A stretch of 64,000 bases of DNA, from the NCBI RefSeq assembly GCF_010015585.1, contig NW_022985068.1, positions 1,557,406-1,621,405 on the forward strand, written 5' to 3'. The stretch's first letter is position 1. Each line of letters starts with the position of its first letter. A program made the position numbers and the translations under genes. Source of the DNA: Eremomyces bilateralis CBS 781.70. Its lineage: Eukaryota > Ascomycota > Dothideomycetes > Eremomycetales > Eremomycetaceae. The notes beneath the pieces were generated by a model. That model saw only the letters and a program-made list of their open reading frames with translations. It was not told where the DNA came from and did not search any database. Below are positions 1 to 64,000 of the stretch, piece after piece.

Positions 1-946
1 GGCTTGTTGTGGATATTCACGACTACAACCAAACTGTGCATACTGCCTGATGGCTGATACCCCGTTGTCTCTGTTGATGGTCCAGAACCTTTTGTCTGGA
101 TGAGTACTGTGGAGTTCTGGTCTGCTTGATGGGCAGGGAGCGCAGCCGGATGTATTCTACCTTACTAGCGAGATTGGTCGAGCCAGCTGCCAGGGAAGAT
201 CGGGTGTAATCCGGTGCTCTGGGTTGATGTCGGACTCGACCAATGTACCATCCACTTCTTCTATACTATCGATATCCCACGCTGTTGATGTGATGTCACT
301 GCATGATTGACTGGGAGGAACTGGGGATTGCTCACTCCGCATCTTGGTTGGGTGGATTGTAGACGACTGCATTAACTATAGGTACGGTATAAACCGGATA
401 TCACGATAGGATACCCTGAGAGTAAATATACGTTGGTATGACGCAAACCCGAATAATGGTCGGATGGTGGTAAATGGGAATTGATGGAATTGAAGCGGGT
501 CTGAGCTCCAAGTAAAATTGTCGCTTAGGGCCGAATTGGCACACACAACCAACTGGCCACAGAACTGACACACACAACACCCGAACCACCTCGCTCCTTC
601 CTCTCCTCCCTCTAGCGACTTCCAACTTTCCTACCCATCGCCCGTCGATCCTACTTCTTCATCACCACCCCCCGATCCAACCATCCCCCTCCCCCAATCC
701 ATCCACCATCCCATTTCCCAAAAGCTCTCATCAGCAGAGCTTTCCCTTCCCGCATCCCGCCCTCCCTCACATCATCGGGGAGCGCCAACCGTCCCGCTTC
801 TTTTCGTGAGAGCTCGCGAGTTCCTGGACGCACGCGTTGTCGTCCGTGGAGCAATTGGCTCTTACGTTCCCGAGGTCCGCACGCCTCCCAGTCTGAGAGT
901 CACCCGGTGAGAAAGCGCGATTCGCGCGCAATAGAGGTCTTTCATC
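1..946. other. Upstream region of the STM1-like gene
   Basis: No gene is supported here; short open frames lack recognisable domains. The last 350 bases, roughly 590-760, are strongly pyrimidine-rich on the plus strand. That is typical of leaders of highly expressed fungal genes and fits the translation-related gene that follows. Confidence 0.5.
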
Positions 947-2501
947 ATGTCGGGCATTGCTTCCAAGGTATGTGGTTTTTGAGAGTATGCGTGCGGTGGA
1001 TGGGTGCGGATGGAGCGGGTTGAAAAGCTGCAGGGCTTTCGATTCCTTCCATCCATCCATGGCGGCTTTGCACGGATGAATTTGAAGATTCAATGGCTAA
1101 TTCATCGTTCGCGGATTATAGAACCTCTACGATCTACTCGGTACGTGTTTTTAAACAGTCTCATCGGTGAATGAGGAGTGTGGTTCATCCGCCAGATTTC
1201 CCTGGCACGAATTGGACCACGACCATCAATCCGGTCCTAATCATCTCAGAAAAGAATCGTAGCTCATCAATGTTCTTCTCTCAACAGGCAACGATATCGA
1301 GGCCGACCCTTCGCTTCCTCCCCCAAAGCCTGTCGAGCCCGTCGACCGCACCCTTCCGCGCACCGGCAAGCGAAACGCCACCGGAGAGGCCCCTGTTGCC
1401 GCTATCCCGGCTGGAGGTGTCCGCGGTGGTCGATCCCGCCAGGAAGCTTCAGGTAATGATGGAGGTTCGTACATATCGTTTAGTCCCAGATGATGGCAAA
1501 AGAGTCATAGCTAATATAGGATGACAGCGTTCCGAGACCGCAACGCCGGCCATGGCAGCAATGTGACCCGCAACCGGGAGTACACTGGAGCAGGTATGGC
1601 TACTTGAGCGCAAGATGTATGATTATGACTAACGATTAGAAGAGGGTGAGCGTGGTGGATACCGTGGTCGTGGCCGTGGTGGCCGTGGTCGTGGAGAGGG
1701 TGGACGACGTGGAGGCTTTGACCGCCATAGCCGCACCGGCGTCGCGTAAGCCTTCCCTTTCTCCCAACGCATGTGACTTTGCTAACCCACCTCAGCGATC
1801 ATGACAAGCAACTCGCTCACGGCTGGGGCGCTAAGACCGGCGAAGGCGAATTCGCTGACGAGAGAGCCGGCGACGCCATCGCCAAGGCCGACGAGAAGGC
1901 GGCGGCCGGCTCCGTCCCCGCGGGTGCCGATTCCGGCTTCGACGACGCCGCTCCCGTCGGCGGCGACATGCTGACCGAGGCTGCCGAGCCCGAACCGGAG
2001 CTCCCGGCGGGCAAGTCTTATGAGGAATACCTCGCCGACCTCGCCGAGAAGAAGCTGAACCTCGGCGGCGGCTCCCTCGACGTGCGCAAGGCGAACGAGG
2101 GCACCAAGACCAAGTTCCCCGAGGGCAAGGCGCTTACCCGCGAGGAGAGCGAGGACTACTTCATCGGCGCCGAGGGCAAGGCGCGGAAGGTCAAGGAACG
2201 AAAGGAGAAGACCTTCGTCGCGCTCGACGATGCCCGTCTGCGTGAGGAGCCGCGCGAGAACGCCCGTGGCGGCCGCGGTGGCCGTGGCGGACGCGGTGGT
2301 GATCGCGGCGACCGCGGCGACCGTGGTGACCGCCCAGACCGTGGTGATCGCCCGGATCGTGGCGACCGCTCCGAGTTCCGTGGACGCGGCCGTCCCCGAG
2401 GCGAATTCCGTGGCCGTGGAGAAGGGCGTGGACGCGGTGGCCGTGGCGGTGCTGCGGTCAACGTCAACGACCAACGCGCGTTCCCCTCGTTGGGCGCGTA
2501 A
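947..2501 (+). CDS. STM1: STM1/SERBP1-type ribosome-associated RNA-binding protein
   Basis: Six exons can be placed: 947-967, 1122-1140, 1288-about 1464, 1528-1593, 1640-1745 and 1796-2501, joined by GT-AG introns. The protein opens with MSGIASKNLYDLLGND, the conserved start of fungal Stm1 proteins. It continues through a TGKRNA segment, an FRDRNAG segment, an RGG-rich stretch before FDRHSRTG, and the HABP4/PAI-RBP1 core with HGWG, YEEYLA and VRKANEG motifs. The C-terminus is an arginine/glycine/aspartate repeat followed by RGRG boxes and the closing FPSLGA. In yeast the family binds 80S ribosomes and helps preserve them during nutrient stress; that role is inferred here. The two short 5' exons match the intron-rich layout of this gene in other filamentous fungi. 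Confidence 0.92.
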
Positions 2502-2843
2502 AAAAGGACGATTTTCATACCTGTCCTAGACCGCGGTGTATTCAGTAGGAAAGCGAGCTTCGGTTCCGTGTTGCACCTTCTGAGCATCCATGGCGGGTTT
2601 TAACCATCAGAGTTTCATTCGAGAGAAAACGGAAAGAAGGGATCGTTTCATTGCCGAGAAAAAGTCAGATCACTGGGAATCCGGTTGAAGGGCTATTGTC
2701 AGTGTATGCTCTAGCCTTTGCCAATGCAGTAATTTTGCCATCAAAAACTTCATTTAGTCGATTCCGTTGGTGTTGGCAATAATCACTGCCATGTCGCCTT
2801 TATGCTGTGTCCTAGAGTCTACCCCGTACTGAATCATCCTCCC

Positions 2844-3909
2844 TCACTTTAGATGCGAAACCAGACCTTTGATATTCCCCTCCCCCCTCTCCGTCAACCA
2901 TACCCCAAAATACCTCCCCAACGCCTCCCCCCTCTCCTCCTCACTCCCCAGCTTCACCTCCCGCACCACCATCCCCCTCACCTTCACCTTCACCACACCT
3001 CCCATCAACGTCACCTGTCCCACTAACCCCCCGTACCTCTCCACCACCTCCCCGTCCGCCTCCCTCTTAACAACCCCCCACTCCACCAACTCCTCCCACC
3101 CCGCAAACCGCGCCCCTACCACCGTCCGCGTAAACAAACTCCTTACCCCCTCCATCGTCCCCACATTCATCACCTCATAATCCTCCCTCGTGAACTCCAC
3201 CTCCGTAAACGCGTACCCGGGCGTCCACTTCGTCCCCTCCACCTCCTGTCCCTCTCCGTCAACCCCGTAGTTCCTACTATGCTCATACACCCAAAACCGC
3301 GGCGTCGGGTCTGCGCCGCCCGGGAGCGCGCTCCGGGTGAGTTTCATGGTGGAGGTAGGGTGCCAGCCGCGGGTGATGAGGGAGGGGATGAGGGGGAGGG
3401 GCTGGGTGGGGGTGTCGGCACCAAAGCCGACGTCGACGGCGTAGGGGTGGGGGTGGTTGGGGATGGTGACGAGGCTGAGTTGGTGGTTGCTAGATAGTTG
3501 GCCAGGGGATCAAAGTCTAGAGACGGGTGACGGCAGACGGAGCGACTTACTACCCAAGAAACCCTTCCCCGCCTCCCCCCGTCGCGAGCGACACCTTCGC
3601 GCCGACGCTGACGACGTGATACCCTAACCCGCGCAACACGGCCGCGAAGAACGCGTTCACCTCCATGCAGTAGCCGCCGCGTCGGCGAGTGACAATCTTC
3701 TCGTACAGGTCAGTCGGGTCGAGGGAGAGGCGGCGGTGGGGGGTGTAGTGCAGGTCGAAGTTCTCGAAGGGGACATGGAGAAGGTGGGCGGTGAGGAGGG
3801 TGGTCAGAGCAGGGAGGGAGGGGTGCTGGGGGGCGGAGGGGGAGGGGTGGGGGAGGTTGAGGATGGTGGTGAGGTAGGGGTGGAGTTGGGAGGGGGTATA
3901 GACGGTCAT
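2844..3909 (-). CDS. Arylamine N-acetyltransferase
   Basis: Two exons (3551-3909 and 2844-3489) with a GT-AG intron give 334 residues. This enzyme family transfers acetyl or malonyl groups from CoA to aromatic amines; in fungi, members detoxify plant benzoxazolinone-derived compounds and anilines. The catalytic triad is visible. The cysteine lies in RRGGYCMEVN, the histidine in NHQLSLV just after the intron, and the aspartate in YAVDVGFG. The N-terminal HVPFENFDLHY block is also typical. The intron falls between the cysteine and histidine motifs, so the reading through it is well fixed by family order. No pathway neighbours are present. Third codon positions change from C-rich to G-rich along each exon. 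Confidence 0.93.
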
Positions 3910-4784
3910 AGTGAGGTTGGTTGAACGTTGACTGAGCTTGCTTTGGCGATAATTCTGAAGATTGTAGAAGGGGAGAAGAGTAGTGACTTTGTTGCTAACT
4001 TTCTGTTGATGGGAAAGAAAGAGTAGAATGGCTTAGATAGAGATATATCCACACTAATGATGATGAATTTCGTATATATCGAGATTTACCCTCGCAGAAG
4101 ACGATAAATCAAGGAGACCCTGTTTCTAGTTCTTTTCAAAACCAGCAGCTCGTCAATTACTTCCCTTCGTCTTGGAAATCTTAATAATTTGTTTGCCGAG
4201 CGCCTCTATCGCGATTTATTTGAGCACTTCGCCAAGAATACTGTTAGTTCTTGCATCTGCGGTGTCTTCATACTCCGGCAATAGTTGTCGGGATTGATAT
4301 GCGAGCTCTCTGCCGAATATGACATAGCTGCATACTCTTCGTATCGACATGAGCGAACATTTCTCGGACATGTTCCTTCTCCTATTTGACGTAGAATTTG
4401 TTCGGAATTCGGGGTTCTGATGTTGTATGTTGAATACCGCATTAATGCTGCACTTTCAGAACCCAGAAGGCCTACTTTCCCACTACCCACAATCCGGGTT
4501 GATAAGTAGGTACATATTTAGAATCATGAAGGATCGTCTCGCAGATCCTCTAGGAGACTAGGACCTTATGACGTGTCAGGTATAAGCACGATTTGGATCG
4601 GCCGGAAAGGTGTAGTTCTTGAGCTTTTGAGATATTACAAATATCCGACCTGCCATGAAGCGTTTCAATATTGCCTGCCGTCATAAGCCCCCGTCTTCAT
4701 CTGTCCAATCGTTTCTATATCAATATCGACTGATCATATCTGTATCAGAGCAGGTTGAACCGTCTCTATCCAAGTTGAACGACA
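3910..4784. other. Divergent intergenic region
   Basis: This is the shared upstream space of the acetyltransferase (minus) and the small membrane protein (plus). I see no supported gene. A 94-codon open frame on the minus strand has no recognisable features. Confidence 0.5.
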
Positions 4785-5243
4785 ATGGCCTCGCCACATC
4801 CCATGCCCCTTCCCTATCGCATAGCCTTTAACTGGATCGAGCCATTCGTAGCCACGTCTGGCGCCCTCCAAGCCTACTTCGCCCCCCATTCCCTCCAACA
4901 AATCGAAACCCCAAGCATTCCATACCACCCCCGCCTCCAACCCCTCTTCACCCAACGCACCGGCCTCTGGCTCCTCCTCGCCTTCAACGACGCCGTCACC
5001 CTCCGCGCGACGCGCGACGTGCGCATCTGGCGCCTCGTCCTTGCCGCAGGGCTGTTTTCAGACATCTTCTACACGCTGAGCATCCTGGAGGAGCGGGGCG
5101 CGGCGCGGTTCTGGAACCCGGCGGCGTGGGATGTGAATGATTGGACGTGTTTGGCGCTGACGATTCCGGCGATGGTGGTGAAGCTAGCGTGCGTTGCTGG
5201 AGTGGGGTTGAAGACATCTAAGCCATCGATGAAGGATTCCTAA
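4785..5243 (+). CDS. Small membrane protein, DUF7704-like
   Basis: A single-exon frame of 152 residues. The opening YRIAFNWIEPFVATSGALQAYF resembles the fungal DUF7704 family, which begins with a conserved aromatic-I-E-P motif and has about four membrane segments. Hydrophobic stretches lie near residues 60-70 (LWLLLAFNDAV), 82-97 (LVLAAGLFSDIFYTL) and 122-140 (CLALTIPAMVVKLACVAGV). Function is unknown. The start is the first ATG after a pyrimidine-rich, AC-rich leader. Codon use shifts from C-ending to G-ending in mid gene. The family assignment is from memory of the pattern and is moderate. Confidence 0.65.
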   Translation: MASPHPMPLPYRIAFNWIEPFVATSGALQAYFAPHSLQQIETPSIPYHPRLQPLFTQRTGLWLLLAFNDAVTLRATRDVRIWRLVLAAGLFSDIFYTLSILEERGAARFWNPAAWDVNDWTCLALTIPAMVVKLACVAGVGLKTSKPSMKDS

Positions 5244-6091
5244 GAGGTGGGACTGGTGGTGAACCACTAGTAATTTGAGGGCAGTTGGGGGGGCGAGACT
5301 GGGAGCGGCATTGGAATTATGAGGACTCGGATTTGAACGACCGTAACTGGAAGTCCCATTTCGTGTATTTCTAGGAACAGAACTCATTCTCCCTAACCCT
5401 CACCTCGGATTTGCTAAGAGACCGCTCGTAGTCTCTGGGCGCCAATTGAAACCGTTAATAGAGGATTCCGTGCTAAGCGCTGGTGGAAGGGTTAGGCGCT
5501 GCAGGGGGATAGGCTATGAAAGAAGGAAAGGTATTTAGTATTATTGTTCATCAGCACTTCAGATCCAAGTAGGTCTGTGGAGCAATTCTGTAGCTCGCGT
5601 CTCGATGGACGTCTAGGTATGGACACGAGGCTAGGGATCTTCCCACGCGAGAGATCGATGCTGCACGAAACGGTTCAACACAGCATGGCGGTAGCGATGG
5701 ACCCAACGGGTGCCTACAGGATAGTGGTACAACATGGAGACTAAGAGAAGCACAGTATACTACTCGCATATTCTAGAGGTTTGAGTTATACCGAATGCGA
5801 TGCAATCAAGGACGAGACAGCACGTAAAGACACAGCAAGTAATACGTTTTGTCGGTCCCCTTATATTGATAATTACACCAAACCACTTCCACCATTATCT
5901 ACAATTGCAACTCCACAGCAGCTATCGACAGTGATGTCTCCAGCCACCGTGACCCTCTTTGCCAGGTATCAGAAAATAGCAAACGCCCATGTGCCGAAGT
6001 CGACGGCCCCTCATGAATGTAACTGACTTTAGCGCCCCGTGCTGGTCATGAAGAATATGCTAGACGCTTGAATACGCTGCCCAGAACATAT
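5244..6091. other. Intergenic region
   Basis: Convergent space between the DUF7704-like gene and the GPI-anchored protein gene. It holds 3' flanks. I see no domain-bearing frame or repeat. Confidence 0.45.
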
Positions 6092-6855
6092 TTACAGGAA
6101 GAAGGCAGCGAAAGCACCAACACCAGCAACGAAAGCACCGCCGGTGACAGAGTTAGCGGCACCAGTGAACTTAGGCGGGCTGGTCGGCTTGGGGGGAGCG
6201 CCTAGTGATTCCGTTAGCTTTAAATCAATAGTTAGTGGAATTGGTAACTTACCGGAGCCGGTCGGGTAGACGGGCTTGGACGGGCCAGTGGGGTAGTAGC
6301 CGGTGCCGGTGCCTGAAGGAGTAGGCTTGGTGGGCTTTCCGGGGACGCCGGGCTTGGTCTCGCAGGGAGCAGTCACGGTGACGGTGACAGTGACGGGAGG
6401 GGCCTGCTCAGGGCTGGAAGGCTTGCTGGGCTTCTCCGGGCTGGAGGGCTGGCTTGGCTTGGGGGGAGCCTCAGAGCCTGACTGTTGGGGAGGAGCTGTG
6501 GTTTCGTTAGCAGGACTTCCGGTGGTGCTAATGGCGATGACGGAAATGATAGGTTTGTCGGCTAGACGGTCGGTGACCTCTAGGTGGTAGCCGGTGATAG
6601 AGCGGAGGGTTCAGGCGGTGTAGTTGCCCGGAGGCTTGATGGGAGCGAGCTTACGAGTGGCGGCAGGGCAGTCAGGAGTCTGTTTGCTTGTCAGTGGAAT
6701 GTTCTACGCAATCCGATTCTCATAAAACGTACATCCGGAGGGCACGAAGTGATGGTGGCAACGGCAGTCGAGGTGACAGTTGAGCCAGCCGGGGGGGCAA
6801 CACCACCCGCGACGGCGGCACCAATGAGGAGAGCGGAAACAAGAGCGAAACGCAT
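6092..6855 (-). CDS. GPI-anchored, proline/serine-rich cell wall protein
   Basis: The model has four exons. It begins MRFALVSALLIGAAVAGG, a clear signal peptide, followed by TVTSTAVATITSCPPD. After an intron comes PDCPAAT, then an intron within the next stretch, because the direct reading meets a stop. The third exon carries an SxPEKPSKPSSPEQAPP proline-rich linker, a threonine-valine run and TAPCETKPG. The last exon, after a third intron, ends with GAANSVTGGAFVAGVGAFAAFFL-type residues: small residues followed by a hydrophobic tail with no charged residues after it, as expected of a GPI attachment signal. The likely location is the cell wall or outer plasma membrane. No enzymatic domain is visible. 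The exact middle splice sites are the least certain part. Confidence 0.75.
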
Positions 6856-9800
6856 TTTGTCTGAGGTATGATATGGATCCGGTAAAGGAATCGAAAAATT
6901 AAGTAAAGAGAGTGAGGTTGAGGTAGTTCGTTGGTAGTTTCTCAAAGAATGGACGACCGAAGTCAAAGAGTAGTCAAAAGCTGGTGCTGATGAAGATTGA
7001 TGATGCTGGAGGTGAGGAAGGAAAGAGACGGATGGAAGATTTGGGGATTCTGTTTGCTCTTATTTACTGCACCCGGGAAATTACTGACAGGTGAATGGAT
7101 GATCCTGCAGCATGGACATCATGGGAACAGACCAACCAGTGGAGAGGATGAGCACAGATGTGCGGCTTAGGTGCAGGATGTGGCCCATGGGCTGCTCGTT
7201 GCGGTTGATAAAGGGGCGTGGCGCTCAATGGCGTACACGCTAACGCAGGAACAGGCAAAGTGCTGCCAAATGTCATCTTCATCCCCTGGAAAAGAAGGGG
7301 AAAGCCGCCAAAGCGGTCACGACGGCAATAGCGGAGCACAGCAGTTCGGCGGCCAGCGGCGCCATCGTAGTAGAAGATCGTTGACCGAATCGAGTGGATT
7401 TCCCCGTAGAATAGGAGCCGCTATCAGTATCCAGTAGAATGGCCCCAGCACTGACGGAAGGGGGAAGTATCGGATATCAAAGGCTCTGTGCACGTCGATA
7501 ACAGAACGGTTGGGAATGACTGGATGGCTTACCACTGCGAGTAATTTCGCCTGGTGATACGGCCATACGGGGTTGTTGGGCGACGGGCGTTGGCCCAGGT
7601 GAAGGGCGGGTTGAGGATCGACCAATAACGGCTACGGCTATTGATTTCCCGGACCCTCAATATCGGAGGTGGTCATGCCCATGATTCCTATCGCTAGGGC
7701 ATGGGGGTCTGGAGTCTGGACCCAATAATGCCGGGTGTGCTTTACTGCTCACATTCTGCCTTCAGATCAGCGAAAAGATCCCTAAGTCGGTAGGTAATGG
7801 GCAGGAGGAACAAGCAGGAAGCGAAGTTCGAGGGATGTTGAGTCGACAGGGGAAAGGAGATCAAGGCCCAGATCCGGTTAAGCGTCAGGGGAGTTGGTGG
7901 AGCGGATGGGGTGCCACAGCAAAACGAAATATGCCTTTCTTTGAATCCTTGCTTCCTATTGTTTCAAAACTTAGACAATCTGGCTGGGATCTTTTAGTCT
8001 TAGATGCTGGCGCTCAAATGCTCATCCAACTTCCAAGGGTTTCAACAGAAGTCCTGGCAGGCGCCGCAACAGCGCCGGTGGCTGGGCGAGTGGAGCCTCT
8101 GGGGTTATCCATTTGGAAAGGAGCAGAGGGCTTGTCTCCGATGGGGGCGATGATGCACGAATGATTCTGCTGCCAGGTCAAACTGAATGACAGTATGACA
8201 ATGCGCAACCTTGAGAGTTGAGACGGGATTGATGGAGGTTACTCTAACCAGCTGCTTGATGATTCGTTCCTTTATCGGCCATCATCTCGGTTGATTGAAT
8301 TTTTGTACCGAGATATGATTGGTGTCAGGGATCTTGAAGACCGCTGCTCCCAGGGCTTGCAAAAGAATCCGCCAAGATGACTGAGTGTTCCATGAGCTTC
8401 ATGGTCATGGCGTCCTGTCTATTGTGATAAATTAGCATCCACACCCTTCCATATTACTGACGTCTTGCGGAACAGCTTAAGCCTTTGGAGTTTCTCGGTT
8501 CTTTCATTCTTTCATATGATCTCGGACTCTTGGTGGTGGCGATTCGAGAGCACATGGTGTCAATCATGAGTGTCGACGCCGATTTAAGGGACCGGCGTCC
8601 CTTACTAAAGAATCCTCTGGCGTTTCCACTTCGACCATCTGCCGGGGTCGCTTTCCAAAGGGTTGTTGACTTCCATGTTTATTTCTCAACTCAGATGAAG
8701 ATGTCGTCATCCGATCAACTCGCGTGAAAGATCTTCTCGTTGAAGCCGTTGAAGCCGGGAATGTGGATGGCGCACTTCCAGAAGAGTCTCCGTGTGTCCG
8801 ATTTGGACTCTCATCACATGGAAGTGGGACAGGTGGAGTCCTTGATCGTGATCTGATTTTCATCTGAATCCGAACGAGCCAACAATCCCCCACATTATTT
8901 AGTTGAATAATGATCATCCAGAATGGCAACGGTATGGAAAGTCCGCAGTTCAAGTTGCATGCATCTGGTATCGTGAATGTCGCTCGGTCACGTGCCATCA
9001 TCATGTCTGGTTTGGGAAGGCACGGAATTGGTTTCAAACTTCATGCTGTATAGCAGAGGGACCATCCGATATCAGTACCAATACCATTCGATTATAGCTT
9101 CTACCCGACGACTCGGCCTATCTATGGAGTACGGACAATCAATGCGGCCTCTAACGCGCCTGCATGACCTGCAGTCAAGTCACCAAACTCATCTTACTTT
9201 CCAGTCGAAGCAATTCAATCCCACAGCCGACCTAAACCGTTATTGCAGCGCAAAACAGGAGTGAGATATCGACCATTATTGGTAACTTGTTTTCCTGGTC
9301 GGTGATTTCGAACAGTCCATATCATCTCCGGTTCCGCCAGCGGTGGTGTTTCCAGAGTTTGGGATAACCAACTGTTTCCTGATATTCTCTACTCACTCTC
9401 AGTCAATTTAGCTGTTCTGTATGGTTTCGGCGCTGTTTCATCAACCGGATCACCGGTTTTATGCTTCATCTACGGCAGGGTTCTCATCAAGTTCACGTTG
9501 TCTTCATCTCAGAAAGCAATATCGACGTCTACCACGATGCGATTCTCCTTGACCGGTCTACGCGCGCGATCAAGCAACCATATTAGATGTGTTGAATACG
9601 AGTACATTTGTACGTACCAAGTCTGGGTTGCGTTCTGCACCATTGTGCTTGTGTGAGCCATCTTGACGTATCGGTCGGATCAACTTATAAGCTGCAGAAC
9701 GGTGTCAACAGCTGCCTGCCACAGTTTTCCCATTGCAGAGCGACCCTAGCCGCTCAAATGGCTTCACCAACAGCATATTTGACAATTGAAAATGTTGTTG

Positions 9801-11310
9801 AAGCCAAGACGACATATCTTCTTATTCTAGTCCATAGACTCCTAGAACGACGACGAACATGAACTCTTCCAACCTATCCGATATCCTGATAATATCACAC
9901 GGCGAGTCTTTGGTCCATTATAGGATTGCGGTGCTTTAGTAGGTGCCTTGGACGCGACTTTCAACGACGAGGCCGAAATACCACATCCTCATTATATGCG
10001 TTGTTTCTATACGCTTACCGCGATCACTCCAGTCCAACCGAAGGGAGAAGCCTCGTTTGGAAACATTATCGACTGCAACACACCCAACGTGACTGTTGTA
10101 CTGTGTGTAGATCCCTCAACTGGAATGGAAGACACCACGGATCTCTCGACAGAAGAGCTTCCTAGGTGAGTACCCAGGTTCGGGGAACCCAGCTCTTGTT
10201 AAGCACTCAGCCAATGACTGCACTATCAAGCTGTGAGAGACCACATTTTTGGGTTCGCCCTGGAGTAGCTCCTCCCTCCTTCACAGCATCTACTCTGAAT
10301 GTCTCAGGGTCCGTTGTATCTTCCACTGCATCGTCGAAGAAACCAGATCCTTGATGACTATTTTTGAGGCCTGGAGGAGTTTCGTCAAGTTGCTCGACTG
10401 TACCCAATCATTTTCGGTCTCCATTATTGTGATTCGGTTGAGATTTGCCGGTCGCCTCCAACAGATCCAGGCGGCTACAGTATGCACTGGACGCATAGTG
10501 AGATATCCAATGAGCATATCAGAATAGATACGCCAGGATAATCACCAACAATAGCCAGAAGCGCCTGCAAATCCCTAGGGTGAATGGATGGGGTCCCCAT
10601 TATTGGTTATTATTGTTGAAATGCATTGACTGAACCTGTGCATTCTCAATTCTGGACGGGTTGATTTTCCTGTGGCTTCGATGGCGCTTCGGCCCGCCCC
10701 ACCCGAGCCAACACTGAATCAGACGTGACTGAACCAATATTGACCAATGATCATCCAGGTAGGAAGAAATCGATGGTCCTGAAACATAGGTATCCCCCAA
10801 CGTGTCGAAAACTCTCGATCATTACCCTCTTTTCTCTCACGTTGCCTCTCCTAAAGTAAATCCTACTTTCATTTAATGAAGCAAGACGCGATGATTACCT
10901 ATGCGACTCTCCAGCTATGCTAGTTGGAGAAGGACGTCAAGGATGAAGTATCATCACTCCTGTATAACAACAGGAAGGATCTCAGCGTCCGCCATCGCGC
11001 CCGTCCTTAACAATGAATTCTGCTGCTTCAGAATATGACAGAGCATATGCCTGGATTAACCGCCACGGTAGCGAATTGAAGCGGTTATACGACTATTTGA
11101 GTATCCGCGGCGCGAAGTGTTTGAGATAGACTTCATGTTGCCTTCATTATTGATATGCGGTACCGCACCAGCTGGGTATTTGTACAGTATCCAACCTTAC
11201 CTTTCTCTGGTTCTCTGGGTCTTTTTGCGCAGTCCTTTCATATTCTCCTTAGCAACGACCATATATTTGCATAGTGGAAGCGTTGATCTATCCCCCTTTC
11301 CCCCCTTACA
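6856..11310. other. Gene-poor 4.4 kb tract with coding-like scraps
   Basis: No intact gene can be supported. Islands with protein-like composition occur at about 8690-8850 (plus), 9310-9650 (plus) and 9930-10170 (plus). The last ends at a good GTGAGT donor, but none can be extended into a start-to-stop model with a family motif. Base composition is balanced, so there is no AT-rich RIP signature. The tract may hold one or more decayed host genes. Confidence 0.4.
9310..10360 (+). pseudogene. Possible decayed gene, family unknown
   Basis: From about 9313 to 9655 one plus-strand frame stays open for more than 110 codons without an early ATG and contains the segment RVWDNQLFPDILYSL. A second frame overlapping 9490-9590 reads HQVHVVFISESNIDVYHD, which also looks protein-like. 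A third block at 9948-10169 reads through FGNIIDCNTPNVTVVLCVDP and ends at a GTGAGT donor. The blocks are in different frames, so this is either a gene with several introns I cannot place or a degraded one. I do not recognise the family. Confidence 0.25.
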
Positions 11311-12876
11311 ATGCGGCTCCTTCGCACGAAAGACCTCCGATTTGAGGAGTATTTTGGGAAGCCTACTCCGCCATACGCCATCCTTTCCCATACCTGGTAC
11401 CCTGATCATGAGGAAGTCACCTATCGAGAGATGTGCGTAGGAAAAGGAACGAAAAAGCTTGGATACGACAAAGTCCGAAAGTGCGGACAGATTGCAGCCG
11501 GGAACGGCCTCAAGTACTTCTGGGTCGACACATGCTGCATTGACAAGTCCAACAATGTGGAGCTTACTGAGTCGATACGGTCGATGTTCGAATGGTACAG
11601 AAAAGCCAGAGTTTGCTACGCCTACCTTTCCGACGTGTCGGCCTTGTCGTTCCGACCCACGGTATCGTGCTTCAAGGCAATCAAGTGGTTCACGCGAGGC
11701 TGGACGCTCCAAGAGTTTCTAGCACCCGCCGATGTGCAATTTATTTCCAAAGAATGGAAGTACCTAGGGAGTAAGGCAGGGAACCTGACGAGAGTCATCG
11801 AAGAATTCACTGGGATTCCAAAAGCTGTACTGGAGGGAGTGGCACTGACTATGTTCTCTGTCGCAGAGAGAATGTCATGGGCAGTCGGGCGCAGAACCAC
11901 ACGTGTCGAGGATATTGCGTACTCTCTGATGGGCATCTTTGATGTAGATATTCCACCACTTTATGGAGAGAAGGGAAACGCCTTTATAAGACTACAAGAG
12001 GAGATAATGAGGCGAACTGATGATCAGTCCATATTTGCCTGGAAAGAACCTGACCCATCCTTCCCCAAGTCGCAAAGTCTTGGTCTTCTCGCACGATCAC
12101 CGGACTGTTTCGCCCAGTCGAAAGGAATCCTTCCCTCGAATGAAATCCCTCCCCCGCGAAATCTTAACAGAGGCGATACAGACAGATTTTTCCTCAGCAA
12201 CAAAGGCCTCGTCATAAACCTCTTTCTTGTTCGAGTACCGGGAGCTGACGAAGTTTATCGCGCATCTCTCGAATGTTGCTTCAGCAATTCAGTGAGCAGC
12301 AGCCCTAGCATCTACCTCAAGCGGCTTAAACATGCTCAGACGTATTACACTCGCATCTGTGGGGCCAAGATGGACATCTTGGGTTCTCAGGAGAAAGCAG
12401 GTGGTGCTTACGAGAGGGTGTATGTCCAGCAGTATCAAGAGCAGCCTGACGTCTGGAAACCGGAAGTTACTGACCAGATCCTATTCCGTTTTAGTCCGCA
12501 CCTCTGGAAGCACACCACCCCGACTAGCGTCTCAATCAGTGTCGAACCTTCAGACGCATGGGACCCACAAACCCGAATTTTTGCATGTCCTGGAAGATTT
12601 GGAAAACAAGGAATTGTCCTGCTCAAGGAGAAGGCTGATATATACGCCGTCAACTTCGGTCTAGACAAAAGGCAGAGGCCTTGGGTTCGGATGCTGCGCT
12701 GTGGTACATCCGATTCGTCATGGGCGTCATATCAACCAGACGGTACAGAACAGACGACATCGCAGATCGTCTGCGATGAGAGAGAGCACAAAATCGTGTT
12801 CTCTGTTTCAGTCAACAGCAACATGGGTGGGGTTTGGCCAGTGCAGATGCGCTCGGAGATTAAGTATAAGGTTTGA
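11311..12876 (+). CDS. HET-domain (heterokaryon incompatibility) protein
   Basis: Uninterrupted 521-residue frame. The HET domain occupies about residues 1-240. Visible landmarks are PYAILSHTWYPDHEEVTY near the N-terminus, YFWVDTCCIDKSNNVEL, CYAYLSDV, FTRGWTLQEFLAP, and then ERMSWAVGRRTTRVEDIAYSLMGIFDV, PPLYGE and FIRLQEEI. These are the standard blocks of fungal HET proteins, which signal non-self recognition and regulated cell death. The C-terminal half (about 280-521) resembles the DUF8212-like tail found on many HET proteins and carries no NACHT or repeat domain. The gene appears whole. It sits beside the gene-poor tract, a common setting for these rapidly evolving genes. The partner locus, if any, is not in this window. 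Confidence 0.93.
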   Translation: MRLLRTKDLRFEEYFGKPTPPYAILSHTWYPDHEEVTYREMCVGKGTKKLGYDKVRKCGQIAAGNGLKYFWVDTCCIDKSNNVELTESIRSMFEWYRKARVCYAYLSDVSALSFRPTVSCFKAIKWFTRGWTLQEFLAPADVQFISKEWKYLGSKAGNLTRVIEEFTGIPKAVLEGVALTMFSVAERMSWAVGRRTTRVEDIAYSLMGIFDVDIPPLYGEKGNAFIRLQEEIMRRTDDQSIFAWKEPDPSFPKSQSLGLLARSPDCFAQSKGILPSNEIPPPRNLNRGDTDRFFLSNKGLVINLFLVRVPGADEVYRASLECCFSNSVSSSPSIYLKRLKHAQTYYTRICGAKMDILGSQEKAGGAYERVYVQQYQEQPDVWKPEVTDQILFRFSPHLWKHTTPTSVSISVEPSDAWDPQTRIFACPGRFGKQGIVLLKEKADIYAVNFGLDKRQRPWVRMLRCGTSDSSWASYQPDGTEQTTSQIVCDEREHKIVFSVSVNSNMGGVWPVQMRSEIKYKV

Positions 12877-13369
12877 ACATAATCCATCTGGATTCTCGAG
12901 TATAGGAAATTGATGGTTGATTATCCTCGACATCCTCCTCCTGCCTATGGAAGTAGAGAGACGTGATATTGTTGATGTACATAAGTGTGGCGGCATTTCA
13001 TCGCTATAGGCGACATAAGACGAAGAGAAGATGGAAATTAAGCGTTTTCGATGCCCTAGAGGTGTACTTCGAAACTAAGAATTTTGTCCACGCTGAATGG
13101 TGATTCCTATCAAAATGAATGTTAATAGAAAAGGGGTTGGTTCAGGGTGCAACTCATGCAAGACTGAATAATCTACATTCCTCCAGCTTACGTCAGTTGG
13201 GCGGTTAGCATCGGGTATCCATAGACAAAGACGAACATCCCGCAACTCCGCTGCACCGACGATGAATGGTTCTACAATACGAACAAGAAATACCGATCAT
13301 TTTTAATAGACCATGATGAGCGAAGACTTCCTGTGACCTTGTAACTGGTTGATTTTAAACGCCTACACA
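12877..13369. other. Intergenic region
   Basis: 3' flank of the HET gene and promoter of the carboxylase gene. No frame or repeat of note. Confidence 0.45.
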
Positions 13370-15619
13370 ATGCATGTTGTATCAACATTGCGAAGATCCG
13401 GCGGGCAGTTCAAGCATCGTTGGGGCATCAATGCGGCACGGGGACTTGCCAGCACTTCAGATGCGAGTTCGAAGCGACTGACCTCGCTGCTGATTGCTAA
13501 TCGAGGAGAGATTGCTCTGTAAGTCAATGAGAAAACCATCGACCGGCTCTATGGAAGCTAATACTCTCCAGACGCGTCGGGAAAACCGCATCAGAGTACG
13601 GCGTCCGCACGACAACATTGTACACAAATCCAGACCGCCTCTCCCAACATGCCCTCAGCTCGCCTTTCACCGTGAACCTCGGCGAGCCATCTGCCTATCT
13701 TGACGGCGACCGCATAATCGAAGTAGCGAAGAACGAAGGATGCCAGGCAATCCACCCCGGCTACGGGTTCCTGAGCGAGAACGCAACCTTCGCTCGAAAA
13801 TGTGTCGAGGCAGGGTTGACCTTCATTGGTCCGCCGTGGCAAGCCATTGAGGCGATGGGGAGCAAGAGTCGGTCGAAGGAGATCATGATCGAGGCAGGGG
13901 TGCAGTGTATACCTGGATATCATGGTAGCAATCAAGACCCGGAGTACCTAAAAGCGGAGGCACACAAGATTGGGTACCCGGTGCTGTTGAAGGCCGTCAA
14001 AGGAGGTGGCGGGAAAGGTATGAGGATTGTACAGAAGCCGGAAGAGTTCATGGACCAGTTGGCGTCTGCGAAATCGGAAGCCATGAACTCCTTCGGCGAC
14101 GAGGTCATGCTTGTTGAGAAGTATATCACCACGCCTCGCCATATTGAGGTACAGGTCTTCGCGGACAAGCATGGGAACTCCGTCGCTCTTGGTGAGAGAG
14201 ACTGCAGTATCCAACGGCGCCACCAGAAGATCTTGGAGGAATCACCCGCTCCGCATCTCGACGAGAGCATTCGACAAGACTTATGGGCGAAGGCGAGGGC
14301 TGCAGCTCTCGCAGTTGGCTATGAAGGAGCAGGGACAGTGGAGTTCATATTCGATAACGACACGAACGAGTTCTTCTTCATGGAGATGAACACTAGGCTA
14401 CAAGTCGAGCACCCGGTTACCGAGATGGTGACTGGTCAAGATCTTGTGCGCTGGCAATTGATCGTGGCAGAAGGCGGTGAGCTACCCTTAACGCAGGCCC
14501 AGATTGAAGAGGAGATATCGAAACGTGGGCACGCGATCGAAGCGCGGATATACGCTGAAAATCCCGATATGAACTTCATCCCCGACTCGGGGAAGCTCCT
14601 CCACCTTCAGGCCCCACAACCGACTGAGAGTGTTCGGATTGACGCTGGGTTTGTCGCTGGCGACGAGATCTCTTCGCATTATGACCCAATGATCGCGAAG
14701 TTGATCGTATCTGGTACCGACCGTGAAGCCGCTCTGCAAAAGCTTCGTGCTGCGTTGGAGTCATATGAAATCGCTGGACCTGTCACCAATATCGAATTCC
14801 TCAAGCGCATGTGCGTGAGCCCGGGATTTGTCGCCGGGGACGTTGAAACTGGTTACATTCAAAAGCACCATGCCGAACTATTCGACCCACAGCCTGTTGA
14901 GCCAGAGGTCTACTCGCAAGCCGCGCTTGCTCTACTGCTGCAAGAGATTTCATCCAAGAGCGTAGGATCCATGTTTCCTCCGTCTAGACAGGTTCTAGGA
15001 TTTGGATCTGGCTATCCGGCCCGCAAATTCGATCTTGTCACCACTCCTTTAGATGGCAAGAGCACTGCAACGACAACAACGGTACAAATCCATCAAACTG
15101 GGCCCACAACCTTCGACGTCACTGTTGGCGACGAGGTGTTTCCTGGGGTCCAAGCAACCATGCCATCCCCTACGTCCATCACCACTTTCTACCCCCATAC
15201 ACGTATTAATAGCAATGTCATTCGAACACCTCCGTCCATCGACTCCTCAACCGAAGGAGACAAGATCATGGTGTTCCAACGCGGTCGACAATATCGACTT
15301 AGCATCGCGTTGCCTTTATGGCATGCGAAAGCACTTGGCATCAAGGATGTTGCGAACAGCGTGCTCGCTCCAATGCCGTGCAAAGTATTGCGGGTCGATG
15401 TCAGGGAGGGAGACAGTGTGACGAAGGACCAAACTTTGGTGGTGATTGAATCCATGAAGATGGAGACGGTGATCAGGAGTCCTGGAGATGGTGTCGTGAA
15501 GCGGATAGTGCACCAAGCAGGGGTAAGTGGTTCCAGGCTTTTCGGGGATTTCTGCTAACGTGCGATAGGACATGTGCAAAGCAGGCACTGCGCTTGTGGA
15601 GTTTGAAGACACTGCATAA
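13370..15619 (+). CDS. mccA: Methylcrotonyl-CoA carboxylase alpha (biotin-carrier) subunit
   Basis: Three exons (13370-13518, 13572-15522, 15569-15619) give 716 residues. The enzyme carboxylates 3-methylcrotonyl-CoA in mitochondrial leucine catabolism. The first 35 residues are rich in Arg and Ser and lack acidic residues until late, as in a mitochondrial presequence. Then follow the biotin carboxylase start LLIANRGEIALRV, the ATP-grasp loop KGGGGKGM, EVQVFAD, the EMNTRLQVEHPVTE block and IEARIYAENP. The C-terminal biotinyl domain carries NSVLAPMPCKVL and ESMKMET, whose central lysine is the biotin site. Absence of carboxyltransferase or BT domains of acetyl- or pyruvate carboxylase points to MCC alpha. 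The beta subunit gene is not in this window. Confidence 0.95.
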
Positions 15620-15742
15620 TTCGTTGCGGAAAGCCTTTCCTTTCGTCACTGATGTTGGACTATTAACTTCCAACATGTAGCACACCAGGGTACCAGCTCG
15701 CCAATCTTGAGCGATACCCGACACCTGGCCCTAGATATATGC

Positions 15743-16676
15743 TTAAGGAGAGGTGTACTTATACTCGTACTGCTCCTTTGCTTTCGTTATAAGCTCCACA
15801 AACCCCTCAAACTCCTTCCTCGTCTCCGGCTCCTCCTCTAACTTCTTCTTGTACGCTGAATGCGTCAGATTCGTCTTATATGGCACCGCAATACCCCTCT
15901 GTACCGCCGGCCGTTTCTCCAACTCCGTCACCCACCTCACCAAGTTCGGAAACCGCTCTATCTCCAACCCCGTAGCGAGTCCGAAGGCAGCCCACCCGAA
16001 ATTCGCTATGTCCGCAATACTGTATTTCCCCCGCCCCTCCCCCACGATATAGTCCCGCCCCTCAAGATGGTGGTCCAGCACCCCGTACAGCCGCTCCGCC
16101 TCGCCGGCGTAGCGCTGGATGGGGAACGGGATCTTCTCTTTGGCGAACCGGGAAAAGTAGTTGGCTTGGCCATGCATGGGGCCGACGCCGCCGTGGTGCC
16201 AGGCCAACCATTGCTCGGAGCGGGAGATGTCAAGGGGGTCGGCGAAGGAGAAGCGGTGCTCTGGGTCGTACTGGCGGGTGAGGTAGAGTAGAATGCCTAG
16301 GATTCCGGGTTAGAGAACGTGGGACTACAATTGAGGCTGAATCGGATTGCAGACGTACCTAAACTTTCAAAGACCGCGAACCCACCCTTGTCATGGTCGA
16401 CAATGGCGGGAATGCGTCCGTTGGGATTCACTGCGATGAACCACGGCTCTTTCTGGACGCTTTTATAGAGGTTGATGCTCTGCCAGGTGTAGTCTTTGCC
16501 ATAGGCCTCCTTGAGCTCTTCGAGCAGAATCGACACCTTGATACCTAGAGACGGTTAGCGATGCTACACAATCAAGGAGATCCTGGACGGTTGAGCGAAC
16601 CATTGGGAGTGGGGGCTGTGAGGAATTCAATGCCTTTGGTCGCTTTCAGTCCTGTTGCTAGCTCGTCGGACGCCAT
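15743..16676 (-). CDS. Glutathione S-transferase, Ure2p-like
   Basis: Exons 16601-16676, 16359-16544 and 15743-16296 give 271 residues. The N-terminal thioredoxin-fold domain reads TAPTPNGIKVSILLEELKEAYG, then FIAVNPNGRIPAIVDHD and FESLGILLYLTRQYD, the glutathione-binding blocks of fungal Ure2p/theta-type transferases. The C-terminal helical domain has WLAWHHGGVGPMHGQ, YSIADIANFGW and RWVTELEKRPAVQRG. The likely role is conjugation of electrophiles or peroxide defence in the cytosol; the substrate is unknown. An in-frame upstream ATG at 16781 would add 35 residues beginning MLRRNLLARLQQATRHLSP, which looks like a mitochondrial presequence. I keep the shorter start because it matches the family. 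Confidence 0.9.
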
Positions 16677-16781
16677 GGTGCCGTTCCTGCGTTCTTGCGT
16701 TCGAGATGGTGGCGGTGATGCAATTGGGGAGAGATGCCGAGTTGCTTGTTGAAGTCGGGCGAGGAGATTTCGACGGAGCAT

Positions 16782-17637
16782 GTTAACCTACCAAGGAGAT
16801 GCAAGTCGGGGTCTTTAATGTTTCGCAATTGCTGGATGCCTTACCTACTACTACGTAGTACGCCTTTTGTATCACACCACAACCCCTCCCGGGCCACTGC
16901 GTTTAGCTATTCGTCATTATAAACTAGGGGACGTATTCCGTATTCGGGGGGTCTTGCGTGGCCCGTCTTCCCTGCGTTTCCTAGAGGCCTGGAAAGTGAC
17001 CAACACTGCATGCCTCGTAAGTCGTAAGTCGTAAGTCGTAAGTCGTAAGTCGTAAGTCGTAAGTCGTAAGTCGTAACCCGTGAGTATGGTTGGTGTGGAT
17101 CTCAATATTGGACCAACTTACAAATCTAGCTAATTAGTGGTGTCCAAGTCTAACAAAGCTCAAACAGGACCCACGACTAACACCGGATATAACTCCGACC
17201 TTATGGAGTACTACATAGTAGTCAAGCATTATATAGCAAAACGTATTACGAATCTATTTTGGGGACGGTGGGAATTATGTCCCGAATTCATGTAGACATA
17301 TCAATTCAATTATAGTGGCGGCTTGCTTCCGCGGAAGGAGTATGTATGCAATAATCCATGGCTGGAGAATTATATCGTGGGTGGTTTCAAGGGGACGGAC
17401 ATGATAATGATATTTCACACATAGAATCCGATTTCTGGAGGGACACAAACAACAGGTCAACTGATTGTATTATATGGAAACTAAGCCATGGCAGTCATTG
17501 AACGCCATCCTGGTATCATGCTAATGGGATCAAATCCGAATAAAGGAAAAATGGCAGAGGCATGTGAATGCCCAAGTCACGAACACGTCTCATCGTCCAG
17601 TTCCCGCGCTTCTCTCTTCAGCCCTTGATTTTATTCC
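16782..17637. other. Intergenic region with heptamer array
   Basis: Upstream of the transferase and downstream of the MARVEL gene. It holds a 12-base perfect palindrome, TACTACGTAGTA, at 16849-16860 and the heptamer array described separately. No gene is supported. Confidence 0.5.
17016..17076 (+). repeat. Tandem 7-bp repeat, unit CGTAAGT
   Basis: Eight perfect consecutive copies of CGTAAGT run from 17016 to 17071, followed by a partial ninth copy. There are no interruptions. Each unit contains GTAAGT, the consensus fungal 5' splice site, on the plus strand. The perfect identity suggests recent slippage expansion. Confidence 0.97.
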
Positions 17638-18150
17638 TTAAACTTTCGACCGTCCGGTATGAAGCGTCTTCGCCCTCCTCCCGAGGAAGAAGATCACGAC
17701 GCCAATCACCGCCGTGATGAACCACAGCAACATATTCACCAAATCCACCCACACCGCGTTCTTCATCCGCTGCACACCCGGGCCATGCCCGTCCTTCGGA
17801 TTCACCACCTCGGGATCTTCGTGGATGTACAGCTTCCCGAAGACGCCGAAGACCGCGACCCAGAGGATCCACAGGAGGGCGTCCCACGCGAAGAAGAGGT
17901 GGGAGGTGACGATGGGGAGGGCGTACACCACGCACGTCACGGCGGAGATGGAGCCGACGACGACGGCGTAGATCCATTTGCTGTCGGAGTAGACACCGGC
18001 GGCAGCGGCGTTGCGGAGGTCTTGGCCGTAGAGGCCGCATACGGTGAGGGCGAGGACGAATTGGAGGAGGCGAAGGGCGAAGCGGAGGACGAGGCCGGCG
18101 ATCCCGCCAGGGGAGTTGTCGGCCATGGAGCGGAGGTTGAGGAGCTGCAT
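17638..18150 (-). CDS. MARVEL-domain membrane protein
   Basis: A single exon of 170 residues, or 162 if the second methionine (MADNSPGGIAG) is the start, which looks like the commoner form. Four membrane segments are visible: about residues 18-43 (VLRFALRLLQFVLALTVCGLY), 58-80 (WIYAVVVGSISAVTCVVYAL), 85-107 (LFFAWDALLWILWVAVFGVF) and 135-156 (LVNMLLWFITAVIGVVIFFLG). This is the layout of the MARVEL family, found in membrane-apposition and eisosome-like proteins. The cytosolic tail is basic. Function is not predictable beyond membrane organisation. C-ending codons dominate the first half and G-ending codons the last part. Confidence 0.85.
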   Translation of the reverse strand: MQLLNLRSMADNSPGGIAGLVLRFALRLLQFVLALTVCGLYGQDLRNAAAAGVYSDSKWIYAVVVGSISAVTCVVYALPIVTSHLFFAWDALLWILWVAVFGVFGKLYIHEDPEVVNPKDGHGPGVQRMKNAVWVDLVNMLLWFITAVIGVVIFFLGRRAKTLHTGRSKV

Positions 18151-19259
18151 GTTTTGCGTTGGTTTTGATCGTTGAGGTTGAGTAAGTGGGGTGATAGTGT
18201 TTGAGGAGACGAAGGGTCGGTGGGAGTAGCTCGGTGGTTATTAAATATTGAAGATGGACGGGCAGGGTATTGTTGACCCTTTGGGAAATGGTAAAGGAGG
18301 ATAAAGGCGGCTTTAAAGCTACTTTGCTATTGTGCTTCGTCAATGGGGGATTCATGGTGAACCATTGTCAGTGAATACGCACAAAGGAACAAATGATCTG
18401 GAACAAGGAACAGCCCTTGTTGGGTGAGGGGAGCTCGTCGATATGGAGGATGGTGATCAAGGTCTCCCGGAAGCAAGATACCCAAGATCAGCACTCGCGT
18501 AACTTGGACGACTGGATGCAGTAGACTTGATCTGGTGATTTAGCTCGATGACGGATATACTATAAAGCACGAATGGACTGTGTATGGAAGGCGTATAGAC
18601 AATGAAGTAGTACAATCAACGACTTTTTGCAAATTCCAAACGAATAACGATGGCAAGAAAATCAAGGAAACTGGTCCGACTTTATCTCCCAATTCCCATC
18701 GGCCCTAAAAAGGTCAAGAGCGCGGGGCCATATCGTCATGCTCAAAGGAACACGGTCAATCGTCACTTCAGGATGGGTCGATCACTGGTGAAGGTGGTGA
18801 TGCATTCCCTGGCGCAGAGCAGCAGAAGCAGTGGCAGATGACCCCGGCACTCGTGACGCAATAGGCGCCGCCCGAATTGATCTACCATTGATCAATCATT
18901 GAACGACCTTCGAGACTTCGCGTGGACGGTTGGAGTCAAAAGTGTCGCGTGTTTGTGTCAGGGCGTGGTTGGCGCTTCGAAGTTACTGGAAGAGGTGACG
19001 TTTGATGAGCCGATATCCAACCGCCAGAACATGCTGTGTATGTTTGGAACCGTTGATCCACAAGGAACCGTTTCATGATCTTCGTTTGTTTCATGCATCT
19101 CTACCTTTGACTCCCGATACATAGTTCTCATTGTTTCGGTTGCTAACAATAGCACTGATTGCCAATGAACAATGGGTTATAGGTCAGAACGTTTGGGAGA
19201 GGAACTGTTTCTAAGTTAAGCACCAAACCAAGTCTCTTCGGGACCGTAAACTGCGCAAA
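18151..19259. other. Intergenic region
   Basis: Divergent space of about 1.1 kb between the MARVEL gene and the dioxygenase gene. Only short featureless frames occur; nothing else is seen. Confidence 0.45.
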
Positions 19260-20068
19260 ATGAGCCATCTGAGCAAAGAGACCCTCGAGTCGGCGAAGAT
19301 CACCGTGCTCCCCGACCACTTCTACTACATCCCGAATTTCATCTCCCCCGAAGAAGAGGCATCCATCCTTCAAAAGGCACATCCAACCTTCAAGAAGCCA
19401 CCACCATGGCAATCCGCATACCAGTAACCAACTAACCCGCTAACCCCCTCCAGATCCCCCCCAACCGCTGGACCCAACTCACCCACCGCCGCCTCCAACC
19501 CCACCCCTCCCCCCTCACCCCCACCAACGTTCTCCTCGCCGCCCCCCTTCCCCCCTGGCTCTCTACCCACCCCCCCCTCCTCCCCCGCTTCCACCACCTC
19601 GCCCTCTTCGACTCCACCCCGCACGCATCGCCGAACCACGTGCTCGTCAACGAGTACCGCCCTGGCGAGGGGATCATGCCGCATGAGGATGGCGCCGCGT
19701 ATGCGCCGGTGGTGGCGACGGTGAGTTTGGGGGGGGCGACGTGTCTTGATATCTACGAGAAGGTGGACGGGGAGGGGACAGAGACGGCGAAGGATGGCAG
19801 GGTGAGGGGAAAATACCGCATCTTACAGGAACCGCGGTCATTGCTCATCACGATGGGGAGGGCGTACGTGGATCTGCTGCATGGGATTGCGCCGGTCGAG
19901 GTGGATGAGAACTTGAATGCGGATACAGTAGCGAATTGGGGGCTGTTGGGCGCTCCCGGGGACTATGAAGATGGAAGGTCCGCCCGGGAAACGCGCGTCT
20001 CGCTGACCTATCGAGATGTGCTTAAAGTGAGTCAGGTTATGAAAGGGCTGTTTGGGAGGCAGAAATGA
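19260..20068 (+). CDS. ALKBH6-like 2-oxoglutarate/Fe(II) dioxygenase
   Basis: Exon 1 (19260-19376) and exon 2 (19454-20068) give 243 residues. The protein starts MSHLSKETLESAKITVLPDH and has FYYIPNFISPEEEASILQK, then IPPNRWTQLTHRRLQ, NEYRPGEGIMPHEDG, YAPVVATVSLG, LLHGI and an RVSLTYR end. The iron ligands are the His and Asp of PHEDG and a downstream His, probably in LLHGI, and the final Arg binds 2-oxoglutarate. Human ALKBH6 belongs to the same AlkB subfamily; substrate preferences are poorly known. The join LQK|IPPNRW is fixed by family alignment, and the only junction that gives it has a GC donor (AAAAG then GCACAT) and a CAG acceptor. Reading through instead meets a stop. Confidence 0.9.
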
Positions 20069-20542
20069 TAGTGGGCGTCGGGGACTCAAGTCAATAGACA
20101 TTCGATCACAGCGCGAACCATGCCCTCCAGCTCGAAGGTTTTCTTATGATGACTTTATTGAGTGGGTCTCGTTCCCTACCACTGTATGATCAGGAGACTT
20201 ATGTCCTCGTCTCTAGAACGACTTTCATACTAAGGGAATGGAAAACAAAGGGGGAAGAAGGGAGGAAAAAGAACCAAGTCTTTCAACCCGAATATGAAAT
20301 TAACATCCGCGACGGAATTCCGTCGCCGCCAACTCCTGTCTTCCCATCATCGTGACGGCCAGAGAGCGAAACTCGAACCCGGCACTCGTTCAATTCTGTG
20401 TTGACTTGACCAATACTCATCGATTGCGTGCTCTCGTTTGGCTCTCTCTACGTCGAACAATCCATTCACAAGACCGCCGCCCTCCCTGCCCTGACATCCT
20501 TTATCCCTCGGAACCATGCGTTCTTTCTTTGCGCGACACCCC
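20069..20542. other. Convergent intergenic region
   Basis: 3' flanks of the dioxygenase gene (plus) and the PP2A scaffold gene (minus). Nothing further is seen. Confidence 0.45.
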
Positions 20543-22837
20543 TCAGCTCTCCATCGCGTCCCCACCCGTCCACACATGACTCGCGGTCATCGCGAAATAC
20601 CTCACATCCACATCATCATCCTGCCCCAGCTTCTCCAAATTCGGCATGATATTCTCGGTGATCAGCTCCTCGCCCTTGGGGCTCCCGTGCAGCGCGGCGG
20701 CGGCGTCGGCGCCTTTCTCCTTTTCGATGCCCAGCAACGACGCGTTCGGGGCCGCCGCGTCGAACGGCAGCTTCTTGAGGATGTCGATCAGCACCCCGTA
20801 CGACTTCGCCACATTGAATCGGATGTTCGGGATGTCGTCGGCGACGAGCTTTTCGAGGATGGAGAGGATGTGGGTTTCGATGATGGGGAGGGAGAGCGCG
20901 GGCGCGAGGGTCTAGGGGGGGTTAGCAGGGATGTTGGGGAGATGGGAGGTCGAGGAACTTACGGAGATGGCAAAACAGGTCGTCATGCGGTAGAGGTAGT
21001 TCGGGTGCTCGCCCATCGCCATGACGCGGGGGACGATCGCCTCACTCGCCCAGTCGACACCGAACACTTCGGTCAGCTTCTTGAGGTTCTGGGTGCTGGC
21101 TTCGCGGATGCTATAGACGGTGTCGCCGAGCCAGGACATGCAGAGGGATGACAGCTTCTCGTCGAAGAAGTTGACGCCGAGCTGGCTGGCAAGCAAGGGG
21201 ACGTATTCGATGATGGCGAGGCGGACGCGCCATTGTTTGTCTTCGGCGAGTTGGACGATGGCGGGGAGGAGGGATTGGGAGAGGAGTTCAATGCCGATGA
21301 CTAGTGGAGGTGAGCAGCGATTTGGGAGGTTATATCAGGAGTCGTACCATTGTTGACGAGTTCGAGCTTGGAGATGATGTTGAGGCGGACGTCGGGGAAG
21401 TCGTCCTTGAGCATATTCAAGAACATTGGAAGGAGGTGTGAAATGGTTCTAATCTGTCAGCTTTTGGATGCTACACTGTCGTGGACAAACTTACTCCTCC
21501 TTGCCAAGGATTGGTGCTAACCCGCTCAACTGAGTTCCCAGAGAAGCGCGGACATGCTGTGACTGGTCGTTGACGAGCTCCTCAATCTTCGGCATGATCT
21601 CGTTTAACAGGACTTCACGGTCCACAAGTGTGCAGAATCCTGACGTCCGGTTAGCTCTGGGTTGTTGTCCGAACAGCGTCGGTACTGACCAGGAATCTGT
21701 CCTGCAATTGCAGTCCGCACTTCTGCCTCCGTGTCTCCGAGAAGTTTGGCGAACGCTGGAACCAGATCTCTGCTGACAACCTCGTCCTCTACAGCCTTGG
21801 CAATCTAAACAAATTAGCTCCAGTTCACTACTCCAGCTAAAGATCATCATACCTTTTCAAAGCGATCTGCCACCATATATCTCACCCTCCAGCTCTTATC
21901 CGAGATCAACTCCCTCAATGCCGTCAACAGAACCCCGTGACTGCTGTGCTGGTCCTTCGGCACCGCCTCAGCAATCCCTATCAAGATATCGACGGTCAAC
22001 AACCGCACGCTATCCTGATCATCCCCAGCCAAATGCTGAAATAACGGGATCATTTCCTCGATCACTACCGGCGCCGCCATGGTTTTGACAAACTTGGCCA
22101 TATTGGTGGCCGCCTGTCTCCGGACCATGGGGGTGTCATCGTGGACGAGCTGGCCGAATTGCTGTCGAAGGCGTTCTTGGGAGGGTGGGGTGGCGCGAGG
22201 GTAGGGGTTGTAGTAGAGGCCGGCGGCGGAGATCTTGGATGTGAACCAGTCGGCTTTTGAGAGGCGGACGACGAGAGGGATGAAGTGTTCTTCGACTTGC
22301 TGCGTGGTGAGTTGGTCGCAGATTTTGTTTAGGGATTCGACCGCCTTGCATCCGGTTAGTACTAAGACACTAAACATGCTCTGTCGATGTTGCTGTACCT
22401 TTTCTCTGACCAGTGGCTCTTCTATCGCCGCCAGATTCTCCAATGGTGATAGCAGAACATGGCCGTGTTCAGGACCTCCCACATACTCCACAAAGTTGCC
22501 CAACTCCTCACTGAGTGCTGTCAACACCTCATCCTCATCCTCCACAGACTCTGAGCCACCCAGTTAGCACGTTTCAAGGCTGGATGTAGGTAGGGTTAGG
22601 AACTACCGTCTAGGAAGGGTATGAGCTCATCGCGTGTCCGCTCCGGTCCCAGAGCTAAGGCAATCGTCGAAAGGCGATGAATGGCATTCAACCGCAGGAG
22701 AACATCATCATGCTATACATTCGTCAGCAACCTCGACATGTGAGACGGATGATTGGAATTTGGCGGAGTCGCACCTTGAGCTCGTCCATGAGCACTGCGA
22801 TGGGGTAGAATTCGTCATTTTGATTCGGGGCGTCCAT
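20543..22837 (-). CDS. TPD3: Protein phosphatase 2A scaffold (A) subunit
   Basis: About nine exons, eight short GT-AG introns. The protein starts [21 protein letters not shown] and is made of tandem HEAT repeats. Recognisable units include [97 protein letters not shown] and [12 protein letters not shown]. The subunit holds the catalytic and B subunits of PP2A together in cytoplasm and nucleus, affecting mitosis and septation. The C-terminus, [17 protein letters not shown], lies slightly beyond the last canonical repeat. An upstream in-frame extension exists but MDAPNQ is the usual family start. The gene is divergent from the PheRS gene. Confidence 0.95.
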
Positions 22838-23459
22838 GATTTCCGCTTGTCTAAGAAATGAAGAGGGAACGAGGATGGTTTGAGGGATTAAAACACAAGT
22901 ACAGCTTTGGAGGAGAAGTAGGATCGGGAGGAGGTGGTCTATGTGTTTGATGGTGGAGGGGGATAGTACAGTCTCCAGCGGATTGCAGTGTTGTTGGTCC
23001 TGGTCGCGAGCTGCTTTGGCCTTCGCTGCTGGCACGGACGTCGCTTGTTGCGCCACAAAATGATGAGCAGATGCCTGAGGGATAGTGGAGAGGGTATTTT
23101 TGGTTGTAGAGAAAGACCACGAAATGAAGCCGTAAATCCGAAGTGTTTATTCCAACAAGACGATATAATTGAAGGAAACCCGGACGAAGCAAATTTCGAG
23201 CGGTTCATTCAGACTCTTGTCTTTGGTGACTGAGCGACGACTGATGATCGATGACTTAATAAATCATATTGACACCTGAGGCTGTTAGGCGCAAATGTGG
23301 CTGGTAAAGTCAAGCCACATAAGCACAGCCACACCTTAAAATCCACCGACCAACTATGCATGGGCCAATTTTATATTTCAATATCGCGATGACTCCCACG
23401 CTCCATTGACTTGTCGCAACGTCTCTTTGGGAGGTATTGAGCTTCGAATATTTGCAATC
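22838..23459. other. Divergent promoter region, TPD3 and FRS1
   Basis: 622 bases shared by two essential housekeeping genes transcribed away from each other. No additional gene is seen. Confidence 0.5.
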
Positions 23460-25658
23460 ATGCCTACTATATCTTGCGATAAAGTCGAGCTTTATAAAGC
23501 TCTTGGGAAAGAGTGTGTATCTCCCAGGTCCAGACACTTGGTGCGGCTTGACCGAAGGCTAACCAGATGAAGCTTCACGACGGAGGAGTTCGATGAGCTA
23601 TGTTTCGAATTCGGTATGAACCTTCTAGAGTTAACCAGAGTAATCGCTAAGACTGTCTGATAGGAATTGAGCTCGATGAAGACGTGCGACACCTTTCTTT
23701 GAGACCCTCGACTTCCCCGCTTACCATTCCAGACCACCGACCAGAAGCGACCGATCGTCGATGGCGTGGAAGAGCCGCCTCAGCTGAAAATCGAGATCCC
23801 CGCGAACAGGTGTGGATAACCGATTGCCCTATAAAGAATCGATTGTAACGATGAACTAGATATGACATGGTCTGCTTCGAAGGAATCGCCAGGGCCCTCA
23901 ACGTCTTCCTCCAGCGGATGAAGCCGCCGAGTTTCCGAGTCATCGCACCCCCGGAAGGAGAGTTGCAGACCATGGTTGTCAAAGAGGATGTATGGCTCCC
24001 TATATCGTATGGAGTTCTCAGCACTGATGTTCGATAGACCACGAGAATACGACCGCTCATCTCATGCGCCATTCTCCGGGGAATAACCTTCACTAAAGAC
24101 CGCTATGCGTCTTTCATTGCTCTACAAGATAAACTGCATGCCAATTTGGCCAGGCAGAGGACACTTGTATCGGTCGGTACTCATGACCTTGACACGATCA
24201 AAGGACCGTTCACGTACGAGGCACTTCCACCAGAGGAGATCAACTTTGTTCCCCTGAATCAGACGAATAAGATGAACGGCAAGGAACTGATGGAGTACTA
24301 CGACGTATGTCAAGTCTCGACCCATGCGACGAGTTACTAACCCCTCCCAGAAAGATAAGCACCTGGGAAAGTTCCTCCACATCATCCGGGATTCCCCCGT
24401 CTACCCTGTCATCTACGACGCCAACCGCACCGTGCTCTCCCTCCCCCCCATCATCAACGGCGACCACTCCAAGATCACCCTCAACACCCGCAACATCCTT
24501 ATCGAGATCACTGCCACCGACCAAACCAAAGTCGAGATCGTCAACCACATCCTCTGCGCCATGTTCAGCGAATACTGCGACACCCCCTTCACCGTCGAGC
24601 CCGTCCAGATCATCTCCCCCCACAACCACGCCTCCCGCCAATCCCCGGACCTCACCCCCCGCGAAATCCAAGCCTCTGTCGCCTACATCAACTCCTGCTG
24701 CGGCCTCGACCTTCCCGCGACCGAGATCTGCCACCTCCTCACCCGCATGGGCCACCACGCCGTCCCCTCCCCCACCGACCCGGACCTCGTCGACATCGCC
24801 GTCCCCATCACCCGAGCCGACGTCCTCCACCAAGCCGACATCATGGAAGACGTCGCCGTCGCCTACGGCTTCAACCGCCTCCCCCGCTACTACCCCAACT
24901 CCTCCGCCGCCGTCGGCGCCGCCCTCCCGATGAACAAGCTCGGCGACGTCGTGCGTATCGAGTCCGCCACCGCCGGCTGGACGGAGGTTATGCCGCTGAT
25001 CCTGTGCAGCCACGACGAGAACTTCGCGTGGCTGAACCGCGTCGACGATGGGACCACCGCGGTGCGCCTGGCGAACCCGAAGAGCGCGGAGTATCAGATC
25101 GTGCGCACGAGCCTGCTGCCGGGCGTGCTGAAGACGATCCGCGAGAATAAGCATCGCGCGGTGCCGTTGAAGGTGTTCGAGGTGAGCGACGTGTGTTTTA
25201 AGGACGAGACGCGTGAGCGGAAGACGCGGAATGAGCGGCATTTCTGCGCGGCGTGGTATGGGAAGAGCAGTGGGTTCGAGGTGGTGCATGGGTTGTTGGA
25301 TCGGGTGCTGGCGATGTTGAATGTTCGGTTCCTGATGGAGGCAAAGGAGCTGGATGATGCGACAGTCGATGGGTATTGGATCGAGGAGTTCGATCGTAAG
25401 CTTCCCTTCCTATTTTGCTGGGGGATTTCGCTGACATTTTTTAGATCCCACCTTCTTCGTCGGTCATGCTGCGTCGGTGGTCGTGAGACAGGACGGTCAG
25501 AAACAGGTCGTCGGCCACTTCGGCATCTTGCATCCGACGGTTCTCAAAAACTTCGAGCTTCCGTAAGTGCTGCAGGCTCTTTACTTCGAATGTCACTAAC
25601 CCAGAACGACAGGTACCCGGTCAGTGCGCTTGAGATCAACCTGGAGGTGTTCTTATAG
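23460..25658 (+). CDS. FRS1: Phenylalanyl-tRNA synthetase beta subunit, cytosolic
   Basis: About eight exons. The start [17 protein letters not shown] is followed by [20 protein letters not shown], then [23 protein letters not shown], the conserved N-terminal blocks of the eukaryotic/archaeal beta subunit. Later come a B3/4 region, [22 protein letters not shown] (B5-type), [21 protein letters not shown] (motif for the catalytic-like module), and a C-terminus of [16 protein letters not shown] and [14 protein letters not shown]. With the alpha subunit it charges tRNA-Phe. The intron 1 acceptor that keeps frame is GAAG before CTTCACG, giving K-D-F-T-T-E-E-F. The largest exon (from 24352) shows a sharp change from C-ending to G-ending codons near 24950. 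Confidence 0.94.
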
Positions 25659-25864
25659 ATGTGTGTTATGTATCGCGGACTGTACTAAGCCGCCACTGAT
25701 GCGCTACCCGGACTTGTATCCCAAGGCATTGCCAAAGCTGGCTATGCGTAGGACAGGAGTAGATCAAAAGGACGATGTAAACGACCAAAAAGCTTTTAGA
25801 GCTACATATTAAATGCTACAAACAATGGATCCTATCGATCCCATCCTCGTTTATTTATACACAA

Positions 25865-27286
25865 TCACTCCACCCTCGTCGCCAACGTCCCCGTCGGCCT
25901 CTCCACCAACTCCATGCACCCCTCCACCACTGCCTTCCTCACCCCCTCACTACTCACCTTCTTCCCCCCAAGATACCCCAACCACAACAACCTTGCCACC
26001 CGCTCATCCTCCACCGTCCCCAATCCCTCCCACTCCCCACCCACTCCCCTCCCCTCCACTTTCTCCCGCTTCTGAAACAGCATCTCCAATTCCCCCTGCT
26101 CCTTTCGTCGTAATACTATCACCGACCCCTTCGGCGCCGACCCTCGCCCTGCCAACGCCGCCTGAAACCCCCGCATCGACTCCGCGAAGCTCTCGTCCGC
26201 GAACGACGCATCCCCGGCCTTCTGCGCGGCGGCCGTGCGCGCCTTGATCCCCGTGACCCAGCCGTCGCGGAGGTGGTTGAAGTCGGTGCTGCGGGTGGGC
26301 ACGACGCGGAGGGCGGTGTCGACTTTGGTGGCAGCAGGGTCAGCCAGGACGGCGTCCCAGAGCTGATAGGAGGCGTCGGGATCGAGGAGTGCGGTGCGGA
26401 GGTCGGCCTTTTCGGAGGGGATGAGGGCAGTGGCGGTGGGGTTGACGCGATGGACGAGGGTAGATTGGAGGGCGGGGAGGGAGGCGGTGCGGACGTAGAG
26501 GCCGACTACGTAGACTTGGATGCTGAGGAAGGAGACGCTGCGGATGCCGAGGCCGAGGAGGGTGTATTCGGAGGTGTCGGCGTTGTTGGTGGGGTGGGGG
26601 AGGTGGATGGTTTTGGGGAAGTGGGGGATGGAGGAGGTACCCGTGGGGACGAGTTCGATGTCCATGCCGGATTCGTCCTTCACGATGAGCTTTTCGCCGC
26701 CGGGCGCCACCACAACGGGTTTTCCGAGAAACGTCGACGCATCTTTCGACGGAGGCGCGTCGCAGCGTTCCGTACCGGACCACCCGGACGAGGACACCGA
26801 CGACTCCCGCGGCTGCACTCGAACGGTGACTTCCCGCGCTCTCTTCTGCTGGTCCTTCTCCTTACTGAGGTTATCCGGATGGCCGATCTGCAGCATCAGC
26901 ACGGCGGGCCCCGCCAGCAGCATCACGACGGCCAACGCGGCGTAGTTCGCGCGCCGGCTGTGGTATTTCCGGCGGGCCTTCTCGTATTTCGCCACGGCGG
27001 CTTTGTCGAGGGGGTTTTTCGGCGGGAGGGGGCGGCCTCGATCGTCGCGGAGGACGCCATCGGATGAATCGTCTGTGGGAAGGGCTTGGGCCGAGAGGAC
27101 GGATTGGCCGGTGAGTTTGCGGAGCTCAGCTTCGTTGCGGGACTCGATGGGGACTTTGAACTGGGAGGAAAGGCGGGTGGTGGTGTGGATAGTGCCCGTC
27201 AGGGCGAGGGGACGGTGTCTTTGGAGTCCGATGCATCGTGAATGGCGGCGGCGCATCAACGAGCCGAACACTCGATTGACGTTCAT
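25865..27286 (-). CDS. AIM18: AIM18-like mitochondrial chalcone-isomerase-fold protein
   Basis: Uninterrupted 473-residue frame. The first 40 residues are Arg-rich without acids (MNVNRVFGSLMRRRHSRC), as in a mitochondrial presequence. A membrane segment follows near residues 115-133 (YAALAVVMLLAGPAVLMLQ). The conserved core includes TIHLPHP, YTLLGLGIRSVSFLSIQVYVVGLYV, LRVVPTRSTDFNHLRDGWVTGI and FQAALAGRGSAPKGSVIVL. That order matches yeast Aim18/Aim46, which have a chalcone isomerase-like fold, bind haem and lie in the inner membrane facing the intermembrane space. No flavonoid role is implied. The gene converges on FRS1 with 206 bases between them. Confidence 0.9.
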   Translation of the reverse strand: MNVNRVFGSLMRRRHSRCIGLQRHRPLALTGTIHTTTRLSSQFKVPIESRNEAELRKLTGQSVLSAQALPTDDSSDGVLRDDRGRPLPPKNPLDKAAVAKYEKARRKYHSRRANYAALAVVMLLAGPAVLMLQIGHPDNLSKEKDQQKRAREVTVRVQPRESSVSSSGWSGTERCDAPPSKDASTFLGKPVVVAPGGEKLIVKDESGMDIELVPTGTSSIPHFPKTIHLPHPTNNADTSEYTLLGLGIRSVSFLSIQVYVVGLYVRTASLPALQSTLVHRVNPTATALIPSEKADLRTALLDPDASYQLWDAVLADPAATKVDTALRVVPTRSTDFNHLRDGWVTGIKARTAAAQKAGDASFADESFAESMRGFQAALAGRGSAPKGSVIVLRRKEQGELEMLFQKREKVEGRGVGGEWEGLGTVEDERVARLLWLGYLGGKKVSSEGVRKAVVEGCMELVERPTGTLATRVE

Positions 27287-27660
27287 GATGGGTCGAGTTG
27301 AATGTGGTGATGGATGGGATTCCGGAGTGTCGGAGCCTGTGATGAAGAAGCTGTTTACTCAACAATTGTAGATTCCTTGCTCTTTTAATTGTGCATCAAT
27401 CTTAGAGATCAAGCACCATATGCCAAGATTCTCGTATCGATAGTATATGAGTTCTTACTGATGACATGGTGTTGAATTCCTGTATTAGAGCAGATGAAGC
27501 TTGAACTACCAACCACGTGCTTTCTCCTCCGTCACTAATCCTTGTCATCGGTTCATCTTCCGTCACCAAAGAAATCGCGTCTCCAGCAATTGCACGCGTT
27601 CAGCCTGTACACCCTACAATCCATCACCCATATCAAGTCCTCCCCACCACCTAATTCACC
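27287..27660. other. Divergent promoter, AIM18 and NSE3
   Basis: 374 bases between two divergent genes. The stretch just before 27661 is C- and A-rich, ending with a CACC before the ATG. Confidence 0.45.
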
Positions 27661-28797
27661 ATGCCTCTAGTCCGCAAACGCCGAGCCGTAAGATCTCCCC
27701 CCCCCATCATCCAGTAACACCCTAACCCCCCACCAGACCCGCGACGACATCGACGACGACGACGTCCAGACGCCCCGACGCCGCCAACTCCCGGACGATT
27801 CCTCCGACGAAGATGTCACTATGGTCGCGGACGACGATGCATCGCAGCCGGGCGGTGCCGCCGACGTGACACAGATGGCGAGGAAGCTGGTGCGGTTGGC
27901 GTTGGCGTGCGAGTATTCGCGGCAGCCGATCCGGCGGGCGGAGATCAGTGCGAAGGGTATGTATGCTTGGGGTGTCGAGGGTGGAGGCGATGAGGAACAC
28001 GCGATGCTGATGGTGGATAGTGCTGGGGAACCACCCGAGACAGTTCAAGACGGTGTTTGAGGAGGCGCAGGGGACGTTACGGGATGTGTTTGGTATGGAG
28101 ATGAGCGAGTTGCCGGTGCGAGAGAAAATCACGTTGCAGGAGAAGCGAGGTACGTTCTTCCTTTCCATTTCTATCACCGCTCCCATCCTCGATTCAGAGA
28201 AGCAGAAAACTGACCCATCCAGCCGCCCAACGCGCTCCCAAAGGTTCCCTCTCCAGCAAATCCTGGGTCCTCACCACCGTCCTCCCCCCCCGCTTCCGCG
28301 ACCCCGCCATCATCCCCCCACCCGCCGTCCCCACGCATGACGCCGAAAGCGCCTACATTGGCCTCTACACCTTCCTCATCAGCGTGATCTACCTGAACGG
28401 CGGGTCGCTCGCGGAGGCGAAGCTGGAGCGGTACCTGCGGCGGGCGAACGCGGACGAGTACACGCCGGTGGATAGGACGGATAAGCTGCTGCAGCGGATG
28501 CAGCGGGAGGGGTATTTGGTAAGGGTGAAGGATAATTCGACGGGGGAAGAGATGGTGGAGTATATGGTGGGGCCGAGGGGGAAGGTGGAGGTGGGAGAGA
28601 AGGGGGTGCAGGGGGTGGTAAAGAAGGTATATGGGGAGGGAGCGTCGGAGGATCTGGACAGGCGGTTGGAGCGGAGTTTGGGGGTGGTGGATAGGATGGG
28701 CGGGGGGGTGGAGGAGGTTCGGGAGGATGGTGGAAATGAGCAGAGGAGAGGGCCAGGCAGGCCAAGGAGGAGAAACGAGGATGATGTGGAGGAGTGA
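27661..28797 (+). CDS. NSE3: SMC5-SMC6 complex MAGE-type subunit NSE3
   Basis: Four exons. The start MPLVRKRRA is followed by an acidic, disordered region (DDIDDDDVQTPRRRQLPDDSSDEDV). The MAGE homology domain then begins with MARKLVRLALACEYSRQPIRRAEISAKVLG and continues VFEEAQGTLRDVFGMEM, SWVLTTVLPPRF, YIGLYTFLISVIYLNGGSL and LQRMQREGYLVRV. The winged-helix fold and these blocks match fungal Nse3, part of the Nse1-Nse3-Nse4 module of the SMC5/6 complex in nuclear DNA repair. The C-terminus ends in a basic RRGPGRPRRR stretch, an AT-hook-like motif that could contact DNA. Codon endings change from C to G near 28390. Confidence 0.9.
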
Positions 28798-30010
28798 GCG
28801 AGTGCAGCGGGATTCCTACCCACAAACCTATGACATTACGGTCGACATCATTACCGGGCTCTTACTGGGCTCCATGGGGGCTGCAGTCTCAGTCCATCCG
28901 ATGTTCAAGAAGGGAAGCTGGCACTGCACCACCAGCAAGGCCTCACGCTGCATCTGCATGAGCATACCAGGATTACAAGCGCACGAGCACCACCTCACTG
29001 CAGCGATGAGCTGTCCAGGACGGAAACGAAGCAGCCCGACCGACTTATCCATTCGGCAGACAGGGAGGGGACTGGATCGTTGAGGCCTGGAGAGGCATTT
29101 CGACGCATGATGACCAATCCACTCACGACACTGTACTTGCATCGCTAGCTACATTGATTGGGACGAGCAAATATCCCATGGCGAGACGGAGCTCACGGAG
29201 GGTTGGCGAGGGCGTTTTCGTGGTGCGACATGGGAGGAGTACAGAGACGAAGGTACCATGAATGAAATGAATCCAATTAGCAATCATCAATGGGGGTCAT
29301 GTCACGATACGGCTTTGATGGTGAATTACACGCTGTTCTACTATTCTACTATTCTACAAGGAGGGCTAGTTATTAATGTTACTGGGGACTGCAGGATACC
29401 GTCTCAGACCTGTATACTACTAGCATCGGATTCCAGGCATTAGTATAGCCATTAGGGTGGCCATTTGCCCTTCCGGGCATGACGGCATCGGGCATCGATG
29501 GCATCAGTTTGGACTCGGGAATGAGATCAGAGTCCAATTGAATTATTAACTCTCTCACGCCGTCTCCCCCTCCATGCCACTTTTCACCTGTGTCACTCAA
29601 TCACCTCACTAAATAGTGACCGAAACTGAACAGTGAACAGTGATCACCAGTCCCCTCCAATTCCATTCGGTTCGTTACCGCCGTCACTTTCATTGACCGC
29701 AATTCCGTACAATCTACGTACGGAGCAGCCGAACTACGGTAGTCTCGCCACCCGCCGTCCGCCTCCGCCGTCCGCCTCCGCCGTCCGCCTCCGCCGTCCA
29801 CACTCCACACTCCCCAGTCCGTAGAGTGACAGCATCATCGCATCGCCGACTGCAACCACCCGAATAAGAGGAATCCGATGATCTTCAATCGCTCCTGTCT
29901 ATCCCCAACTTCCTTCCTCCCCTTCTTCCGACCTTCGCGACTCGTGCGCCGGATACTCCATTAGCTCCGAATACCATGACCGTCCCTTAGTAACTCGTCA
30001 CTGTTTCATC
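28798..30010. other. Intergenic region
   Basis: About 1.2 kb upstream of the SPP1-like gene. It contains the 13-bp array at 29754 and C-rich, AC-rich leader sequence before 30011. No gene is supported. Confidence 0.5.
29754..29799 (+). repeat. Tandem 13-bp repeat
   Basis: The unit GCCGTCCGCCTCC occurs three times perfectly, followed by a half copy GCCGTCC. It lies about 210 bases upstream of the SPP1-like start codon, probably in the promoter or 5' leader. Confidence 0.92.
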
Positions 30011-32524
30011 ATGTCCTTCAATATCGCCGGTCTGCTCAATCCCGCCCCTCCCGGGCGTAACGTTTCTACCGCCCATCGCCATTTCTCCTCCTCTTCGTCC
30101 GCCCTCCACGAAGCTCCAGGCTTGTCGCGCACCGATTCGAAGGAACCGCAACGTTCCGCAATTAGCAACGAAGCCGCCGCCGACGCTCTGACCGCGCTAT
30201 TGATGCCGCGACCCACTTCGTCTTCTGGCCATCCACTCCACGATCCACTTCAACCACCACTTCCACAGCAACAGCCGCATCACAACTCTACTTCCATCGC
30301 CACGCACGACACTTTCAATCCGCCCTACTCTCCCCACTGTCCGGAAGTCCATCCGCCTCCATCCAGCGTCATTTCTCCAATTGCGACACCCCTGGAGCCG
30401 AACCCTGCGCTGGACAATTTGCCGTTACAACGCTCCCCGACCTTGGATCAGTACCACCATGGTTCGCGCAGTCCCGAGGAACAGAATCGCAGAGTCTCGA
30501 CATTGAGGATTTCCCAGAGTCCGAAGTTGGCGCCCATCCAGAATTTGTCGAATGCGTTGAATGGGCAATTGCATCGCAGTGAACCAGATCCTGCCCAAGC
30601 TCCAACCCACGACACGGACACCAACAGGAGCCCGAATTTGAGAGATCGCGATCGCGCAGAAATTCATCCATCGACTAAGCTTTCTGAATCTGAAGCAGGC
30701 GAAATGGCGGACACGGCGGATCATCAGAATTCCGCGCCACAAACCGGACCGTCCATTGACGTCGAGCAATCATCAAAACCCGAGCCGGACACGATGGAGA
30801 ATCCGTCGGATCATCAACATCTCTCGGCAAATACTCCGAACATCAAAACCGAACCATCTGTCACTCCCCGTGAGACCTCCCCACATCAAACCACGGAAGA
30901 GGGGCCCAGGTCCTCCGCGTCGATGGCTCAGGTCGATGGAGTCATGGACGACATGGACGAAGAAACCTACAAAACGATCCAAGCGATCAAAAACAACGAT
31001 CTCGGTCTCCGCCGAACAGCCGGTCAGCGCGAAACCTCCGCCCAGTCCCCTCCGAAAGAGACGCCGGAACCTGCGACGAAGAAGCGGCCCACGACGACAG
31101 CCAAATCCATCGCCGCCACGAAGAAGGGAACCGCGAAGAAACCCCCGCCGAAGAAGCGCAAATTGTCCTTTGACGGAGAGGATGAGGATACCCGACGAGC
31201 ATCCGCGACGAAGGTTGCCAAAACCACACCCAACCCCCCCAAAGCGAAACCCCCCACCAAACCAAAGAACGACCCCGGCTCTGACGGCGACGAGGACGGC
31301 GAAGTCTACTGCATCTGCCGCCGCGGCGATGACCATAGTTTCATGCTCGCCTGCGACAACTGCGATGAGTGGTTCCACGCCCAGTGCGTGCGCCTGACCA
31401 AGTCCGACTGCGACCAGATCGACGCCTACATCTGCCCCAACTGCGAGAAAGACCACGGCCTGCAGTCCACCTGGAAGCCCCTCTGTCGCAACCCCGTTTG
31501 CCAGCGCGTCGCTCGCGTCGGCGACGACTACGACGCTCGCGAGAGCAAATACTGCAGCGACGACTGCGCCGTGCAGTTCTTCCGCGACAAGGCCTCCCTT
31601 GACTCCGATAAGGCGAACCACGCCAAACGCCGCAAGGCGAACCGAACCGACCACGACGCGAACTCCGATCCGCACGACACCTCTACCGAACGCCGCCGCG
31701 GCGACGCGCTCCGCTTACAAGACCTCCGCTCAATTGTCGACCACGTCGGTACCTCCTCTGACAAGTTCCACGCGCTCGGCGACCGCGACCTCGCGATGCT
31801 GACGCCGCCGGACAGCGGTGGCGTGTCGCTCCCGGACGACGAGCTGCCGCTGCTCCCCGAGGAGCGGGCGGCGCTGCGACGGATCGAGGAGGCGAAGGAG
31901 ACGACGCGGGCACGGCGGGCGTATCTGAACGATCGGAGCGAGTTGATTCAGCTGGCGCGGGAGAACGCGGGGCGGTGGGCGGAGCGGGAGGGGCTGAAGG
32001 TAAAGGATGTGTGTGGGTTTGATGGGCGGTTGGTGTGGGATGAGGGGCGGTTGAGGCGGTGGTGGGAGGGGGGCGGGCGGCCGGGGTTACCCGGGGAGGG
32101 AGCATCGGAGGCGGTGGGGGCTGATGGTGTGGATGATGCGAAGAAGCCGACGGATGCGGATGCGGAGAAGGGCAAGGGCGGTGAGCTTGCCGCCGACACC
32201 GCCACGAACGACGCCTCCGATCCCGATGCCAAAATGACCGGCACCTCCTCCCCTCCCCCCTCCGACCTCCCCACTGACGCGACCTCCCCCACCTCCCCCG
32301 CCGACGACGACCACGCCGCCTACATCTGCACGAAAAAACGTTGCGCGCGCCACGCGCAGTGGCCGAAGCTGCAGGTGCAGGATGTGCGGATGGAGCTCAG
32401 TGGAGCGGCAGATCAGATGCGAGAACTGGAGGCGGAGGAGCGGGAGGTGAGAGAGCGTGCGGTGGTGAGGGCGCGGGTGAGGGGGCATGAGGGGGCGCGT
32501 GCGACTGTTGGGGGTGATGCTTGA
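30011..32524 (+). CDS. SPP1: PHD-finger protein, Spp1-like COMPASS subunit
   Basis: Single exon, 837 residues. A long low-complexity N-terminus (about 1-430, rich in Pro, Ser, Thr and then Lys) precedes a PHD finger: VYCICRRGDDHSFMLACDNC, EWFHAQCV and YICPNC, with a full C4HC3 zinc set. It is followed by a CxxxxC...C zinc segment (LCRNPVCQRVA, KYCSDDC) that is characteristic of Spp1/CXXC1 proteins rather than generic PHD proteins. A coiled region and a C-terminal YICTKKRCARHAQW motif follow. Spp1 reads H3K4me3 and supports Set1 methylation; that role is inferred. Codon endings change from C to G twice along this one exon. Confidence 0.88.
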   Translation: MSFNIAGLLNPAPPGRNVSTAHRHFSSSSSALHEAPGLSRTDSKEPQRSAISNEAAADALTALLMPRPTSSSGHPLHDPLQPPLPQQQPHHNSTSIATHDTFNPPYSPHCPEVHPPPSSVISPIATPLEPNPALDNLPLQRSPTLDQYHHGSRSPEEQNRRVSTLRISQSPKLAPIQNLSNALNGQLHRSEPDPAQAPTHDTDTNRSPNLRDRDRAEIHPSTKLSESEAGEMADTADHQNSAPQTGPSIDVEQSSKPEPDTMENPSDHQHLSANTPNIKTEPSVTPRETSPHQTTEEGPRSSASMAQVDGVMDDMDEETYKTIQAIKNNDLGLRRTAGQRETSAQSPPKETPEPATKKRPTTTAKSIAATKKGTAKKPPPKKRKLSFDGEDEDTRRASATKVAKTTPNPPKAKPPTKPKNDPGSDGDEDGEVYCICRRGDDHSFMLACDNCDEWFHAQCVRLTKSDCDQIDAYICPNCEKDHGLQSTWKPLCRNPVCQRVARVGDDYDARESKYCSDDCAVQFFRDKASLDSDKANHAKRRKANRTDHDANSDPHDTSTERRRGDALRLQDLRSIVDHVGTSSDKFHALGDRDLAMLTPPDSGGVSLPDDELPLLPEERAALRRIEEAKETTRARRAYLNDRSELIQLARENAGRWAEREGLKVKDVCGFDGRLVWDEGRLRRWWEGGGRPGLPGEGASEAVGADGVDDAKKPTDADAEKGKGGELAADTATNDASDPDAKMTGTSSPPPSDLPTDATSPTSPADDDHAAYICTKKRCARHAQWPKLQVQDVRMELSGAADQMRELEAEEREVRERAVVRARVRGHEGARATVGGDA

Positions 32525-33760
32525 GGGATGTGGTTGGCTTTTTCTTTGCGGGGTTAGGATGATTGTTACGATACCCCCGCTCGACACGAACTTGACTGAT
32601 GGCAAGTCTTTGGCTTGGTTGGAGTCTTTCTCGCTGTTCGTGGGTTCATCTCCCTCTGACGGTGAACCTGTCTGGTTCATTTCTTCGATATTCGCATTTG
32701 TCGATACGCAAGAGGATGGACGGGTTGGACTGCATTGGTCTGGACTGGGCCTTTGATGGATGATCGACTGTTTTCCTGATCGATGCTGTGTTCAATGGAG
32801 GCGACTTGGGCACGACACGTTGCCGACCGTTCGGACCTGTTTGTTATGGACGGACTCGATCCATTGCGATCTTGTCTTCTTACCCAGTTCCTCGACCCCC
32901 CTCGGCACGAATGGACGAATGTACGACCTAGATCGTCAAGAACCGTCTTCCCGACTTGGCGGCTGTCGAGGAACTTCGATGTGGTTATGTTCACGTACCG
33001 CATATATCATTACCGGGCGGTTTTGTATGTCTATCACGGAAGACCGAGTAGCGATCCTGGATGGTCCGCTCCTTCGATTCGTTGGGACACGGTAGCTTTG
33101 CCCATCCCTGGATTTTGGGGGAGGTGGCGGGACTGTATTCTCGGTGTAGTATACATATATGAACGCTCAATGGAAATTCCTGAATTCTCATCCCCTTGGG
33201 GCCTTTCGTGGTGATGGTGACTGAATTTCCCCTCTCGTCCATGCGATTATGTAAGTGGATGAGCCTAACGACCAGCAGTTCGTCCGCCTGATCGTTGCTC
33301 CAACTTCCCGTCGTCTTCTTCTTCCCTTGCGGTTATTGTCAAGTTGCATTCTCCTGCCCCGTGAGCTCTTGCTAATCCCTCTCGAATCTAATATTTCCTC
33401 TCCAGTCTGTCATCGACTTGCTCTGACCGGCTTTCTCCGTCTTGATTACTTGACTAGCAGTCTTCTGAATCGGGATTCAACAAGTCCTTTAGCAGCGAGT
33501 CTCCTGATATATTCATACAACTTTTACATGCAATTGATTTCCCAATCTTTCTTCCACGCGCTGAGCTAGTGAGTTATCAGCAACTCCGGCTGCAAGGCGT
33601 GCGGGTATTTAAACAAAGATAAACAGGATTGGACTGTTCTGCAAGATGCCAAATTTAATCCTTCACCATTGTCTGCACACTACTCTCATCATTTCTCCCA
33701 TTAAAGTTCGTTTGCCTTAGTTTGCCTCAGTTTGTCGTAGAAAGCCCGGACGTACGTCTA
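32525..33760. other. Convergent intergenic region
   Basis: About 1.2 kb between the 3' ends of the SPP1-like and nitrate reductase genes. Short frames are featureless. Nothing further is seen. Confidence 0.45.
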
Positions 33761-36700
33761 CTAGAATCCAAACATGTTCTTCCCCTCAATGTAACCCCAG
33801 TCTATTTACGGTCAGTATCCGATGCGATGAGCAAGCCGATGTGGTTGGATTTGTCACCTTTCAAGGCCGGCAGTACCGCCTTTTGAATCATGGCTGGCGG
33901 TCCGCACATAAAGACAACGGACCCTTCTTCCGGTTTAAAGAGATTCCCCTTAAGGATTTCGGGATTGACAAATCCCTTCAACCCCTCCCACTTTTCGCTC
34001 GGATGACTCAAGACATGCGTGACTTTCAACCTCCCTTCACTCCCCTCTTCCAGTCGGTCTAGATCTCCTTTGAGCAGAATATCGCTTTCGCTCTTGTTTG
34101 CATCCACCACTCGAATTGGCGTGCTATCACCATCCGAAAGCAGTATCCTCGCAACCAGAGCATAGCCGGGTGTTATTCCGCTCCCGCCGAGAACGAGAGA
34201 GACGTGCTTGAATCGCATGTGCTTACCTTCAACGTCGAACAAGCCTTGTCCATTGTACACAATCTCTCCTGTTGGCCCTCGGAGTTCAATTTCTTCACCC
34301 AAAGGCATGCAATCTAGCAGGTTGGACATTGCTCCACCCGGCTGATTCTGGTCTGGAAAATAAGTCTTTACCGTCAGCTCAAATGTGCCGGAACCGTCAG
34401 TTAGCTCTGTTTTATCCGTGCCGCCTCCAACTTGGCGGTTTCCCTGATTTTCTCCGGAGCCCGGAGCGGGCAGGATAGGTTTCGTTGGCGTGTAGGATCG
34501 AATGAGCATCTTGTCCTTCATGTGGAAACCAACCTGTACGTGTTGACACGTCCCCAATCCCAGCATGGGCTTGTCTTCGAGTAAAGAGAAAGTATACGAC
34601 CTCGTATCCCCCGAAAGCCGTTCTCGACGGAGCAACTTCACCGGTACCCAACGATGCTTCTTCAAAGCAACACGCTCGTCTTGCTTGCCCGACTTCTCCA
34701 ACTCGCGTGCAGTATCTTCTGCCCGCTTCTGGATAAAATCCCTGACTTTGTCGGTGACCGTGCCGAGAATACACTCTACCCATGTTGTTAGCGCCGTAGA
34801 AAACCTCGCAGTATATTAATGTCATGCCTTTCAGCTTTTGGTATGCAAAATCATCGTGAATAGCAGAAAACTCGTCCGATGTCTCTTGATGGACTTTGCC
34901 TGCATGTCCCAGTATTGCAGACTTTCCGCCTGGATGCCATGAGAGGACACTAGTCGCATCGTACACCTTCCCGTCCACGACGATCCAACAGTCATTTTCC
35001 TTATCGTGCCCTTCAATCTCGGCTCGTGTAAACTGCTTCTTTGGCGTCCCCGCTTCCCGCTTGACCTCTTCCAGCTGATTTTCGATGCTGGGCTTCATCC
35101 AACCACCGTTTCCAGTACCCGGCTCGACCGGATGTCGGATGAGTAAAGACAGCTCTCCATCCGAGTCCCCTTCAACCACCTCGTGTTTCACAACATACCA
35201 GCAGTTGTTCATCATGCCCATGATATTCCATGACGGTTCACGCGGCTGAGTGTTCTTGAAGACATTGAAGCATCGGACTGCGATGGCCGTGGTTTTGGCG
35301 AGCTCCATAACCGGCACATCGATGTGCCAATGAACCCAGGTCCAGAACTTCTTCCCGTGACGTATAGGCGCGTCTGGAAACCGCCGTACGCAGTAGAGCC
35401 AGGTTCTGCCATCATCCAGCGAAAGTTCGACCCGCTGAATTTCGTGGCCGCCGCCATCGTACGCGTAACCGGCTACACGGTAGGTCTGCCCGTTTTGCAA
35501 CCCTGTGATTTTAATCCGCTCACCATGGGCGGGCTTCGCAATGACCGAGTTCAGGTTCTGCTCGTTGCACGAGGTGTCAGGGTGACTGAACATCACCGCG
35601 GCGAGTTCATCCTCCTTTTCCTTTATAAAACTGGGAAGCACTCGGTTATCCCATAGGTGATAGTAGCTGTCGTTCTCGTGATCTGTGATCCAGATTCTGC
35701 GCAGCCATTTCACACAGCGTCCCCCGACATACCCTGGAATGATCACCCTGACAGGATATCCGTGATCTTATAGTCCATGTGAGTGAGATTGGAACACTGA
35801 AGGAAAGATATGCTCACCTGGAGGTAAGGGACGGTCGTTCATGTCATATGCCAGGATAACGTCGTTGGTGACGTCCATAGCATACTTCAAAGGTATGCAT
35901 GTCGCATATTTCCCTTCACTTAGCTCATCTGAGCCTTCGAAATTGACCCAATACCTCCGTTTCTGATGACTAGGCATGGAATCTGGAAATCCGGCTGCTA
36001 AGAGAACATCACGCAACAGTGGGCCTCTCCAGTATGCGCAGCTTACTGCTCCAGCGCCCCAGTTGAAGCCTGCAGAGCGACGTATCATGTTGAGCTCCCT
36101 CCGTCGGTTGCCGTCGCAAGCTAGAGCAACGGGGATGTTGATCGGGTCGAACTTGGTTTTCAGGTCATCCATAGATAATACGAGTTTTCCATGATGAATA
36201 TCAAGTTTGTGGTCTTCCCATAGGAGGCGAGGCACTGCTCCGTGATTCCGGACGTAGTGAAGTTCGTTGGGTGTAATGAGACCAGCGTGGAAAAGGTGCG
36301 TAAGATGGGGCTCCGCATTCAATGGATGTTTGCCTGTCAGTCGTATGAAATCTGTGGTTCGCGGAAGCCAATTGTCAGGGGTGAATTGGTCCGCCTCGTT
36401 GATGTAGACATCTGGTCGGCTATGAGCGTGGGGAGACTCCCCCCTACCATCGTTCTGACCCAGTGATCTGATATAGTCTGCCTCTTCCTTGAGCACCTTG
36501 AGCAAAGCAGCATGTTCTCGCGCTTGCTCGCTGTTATTTCCCTCATCTGCGACATGTGCTCCATCCATATCTTGATCATTACCCGCGTTGTCTCCCCCAT
36601 CCTCCTGCTTAGCCTGTCTCTGCTTGTCATCCTTGTTCCCTGATTGCGTCTCCTTCTTTTTCGCCTGAATGTTTGCGGGCCAAGCCTGCCCATACTTCAC

Positions 36701-37092
36701 CCAGTCTTCTGTAGTTCCAAGAGCATACCGCCACCCTAGGGAACGATTTTCTGGGTGTGTGAGATGATAGTCCTAATTAATCATTATCCATTCGGGACCG
36801 TTTACTCTTGCCCACTGACTGGTTGAGCCGCAAAAAGGTCTCTGAAGCTGACGAATTTGCCTTGTCTGGATATCTCCAGGAACGGGTCGCTCGGATCCTC
36901 CACCTCTCTGGTTGCGCCGAGCCCCTCATTCTCCGACGTCAAACCTGCAGTTCGGTTCTCTCGGTTCTTGTAGCCAACATGGTGATTGTGTCCATGCAGA
37001 ATGGCCCAGTCAGGCTCGCAGAAGATATCCTCCCAGGACGATCCGGGATGATCTCCGACTACCACATTCCAGGATGCACTTGGCGTCGCCAT
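33761..37092 (-). CDS. niaD: Assimilatory nitrate reductase (NADPH)
   Basis: Five exons (36820-37092, 35818-36772, 34828-35766, 33858-34775, 33761-33801) join in phase to 1041 residues. The enzyme reduces nitrate to nitrite in the cytosol. The molybdenum domain has TTEDWVKYGQAWP, ALACDGNRR (Mo-ligand Cys, about residue 310) and GFNWGAGAVSCAYWRG. The dimerisation domain follows. The cytochrome b5 domain shows SWHPGG and AIHDDFA, the two haem histidines. The FAD/NADPH part has RSYTPT, GGSGITPG and CGPPAM. The true end, DWGYIEGKNMFGF, lies in a 41-base last exon. The intron at 34776-34827 begins with GC, not GT, and restores KLKECILGTVTDK. A Lys/Asp-rich linker interrupts the N-terminal region. 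No nitrite reductase or nitrate transporter gene is adjacent. Confidence 0.95.
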
Positions 37093-37204
37093 CTTTGCAG
37101 AACGAAGGGAAGAAGTTGATGCCTACCGGTAGCTACCACATTCGCATCCAAAAGTTCAACGATGTAGGTTACATATTTCTAGCGAGAAAGGTCGGTCAGT
37201 ATTT

Positions 37205-37212
37205 CCGCGGAG
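37205..37212 (-). promoter_or_regulatory. NirA-type binding site CTCCGCGG
   Basis: On the niaD sense strand this reads CTCCGCGG, a perfect match to the CTCCGHGG consensus of the nitrate-specific activator NirA of Aspergillus. It lies 113 bases upstream of the niaD start codon, in the expected position. Use by a NirA orthologue is inferred. Confidence 0.7.
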
Positions 37213-37361
37213 CAATTACTATAACTAAGCTTGATTTAGTTCAACTAGTTATATGGAGTTACATCATGATACATGCGGCTGGCATTGCTGCGATCAGCCC
37301 CTGACGCCACTGGAAGGACCAGTGCGAATGATTGGCTAAAAATATCAGGATTATGTGAGCC

Positions 37362-37379
37362 CACGTGACCAACCACGTG
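37362..37379. promoter_or_regulatory. Two CACGTG E-boxes 12 bp apart
   Basis: CACGTG occurs at 37362-37367 and again at 37374-37379, both followed or preceded by ACC/CC context. Spacing is about one helical turn. They lie about 80 bases before the PAM18 start and 270 before niaD. bHLH factors (Cbf1-like or others) bind this palindrome; which one is unknown. Confidence 0.5.
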
Positions 37380-37459
37380 CAGCAATCTTTAACCTTCATG
37401 ATCACCAGTTGCCCGAGAAAAGATATTGGCAAGATCATCCACAGTCACCTCCATCAAAG

Positions 37460-38029
37460 ATGAGCGTTCTTGCAATCGGTATCGGCGTTGCGGCTGCCGC
37501 CTTCTTCGTAAGTAACTCCTCCTATCCTCATCCGCATAGAATGCAATCGCCTTTGTGTTCCCCCTCTCCAGAATCAAGGGACATCCGGGCTGGTCATCAG
37601 TCGCATGTTACCCACGCACGTTGAAACCTCTACTGACGCTTTTGCAAAGGGCCGCGCTGGCCTCGTCGCTCTTCGTCGCTCCCGAGGCGGCATGAGCGCT
37701 CTCGGTCGCGCGTATTACAAAGGCGGCTTCGAGTCCAAGATGAACCGACGGGAGGCGGCGCTGATCCTCGAGATTTCGTACGTATTCCCCACCTTCCCAC
37801 TTCAGCATATCCCTCCTTTCACGAATTAATCATCGTCCAATGTCCAAGCATGCAATGGGGAACACGAGGCTAACCAGTTGCGCACCCCAACAGAGAACGC
37901 GGCGCCACCAAAGATCAGATCCGCAAGCGCCACCGAGCGCTGATGTTGCTCAACCACCCCGATCGTGGCGGAAGCCCGTACCTGGCGACGAAGGTCAACG
38001 AGGCGAAGGAATTTCTGGATAAAAGCTAG
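37460..38029 (+). CDS. PAM18: Mitochondrial import motor J-protein Pam18/Tim14
   Basis: Exons 37460-37507, 37650-37777 and 37894-38029 give 103 residues. The N-terminus [20 protein letters not shown] is the single membrane anchor of the inner membrane. [21 protein letters not shown] leads into the J-domain with [20 protein letters not shown], whose HPD stimulates mtHsp70 ATP hydrolysis at the TIM23 import channel. The size and sequence match fungal Tim14 closely. The first intron ends at an unusual AAG acceptor, but it is the one that gives the conserved [10 protein letters not shown] join. Confidence 0.94.
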
Positions 38030-38468
38030 AGAGGGGACACGCGGAGGCGACCGGTTGTACGATACCTTGCTGCATTCCTGCATATAGCGATGGCGTTTGT
38101 TTTCGAGATGATAGGTCTTATATTTGGGCGGGATCGTCTGATGTAGAGGGAATCGCCACTTTGATTGGGAGTAGATGTACAACGTGGTACGATAGAGGAA
38201 ATGATGCCAAATAAATCGAATTGTGGACTCGCACATATAAATGGACAGCCTATGAATACACGCAATTAACCTCAGGCCGTTAGCAGAGCTGAACACGCTT
38301 TTACAACCAAGCAGGAAAGCCTGATACAAGATGAGAGCGGCATGTTCCATATCCGGACCTATATCTGTCGTTCCAAAACACCCCCATCGGCCATATCATG
38401 ATAGATCTCTATATCCACATCACCGCACTCCTTCCTGTTATAACAACCAATCTCGCTATCCCATCCCA
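38030..38468. other. Convergent intergenic region
   Basis: 3' flanks of the PAM18 gene (plus) and the Zn2Cys6 factor gene (minus). The left half is AT-rich. Nothing else is seen. Confidence 0.45.
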
Positions 38469-41400
38469 CTATTTTACATCCCCATCCCCATCCTGTCCTC
38501 CACCCTCACCCTGCACACCCCCTATTCCCATCCCTTGCCCCACATCCCCATACCCCTGCGTCAAATCCGCCCAATCCCACTCCAACGTCATCGGCATCTG
38601 CCACAAATCCTGCGGCACGAACGGATACTGGAAACTGTTCCCCATATCCGCCGCAAGCCCGTCCGCCCCGGCAAACACCCCTCCACCCGCCCCGCCGCCG
38701 CTGAACGCCCCCGACGTCGGCCCCTGGCCCCCACCAGGCGACCGCGCCACCGACGCCATCCCTAACGTGTTGCGCCCGATGCCATGGTGTCCCGGGCTAC
38801 CCCGACTACCATTCGGCTGCGGAGAGGGGCGCAACCCGCTGGGTCTGGGGGTTACTGGGAGGAGTGGATTTCCCGGGGCCGGAGACGAGAAGGCGGAGAG
38901 GCCGGGCCACTGGTCGGCGCCGGTGACGCTGCTGGTGATAGCGGGGAGGGTGAAGTCCGAGGCGAACTCGGGGGGGCTGAAGACGTTGGGGATGTTGCCA
39001 GGCACGGACGGTTCGTTGTTGTTGGTGGGGAGGGAGCTGGAGAGGGGGCGGGAGTGCGGGCTGGCGGAGCGGGTGGCGGTGCCGCTGCCGGTGAGGCTGG
39101 GGGTGTGGGTGCTGGAGTTTTGATTCGTGGTGGCTCCGGTCCGCGAGGTGCTGTCCATACCATCAGGGTCTTGGGTGGCTTTGCGCTTGCGACTGCCGGC
39201 GCGGTCACGTTCGGCCTTTTCGATGACGACGTTGGAGATGCGTTCGAATTCGGCGCAGACGGAGAGCATGCGGCGGACGGAGGAGTTTTCTTCGTCGGAG
39301 CATAGAGCGCTGAGGAAGGTGACGACGAGGTTCATGAGTTTGAGGTCGGAGCGGGCGCGAGTGTCTTGGGGGTTTTGGAGGACGTTGGCGAAGAGGGTGA
39401 CAAGGGCGGAAACGGGGTAGTAGATAACAAGCCTGAGAGGTAATTAGATGGGATCCATAGGGGGAAATGAGATATGACATACCAGACGCAGGCACAATCA
39501 CCGTGCGGGATGTACTTGATGAGATGAATGCTTGCTCGAGCAGCACTCACGCATAGTGCAGCGGAGCTGAAGACTCTCGGGTTGAGCGGACGCGCATTCA
39601 AGCCTTGGATGGCATAATTGCTTAGTCTGCTCGTCCAATACCCATGATGTATGCTCATCCGATGAATCGTGGTTAGACAATTATAGTACGCAAAATGCAA
39701 GACCACAACGTGGAGTATTAACGGCGTATGCGATGCGCGGATTTCATGTTCGGGTCGGAAATCGATCGGAATGCCGTCTTTCCACTCTTCCAATTCTCGG
39801 TCCAGCTCGCCAATCGTGTTCAAGAGCTCTCCGTCGGACTGCTTCGTGGCTTTGACGGAGTAGAGATTCTTGTACACTTTGGACGCAATGGCCGCAAAGG
39901 TACACATTAGGCGGAATAGATTAATCTTGCCTTTCCCGTCGGCAAGGGGAATGTTTCCGACGTTGTCTGGCGGGTCTTCTGATGGAAGTTCGACGTTCAT
40001 GTCGTCATCGTCCTGAATAGGAGGCCGTCCGGATCGTAAGCAGATACTAGCCCGAGTCAGCAACCATACGTATAAATTCATCGCCATACATACTCTCGAT
40101 CGAGCATATAGCCAATCCAAAATACACGTTTTCGTTGCTCAATTTCGTCTCGGTTTAGACCGAAGCCTGATCCCCGCTTGTGTAATCCGATGCTGTGGGA
40201 GAGCCGAATAGCAGCAGCGACGAGGAAGAACGAAGGCTGAGGATTCGGTGTGCCTTGCAAGAACAGGGCCTAAAGGTGTTAACGAGCCTATCCATGCATT
40301 TGAGTACGGCTTTCAACAACTCACCATTCCGAGCAGCGCTTGGATGCTCAGCAAGTCCGTATTCCGCATCGTCAACTCCGTTTGAACCGCCAACGCATTC
40401 TTCAAATACCCCCACGCCTTCTGATCTTCTTCCTGCGGGACAAGATTGCTCACGACGCGTAACCGGTGACCAATAGCCAAGGCGATATTCAAACTCGCCC
40501 ACCAACCGCTTCCCTCATACGGTTCCCGGGAATAATGCTTGTCGACCAAATGCATGAAGGTCGGTTCATGGAAGAGGGGGAACATGCAGTTGAAGTTCTC
40601 GAAATAATCCTTGAGGAGCGAGAGCGCTTCGTTTTTGGACGGCAGAGGCCTGAAGACGCGCCGTTGGAAGATGTCTCGGAAGACGTCGGATTTCCAGTGG
40701 ATCCATTTGTTGTCGTCGATGGCAGCGTTGGTGATCATGTCTTGGAAGGAGTGGTCGCCCGTCTTCTCGTTTACCCACTGGATCCCTTTGGGTGAGAATA
40801 TTGAAAAGCCAGAAGAGGAGCCTAGTTGAGTCAGCGGCCCGGCATTGGAACCGTCTGGTTTATCAAGGACTGGGAGTTCGTACCAATATATCGCGTTTCG
40901 CCGCAATTGTTCGTGACCAAAGAGCACATCATGTCCGATAGTGCCTCTACCTCTTCTTCTCTACTTCGCTGTGGTTCGGGCGAAGTGGTATTGCCACTAC
41001 CCGGAGAGCTAATATGCTGACTCGTGGCATCGGTGCCATTCTCTAATCTGTCAGTCGTGCTTGTTTGATCTCCCTGTGCGGATGCGCTCTGCTCCCGTCT
41101 CTGCTGCGCCTTTTCGGAAAGACGCTTCTCCAGCGTTCCCAGGTCGGTCCTCCCGTCATCATCGTCGGATAGTAGTCCCGAGAGTCGAAGAAGTGATTCC
41201 ATACGTCCCAATCGGTTTTCGAGGCCTTCGATGTATTTCGCGCTAGAAGAATGTCAACCCAGGCCCATCCTTCGACACGTGCGACTTGTTCATACCCTTT
41301 GGGGGGATTTCTCTTCTTCTCCACTTGTGTGAAGATGCATTCGGTCTTGTAGTTCTGGCAATGAGTACAAGCCGGCATCCTTCCGTCGCACTTGATTTTC

Positions 41401-41730
41401 TTCTTCCGACACATGTCGCACGCCTATGATAGGGAATGTCAGCCATCCCCGCTCCGATTCACGCAGGATATACCCGGAGCAAGATAATAGAAGGAAAATT
41501 CAACCTACCCTCGCTATCCTTCTCCTTTTCGCATCGGGATGTTCCGTACCATCATCGCCGCCCAATACCATATCGTCGGCGAGGAAATGCTGGGGGAGGT
41601 TTGGCGCGATCGGACTGCCATCCGAGAACGAGCCAAACATCCGTCCTGGCGGGTTCACAAGCTGCGGTGGGGCAGCGCGAGGGTCGAAGTAATTGATCCC
41701 ATTCGCGGGGTCGGTGTTGGTTATGTTCAT
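38469..41730 (-). CDS. Zn2Cys6 transcription factor with fungal_trans domain
   Basis: About seven exons. The zinc cluster reads [20 protein letters not shown], then CQNYKTEC, with six cysteines in the expected spacing. It is split from its basic leader AKRRRIAR by the first intron. A leucine-rich linker ([20 protein letters not shown]) follows. The fungal_trans middle region includes [41 protein letters not shown] and [14 protein letters not shown], the last spanning the signature of the domain. The C-terminus is a long Ser/Pro/Gly-rich segment that may activate transcription. It resembles a widely conserved, unnamed factor of filamentous ascomycetes; I cannot assign a regulon. Its proximity to niaD does not make it NirA, because its zinc cluster and middle domain differ from what I recall of NirA. 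Confidence 0.9.
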
Positions 41731-44311
41731 GTTTGCGTTCTCGAATCAACGTCACCGAATATCGTCTTATTGGCTCCGGGAATTCATTAATAGCTCGCAA
41801 TCGACGGTCGTACCGCGGGCTCGAAGGGTGATGGTCCTGGGATAACGAGAGTCGGACGTTCTTTCTGGTTTCGCCGCTTGCGCTATACTATTCGGTAGTA
41901 ATATGGAACAGGATTATGATGGCGGAAAAAGACGGGTTTGGCCGCAACTATGATTAAGACTTCGATCGCAGCGCATCTAGTAACATGCGAAGACTCCGAA
42001 GCCTACAATGCTATTTAGAAGAAGATTTGGACTGCTGGCACAAAGTCACAGCGGGTGGGTTGAGGCGGGACCGGCGATTCGTCGAGAGGCGCAAAGGAGA
42101 CACGTCCGTTTACATGGAATTCGACGAAGGTGGCAGGGCTAGACAAATAATGTGACCCAAGTGTCCACTGCGCAAATCAGATGCGGTGTACGAATTTGAA
42201 TCTTTGGTCCGAAAGTCGTGGTGGGGGAGAGGGGAGAGGGGATAGAAGCGGTCGTAGGTGTGAAACGTTACAAACTCGGAAGTAGCGCCTATTTCAGAAA
42301 TGATGCCGTCTCGGGTTCGTGTCATAGGCAAGGTTCTGGTATCTGATATTAGAGCCCCCTCGGATTGAATCGAAGCCTTTGGAATCGTATTCTAGAGGCG
42401 GCGGAGTTGGGGAAGAAACTTGGGATGGAGCGAAAGGTTGAATTGCGGTTCGGACTTCAGAGCGGCCCCACGTGCAATAAGGAACGATATGCGGAGAAAA
42501 AAGGAGTTGAAGGGCGACGACATGCAAGTTTAGCGGGTTAACGAGTTGGACAGCCGTGGACGGTTGAGCCGAGTCAGGGCTGGTGTCGATCCGGGGATGT
42601 AACTAGAATCAAGGAATCCGGTTGCATCAGGTACCAATGCCATATCTGATATAGTAGTGTAATCCAGGCGTGTCCAATCGTCTATGTAAAGTATGTACAG
42701 AGTAAGTAGGGGAGATACTCTCATTTCTCTCCACCTGCCATCGGCCGGCCCTGTCCATGAAGCGTGCCGAGTGACCTACCCTTTCTAGATCTCCCACTAT
42801 CTGGCCTTGCCCTACAGCGGAGGGTCGGGGGTGAAGGGTTTTCGAAATCGGTTTTCCTGGATCCTAATTACTGGGGAGTGGGGCAGTCCTCCAGTCATAA
42901 CTCCGTCCTTACTCCTGACCCCTTACTCCTTACCGTAGATGGAGTTACTGAGGGCGGACGAAAAAAGGGCTAGTGCTGGATCCAGTCGATAGTCGATACC
43001 CGATAATAAGCCTATCCTTTAAAGTGACTCTGAGACTGAAGAGCCTGAACCATTACAAAGTGGCTGCTGGATCCTGAGCGAGTAAGCGCTGCGCCTTCCT
43101 CGATTACGCCATCAGGCTGTCCTGACTCCTGGTGGTATCAGATTGCGATCTGGGCGTTGCATGGCGTCAAGGTGTTCAAGACATGCCCTCCCGCTAGCCA
43201 TAATCCATATCAAGGAACCCCCCTCTAAAACTCAAATGTTCAATACCTCGACGCAAAGATGCGAGCCTGTTTAACGGGAGTCCTTTCTTTCTATTCTGAT
43301 TGGCTTCATTTCGCAATCACGGTTTGGCTGTCGGGATGCAGACCTCGGAGGAGACATGGAGTCATGAGCTAGAGAGTAAGAGGGCGTTGTCAAGGTGCGA
43401 ACTGCAGAGTGCCCCATTTGGCCATTGTGGATAGAATCGGGTCCTCGTGGCTTACGTTCCTTGCAAGCTTCCAAGTCCTTGCAGGAGGGGAGGTCAGACG
43501 TGCATCCGCTCCCCGCAGCTTCCGATTTCCGAACAATTGGATCCTTCGGCTCGGCAATAAAATGAGGATGCTTCATGTGCTTGCCGAAGTGTAGCGCATC
43601 ATAGATTTGATTCGAAAGCCATATGGAGGAGTCCACAATATCTATCTTCAATGTAATCCAAAGTCCCATGATAGCAGATGTAAGGCCATTAATCTTTTTA
43701 TATTCACGTCCTCCACACGTCCGGACCAGCCATAAAGCTCGACGTAAGCTTTCATGAGACATTCGACAGGCTTCCCTCGTCAGGTCCGCCCCCTGATATG
43801 CCACCCTGTTGGTTCGTCGGACCACCCATCACCACCACCCATCACCACCACCCCTTCTGCCCGCAGCTACACCCATCTGTGCACTTCGGATCCCTTACTC
43901 CGGAATTCTCTGATAATCATCAAGCCTTCGCCCGTCACATTTAAATGAGACGCATAATGTAGAATCAGAATTTGGAGTCATCTCCCTGTTCGTTAATTTT
44001 TCTTTGTAGAAACTAGAGAACAGCAATATCTGGGTAGTGACGCAGTCTGAGGAAATCAGGGAAATGGGAATGATTCCCACTCCGCACAGACTTCGCCCCC
44101 ATGACCCAGGTAACCACGTTCCTCGTCTCGACAGTATTTAGCGAAATTGCTATTGTTGACAGTTGACACCCATGGGAATTACTGAATTACACGATTATTC
44201 CCGAGAAATTCTGATACCAACGACTAAGTCCATCTCACCAAGAAACATCGTGTGTATTCAGCCTTACCGAACAAGCCCCAACTATACTCCAGTTACAATC
44301 CCTGGCGCATC
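41731..44311. other. Gene-poor 2.6 kb divergent region
   Basis: Lies upstream of both the Zn2Cys6 factor and the hydrolase. A minus-strand frame at 43271-43825 (184 codons) contains the block SLRRALWLVRTCGGREYKKI but no known motif. CCCATCACCACCAC is repeated twice in tandem near 43826-43853. A long promoter of this kind is common for regulators. Confidence 0.4.
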
Positions 44312-45749
44312 ATGTTCGAAGATACTAGAACCACTCCACAGCCCATGAAGGTGGTGGACATCCGGAAACACCCCGAATATTCGCATGTCTTATGGCCCCT
44401 GAAGCCGTCGCAGGAGGGAAAGATTGCGGTAGCTAAGGGGAGGGGAGGACCGTTTAATATTGCCTATGAGGTACATGGAAATGGTTCGAAGCGGTTGGTG
44501 GTACGTCATGCATTGCAGTATTTCATATACATAGTGCTTTGCCTTGAAGTCACATAAACACTCCTATACTATGTCTCCTTTTCTGCAATCGTTCTAAGCT
44601 TTGGCGACGTTTATAAGTCTTTTATGATTGTCACACTTTCGGAAACAGCTCCTCCCTTGGGCCTTGGTAACTGTTTTGGGTCTATGTCACATATCAAGTC
44701 GACCAATATGACACCTTGGTTCTAAACACCCAACACAAGTCGAACAACATCACTCACCATGACTTCACCAGTGGATAATGGGCCTCGGTGGTATCATGCA
44801 GCAATGGCAACGTCAAACCAAAGACTTCGCCCACCGACCCGACTCCCCATATTCCTCTCTCATCTTCGACAACCGTGGCGTCGGCCAGTCTGACAAGCCA
44901 TACATGCGTTACTCGACCACCGAAATGGCGCAGGACATAGTGGAGCTCCTCGACCACGTCGGATGGACGCAGTCCCGCGAACTGCACGTCATCGGGATCA
45001 GCCTCGGCGGCATGATCGCGCAGGAACTCGGCCTCCTCATCCCCTCCCGCATCGCCTCCCTCTCCCTCATCTCCACCGCCCCCCAACTCGTTCGCACCCT
45101 CGGCTTCTTCGAAAACATCCTCAACCGCATCAACCTCTTCATCCCCCGCTCCCTCGACGTCCAACTCGCCACCATCAAACGCAACTGCTACACCGCCGCC
45201 TTCCTCGACGCCCCCGACGAGCTCGCCGCCGAATCCGCCGTCCAATCCTTCCCTACCAACGGCGACCGCTTCGCCGCCCTCGAGATCCAGAAGCGCTCCG
45301 ACCTCCAGTCCTTCCGCTTCCAGGGCTTCGCCGCGCAGGCCATGGCGGCGGGATGGCATCATAAGACGGGGTCGCAGCTCGCGGCGCTGGGGGACCGGGT
45401 CGGGCGGAAGCGGATCATGGTGGTGCACGGGACGGGGGATCGGATGGTGCCGTTCGTGCATGGGCCGATGCTCGCGAGGGGGTTGGGGTTGGTGGAGGAG
45501 GTGGAGCACGGGGAGGGGGTGGAGGCGGGGGTGGTGAGGGATGTGAAGGGGGGGAGTGGTGTGTTTCGGGATGGGGATGGGGAGTTTCGACCGAGTGGGG
45601 ATGGGGCGGCGAGGGGGAGGGAGGGAGTGGTGAGGTTCGTGGAGGGACAGGGGCATGTCATTCCGATTGAGTGGAGGGGGAGGTTTAATGAGTGGGTGGA
45701 GGAGATGGTGGCGAGGGGGGAGGAGTGTAATCGGGAGGAGGGCGTGTAG
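44312..45749 (+). CDS. Alpha/beta hydrolase
   Basis: Two exons (44312-44500, 44772-45749) give 388 residues. The start shown is MFEDTRTTPQPMKVV; a later ATG (MKVVDIRKHPEY) and earlier ones are possible. After FNIAYEVHGNGSKRLV the intron joins to WIMGLGGIMQQWQ, the oxyanion-loop region. The nucleophile elbow is HVIGISLGGM (Ser in GISLG). The acid is in MVVHGTGDRMVP and the histidine in VEGQGHVIPI. This is the arrangement of 3-oxoadipate enol-lactonase and related hydrolases. The substrate is unknown. The 271-base intron is long for this window. Exon 2 opens with almost only C-ending codons and ends with mainly G-ending ones. Confidence 0.88.
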
Positions 45750-46990
45750 GTCGACTCAATGAGGAGTTGATATTACGAACGGCCGCACATATCGGTCTAG
45801 ATTGTATGGCAGATATTATATCATCATTGAGCACGTTTTTCCATGGTTTGGGACGGATGCGCCCTGGATTGTTGAAGCAGATCGGCCTCCTATGGCTTGC
45901 TGGCGGGCACGAGTCCGGTGCACTTCAGGTCATCGATTGTACCTACTATGGGCTCTAAAGGGTTGAACTAGGATTGAATCATTCATATCAGTAGAGGAGG
46001 CGGGAGCTATAGACAGAACTGACTTGAACAATAGGGATCTAGAACAATATGCATAAAGCATTTGGGGCTCGAAGTATTCGCGAGCAAGACTTGAACTATG
46101 GAAACTGAAAGCATGCATGTTCAGTGATGGTACGTCCGGACTCTGGAATGGTATTATCGCTTAAATATCCACCTTACCTTCATATTATTAACGACTGATT
46201 ATCATTTGACCTCTATTTCCTAATTAAGCACAGTTGAAAGAATGCAACACCTCCCAAGTCTGGGTCATTGAAATCCTCCTTCCAGTCGCACCGGTATGCG
46301 GCGGGGTCGTGTGCCTCATCTTGCTCGCAGTACAAATAAAAATGGATTGGTTTTTGTCTGGTGATCGCAAACCGGAAACTACATCGAGCAGTTGTCCTCG
46401 GGATATGTACTATCTATACAGTAAACTCCTGCGCGGTAATCTCCGCCACGGTGTCGACTGTCAGTGCTTCGGCTTTGCTCACTCCGACTACCGTAACAGT
46501 GTTGTCAACTGCGAGTTATGGACGACGCAACTGACTCTAAGTTCGAAAATGGACGAATCTTCCTCCGCCTCATCGACGGTGACGGTATAGAGGCCATAGG
46601 TCGTCAGCGGTAGGAGGTGTTGAAGCCGTGCCTTCCACATTGGTATAACCCTACTTGGTACCTCTTTCAACTGCCTAATATGTGTATTGGTATGGTATAA
46701 ACCTACAAGGGAGGATTCATAATTGCCCTCCGAATTATTCTTTTTTGGTGGGTTCAATGTTTGGATTGGAATTGATTCCAAGTTGAAGTCCTAAGACAGC
46801 TGCTGATTGTAGTTAGCTTACATACATATCTATGTCCAGCAGAAGACTAACACAGACAGACCTCACAAAGGTAAGATGTCTGAAAGGCGTGAAAAGGTAG
46901 TAACTACCGAAGGCTGAAAGGCCTTGGAATTCCCCTTCACTTCCCCTATCATATTCCTCACTGTTTTCAGTGCTTTGTTTTTGTCTCGCA
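45750..46990. other. Intergenic region
   Basis: About 1.2 kb between the hydrolase and the decayed dehydrogenase. The minus strand at about 46440-46640 has coding-like pieces in two frames, but no family is recognised. Confidence 0.4.
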
Positions 46991-48085
46991 AACCACCCCA
47001 ACTATTTCAAAGCAAGCAATATAATTATAATCATTTCAGAGTCGCTTTCAACCCAAACCGAGCATGTCAAGGGATTGGCGGATGCGTTGAGTAGCTGTGT
47101 TGTCTGCATCTGTAACGGCTTGAGACCTCGCACTCTTTGGTCGGAAGTTCTGGATGTCGTCAAAGAAATTCAGCCTACTCGATATCGACCTACTCATCAC
47201 TCTCGGGTTCGGCATCTTCGACAGATGCAGCGAAGATCGTGTCCTTGGTGCGTAATATCCCTACCGTGCTACATTGATCCGATCATCCCCATTTCGCAGG
47301 TTCCAGATCCGTGTACAAGCATATGCATGACATGTCTCAAACGGTCCCGCGCTGTGTAACCACAAGCTGATGCGCGCCCGGTTATCCACATTCTGGCTCT
47401 ATTCAGGCCCTCGCAAACAACGCGACAACGGTAGAGGACCTGTCACGTATGAACGCCAATTTAGACCCACGCGACATGGTGGTGCAGAAGGTGCCTATCA
47501 TCTCCGTCCCAACGTCGCTTTCCGGGGATGGGTATTAGGGGATATCTGGCGATACCGAGGACGCCACGAAGGCGAAATATCAGTTCAGGACCAGCCGTGG
47601 GCCAGAGTTGATCGTCCTGGACGCCGAAATGTGCCGGGCGACCCTGGACTGGGTGTGGTACAGTACCGCTGTCAGAGCACTTGATTATTGCGTGGAAACG
47701 ATTCTGTCTCCTGAGCGGACGGGGAAGGGTAGCGAGGCGGCGATGACAGGGCTGAGGCGGCTGGTACCCGCGTTGCTAAGGTGCAGGCATGCGAAAGACC
47801 CGCACCGGGAAGATCAAGCGAGGCATTAGTGTCAATTAAGCGTCATCGACGCTACTATGTATGGTAGCTGTAAGAGGACGCGTGCCGCTAGGTGGCAGCC
47901 ATGGGATTGGGCATCAATTAGGGCCATTTGGAGTTGGACATTGGGAGACGAGCTGCGTGTTGTTACCAGCGGTGTGCAAGTACAATGCACAAGGGAAAGA
48001 GCACGCAGAGAGGCAGCAGATCATTATGAAGGCGCTCGGGGATGATCCTGAGAGTGCAAAGGCTTTGAAGGAGCGGAGACTATAA
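46990..48085 (+). pseudogene. Decayed iron-containing alcohol dehydrogenase / maleylacetate reductase
   Basis: The order of family blocks is clear. First comes SESLSTQTEHVKGLADAL with a following RPRTLWSEVLDVVKEI. Then, in another frame, SASSTDAAKIVSL ends at a GTGCGT donor. After an intron come ALANNATTVEDLSRMN and KVPIISVPTSLSGDGY, interrupted by a TAG at 47536-47538. The same frame continues through ELIVLDAEMCRATLDWVWYS and ALDYCVETILSPERTG to another TAG near 47827. In a shifted frame the metal-site region GGSHGIGHQLGPFGVGHWETS and LLPAVCKYNAQG follow. Two stops and at least two frame changes indicate a host gene now inactive. The histidines of the metal site remain, so decay seems fairly recent. 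Confidence 0.8.
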
Positions 48086-48367
48086 TAAGATCAATGTGAC
48101 ATGGGAGATGCCTTTGATACTATCATTACGGAGTTAGGAATGGTTAGGAAATTGGAAAATGTTGGTGTGGGAGGTGATAAACTTGATCAGCTTGCCGAAA
48201 ACAGCTGAAGAACTTGGTGTAAGACGAATCCAAGACCCCTTGTCGATAAGGAGCAGGTCCTGGAGATTTTACGGGCGGTTGCCGGATGAGCCAGTGGGGT
48301 CCTGGCAAGCAGTGTAATATCTGACTGTGGATGCTATGTACAGAAACTAGAAATCGAGATACATAGA

Positions 48368-49248
48368 TCAGTTTATGGCACAGCTGTAGGCTGTCGTAGT
48401 AAATACAGCGTTCTGTCCTCTGCGATGGAGTTAGCTGCAGACATGGACTATGCAGAGAAAGTACATACACGAATGGCTCGGTTCCTGCGCCTACAGATGT
48501 CAAGTATTGACCCGCGGGAAGACCATTATTTGACCGTAAATAGGTCAAAAACGCGTTCAAATCGCCACTAAAATTGGTGACGGGTCTCTCCGAAACGAAG
48601 CTGAAAACCTTCATCTGGTTATTCTGCCCCTGATGAAGCTTCCAGGCCGTCCCCGCAATATTGACGGATTTGGGCTGGCCATTGGAGATGGGCCCGGCAC
48701 CGCCGTATGATCCTACCCATATCATAATCTCGTACTCAGGATTTCCGGATGCCGTGGAAGAGCTGAATATATCGTAGGCGACATTTGCAACCATCCCAGA
48801 ACCAGTGTAGGACCATTTCCACGTTGATGGAATCGATTTGACATTCCTCAACTGGGGCTTCGGTCCGTCAACCACCGCATTGGGGTAGGACTTGACATTG
48901 TATTGTCTAAAATATATCAGCTCAATCGGCTTCCAGGATATATTCGATAACTTCACCCTCCAGACCAGCTCCAGGTGGTTCGCCATGCAATGGTATTCCC
49001 ACTCACGGAGTTAAGTGTGGTGCATTGCCTCCCTGTGCCGGCTGACATACCCCACATGTTCTATATGGCGTTAACAACATGGGAAGCATAGTTACTGGGA
49101 TACATGCATTGTAGAGAGTGTAGCCTGCAGTCTGTACGGAATCCCACTGCCCACACATGTCGGCCCGCTTTTGAACGGTTTTGGTGGGTGTGGCAAGTGA
49201 CAAGCCAACGAGAGCAAAAGCCATCGAAACAAGGGACAAAAGCTTCAT
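48368..49248 (-). CDS. Secreted GH12 endoglucanase/xyloglucanase
   Basis: Exons 49108-49248, 48957-49060, 48469-48906 and 48368-48419 give 244 residues, the usual GH12 size. A signal peptide ([19 protein letters not shown]) precedes a KR-type propeptide end and [16 protein letters not shown]. After intron 1 comes [16 protein letters not shown], then [16 protein letters not shown]. The first catalytic glutamate is in [11 protein letters not shown] and the second lies in GAGTEPFVG. The protein ends [16 protein letters not shown]12 enzymes cut beta-1,4-glucan or xyloglucan in plant walls. Intron 1 (49061-49107) must start with GC (AAT then GCATGT); the nearby GT gives a stop. All other introns are GT-AG. 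It is neighboured by a transporter and GH43. Confidence 0.93.
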
Positions 49249-50859
49249 GGCTGCAGAACGATAGATCTTGTCATAGAAGGATGTCTCTGCTTACGCAGGA
49301 CCGCGGAATGGGCGTCCATTGCCATCGTAAGCTTTATAACGGATTGGCTTTCTCCACGGTAAGCTCTTGCACGTCGTTGCGGACATTAGAATTGGACTTA
49401 GTAAATGAATAACGCGGGGAAATAGGCAGATTAGAGACGGAACAATTGGATTTGATAGAATATATTGCAAAGGATGCAATTAGACTGGTCGGCTATCCTC
49501 ATCCCAGACCTCGAAGTGGTTCACGCTTGGAACCATCTCCGCGTGACCAAAGGAATAACATAGATCGCATTGCCACATTCGGTGCGGACCAAGGCATATA
49601 TGTCGATCAACTAGGGTAATTTGCTCTTGCCTGGGCTGCCGGTAGATAGCTGATGTCCGAACATCGGATATCGTGGGAGAACAGTATCAAATGACTGGCA
49701 TTGGCGAGGATGGAGGAAGCCTATCAGCGGGAAGCCCATCAACGTTCGAGATCGGACTGAAACACTCCACAGAAATCAAAGTTGAGAATGAAACGGTTCG
49801 AACCATCTGTCCATCCCGCCATCAGCCACCTGTACTACTCAGGTTGTGAGTTATTTGAGTAGGACGTGAAAAAGAAGAAACGTTCCTCGATGATGAACGA
49901 CGGAAGGGGTTGAGATGCCAAGGCTGTGTCACGATCGGACGATCCAGAATGACTAAACCAGGTTCGTGTCGAAAATCTCTCAACAATCCATCCCCCTTTT
50001 CTCCCTCAGAGTATGTCATGGCCCATAACCTTCTCATCGCTGTGATACAACCGTCAACTGTTTCAGTGTTTCATGCTGCGCCCGTTGGCCTGAGGCTCTG
50101 CAGCCTTTGACAGGAACTCCACCTGTGCGCCATTTCCCGGTTCGCGGATGTCGGTCCTGTACAAGCGGCTGCAACGCCCGCCGACCGATGTGCGTATCCC
50201 CAGGAAATGCCTATGCAACAAGCAAGATGTATCCACCGATACAGCTCGTTTGCGACGTGTTTAAATCTTCTCTGCTAACCTAGATGGATCGCAACATTTC
50301 TGCCCGGTCAACTGCTTTAGGCTGCCACTCCGGATCTCATCCCCAGGTGGAGCGCGAAATGCATGAAATAACGGATTCCGATGCCAGGAGATGGGGCTAC
50401 AAGCCTTGGAGGACGATAGGGAAGGTTGGTTGAGTAACGTTGAAAGTGGATGACCTACAAACACACGTCTCTTTGAAAGATCCCATCTATGGAGTTCCTT
50501 CCATCCACTGCGGATGCTCCATTTGTTTGTATTTGATAGATTCAAATTCTCATGGGTACCCTCATTTCCAGTTCTTCATATACTGCTCCTTTTTATCTTA
50601 AATGTATCTTCTCCGTTGTCATTCATCATTCGTTTTGTCTTTCGCTGAGCAGTGGCAAGCTATGATTTCATGAATGCACTTTTGCGAGTCATTCATTTCA
50701 AATCGGATTCTAGCCCTCTCCTCGATTTCTGAATCTTTGCCTTCGATTGTCAGCTGGTACTGCTTTTGCCTTTGCTGCCTTCTGCCGTATCAAAAGTTCT
50801 ACGGACCGTCTCCGTTCCGAGCCCCAGCTTGTAACCCTATCAACATATCAATCGGCCTC
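49249..50859. other. Divergent promoter, GH12 and MFS
   Basis: 1.6 kb between the glucanase and the transporter. No gene is supported. A shared regulatory region is possible. Confidence 0.4.
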
Positions 50860-52619
50860 ATGTCTCGCGCCAAGGTCTCGATCTGGCATTTTTCAAGTCT
50901 TGACAGCATTCTTGCTCTAAAGAATCAGTCGGAAACAACTTTGAGAGGGAAACCAGAGTTTGTGTCTGGCTCTATACGACCGAGCGATGATCTTGAGAAA
51001 TGGGTCGAACTCCGAGACGGTAGTATCGGAGCACACGAGAACGAATACGGTTGTTTCAATTCCCGATGGGCTGAATATGCCTTTTGCTTTTCTCTAGCAG
51101 CGTCCCAGTTCCTTGCGGTATGTTTGTGGACCATAATAGCAGAGTCCTCACTAACGAATTTCTGAAGGAGTATCTCATTTCTGGTTTTGGAATCATCCTG
51201 CCCAATCTACCTGCATCATGGAGTCATGGAGACTCCAGAACTTCTAATCTCTGGCCTTCTTCCATCCTATCGCTGGTGTTATGCTCCATGACTCTTCCAC
51301 TTTCGCGGGCAACGGATATGTACGGCGGTTATCCACTCTTCATGCTTGGAACCGCGTGGCTATCCATCTGGACCCTAGCCGGAGGTTTTTGCCAATCCCA
51401 AGAAATGCTCAACGTTGCACGGGCTATGCAAGGCCTTGCGATTGCCGCGTTCCAGCCAGCCGCCTTTTCTTTGCTTGCCCGAGCCTTCCGACCAGGGAGA
51501 AAACGCAATGTGGTTTTTGGAGTGTATGGCGCATGCGCACCACTAGGCTTCTTTGGCGGGATCTTGACCTCTGGGATTTGTCTTCAATTTGGTCGATGGG
51601 AGTGGTATTTTTGGGTAGGGTCCGTTTTGGCGCTATTGTCCGCGATCAGTGCCTACTTCGCGGTCCCAGAAACAAAGATCAAGCCTCCGGCAGGTTCAAA
51701 GGATCTGAAAATGGATTGGATAGGCGCATGCGCTATTGCTTCGGGACTGATAATGCTCTCCTACGGCCTGGCTGCGAGCGCCGCTTCTGAAGTACCATGG
51801 AAAGATCCAGCAGTTCTTGGTCCTCTCTGCGCTGGAGCCCTTTGCCTTGTGGTTTCCCTATACGTCGAGCTAAACGTTGTTGACTCACCGCTTCTACCGA
51901 CCGACTTCTTCGCCCCTAAAAACGTCAAGGCCATGCTGGTCGCATGCTTGATGTTTTATGGGAGTTTCGGCTCGTATCTATTCTACTCCATGTCTTAGTA
52001 AGGCATTCCACCACCCTTGGTTTTCAACCAGCTGACTTTAGAAGCATAAACGATGAACTGCAAGTCAAACCGATAACGATGGCGGTGTGGTACAGGTAAG
52101 ATGCCCAACGCGAGTGCTTGGCCCACAGAACTAACATGTCTCAGCCCGATGGCAATTGGGGGCTTCATCATATCCATCGTAGGCGGGTTGTTGTGCGATG
52201 TTGTCCCCGCCTTCTATCTACTCCTAGTATCAGGGTTGGCGTGGATTGGCGCACCATTGCTCCTTGCGATCGGATCGAATGTGACAACATCATATTGGCC
52301 ATTCATATTTCCATCTACCATCTGTTCAACGCTTGGAATCGACCTGACCTTCACCGTCAGCGCAATATTCCTTGCTTCAGTCCAGCCAGACAAATTCCAG
52401 GGCCTTGCTGGAGCAGTCTCGTCTGTGACGGTTAACCTGGGCATCGCCGTTGCTGTATCGCTGTCGGACATTGCTCGGAGAATAGGAACCGAGAAATTTT
52501 ATACCAGTGTCGCTTCCTACCAGGTCGTCTTTTGGTTTGCCACTCTTCTGGCAGGTATTGGATTCGCAATCACTCTGCTCTTTGTCCGCATAAAACGGTT
52601 GGGCAAAGATCAAATCTAG
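50860..52619 (+). CDS. Major facilitator superfamily transporter
   Basis: Four exons (50860-51117, 51168-51997, 52045-52095, 52145-52619). The start is the ATG before SRAKVSIWHFS; an earlier exon cannot be excluded. After a hydrophilic N-terminus, RWAEYAFCFSLAASQFLAEYL starts the membrane part. Other landmarks are RATDMYGGYPLFMLG (the loop 2-3 MFS signature in its fungal DHA form), ARAMQGLAIAAFQPA, FGRWEWYFWVGSVLALLSAI and PTDFFAPKNVKAMLVACLMF. The closest types I recall are drug/H+ antiporter-like proteins of the yeast YOR378W group. The substrate is unknown. Position between GH12 and GH43 permits, but does not show, a role in sugar uptake. Confidence 0.88.
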
Positions 52620-52824
52620 CGTCCGAGGACGCTCAAAAGTTCTTGCTGCTCTTTGGAGGATATCTATCTCACTTTGTATGTTGTTTGAAACGATTTCCTA
52701 CAGTTCGATGAGCGATGACTGCATTTTTGGATGAGAGCATCTGGTTCAGGCTCTACATAGTGGCATTTAGGATACCCGGTCTAGCTAAGCCTCGCTCGAC
52801 AAACTGTACTTAAACAATAATACA

Positions 52825-54030
52825 TCAGAGAGCTCGTGGCCATCCGCCAGAGAAGTCCAACTTGTTCCAGCCGAACAACTTGTCGCCATCTGCGTATCCA
52901 CGTTTCTTGTTGACTAAAACAAAACTCAGCATTGCAATACGTCTGAGAACTGTGGAGTGTTGACTCACTATAGTGGTAATAAAGGACTGGACCTTGTTGG
53001 GGGTCGTTGTAGACTCCCTGGCCTCCAGGAGCGTAGATGTCTCCGTGGGAGGGATAAACAACGGTGCCGCCACCTTGCACGCATGATTTGCCGCTTTTAT
53101 CGACCTAGATATAATTAGTATCCTGAACTATAAACGTGGCTTATGATAAAGACGAACATATGGACCTGTAGGCGAGCTCGATCTGCAAACCAGGATGCGG
53201 TATTCTTGGCCTGACGGTGGTCGGTTCTTATCCAGACCGCAGCATTTTCCGGCCGAGAAGAACGCGTAATACTGATTATTGAATGGGAACACGAAAACGC
53301 CTTCGATGGCATGCTCACCCGCCGGCTGGAAAACGATCTGGCGCGATGCCGATCCGTCGGTCTTAACCGGAGGATCCTGCATCCCGACCTGGAAAATGTC
53401 CCCCCAGAATGACCTGATCGCCTGATTAATATATATTCTGAATTCGGGATCGACGCAGGGAATTCGCCGAACACACGTACCCGAAGTTCATGTACCACTT
53501 GTTTCCGCCGCGGAACAGGTTGGCATCGATGGCATTGTAGTCCTTGCCAGCCTTAGACGAGACTCCGATGGCGCCTCGATCCTGCCAGCTGCCGACATCC
53601 ATCGTCTTGGACGTGGCGAGACCGAGCGCCGAGTTCTGAGATCCAAACTGGCTTACTGCATAGTAAAGATAATAGGTGTCCCCGATCTTAGTCACATCGG
53701 GAGCCTAAATTCATCAAACGTCAACTTAGCGATCTTCATGCATCGTCGTCAGATACACACCCAGAGGTCCGTATTGCCAGCTTGGTTGATCTTCGACCGG
53801 TCTTTGACAACAGAGCCTTTATACACCCACGGGCCCGTCAACGCTGGTGCGGTATGGATCGCCACCTTTCCATTTGTCGAGAAGCGGAAGTACATTCCGT
53901 CATCACGCCGAATGATGGCTGGATCGTGGGAATTTCCGCACACTCCGGTGCACGCTCCTGGGTTTGGATACTGGCACTGTCCCACGGCAGCAAAGGTCAC
54001 CGCCGACAGAATGAACTGAGAGATTCGCAT
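52825..54030 (-). CDS. Secreted GH43 endo-arabinanase
   Basis: Five exons. A signal peptide ([19 protein letters not shown]) precedes [21 protein letters not shown], where the Asp of SHDPAI is the catalytic base. Exon 2 has [18 protein letters not shown] and [18 protein letters not shown] (pKa-modulating Asp). Exon 3, [15 protein letters not shown], leads to [20 protein letters not shown], with the acid Glu in IEG. The end, [16 protein letters not shown], is typical of fungal arabinan endo-1,5-alpha-L-arabinosidases. Length, about 320 residues, matches the family. The acceptor giving GSFWGD is GATCAG at about 53412, slightly 3' of a more obvious site. The enzyme degrades pectin side chains. 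It converges on the transporter gene with 205 bases between. Confidence 0.93.
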
Positions 54031-55054
54031 CGTGTACGATCGTTCACTTAGGCCTCATTAAAGAATGATCGAGGTGAAAGGAAAGGATCATCGGCAGTAG
54101 CAACGAACAGGTGCGACTATGCCTATCTATAGAATACGTCTATAAGACCTCCATGTTCCGACGGCTCCGCTGCCATGTTTCAATCCTGTAGTCATAAAGC
54201 GAAATTATCTCATAGTGCAAGCCAAGGTGCCTTAGTGACAGGCGGTGATGGTCTTCTGACCAGGAATTGCCAGCAAGCAACCAGCGCATCGCACCAGAAC
54301 CAGGATCAGAAATGCAAAATGCATAATGAATAGTGCGGAGCACCACGTTTTTGTCCGTTGTAGCAAAATAGAGGAACGGAGTAGCGGCGAAGGCCTGGAA
54401 GGAAATGAGATGGATGTAGTAGATTAGGTGCAAATATAAATGAAACGTGGTGCTGATTGGTGGCCTTTTCGCACACGACAGGCGTTTTATAGTCCCCAGC
54501 ATTATCGCAGGCGATAATAATATATTCCGGCTTCTTGTCCATTTCCACAATTGGCGGAGCGGACTGAAAACAGAAAGCATAATAACCCGTCTGGACAAGA
54601 AGTATGTATCGAAGCTGTATAAAACACCCGCTCTGGACCAAAGTCTAAGTACGCAAAAAGATCCCAGAGCGCTTTCGTGAGAAAAATTACTCCGGTTCGA
54701 ATCAAGACGAGCAACTAGTTTGCAATGACACGAGAGTAAATGTCCCAGTTCATATCGCCCAGGACAATCGCCCCGGATTAGGAAGTCTTTTATCGAATAC
54801 GTAGCTCCCTACACCTCTTTCTGCAGAAACCGATGCTCAAGGGCCTCGAAGTGCGTCTCTAGCTGTTAATAACGAGAATTAAAATCCTTAGTGACGATCA
54901 TCAAAGTAAGTAAGGGAATTCTGTAGAGTAAATAGGTAAAAACATGTCGACTTCGTACGAGGAGCTCCTGTGTGATTGATGCTCCAGGGCTACGCCTCAA
55001 CGCGATCTATGAGATGAATAGTTTGTGCTTTAATGATTGCTCTACCTTCTATCG
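54031..55054. other. Intergenic region
   Basis: About 1 kb. A GGTTCGAATC motif at about 54695 resembles a tRNA B-box but lacks a matching A-box or cloverleaf. No gene is supported. Confidence 0.45.
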
Positions 55055-56500
55055 CTACGTCTGTGACACGATCTGGGAACCCAAATTTGGCATATTGACT
55101 CCTCCTTGCATACAGGCGCTTCCTGTGCCAAGGCCGAGGAAGGCCATCATGGCGGACAGTTGATTAGGAATGAGATATACCGGGAGGCCAGGGCATCCAA
55201 ACCCAGTAGGGATGTTGCCTTGTATCTCCACCGGCATCCGTACCGGAGTTGTAGTGTCAGGTGTAATGCTCAGTCCTTGGTCAAGCCCGAGATATAAGAA
55301 AGAGATGGCCATTTGCTATCGATAATTAGCGATGGTAAGGCGGGCATGTATTGTTTGGACGGAATTTTCTTACCGGCTCGAGCGCATGCTCTCCATGACC
55401 GGCCATCTGCGCATATTTCGTAGAATTATAAAGTCCCTCCACGACAAGCTTGTCGCCCTTCTCAAGTCGTCCGATATTAGTGCAAACAGCAGTGTTCGAA
55501 ATATGCTTCATGCTCGTGCTCGCGCCACCATGAGCATGACCAGAATCATTCAATTGATGCACATTGTCGACGCTTGGCATCTCACCCGCCCCTGGGGCGA
55601 CAAAAGCTGGTTCAAGGCCATAATACTGAACGGAATTGCAAGCCACTTTGCCGTTTTTGAGCATGTTGACATCGGTGGCACCGTCGTGACCATGGCCAAT
55701 AACCCAAAGAATCTCACCGCTGTAGGGAGAGACCCATTCTGCGGAATGGTACTCATACACCCCCTCTTTGGCAGGGAGTTCAGAATCGCCGCACTCTGTC
55801 GCATCCATTTCGATGATGGTCGCTGCCTTGTACCCTGCTGTCGAGGCGGGTACGTACTCATAAAGCATGGTCAAGTACAGTGATTTTGGCTCGGCGGCTT
55901 CATTCATGAGCTCGGTCAGGAGACCGAAGGTGTCTGTCCTGTGTCACAATCAGCATAGTAATGGCGGGAAATGCCATCGATATAGCGCACCCAAGTACGG
56001 GAAGACCCCAGTTGCCATTTGCATTCAGTCGGGCCAAAGTACGCTCATTCCCACTTGAGAAGATCCTCTGTGGCCACAGCTTGAGCGCGGACTTTCTGGC
56101 ACATATGGCGTCTTTCTGACCGGTATTGTAAAGCACCCTGGAGATTGGTTAGTCGATCGAGCAACTGATATCTTTCCATGACAACCTACATGTGATGTAA
56201 CCACGCGCCAGTGTCAATGTTCGCTTCCGTTCCATCGGCATACTCTAAGCCTGCCTGCATCGCCGTGATATAGCAGTCGGTGCAGGGCAATGCTACCTTA
56301 GGTGTCATGGCATTGTTTACCATCCCATTTGCGGGTACTGTATAAGGACCATGCTTGATCTTCACAATTTTGGCCGCAGGATCGGATAGCGGAGACTTGA
56401 GCGTCATGCGGCTCACGGCGCCGGGTGGTAAGTCCGCTGCTTTGACGCCATGTGATAACAGCTGGATGGCAACCAGTGCAATGATTGAGGGCGCAATCAT
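55055..56500 (-). CDS. Secreted SURNod19-like protein
   Basis: Four exons. A signal peptide (MIAPSIIALVAIQLLSHGVKA) is followed by KIVKIKHGPYTVPANGMVNN, CTDCYITAMQAGLEYADG and GAWLHHMVLYNTG, an organisation that resembles the SURNod19 family (stress up-regulated Nod19). Then come RIFSSGNERT, FGLLTELMNEA, LYLTMLYEYVP, the histidine-rich EILWVIGHGHDGATDV, and KHISNTAVCTNIGRLEKGDKL. The last exon, after GHGEHALEPQMAISFLYLGLD, extends about 80 more residues rich in glycine and ends SQIVSQT. His clusters (GHGHDG, HAHGG, GHGEH) suggest metal binding. The biochemical function is unknown. The final exon is the least sure part. Confidence 0.7.
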
Positions 56501-57511
56501 TTCGACTTAGTAGCTAGAACTCAGATGCAATAATGAATGTACAATCAAGTGAAAGGAAATGACAGCATGATAAGGATGGAACGCTTGAGGAATGCAACTG
56601 AAAAGCCCGACAGGAAACGCATTATGCGAAATGATCGAAGGTACAAAGAGACTAAAGCATCGGCAACTGAAGCCGTATATACCTGTAAACCCCCTTGCGC
56701 TCTGCAATAAGCATAAATAAAAACGTTAATGTTATTCGGTAGACAGGGCCAGAGCAGGCAGCCGGCAAATGGCAGAGTCGATCGTTTAGAAGAGGACTGG
56801 CACATGCCTCTAATACTGCTTAAACAATGCCTACGGCTGCTCAATCTACATAGATTGGAGCAAGCGGTGAAGAGTGGTGTAGATTCAGACAGATCCATAT
56901 GAGGTCGGAGAGATATTGAACAAAGTCAGGGGAAAATGGAGTTGGTGCCCTAAGCCCTAACAATGCTCATGATTGGCTAGGCAACACCACAGATCTGAGC
57001 AAACACGTTATGTATGGATCACGTGCAAGTTTTTCACTCTATAGCTTACGTAATTATATCCTACAATCCTAACTACATCTTGTAATTATCCTGAATTCCT
57101 GAATCCTGAATCCTGAATTCCTGATCCTGCCTTGTGGCTTACCATACCCAAATTGACCCCTTCACCAGCCTCCTCCCCCTTAACCCTGATCGGATACTAT
57201 CGCAATGGCGGTTTGACCTTTGCCAATTTCATCTGCAGCCATTCCACCGAAAGTTACCTTAGTACTTTGGTTATCTGAGCGATTAGGCAAAATGTGATGC
57301 CTAGGCTTTAAAAGATGAGCATTATGTGCAACTATTGTACCACCAGTAGGGATGATGGCGGGGTTGGCCTTCGGCCGATGGCAGCCGAATGAGATAAGTG
57401 CCTTGCATGGAGACATCGCAACGCTCCAATCTCTCAACTGTAATGTTCCTTTCACCAGGGCAGAAGTAGAATTGAGTTGAGGACTTCAAGTTCCTCAGTG
57501 CTGCCAATATC
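56501..57511. other. Divergent intergenic region
   Basis: About 1 kb between the SURNod19-like and amidase genes. A short run of CCTGAAT repeats occurs near 57089-57125. A minus-strand frame at 57180-57455 has no known motif. Confidence 0.45.
57089..57127 (+). repeat. Imperfect short tandem repeat of TCCTGAAT type
   Basis: Copies of CCTGAAT separated by T or TC recur five times, some as CCTGAATT and one as CCTGATC. The alternation of 7- and 8-base units gives an imperfect array. Confidence 0.8.
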
Positions 57512-59460
57512 ATGGTCCGTCCATTTGACTATTTCGATCATCGTCGCGACTGGTGAGGCTTTACCTTTATCCCCCTTCGACGGAGCATCCATGTAGTACG
57601 GAGATAAGTATCGTGAGTGCTAACCGAGACTCTTGCAGCAAGTACAAGCAAGATGAACGCGCCCGTCGCATCGCTTCCCTCCCTAAAGAATACACTGGCC
57701 CTATAACGCCAACCGAACGCGGCATCCTCGCCTACCCCATCTCCGAGCTCGTCAATCACGTCCACAATGGCGTCGTCCAGCCCGTCGACATCCTCCGCGC
57801 CTACGGCAAATCTGCGATCGCAGCCCACAAGAAAACCAACTGCCTAACCGAGATCCTCTTCCCCTCGGCCGAGAACCACGCCCACGTCTCCGCCGACGCC
57901 AAAGGCCCGCTCGCCGGCGTGCCCGTATCGCTCAAAGACTCCGTCAACGTCGCCGGCTTCGACACCAGCGTCGGATACTCCGGCTATACCCGCCAACCCC
58001 TCGCGGACGATGGCCCTATGGTTCGCCTCCTCCGCGACGCCGGCGCCGTGCCGTTCGTCAAGACAAACCTCCCAACCACCCTCCTCTCCTTCGAGTCCTC
58101 CAACGACGTCTGGGGCCGGACGCGCAACCCGCACAATCCGGCGTACAGCCCCGGCGGGTCCACGGGCGGCGAGTCGGCGCTACTGGCGGCAGGGGGTTCC
58201 CGGATCGGGATCGGCTCGGATGTAGCGGGTAGCGTGCGCATCCCGGCGCATTGGTCAGGGTGCTATTCGCTGCGATGTAGTACAGGGCGGTGGCCGAAGA
58301 TGGGGAATCGGACGAGTATGCCGGGGCAGGAGGGGGTTCCGAGTGTGTTTAGTCCGATGACGAGGACATTGGGGGATCTGAGGTACTTCACGAAGGCGGT
58401 GGTGGGGATGAAGCCGTGGACATATGATCATAGCGCGCATCCGATTGAGTGGAGAGAGGATGTGGTGGAGGAGTTTGCGGCGAAGAAGTTGAGGATTGGA
58501 GTGATGAGGTCGGATGGTAAGTCTCGTTGCCTCGCCTATCGGCGCCTTAAGCATCAAATTGCCTACGCGCGAAACTAATATGTTAATCCAGGCGTCGTTG
58601 ATCCTTCTCCCGCATGTGCCCGCGCCCTCTCCATCGCCGCAACTGCCCTCTCCGATGCAGGTCACTCCGTCATCGACATCCCTCCGCCTCCGTCCCCCAT
58701 ATCCCCTTACGATGGCCTCGTCCTCGCCTCCCAGCTCCTTAACTCCGACGGCTGTGCCACTTTCCTCTCCTTCCTCCGAACCGGCGAGTCATCTGACCCC
58801 GGCGCCATACAGCTCTCGTTCTGGGCGAACTTGGCGCGCCCGCTCAAATGGCTGTATTACGCCTACGTTAAGTACGTCAAGAGGGACGCCGTCTGGGCAG
58901 AGCTGCTGAAGGGCTTTGGACCGGTATCTGCTACGGAGCAGTGGAAATTGGTGATCAGCAGGGAGTCTTTCCGGCTGGCATGGCATGAGTGGTGGGAGGG
59001 CGGAAATGGGCTGGGTGGCATGGAGAAGAAGGTGGATGTGATTTTGACAGCGCCGAACGCGACGCCCGCGCTACCGCATGGCGCGATGAAGGATGCAGTG
59101 AGCGCGTGTGGGTATACATTTTTGTTCAATATGGTAGGGCACCTCTTCCTGGAATGATCTCTGTTGCCGATGCAGGACTGACATGGCTCGCAGCTGGATT
59201 ATTCATGTGGCATCCTCCCTGTCACCCACGTCGATGCGGAACTTGATGCCCTCCCGGTGGACTTCAAGCTGAGGAAGCTGAATGGTGTCGCGCGCGGTGC
59301 GTACAAGCATTACGATGCAAAGAAGATGGGGGGACTGCCGGTCGCGGTGCAGGTGGTTGGGCAGAGGTTGGAGGAAGAGAAGGTGTTGACTGTGATGCAA
59401 CGGCTGGAAGATGCATTGGAGTCGAGAGGGGAGAAGTATCTGCTTCTGGAAATTGACTAG
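57512..59460 (+). CDS. Amidase (amidase signature family)
   Basis: Four exons. The short first exon encodes MVRPFDYFDHRRD and joins at 57639 to CKYKQDERARRIASLPKEY, the conserved start of fungal acetamidase-type enzymes. The catalytic Lys is in LAGVPVSLKDSVN. The amidase signature is SPGGSTGGESALLAAGGS followed by IGSDVAGSVRIPAHWSG, which supplies the cis-Ser and nucleophilic Ser of the Ser-Ser-Lys triad. The last exon holds LDYSCGILPVTHVD and GLPVAVQVVGQRLEEEKVL, as in the family. Such enzymes hydrolyse small amides; the actual substrate is unknown. Exon 2 and exon 3 each start with C-ending codons and finish with G-ending ones. Confidence 0.92.
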
Positions 59461-59760
59461 ATGCAGTTGAATGGTAAGATAGGGGCTTGCATGGATCAAG
59501 ATAGTGCATATTTGGTGAGTACGGCCACGGGATGATGGTGTACAGGGATTTCAGCATTCTAAGCCAGTCGTCATGCGTATCAGAGCATTCCATTAATTCT
59601 TCAACTAGCACTTTGAAGCTTATGCTATCGTATCTATAACCACGGCATCGGAGTCATTCCACTCGTCATCCATTCGTGAACTTCTCATGAAATTGTCTAT
59701 CGCACCCGGATATCGTATCGAATGAATACCTGATATCAGGTACCATTACCTATTAGATCC
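59461..59760. other. Convergent intergenic region
   Basis: 300 bases between the 3' ends of the amidase and the GFA-type gene. Nothing is seen. Confidence 0.4.
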
Positions 59761-60321
59761 CTACGGCGCCGGCGGCATGACCTCGAAGGTGTGCGCCACC
59801 TCCTTTTGCCACTCATACCGGTCCTTGCCGTACACCTCCACGGCCACTGGGAACGACTTGCTGTCGTCGAGCGTCGCGGTACGGAGGACTATGAGCTCGG
59901 CCGGTAGAGCTTCCTGGACGTGGTAGATGTGGGTGCCACACGCGCTGCAGAAGAGGCAGTCGACGCCCTTGCCTGAGTTGGAGTGGTTAGTTCTGACCGC
60001 TGGCGGTAGCGATGGGTGATATGGAGTCAAAAATCTTCCATATAGTTATTCGGTACTTACCAGAGTCTCCCTTGTAGGTGTAGGTCTTCAAATCGCCCTT
60101 GGTGACCTTGAATACCGACTTGGGGATGATCTGGTTCAAGCTAAAAGCGCCAGTGCTCAGGACTTTGCAGGTATTGCAATGGCTAAAGAGCAGTTCAGTA
60201 TCGGTTCAACATGAATGAATTTAGGCATGTGACTATACCAGAGGACGTGATTCTTCTTGTCATCTGGTAGTTCGGCCTCGTAGGCGACCGCACCACAGTG
60301 GCATTTTCCAGTCATAGCCAT
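59761..60321 (-). CDS. GFA/CENP-V-type zinc protein
   Basis: Three exons. The start MAMTGKCHCGAVAYEAELPD gives the first zinc pair. After a short intron CHCNTCKVLSTGAFSLNQI completes the second cluster, and CLFCSACGTHIYHVQEAL the third. These are the conserved cysteines of the GFA domain family (Mss4-like fold, CENP-V and glutathione-dependent formaldehyde-activating enzyme). Later blocks IVLRTATLDDSKSFPVAVEVY and WQKEVAHTFEVMP fit. About 140 residues, a common size for fungal members. Whether it acts on S-hydroxymethylglutathione is not predictable. Confidence 0.88.
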
Positions 60322-62484
60322 GATGTCAAATTTGGGGAGGAGTTTCGGATGTTGTGGTACGTGGAAGCAAGGTTACACGGTAACGATTGAAGATGCGGAG
60401 AGTGAGGCTTCTGGGATGTGATGTCGAGATGACGGCTTCAAGTGCAGGTATATATCGAAAGGAAATTAACACAAGGAAGGAGCAGATCTCGGAATTTATA
60501 TTCCCTTCATCACAGCAACCGCTTGGAACCGGCCCTAATAACAGAACTCTAGACCGTCTTGCTGATTCTCCAATTCTCCCATTCCCCATCTTTTTCCCGG
60601 TGCAATCGCAAATTCTTACTTCCGCCGGACCTGTTTATCACCCAGAGAGCTGGGAATAAATTCGACTTTCGAGGCCAGAGGCACACCCGCTCTGCCAGTC
60701 TCCGCTCCACGACAAGGTCGATTGCCGCGACGGCGTATCACCTCGACGGTTGATCGGTCTGCTAATGTATGACAGGCCAATTGGATGGGCAGAGGGCGCG
60801 ATTTGGAATTCTTGATTTCCCAATTGGGCGGTCCGTTAGCCTTTTGAGGTTCTAGGGGGGGACTCCGGCGCATTGTACGTCATGGATTTTGGGGGAGGGG
60901 GTGCAGGTTTCGTCCTGCTGCAGATGTTTTATGGTAAGCCAGTCGAACTAGAGTGGGGTGGAACTTGGGATGAAGTGAGGAAGCACTAGTTAGGAATTGT
61001 TAGCAATGCGGCTGAATAGGATCAGATACTGCAGGATTGCGATCATGACAGATTTGTCCTTCAGGAAGAAATACTTCTACCGACCAAAGTGACGTGGATT
61101 TGGACCGTCACAAGGGCGGAGAGACTCGATCACGAAGCTATCGTTGTCCGGCCGAACCGTCACCCACCCAACGAATCAGTATGGGGCTTAGGGTGCAGCG
61201 CGATAGTGATGGGTAATCCGATTCCTGACATATTAATAAATCGCTCCATTTTCGACAGGCCCCTAAGTTAAATCCAACATTATTTGCATAGACTTCCAAA
61301 TGGAATGCTGACATTCCAGGAAGCGACTCGCACGGTTAATCGCACAAACAAACAAGAAGACAATCCCCTTCGACGGTGGCAAGATAGACCGCTTCGCATC
61401 AGGATCTGCAGGGTCAAGCAATTCCAAATATTGTGGTACCTGTATCCGCAGGTCTTTTGCATCTTGCACGGCGTTCGAGAAGATGAGCGTTCGGCTGGCG
61501 AGTAAAATGGCGATGTACAGTGTTTAGGATGCAGGGGGTGGGTAGTCGCGTCGACCGGCAGTCGACTCACAACAAACTCCGCTAGACGAATGCAGCTACT
61601 CGAACTGCATACTGCATAATTGTTAACTAGTTACGGGGGGGTAAGTAATCCGGGTCTAGCTCGGGGACTTATCAGCACGGAAGTCAAAGAATATTCCTGC
61701 GCTGCGTTTAGTTCTTCACCACCTGGGGTAGAGGAAATTGATACTCCGCTGTGGTGGACGACTCCCTCCCGCGTATGGAAAAGGAGAATGGTATCTTTAA
61801 GTAATATAAGGTGGGTAACGATCATCGCGGGGTTTCGACGCCCATGATACGCTTCAAGGTCGTCATCAATTTCTTCCACTTCGGATGCGGAGATATGATA
61901 GCGTCCCTAATGTTCGGAGTCGATAATTGATGACCATTGGCCCTTCATGCCGATTAGATGAGTAGCGGAGTATAAACGATAAGAGGGAATGCTTGCACGG
62001 AGGCAAGATTTGCAGGAACGTCAGAAACATCTTTCGAGAGACAAGAGGGAGGAATGGATTGACTTTATTGATTTACCAATGCCCATCAAGGTGGCTGGCT
62101 CGGAGCATGTAAGATATCCACCATCGACGTCCATATGAACAGACGCTTCAACCCGAGATGTACACTGAGCGGTCGAATAATAATTGATATTCACTATTAA
62201 CAGTGAGGAGAATGGGCAGTTATGTACCAGCTCTTCAGAGATTAGGGGTCAAGTATATAGGGCGAAAAGGACTATTAATCATGCCGCCACCACGGCATAT
62301 CGTCTATCAACTGTCCAATGGCTCAGCACACGCGAGTTGGCCTTGGATAAAGGGGAACACTTCTGTTCATTTAGTCTGAATCAAATTCCCATTCTAACCA
62401 GCCAGTTGGTTGCAAGTGTTCTTGTTTGGACCACATATTTCATGACATCATCACGGCATCGTTCATGGCTCCATTTCTAGTCCG
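60322..62484. other. Gene-poor 2.2 kb region
   Basis: Between the GFA-type and MsrA genes. Several frames of 60-100 codons occur on both strands, none with a domain, signal peptide or supporting splice pattern. I see no repeats. Confidence 0.45.
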
Positions 62485-63212
62485 TCATGACGAGAGAGGG
62501 GGAAACGGACGAAGGAAATGGGATGGGCATTCATAGCCTCCAGGATTCTGCTTCCAGTTAGTATCCTTGTGTGTCCTGCAGAAACGGCGATCAACGCACC
62601 TTGTCCAAGTAGAGCTGATGATACGTCTCGGCATCCCACCATTGACCAGCGGGCAGGATTTCCGTGACCACTTTGCCCTTCTTCCACCATTCCTGCTGCA
62701 CCTTGTCGGTGACCTCCTTTGCGATCTTCTCCTGCTCCTCGTCATGGAAGAAGATACCGCTCCGATATTGGGAGCCGGTGTCCGGTCCCTGCCTGTCCTT
62801 CGTGGTGGGATCGTGCATGCGGTAGAGGAACTCGATCAACTCCCGGTATTTGAGCTTCTCGGGGTCGTAGATAACTTGTAGAGCTTCGGCGTCTGGATGC
62901 ATCATGTCAGCGGCTTTCTGGCTTCTGGACTTCGCCATGCAACTTACGTCCTGTTCGGCCTGTACATACTGCTCGGTAGCTAGGGTTCTGTGTATCGCCT
63001 CCAATATATCCAACCCTCGCATCGATCAGGCCCTTTCCATCGAAGGCTTTGCGGTACATGTGCTCAACGCCCCAGAAGCATCCTGCAGCAATGGTTGCCT
63101 TCGCCGCGCCCTCCGGCAATGTTGCTGATGACCCCTCGGGACCGAAGGCCATCGTGGTCGAAGAGAACGGACGAAGGAATTTGGAGAATAGACCCGACGG
63201 CATGGGAGACAT
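62485..63212 (-). CDS. msrA: Peptide methionine sulfoxide reductase A
   Basis: Three exons. The start at 63212, MSPMPSGLFSKFLRPFSSTT, resembles a short mitochondrial presequence. Catalytic block KATIAAGCFWGVEHMYRKAF contains the nucleophilic Cys. DARVGYIGGDTQNPSYRAVC and TGHAEALQVIYDPEKLKYREL follow across an intron, then FLYRMHDPTTKDRQGPDTG, QYRSGIFFHDEEQ and ILPAGQWWDAETYHQLYLDK. The last exon gives NPGGYECPSHF. It reduces methionine-S-sulfoxide with thioredoxin. Two other in-frame starts exist: 63152 (MAFGPEGSS, cytosolic form) and 63368, which adds a membrane segment. Two CACGTG boxes lie 340-400 bases upstream. Confidence 0.94.
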
Positions 63213-64000
63213 GAAGGGTAGAAGAACCGCAACGATGATTACCAGTATATATGGAAGGGGAATGGAGCGGAGGAGATCCAGTGTTTCTGAGCCGGTTGCT
63301 TGGAAATGAAGTTGTCTGGAGTCTGGACCAGCCGAAGTTTTATAGTATCTGTTGAAAGAAGAACTCAAATCATGCCTTAGTTCACTAACCGATTCGCGTC
63401 ATCGAGCGGAGGAATTGTCAATTGACAAATCGTACGGAGTCTGTCGGCAATGCCCTCGCATTACTGATCACATCAAAGACAGCGGGGCCGGAGAGAGGAT
63501 GTCATCGTGGCAGGGCAGAGCGATTCAACTGCGCCACTTGATATTGACAAGCTTCACGTGATCTCAAAGTTTTTCTGGCGGGCTGTAAATGCCTAAACTG
63601 CAGACAGTCACGTGAAATTGGCTTTCTCCCATCCTTCCAAATTCCAATCCTTCATCTTCCTCCGACAAGCGTTCCCCCTGCAGATATGCCAGCAATGCGG
63701 AGTCAAAACCCAGATTCCGGTCTGAGTATGTCGGATTATTGCATGGCGATGCACCGGCCCGCCTACCCTTTATCCTTTTGGCCGCCTCTTACCTGCACGG
63801 GACGGTTGTAGGCTTCGTGTTATCTCGCTTGCCACCTGGAATGCTGGATGGAAGAGGAAAAGGGGCATTCGAACGCCTTTATCAAGATGCTGTTACCCAC
63901 ATCTCCATCGTAGATCTTTCGCAAATCTTGATCTTCCTTTTGAACCACGGAGCGCATGAATTTCGCTATACATCTATACTGCCTCGTCTAAACTACATCA
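63213..64000. other. Upstream region of msrA and window end
   Basis: Includes the possible N-terminal extension of msrA and the two E-boxes. A plus-strand ATG at about 63686 (MPAMRSQNPDSG) could begin a gene cut by the window end, but it is too short to support. Confidence 0.4.
63555..63614. promoter_or_regulatory. Two CACGTG E-boxes 54 bp apart
   Basis: CACGTG at 63555-63560 and 63609-63614. Both are followed by an A, as in the CDEI-type extended motif. They lie upstream of msrA, a gene tied to sulfur and redox metabolism, where Cbf1- or MET-type bHLH/bZIP control would be plausible. Confidence 0.4.

Follow-up and report, generated by a model that had tools for sequence, protein, structure and literature searches.

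At CpG-island promoters, GC skew accompanies R-loops, and a GC-rich island has a C-rich left flank and a G-rich right flank about its centre. The pattern described here shows similar flanks about a centre, but it lies inside fungal coding exons and is read from sequence only. For fungi, McLean and Tirosh (2011) reported that the coding strand favours C at the 5′ end of genes and G at the 3′ end. Promoters, UTRs, amino acids and the first two codon positions show the skew as well, and Aspergillus, Neurospora and Fusarium were part of the data set (PMC3315797). Their skew is described per gene and, as a function of gene position only, would be intermediate mid-gene; the exon is not mentioned in the available part of their text. 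In Arabidopsis and rice, Ressayre et al. (2015) described composition steps at introns acting as barriers and suggested conversion tracts as a cause (PMC4684703). Around human meiotic breaks, mutation is strand-asymmetric and complement-symmetric about a point, C>G included (PMC7615360).

The genome of Eremomyces bilateralis resembles the first of these fungal and plant cases in having C bias near the start codon and G bias near the stop: in 91 genes of at least 150 codons, fourfold skew is −0.24 in the first decile and +0.33 in the last. Here too, skew is present at fourfold sites, at other codon positions and in UTR-side DNA. Unlike the published per-gene skew, however, the skew here has terms of its own at intron edges, restarts at introns, is concentrated in a GC3-rich subset of exons (reaching about −0.75/+0.7 at fourfold sites) and correlates with the orientation of the next gene downstream. 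Introns act as barriers, as in the plants, but the available part of the plant study concerns GC content without mention of skew, with external gene regions raised and internal ones constrained (PMC4684703), whereas here C is set against G in a fungus and 11 of 35 internal exons of 100–300 codons are polar. The symmetry is like that of human meiotic breaks (PMC7615360), with the opposite sign if the break is placed at the exon centre; the human asymmetry would match the pattern only if breaks fell between polar exons. The per-gene skew of 2011 becomes a skew of exons whose correlate, the downstream gene's orientation, can be tested, and it is strong enough to accompany changed amino acids. Should it hold across fungi, studies of codon usage, dN/dS and gene finding would be biased by it; past antisense transcription or recombination could be read from the sequence, and whether introns shield DNA could be tested.

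The original prediction for the window (the whole 64,000-nucleotide stretch analysed) held that exons begin with C-ending codons and end with G-ending ones. This switch is real and recurs outside the window, in 250 kb and a later 30 kb of the same genome annotated with a self-trained gene finder. The first and last thirds of exons of at least 60 codons were contrasted against amino-acid-preserving synonymous shuffles at p ≤ 0.01. With amino acids so fixed, 50 of 175 exons switch from C to G and 3 switch in reverse, 125 of the 175 lying above the cut-off for the former. By the same test 17 of 45 window exons are polar and 1 is reversed, and in the later 30 kb the figures are 8 and 0 of 19. A scan of the window for C-to-G switches, made without annotation, found 22, against a block-shuffle mean of 0.95. 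Polarity is carried by a subset of exons, mainly those with GC3 ≥ 0.7 (39/53 polar, against 11/122 below), and just 1 of 44 exons of 60–100 codons is polar. The unit looks like an island of about 300–400 nt of C-rich followed by 300–400 nt of G-rich sequence, usually filling one exon of 300–1000 nt.

In exon 2 of the alpha/beta hydrolase (44772–45749, plus strand; Abhydrolase_1; contrast +1.06, p 0.002, switch at about 45333), a recount of 60 codons from 45000 gave 51 C-ending (52 had been counted by hand) and 3 G-ending codons, and 60 codons from 45480 gave 44 G, as before, and 3 C. Likewise, the first 60 codons of exon 2 of the ALKBH6-like gene, so named in the original prediction (19454–20068, plus; 2OG-FeII_Oxy_2; +1.01, p 0.002, about 19663), hold 49 C-endings, matching the earlier count, and the last 60 hold 10 C and 27 G. 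The same order was confirmed, with contrasts of +0.65 to +1.19, in the other genes named. On the minus strand these comprise acetyltransferase exon 2 (2844–3474; Acetyltransf_2 in the sense frame; +1.19, p 0.002, about 3267) and exon 1, which has its own cycle (3551–3909; +0.87, p 0.004, about 3716); GST exon 3 (15743–16296; GST_C; +1.02, p 0.002, about 16064); the single-exon MARVEL-like gene (17638–18150; +1.11, p 0.002, about 17890; MARVEL at 31.8 bits, below the cut-off of 32.8); and, in the gene called Zn2Cys6, exon 4 (40325–40785; +0.65, p 0.002; Fungal_trans E 0.0026, under the cut-off) and the last exon (38469–39432; +1.03, p 0.002, about 38815; without a Pfam match). On the plus strand they comprise the single-exon DUF7704 gene (4785–5243; +0.96, p 0.002, about 5078); the long exon of FRS1, the Phe-tRNA synthetase beta gene (24351–25395; tRNA_synthFbeta, B5; +1.07, p 0.002, about 24929); the last exon of NSE3 (28244–28797; MAGE; +1.11, p 0.002, about 28452); and amidase exons 2 (57639–58516; Amidase; +1.09, p 0.002, about 58153) and 3, the latter with its own cycle (58592–59133; Amidase E 0.0036, under the cut-off; +0.95, p 0.002, about 58823). 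A weak third cycle is present in amidase exon 4 (59194–59460, plus; +0.62, p 0.042; 11C/9G, 5C/18G and 1C/17G per 30 codons). Further polar exons are the short NSE3 exon 2 (27737–27956, plus; MAGE at the cut-off; +1.29, p 0.002) and two exons of a HEAT-repeat gene on the minus strand (HEAT matches in both), exon 2 with a weaker cycle (20963–21300; +0.43, p 0.010) and exon 3 with its own (20543–20911; +0.80, p 0.002, about 20742).

Two single-exon genes contain two cycles each. The AIM18-like (chalcone isomerase-like) gene (25865–27286, minus; +0.65) switches at about 26956 and 26201. The SPP1-like gene (30011–32524, plus; PHD, with CpG_bind_C under the cut-off) switches at 31861 and has its two cycles near the 3′ end; they are plain per 30 codons, and the contrast is low (+0.24, p 0.016) because two cycles blur a comparison of first and last thirds. 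Its interior reset at about 32182 adjoins a donor-like GTGAGC. HET (11311–12876), niaD (33761–37092) and the MFS fragments are without the polarity, as had been claimed; the GH43 gene listed with them was not found among the proteins scanned, which include a GH12 at 48147–49010.

The claim that the cycle follows exons, not genes, stands as a strong statistical tendency, not an absolute rule. The skew falls at 38 of 47 introns, whereas 480 pseudo-introns give the opposite mean (p 2e-11), and the restart includes those in the amidase and the acetyltransferase. When intron-edge and gene-end effects were split in a logistic regression with separate terms, the acceptor (−0.65, interval −0.88 to −0.42) and the donor (+0.53, 0.29 to 0.76) kept terms of their own beside ATG (−0.46) and stop (+1.42). 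There are exceptions: of nine G-to-C resets within exons of the sample, six are over 100 nt away from any exon edge. Those of AIM18 (about 26660) and SPP1, neither with a modelled intron, stand out most clearly.

One reading of these terms is that the known fungal gene-end skew (C at 5′, G at 3′) and local selection beside splice sites (for G upstream of donors and C downstream of acceptors, or against cryptic introns) sum to an apparent exon unit. The large gene-end terms and separate intron-edge terms agree with it, as does the published gene-level skew (PMC3315797), and a C-then-G order would minimise contexts with a donor before an acceptor. The two ends of non-last exons are also hardly correlated (rho −0.14, 55 exons). 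However, independent edges should not covary in last and single exons, where rho is −0.72 (34 exons). A reach of 200–400 nt is long for splice signals, 125 of 175 exons miss the threshold, the skew runs on into UTR-side DNA, and the dependence on the neighbouring gene described below would be unexpected. This sum of effects is considered unlikely.

The polarity is a step centred mid-exon; in long exons the skew seems strongest at the switch and weaker at the edges, in part because the profiles were aligned there; one paralogue is among the cases. It extends into upstream introns and UTR-side DNA, with little gain of GC in the noncoding flanks, and it is complement-symmetric around the switch, the halves being near-complements in which C gains on the left and G on the right. 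The depletion of A and T at fourfold sites is of about the same size in the two halves. First-codon-position G rises from 0.25 to about 0.45 along strong exons. Since the polarity reaches introns and UTR-side DNA and is complement-symmetric, translation is not the explanation. Translational codon selection, which should be confined to codons and blind to introns and neighbours, does not agree with the noncoding spill, the intron resets and the neighbour-orientation link. The pattern may reflect a mark left in the DNA by two-way transcription or by recombination rather than a codon preference.

Polarity is linked to convergent neighbours and to the gene's last kilobase. Among genes with an exon of 100–300 codons, a polar exon occurs in 28 of 37 with a convergent downstream neighbour against 5 of 22 with a tandem one (Fisher 1e-4), a post hoc result, one among many covariates. 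This link, which is new here, was retained after neighbours were refined (28/37 against 5/21, region-stratified permutation p 4e-4) and in the annotation-free switches (35/57 convergent against 9/38 tandem genes, p 4e-4). Both ends of the exon are more strongly skewed in convergent than in tandem genes (first third −0.41 against −0.21, p 0.006; last third +0.28 against +0.06, p 0.0015), and the upstream neighbour's orientation has no effect (20/36 against 14/22). Switches fall 200–400 nt from the stop in 23 of 53 cases, where 6.0 are expected. In the later 30 kb, 4 of 5 convergent and 2 of 3 tandem cases are polar, too small a set to test orientation.

The orientation link could reflect gene class, if old conserved genes gained GC3 and polarity and are more often convergent, with young cluster genes in tandem. 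HET, non-polar, has a tandem downstream neighbour, and GC3 is 0.71 in convergent and 0.62 in tandem genes. Such confounding would account for the link but would leave the polarity unexplained. Polar exons occur in amidase and P450 genes, the polarity of adjacent genes is uncorrelated (rho −0.04, 80 pairs), and the link persists once exon number and gene length are accounted for (59 genes, permutation p 0.003). This confounding is judged improbable.

The favoured explanation, possible rather than probable, is that two-way transcription, the gene's own transcript together with antisense read-through from a convergent 3′ neighbour, writes the polarity, with introns as barriers; recombination is close behind. 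A compositional drive at the DNA level would act on intron-free transcribed blocks, favouring sense-strand C towards the 5′ end and G towards the 3′ end. Nascent RNA may form R-loops, suggested for the G-rich part in the original prediction, more and more readily the farther transcription has moved from the preceding promoter or intron. The strand they displace would be the sense strand in the 3′ part (sense RNA) and the antisense strand in the 5′ part (antisense RNA, presumably read-through out of the convergent neighbour), and strand-biased mutation or repair may leave it G-rich; an intron would break the process and begin the cycle anew. In Neurospora, antisense RNAs are mostly convergent 3′ overlaps, with 371 pairs overlapping by at least 500 nt (PMC3951366), and introns have been proposed as R-loop protection (PMC1863416). 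The neighbour link and the rarity of polarity in exons of 60–100 codons would fit a transcription-linked process, and the excess of switches near stops and the intron resets also speak for this explanation. Several observations speak against it. Read-through should fade with the gap, yet the 3′-end skew hardly changes with gap length, and among convergent genes polar and non-polar ones have gaps that are not significantly different (medians 438 and 838 nt, p 0.33). The exons of niaD, a convergent gene, are non-polar, and for exons centred at least 1500 nt from the stop the orientation sign is reversed, in few cases (3/11 convergent, 2/4 tandem polar). A skew peak at the switch is not predicted by a simple distance-from-intron model, nor is equal A/T depletion in both halves expected of one deamination-type mutation. 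The flanks gain little GC, introns that follow strong exons show no significant loss of C skew (p 0.16), the cycle restarts in AIM18 and SPP1 where no intron is modelled, and convergent and tandem genes could differ in age or class. The broader proposal, that convergent transcription writes a complement-symmetric polarity per intron-free block, so that the genome records past antisense transcription and R-loops, with introns as physical barriers and the AIM18 and SPP1 resets as scars of lost introns, is rather unlikely.

A recombination footprint is a somewhat weaker possibility. Conversion tracts would begin within long coding stretches free of introns and end close to introns and gene ends, and biased, strand-dependent mismatch repair would leave C on one side of the initiation site, G on the other and a GC peak in the middle. 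Third-position GC is indeed about 0.87 mid-exon, where the step is centred, and about 0.75 and 0.67 at the ends (39 strong exons, picked partly for GC3), and near-complementary halves are what a process blind to gene direction would give. First-third C and last-third G covary (rho −0.49, p 1e-6, 89 exons), each third's skew tracking the GC3 of the opposite third, and the contrast is largely exon-local (correlation 0.11 in 65 same-gene exon pairs). Introns as barriers to conversion tracts have been proposed for plants (PMC4684703), of 2578 hotspots in Zymoseptoria tritici 1435 are exonic and 132 intronic (PMC5844332), and strand-biased mismatch resolution is possible (PMC9001825). However, GC3, unlike the contrast, is common to exons within genes (0.45), the ends of non-last exons hardly covary, and neither the dependence on downstream orientation nor the excess near stops is predicted by recombination itself. 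With the human break footprint (PMC7615360) opposite in sign, exon-centre breaks would need another polarity rule, and GC-biased conversion is reported to be extremely weak or absent in Zymoseptoria (PMC5844332). The rise of G+C towards the centre expected from GC-biased gene conversion was found; matching gains of G and of C on a single strand, noncoding DNA included, were not, the noncoding flanks having little GC gain.

It had also been suggested that the two exon halves pair in the RNA. Cognate halves, however, match no better than halves taken from different exons (mean rank 0.496, p 0.80, 39 exons), and no specific pairing of flanks across introns was found (mean rank 0.517, p 0.66, 113 introns). 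Selection on RNA shape, through such pairing or through C/G segregation that keeps the mRNA locally unfolded, could draw on the local 60-nt folding: synonymous shuffles that destroy the order fold far more strongly (mean z +3.6, 26/27 exons). That weakness is expected from C/G separation and is not significant against shuffles preserving the local skew (p 0.19); the folding energy of whole exons is no different from that of their synonymous shuffles (p 0.82, 27 exons), and polarity beyond the CDS and dependence on a neighbouring gene would not be expected. Selection on RNA shape is disfavoured as highly improbable. The long antisense open frames are probably a consequence of high GC3, which would account for them without a separate cause.

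Codon usage was examined in the window, which lies at C2:1557406-1621405 of the 26.6 Mb, 62-contig genome, and in three further stretches of the same genome, C1:500001-700000, C5:300001-350000 and C9:200001-230000, the last of which was added after the main analysis. The sample, including the window, amounts to 344 kb or about 1.3% of the genome; 9,962 bases of the C1 stretch are N, and the C5 stretch also contains some N. Applied to the 314 kb that precede the C9 addition, a self-trained two-strand gene finder modelled 103 genes with 189 introns; all gene models are predictions from sequence. The predicted introns, with a median length of 56 nt, show a clear fungal consensus: a GTRAGT-like donor, an RCTRAY branch and YAG. 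A tRNA scan of the window found none. At window positions 13370-15619, a biotin-dependent carboxylase-like gene lies directly 3' of the HET-domain gene (11311-12876).

The original prediction was that exons pass from C-ending to G-ending codons. Across the 175 sampled exons of at least 60 codons, the skew (G-C)/(G+C) at fourfold sites indeed changes sign, being -0.34 where exons start and +0.32 where they end, and the hand counts of codons behind the prediction were correct to within one codon when recomputed. The rise is common to first, internal and last exons; plotted by position in the gene, the middle is nearly flat. Significance was assessed by shuffling synonymous codons within each gene with the amino acids fixed. 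Position profiles and shuffle tests covered genes of at least 150 codons, and contrast tests (skew of the last minus the first third of an exon) covered exons of at least 60 codons. At p ≤ 0.01, 17 of 45 exons in the window, 27 of 105 in C1 and 6 of 25 in C5 were polar from C to G, while reversed exons numbered one, two and none, respectively. The C9 stretch gave 8 of 19, with none reversed. The effect outlasts the control for amino-acid composition, which is thereby ruled out as the cause: the mean contrast was 0.25-0.39, against 0.04-0.07 in the shuffles.

Polarity is concentrated in GC3-rich exons (39 of 53 at GC3 ≥ 0.7, 11 of 122 below) and, by the shuffle test, in those of 100-400 codons (47/104, compared with 1/44 at 60-100 codons and 2/27 among longer ones). 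The 39 polar exons with GC3 ≥ 0.7 are referred to as strong exons, a definition that inflates their coding GC by selection; the link between GC3 and polarity was also seen across all 89 exons of 100-300 codons, where GC3 was not selected. A Pfam family matched the predicted frame of 27 of the 39 at E ≤ 0.01; of these matches, 20 exceeded the curated cut-off and one equalled it. Before the switch, the fourfold sites of strong exons are 0.71 C and 0.14 G, and after it 0.16 C and 0.66 G; the later composition is approximately the complement of the earlier one. A step described 31 of the 39 better than a linear trend, with a one-parameter penalty applied. First and second codon positions go along with the third, and in very long exons the island is often confined to one end. 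A motif search at the switch yielded chiefly CG-rich words, such as the junction of C-rich and G-rich sequence would be expected to give. CpG observed/expected is 1.15 at the switch, 0.97 off-centre and 1.03 in weak exons, which is a minor effect. The MFS gene, said to lack the switch, does so: its fragments at window 50674-52616 show a GC3 of about 0.5 and no polarity. These fragments, of which 51075-51995 and 52077-52616 match MFS_1, were missed by the gene finder. A glycosyl hydrolase family 12 gene at 48147-49010 (GC3 0.54) likewise shows no polarity.

It had also been proposed that the cycle tracks exons rather than genes. Skew drops at 38 of 47 introns between long exons, whereas at 480 pseudo-introns placed inside exons the mean goes the opposite way (p = 2e-11); acceptors and donors also keep effects of their own when gene ends are included as regression terms. 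These two results rule out a purely gene-wise trend. C to G switches called free of annotation were exonic in 55 of 62 cases, intergenic in seven and never intronic, and the resets from G to C were mostly intergenic (31 of 46), with six intronic and nine exonic; values within ±300 nt of such switches are partly selected by the detector, and the flank and switch-aligned measures were positioned from codons only. Six of the nine exonic resets sit more than 100 nt from any exon edge, so the exon is the usual, not the obligatory, unit, and the proposal holds to that extent. The clearest are abrupt resets inside the single exons of the SPP1-like (window 32182) and AIM18-like (26660) genes. They are possibly scars of lost introns; a donor-like GTGAGC is found at the SPP1-like flip. 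Among five amidase paralogues fetched from a family with 29 matches (identities 21-36%, an anecdotal set), the intronless L031 has a single mid-exon cycle and the window amidase one cycle per exon; L027 has one near the stop, and three of the five (L028-L030) show no clear cycle. The idea that polarity belongs to the gene as a whole, as expression does, was rejected: between exons of one gene the correlation is slight for contrast (0.11, 65 pairs), although GC3 is shared (0.45).

The skew extends beyond codons. The 5' flank of strong exons is C-skewed over 200 nt (-0.39, -0.32, -0.22 and -0.24 per 50 nt; 11 genes) and the 3' flank G-skewed over 100 nt (+0.31 and +0.13; 24 genes). C skew is also stronger in introns upstream of strong exons than in those upstream of weak ones (-0.35 against -0.15 when pooled, n = 28 and 59; p = 6e-5 in a test by intron). 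Since flanks and upstream introns share the skew, the needs of translation or protein cannot be the main cause. Downstream introns (15 versus 70) are GC-richer (p = 0.003), with no significant shift in skew (pooled -0.04 versus -0.18, p = 0.16). Pooled over all 189, introns are C-skewed along their full length, at about -0.07 to -0.29 per decile. The suggestion that the C-rich and G-rich halves pair in the RNA is disfavoured and was rejected on the strength of pairing tests and of folding energies, the latter computed for the 27 strong exons (of 39) that have up to 215 codons.

A post hoc finding concerns the downstream neighbour. For exons of 100-300 codons, a polar exon was present in 28 of 37 genes with a convergent downstream neighbour and in 5 of 22 with a tandem one (p = 1e-4), region-end genes without a neighbour and further open frames in C1 and C5 gaps, left by an incomplete gene finder, standing outside these counts. 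With neighbours refined, the figures were 28/37 and 5/21 (region-stratified p = 4e-4), and the result survived the addition of two gene models and the MFS gene. By distance of the exon centre from the stop, convergent and tandem exons were polar in 19/23 and 4/10 cases up to 400 nt, 10/23 and 0/17 at 400-1500 nt, and 3/11 and 2/4 beyond. C9 agrees in sign only (4/5 convergent, 2/3 tandem). Upstream orientation had no effect. Both members were polar in six of 11 scored convergent pairs, one in four and none in one, which is uninformative.

Together, the orientation link and the reset at introns suggest that both strands are transcribed and that introns act as barriers, a reading we hold tentatively; the dependence on gap width that it leads one to expect is missing, as the gap between convergent genes had no detectable effect on polarity. 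Recombination tracts confined to intron-free blocks are a somewhat unlikely source, yet the centre-peaked, complement-symmetric island suits them about as well as two-way transcription. In the 89 exons of 100-300 codons, C excess in the first third and G excess in the last rise together (rho = -0.49), and each also tracks GC3 of the opposite end. This end-to-end link is strong in last and single exons (rho = -0.72, n = 34) and weak in the others (-0.14, n = 55), the latter in favour of gene-end skew combined with splice-site selection, which we consider rather improbable.

A gene-level 5'-C/3'-G skew has been published for fungi, in a paper whose excerpted text does not contain the word exon (PMC3315797), and introns as barriers to compositional change have been described for plants, for GC content, in another (PMC4684703). 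Titles and abstract openings of the top-ranked open-licence literature mentioned neither an exon-wise C to G cycle nor a link to convergent genes, which lends weak support to the novelty of both. Among all 39 strong exons, the one with the highest contrast (+1.46) lies at another sampled locus, L005:9133-9702; there, some 135 residues follow a Pmp3 domain (residues 6-54), and the drive behind the switch may have shaped this protein extension.
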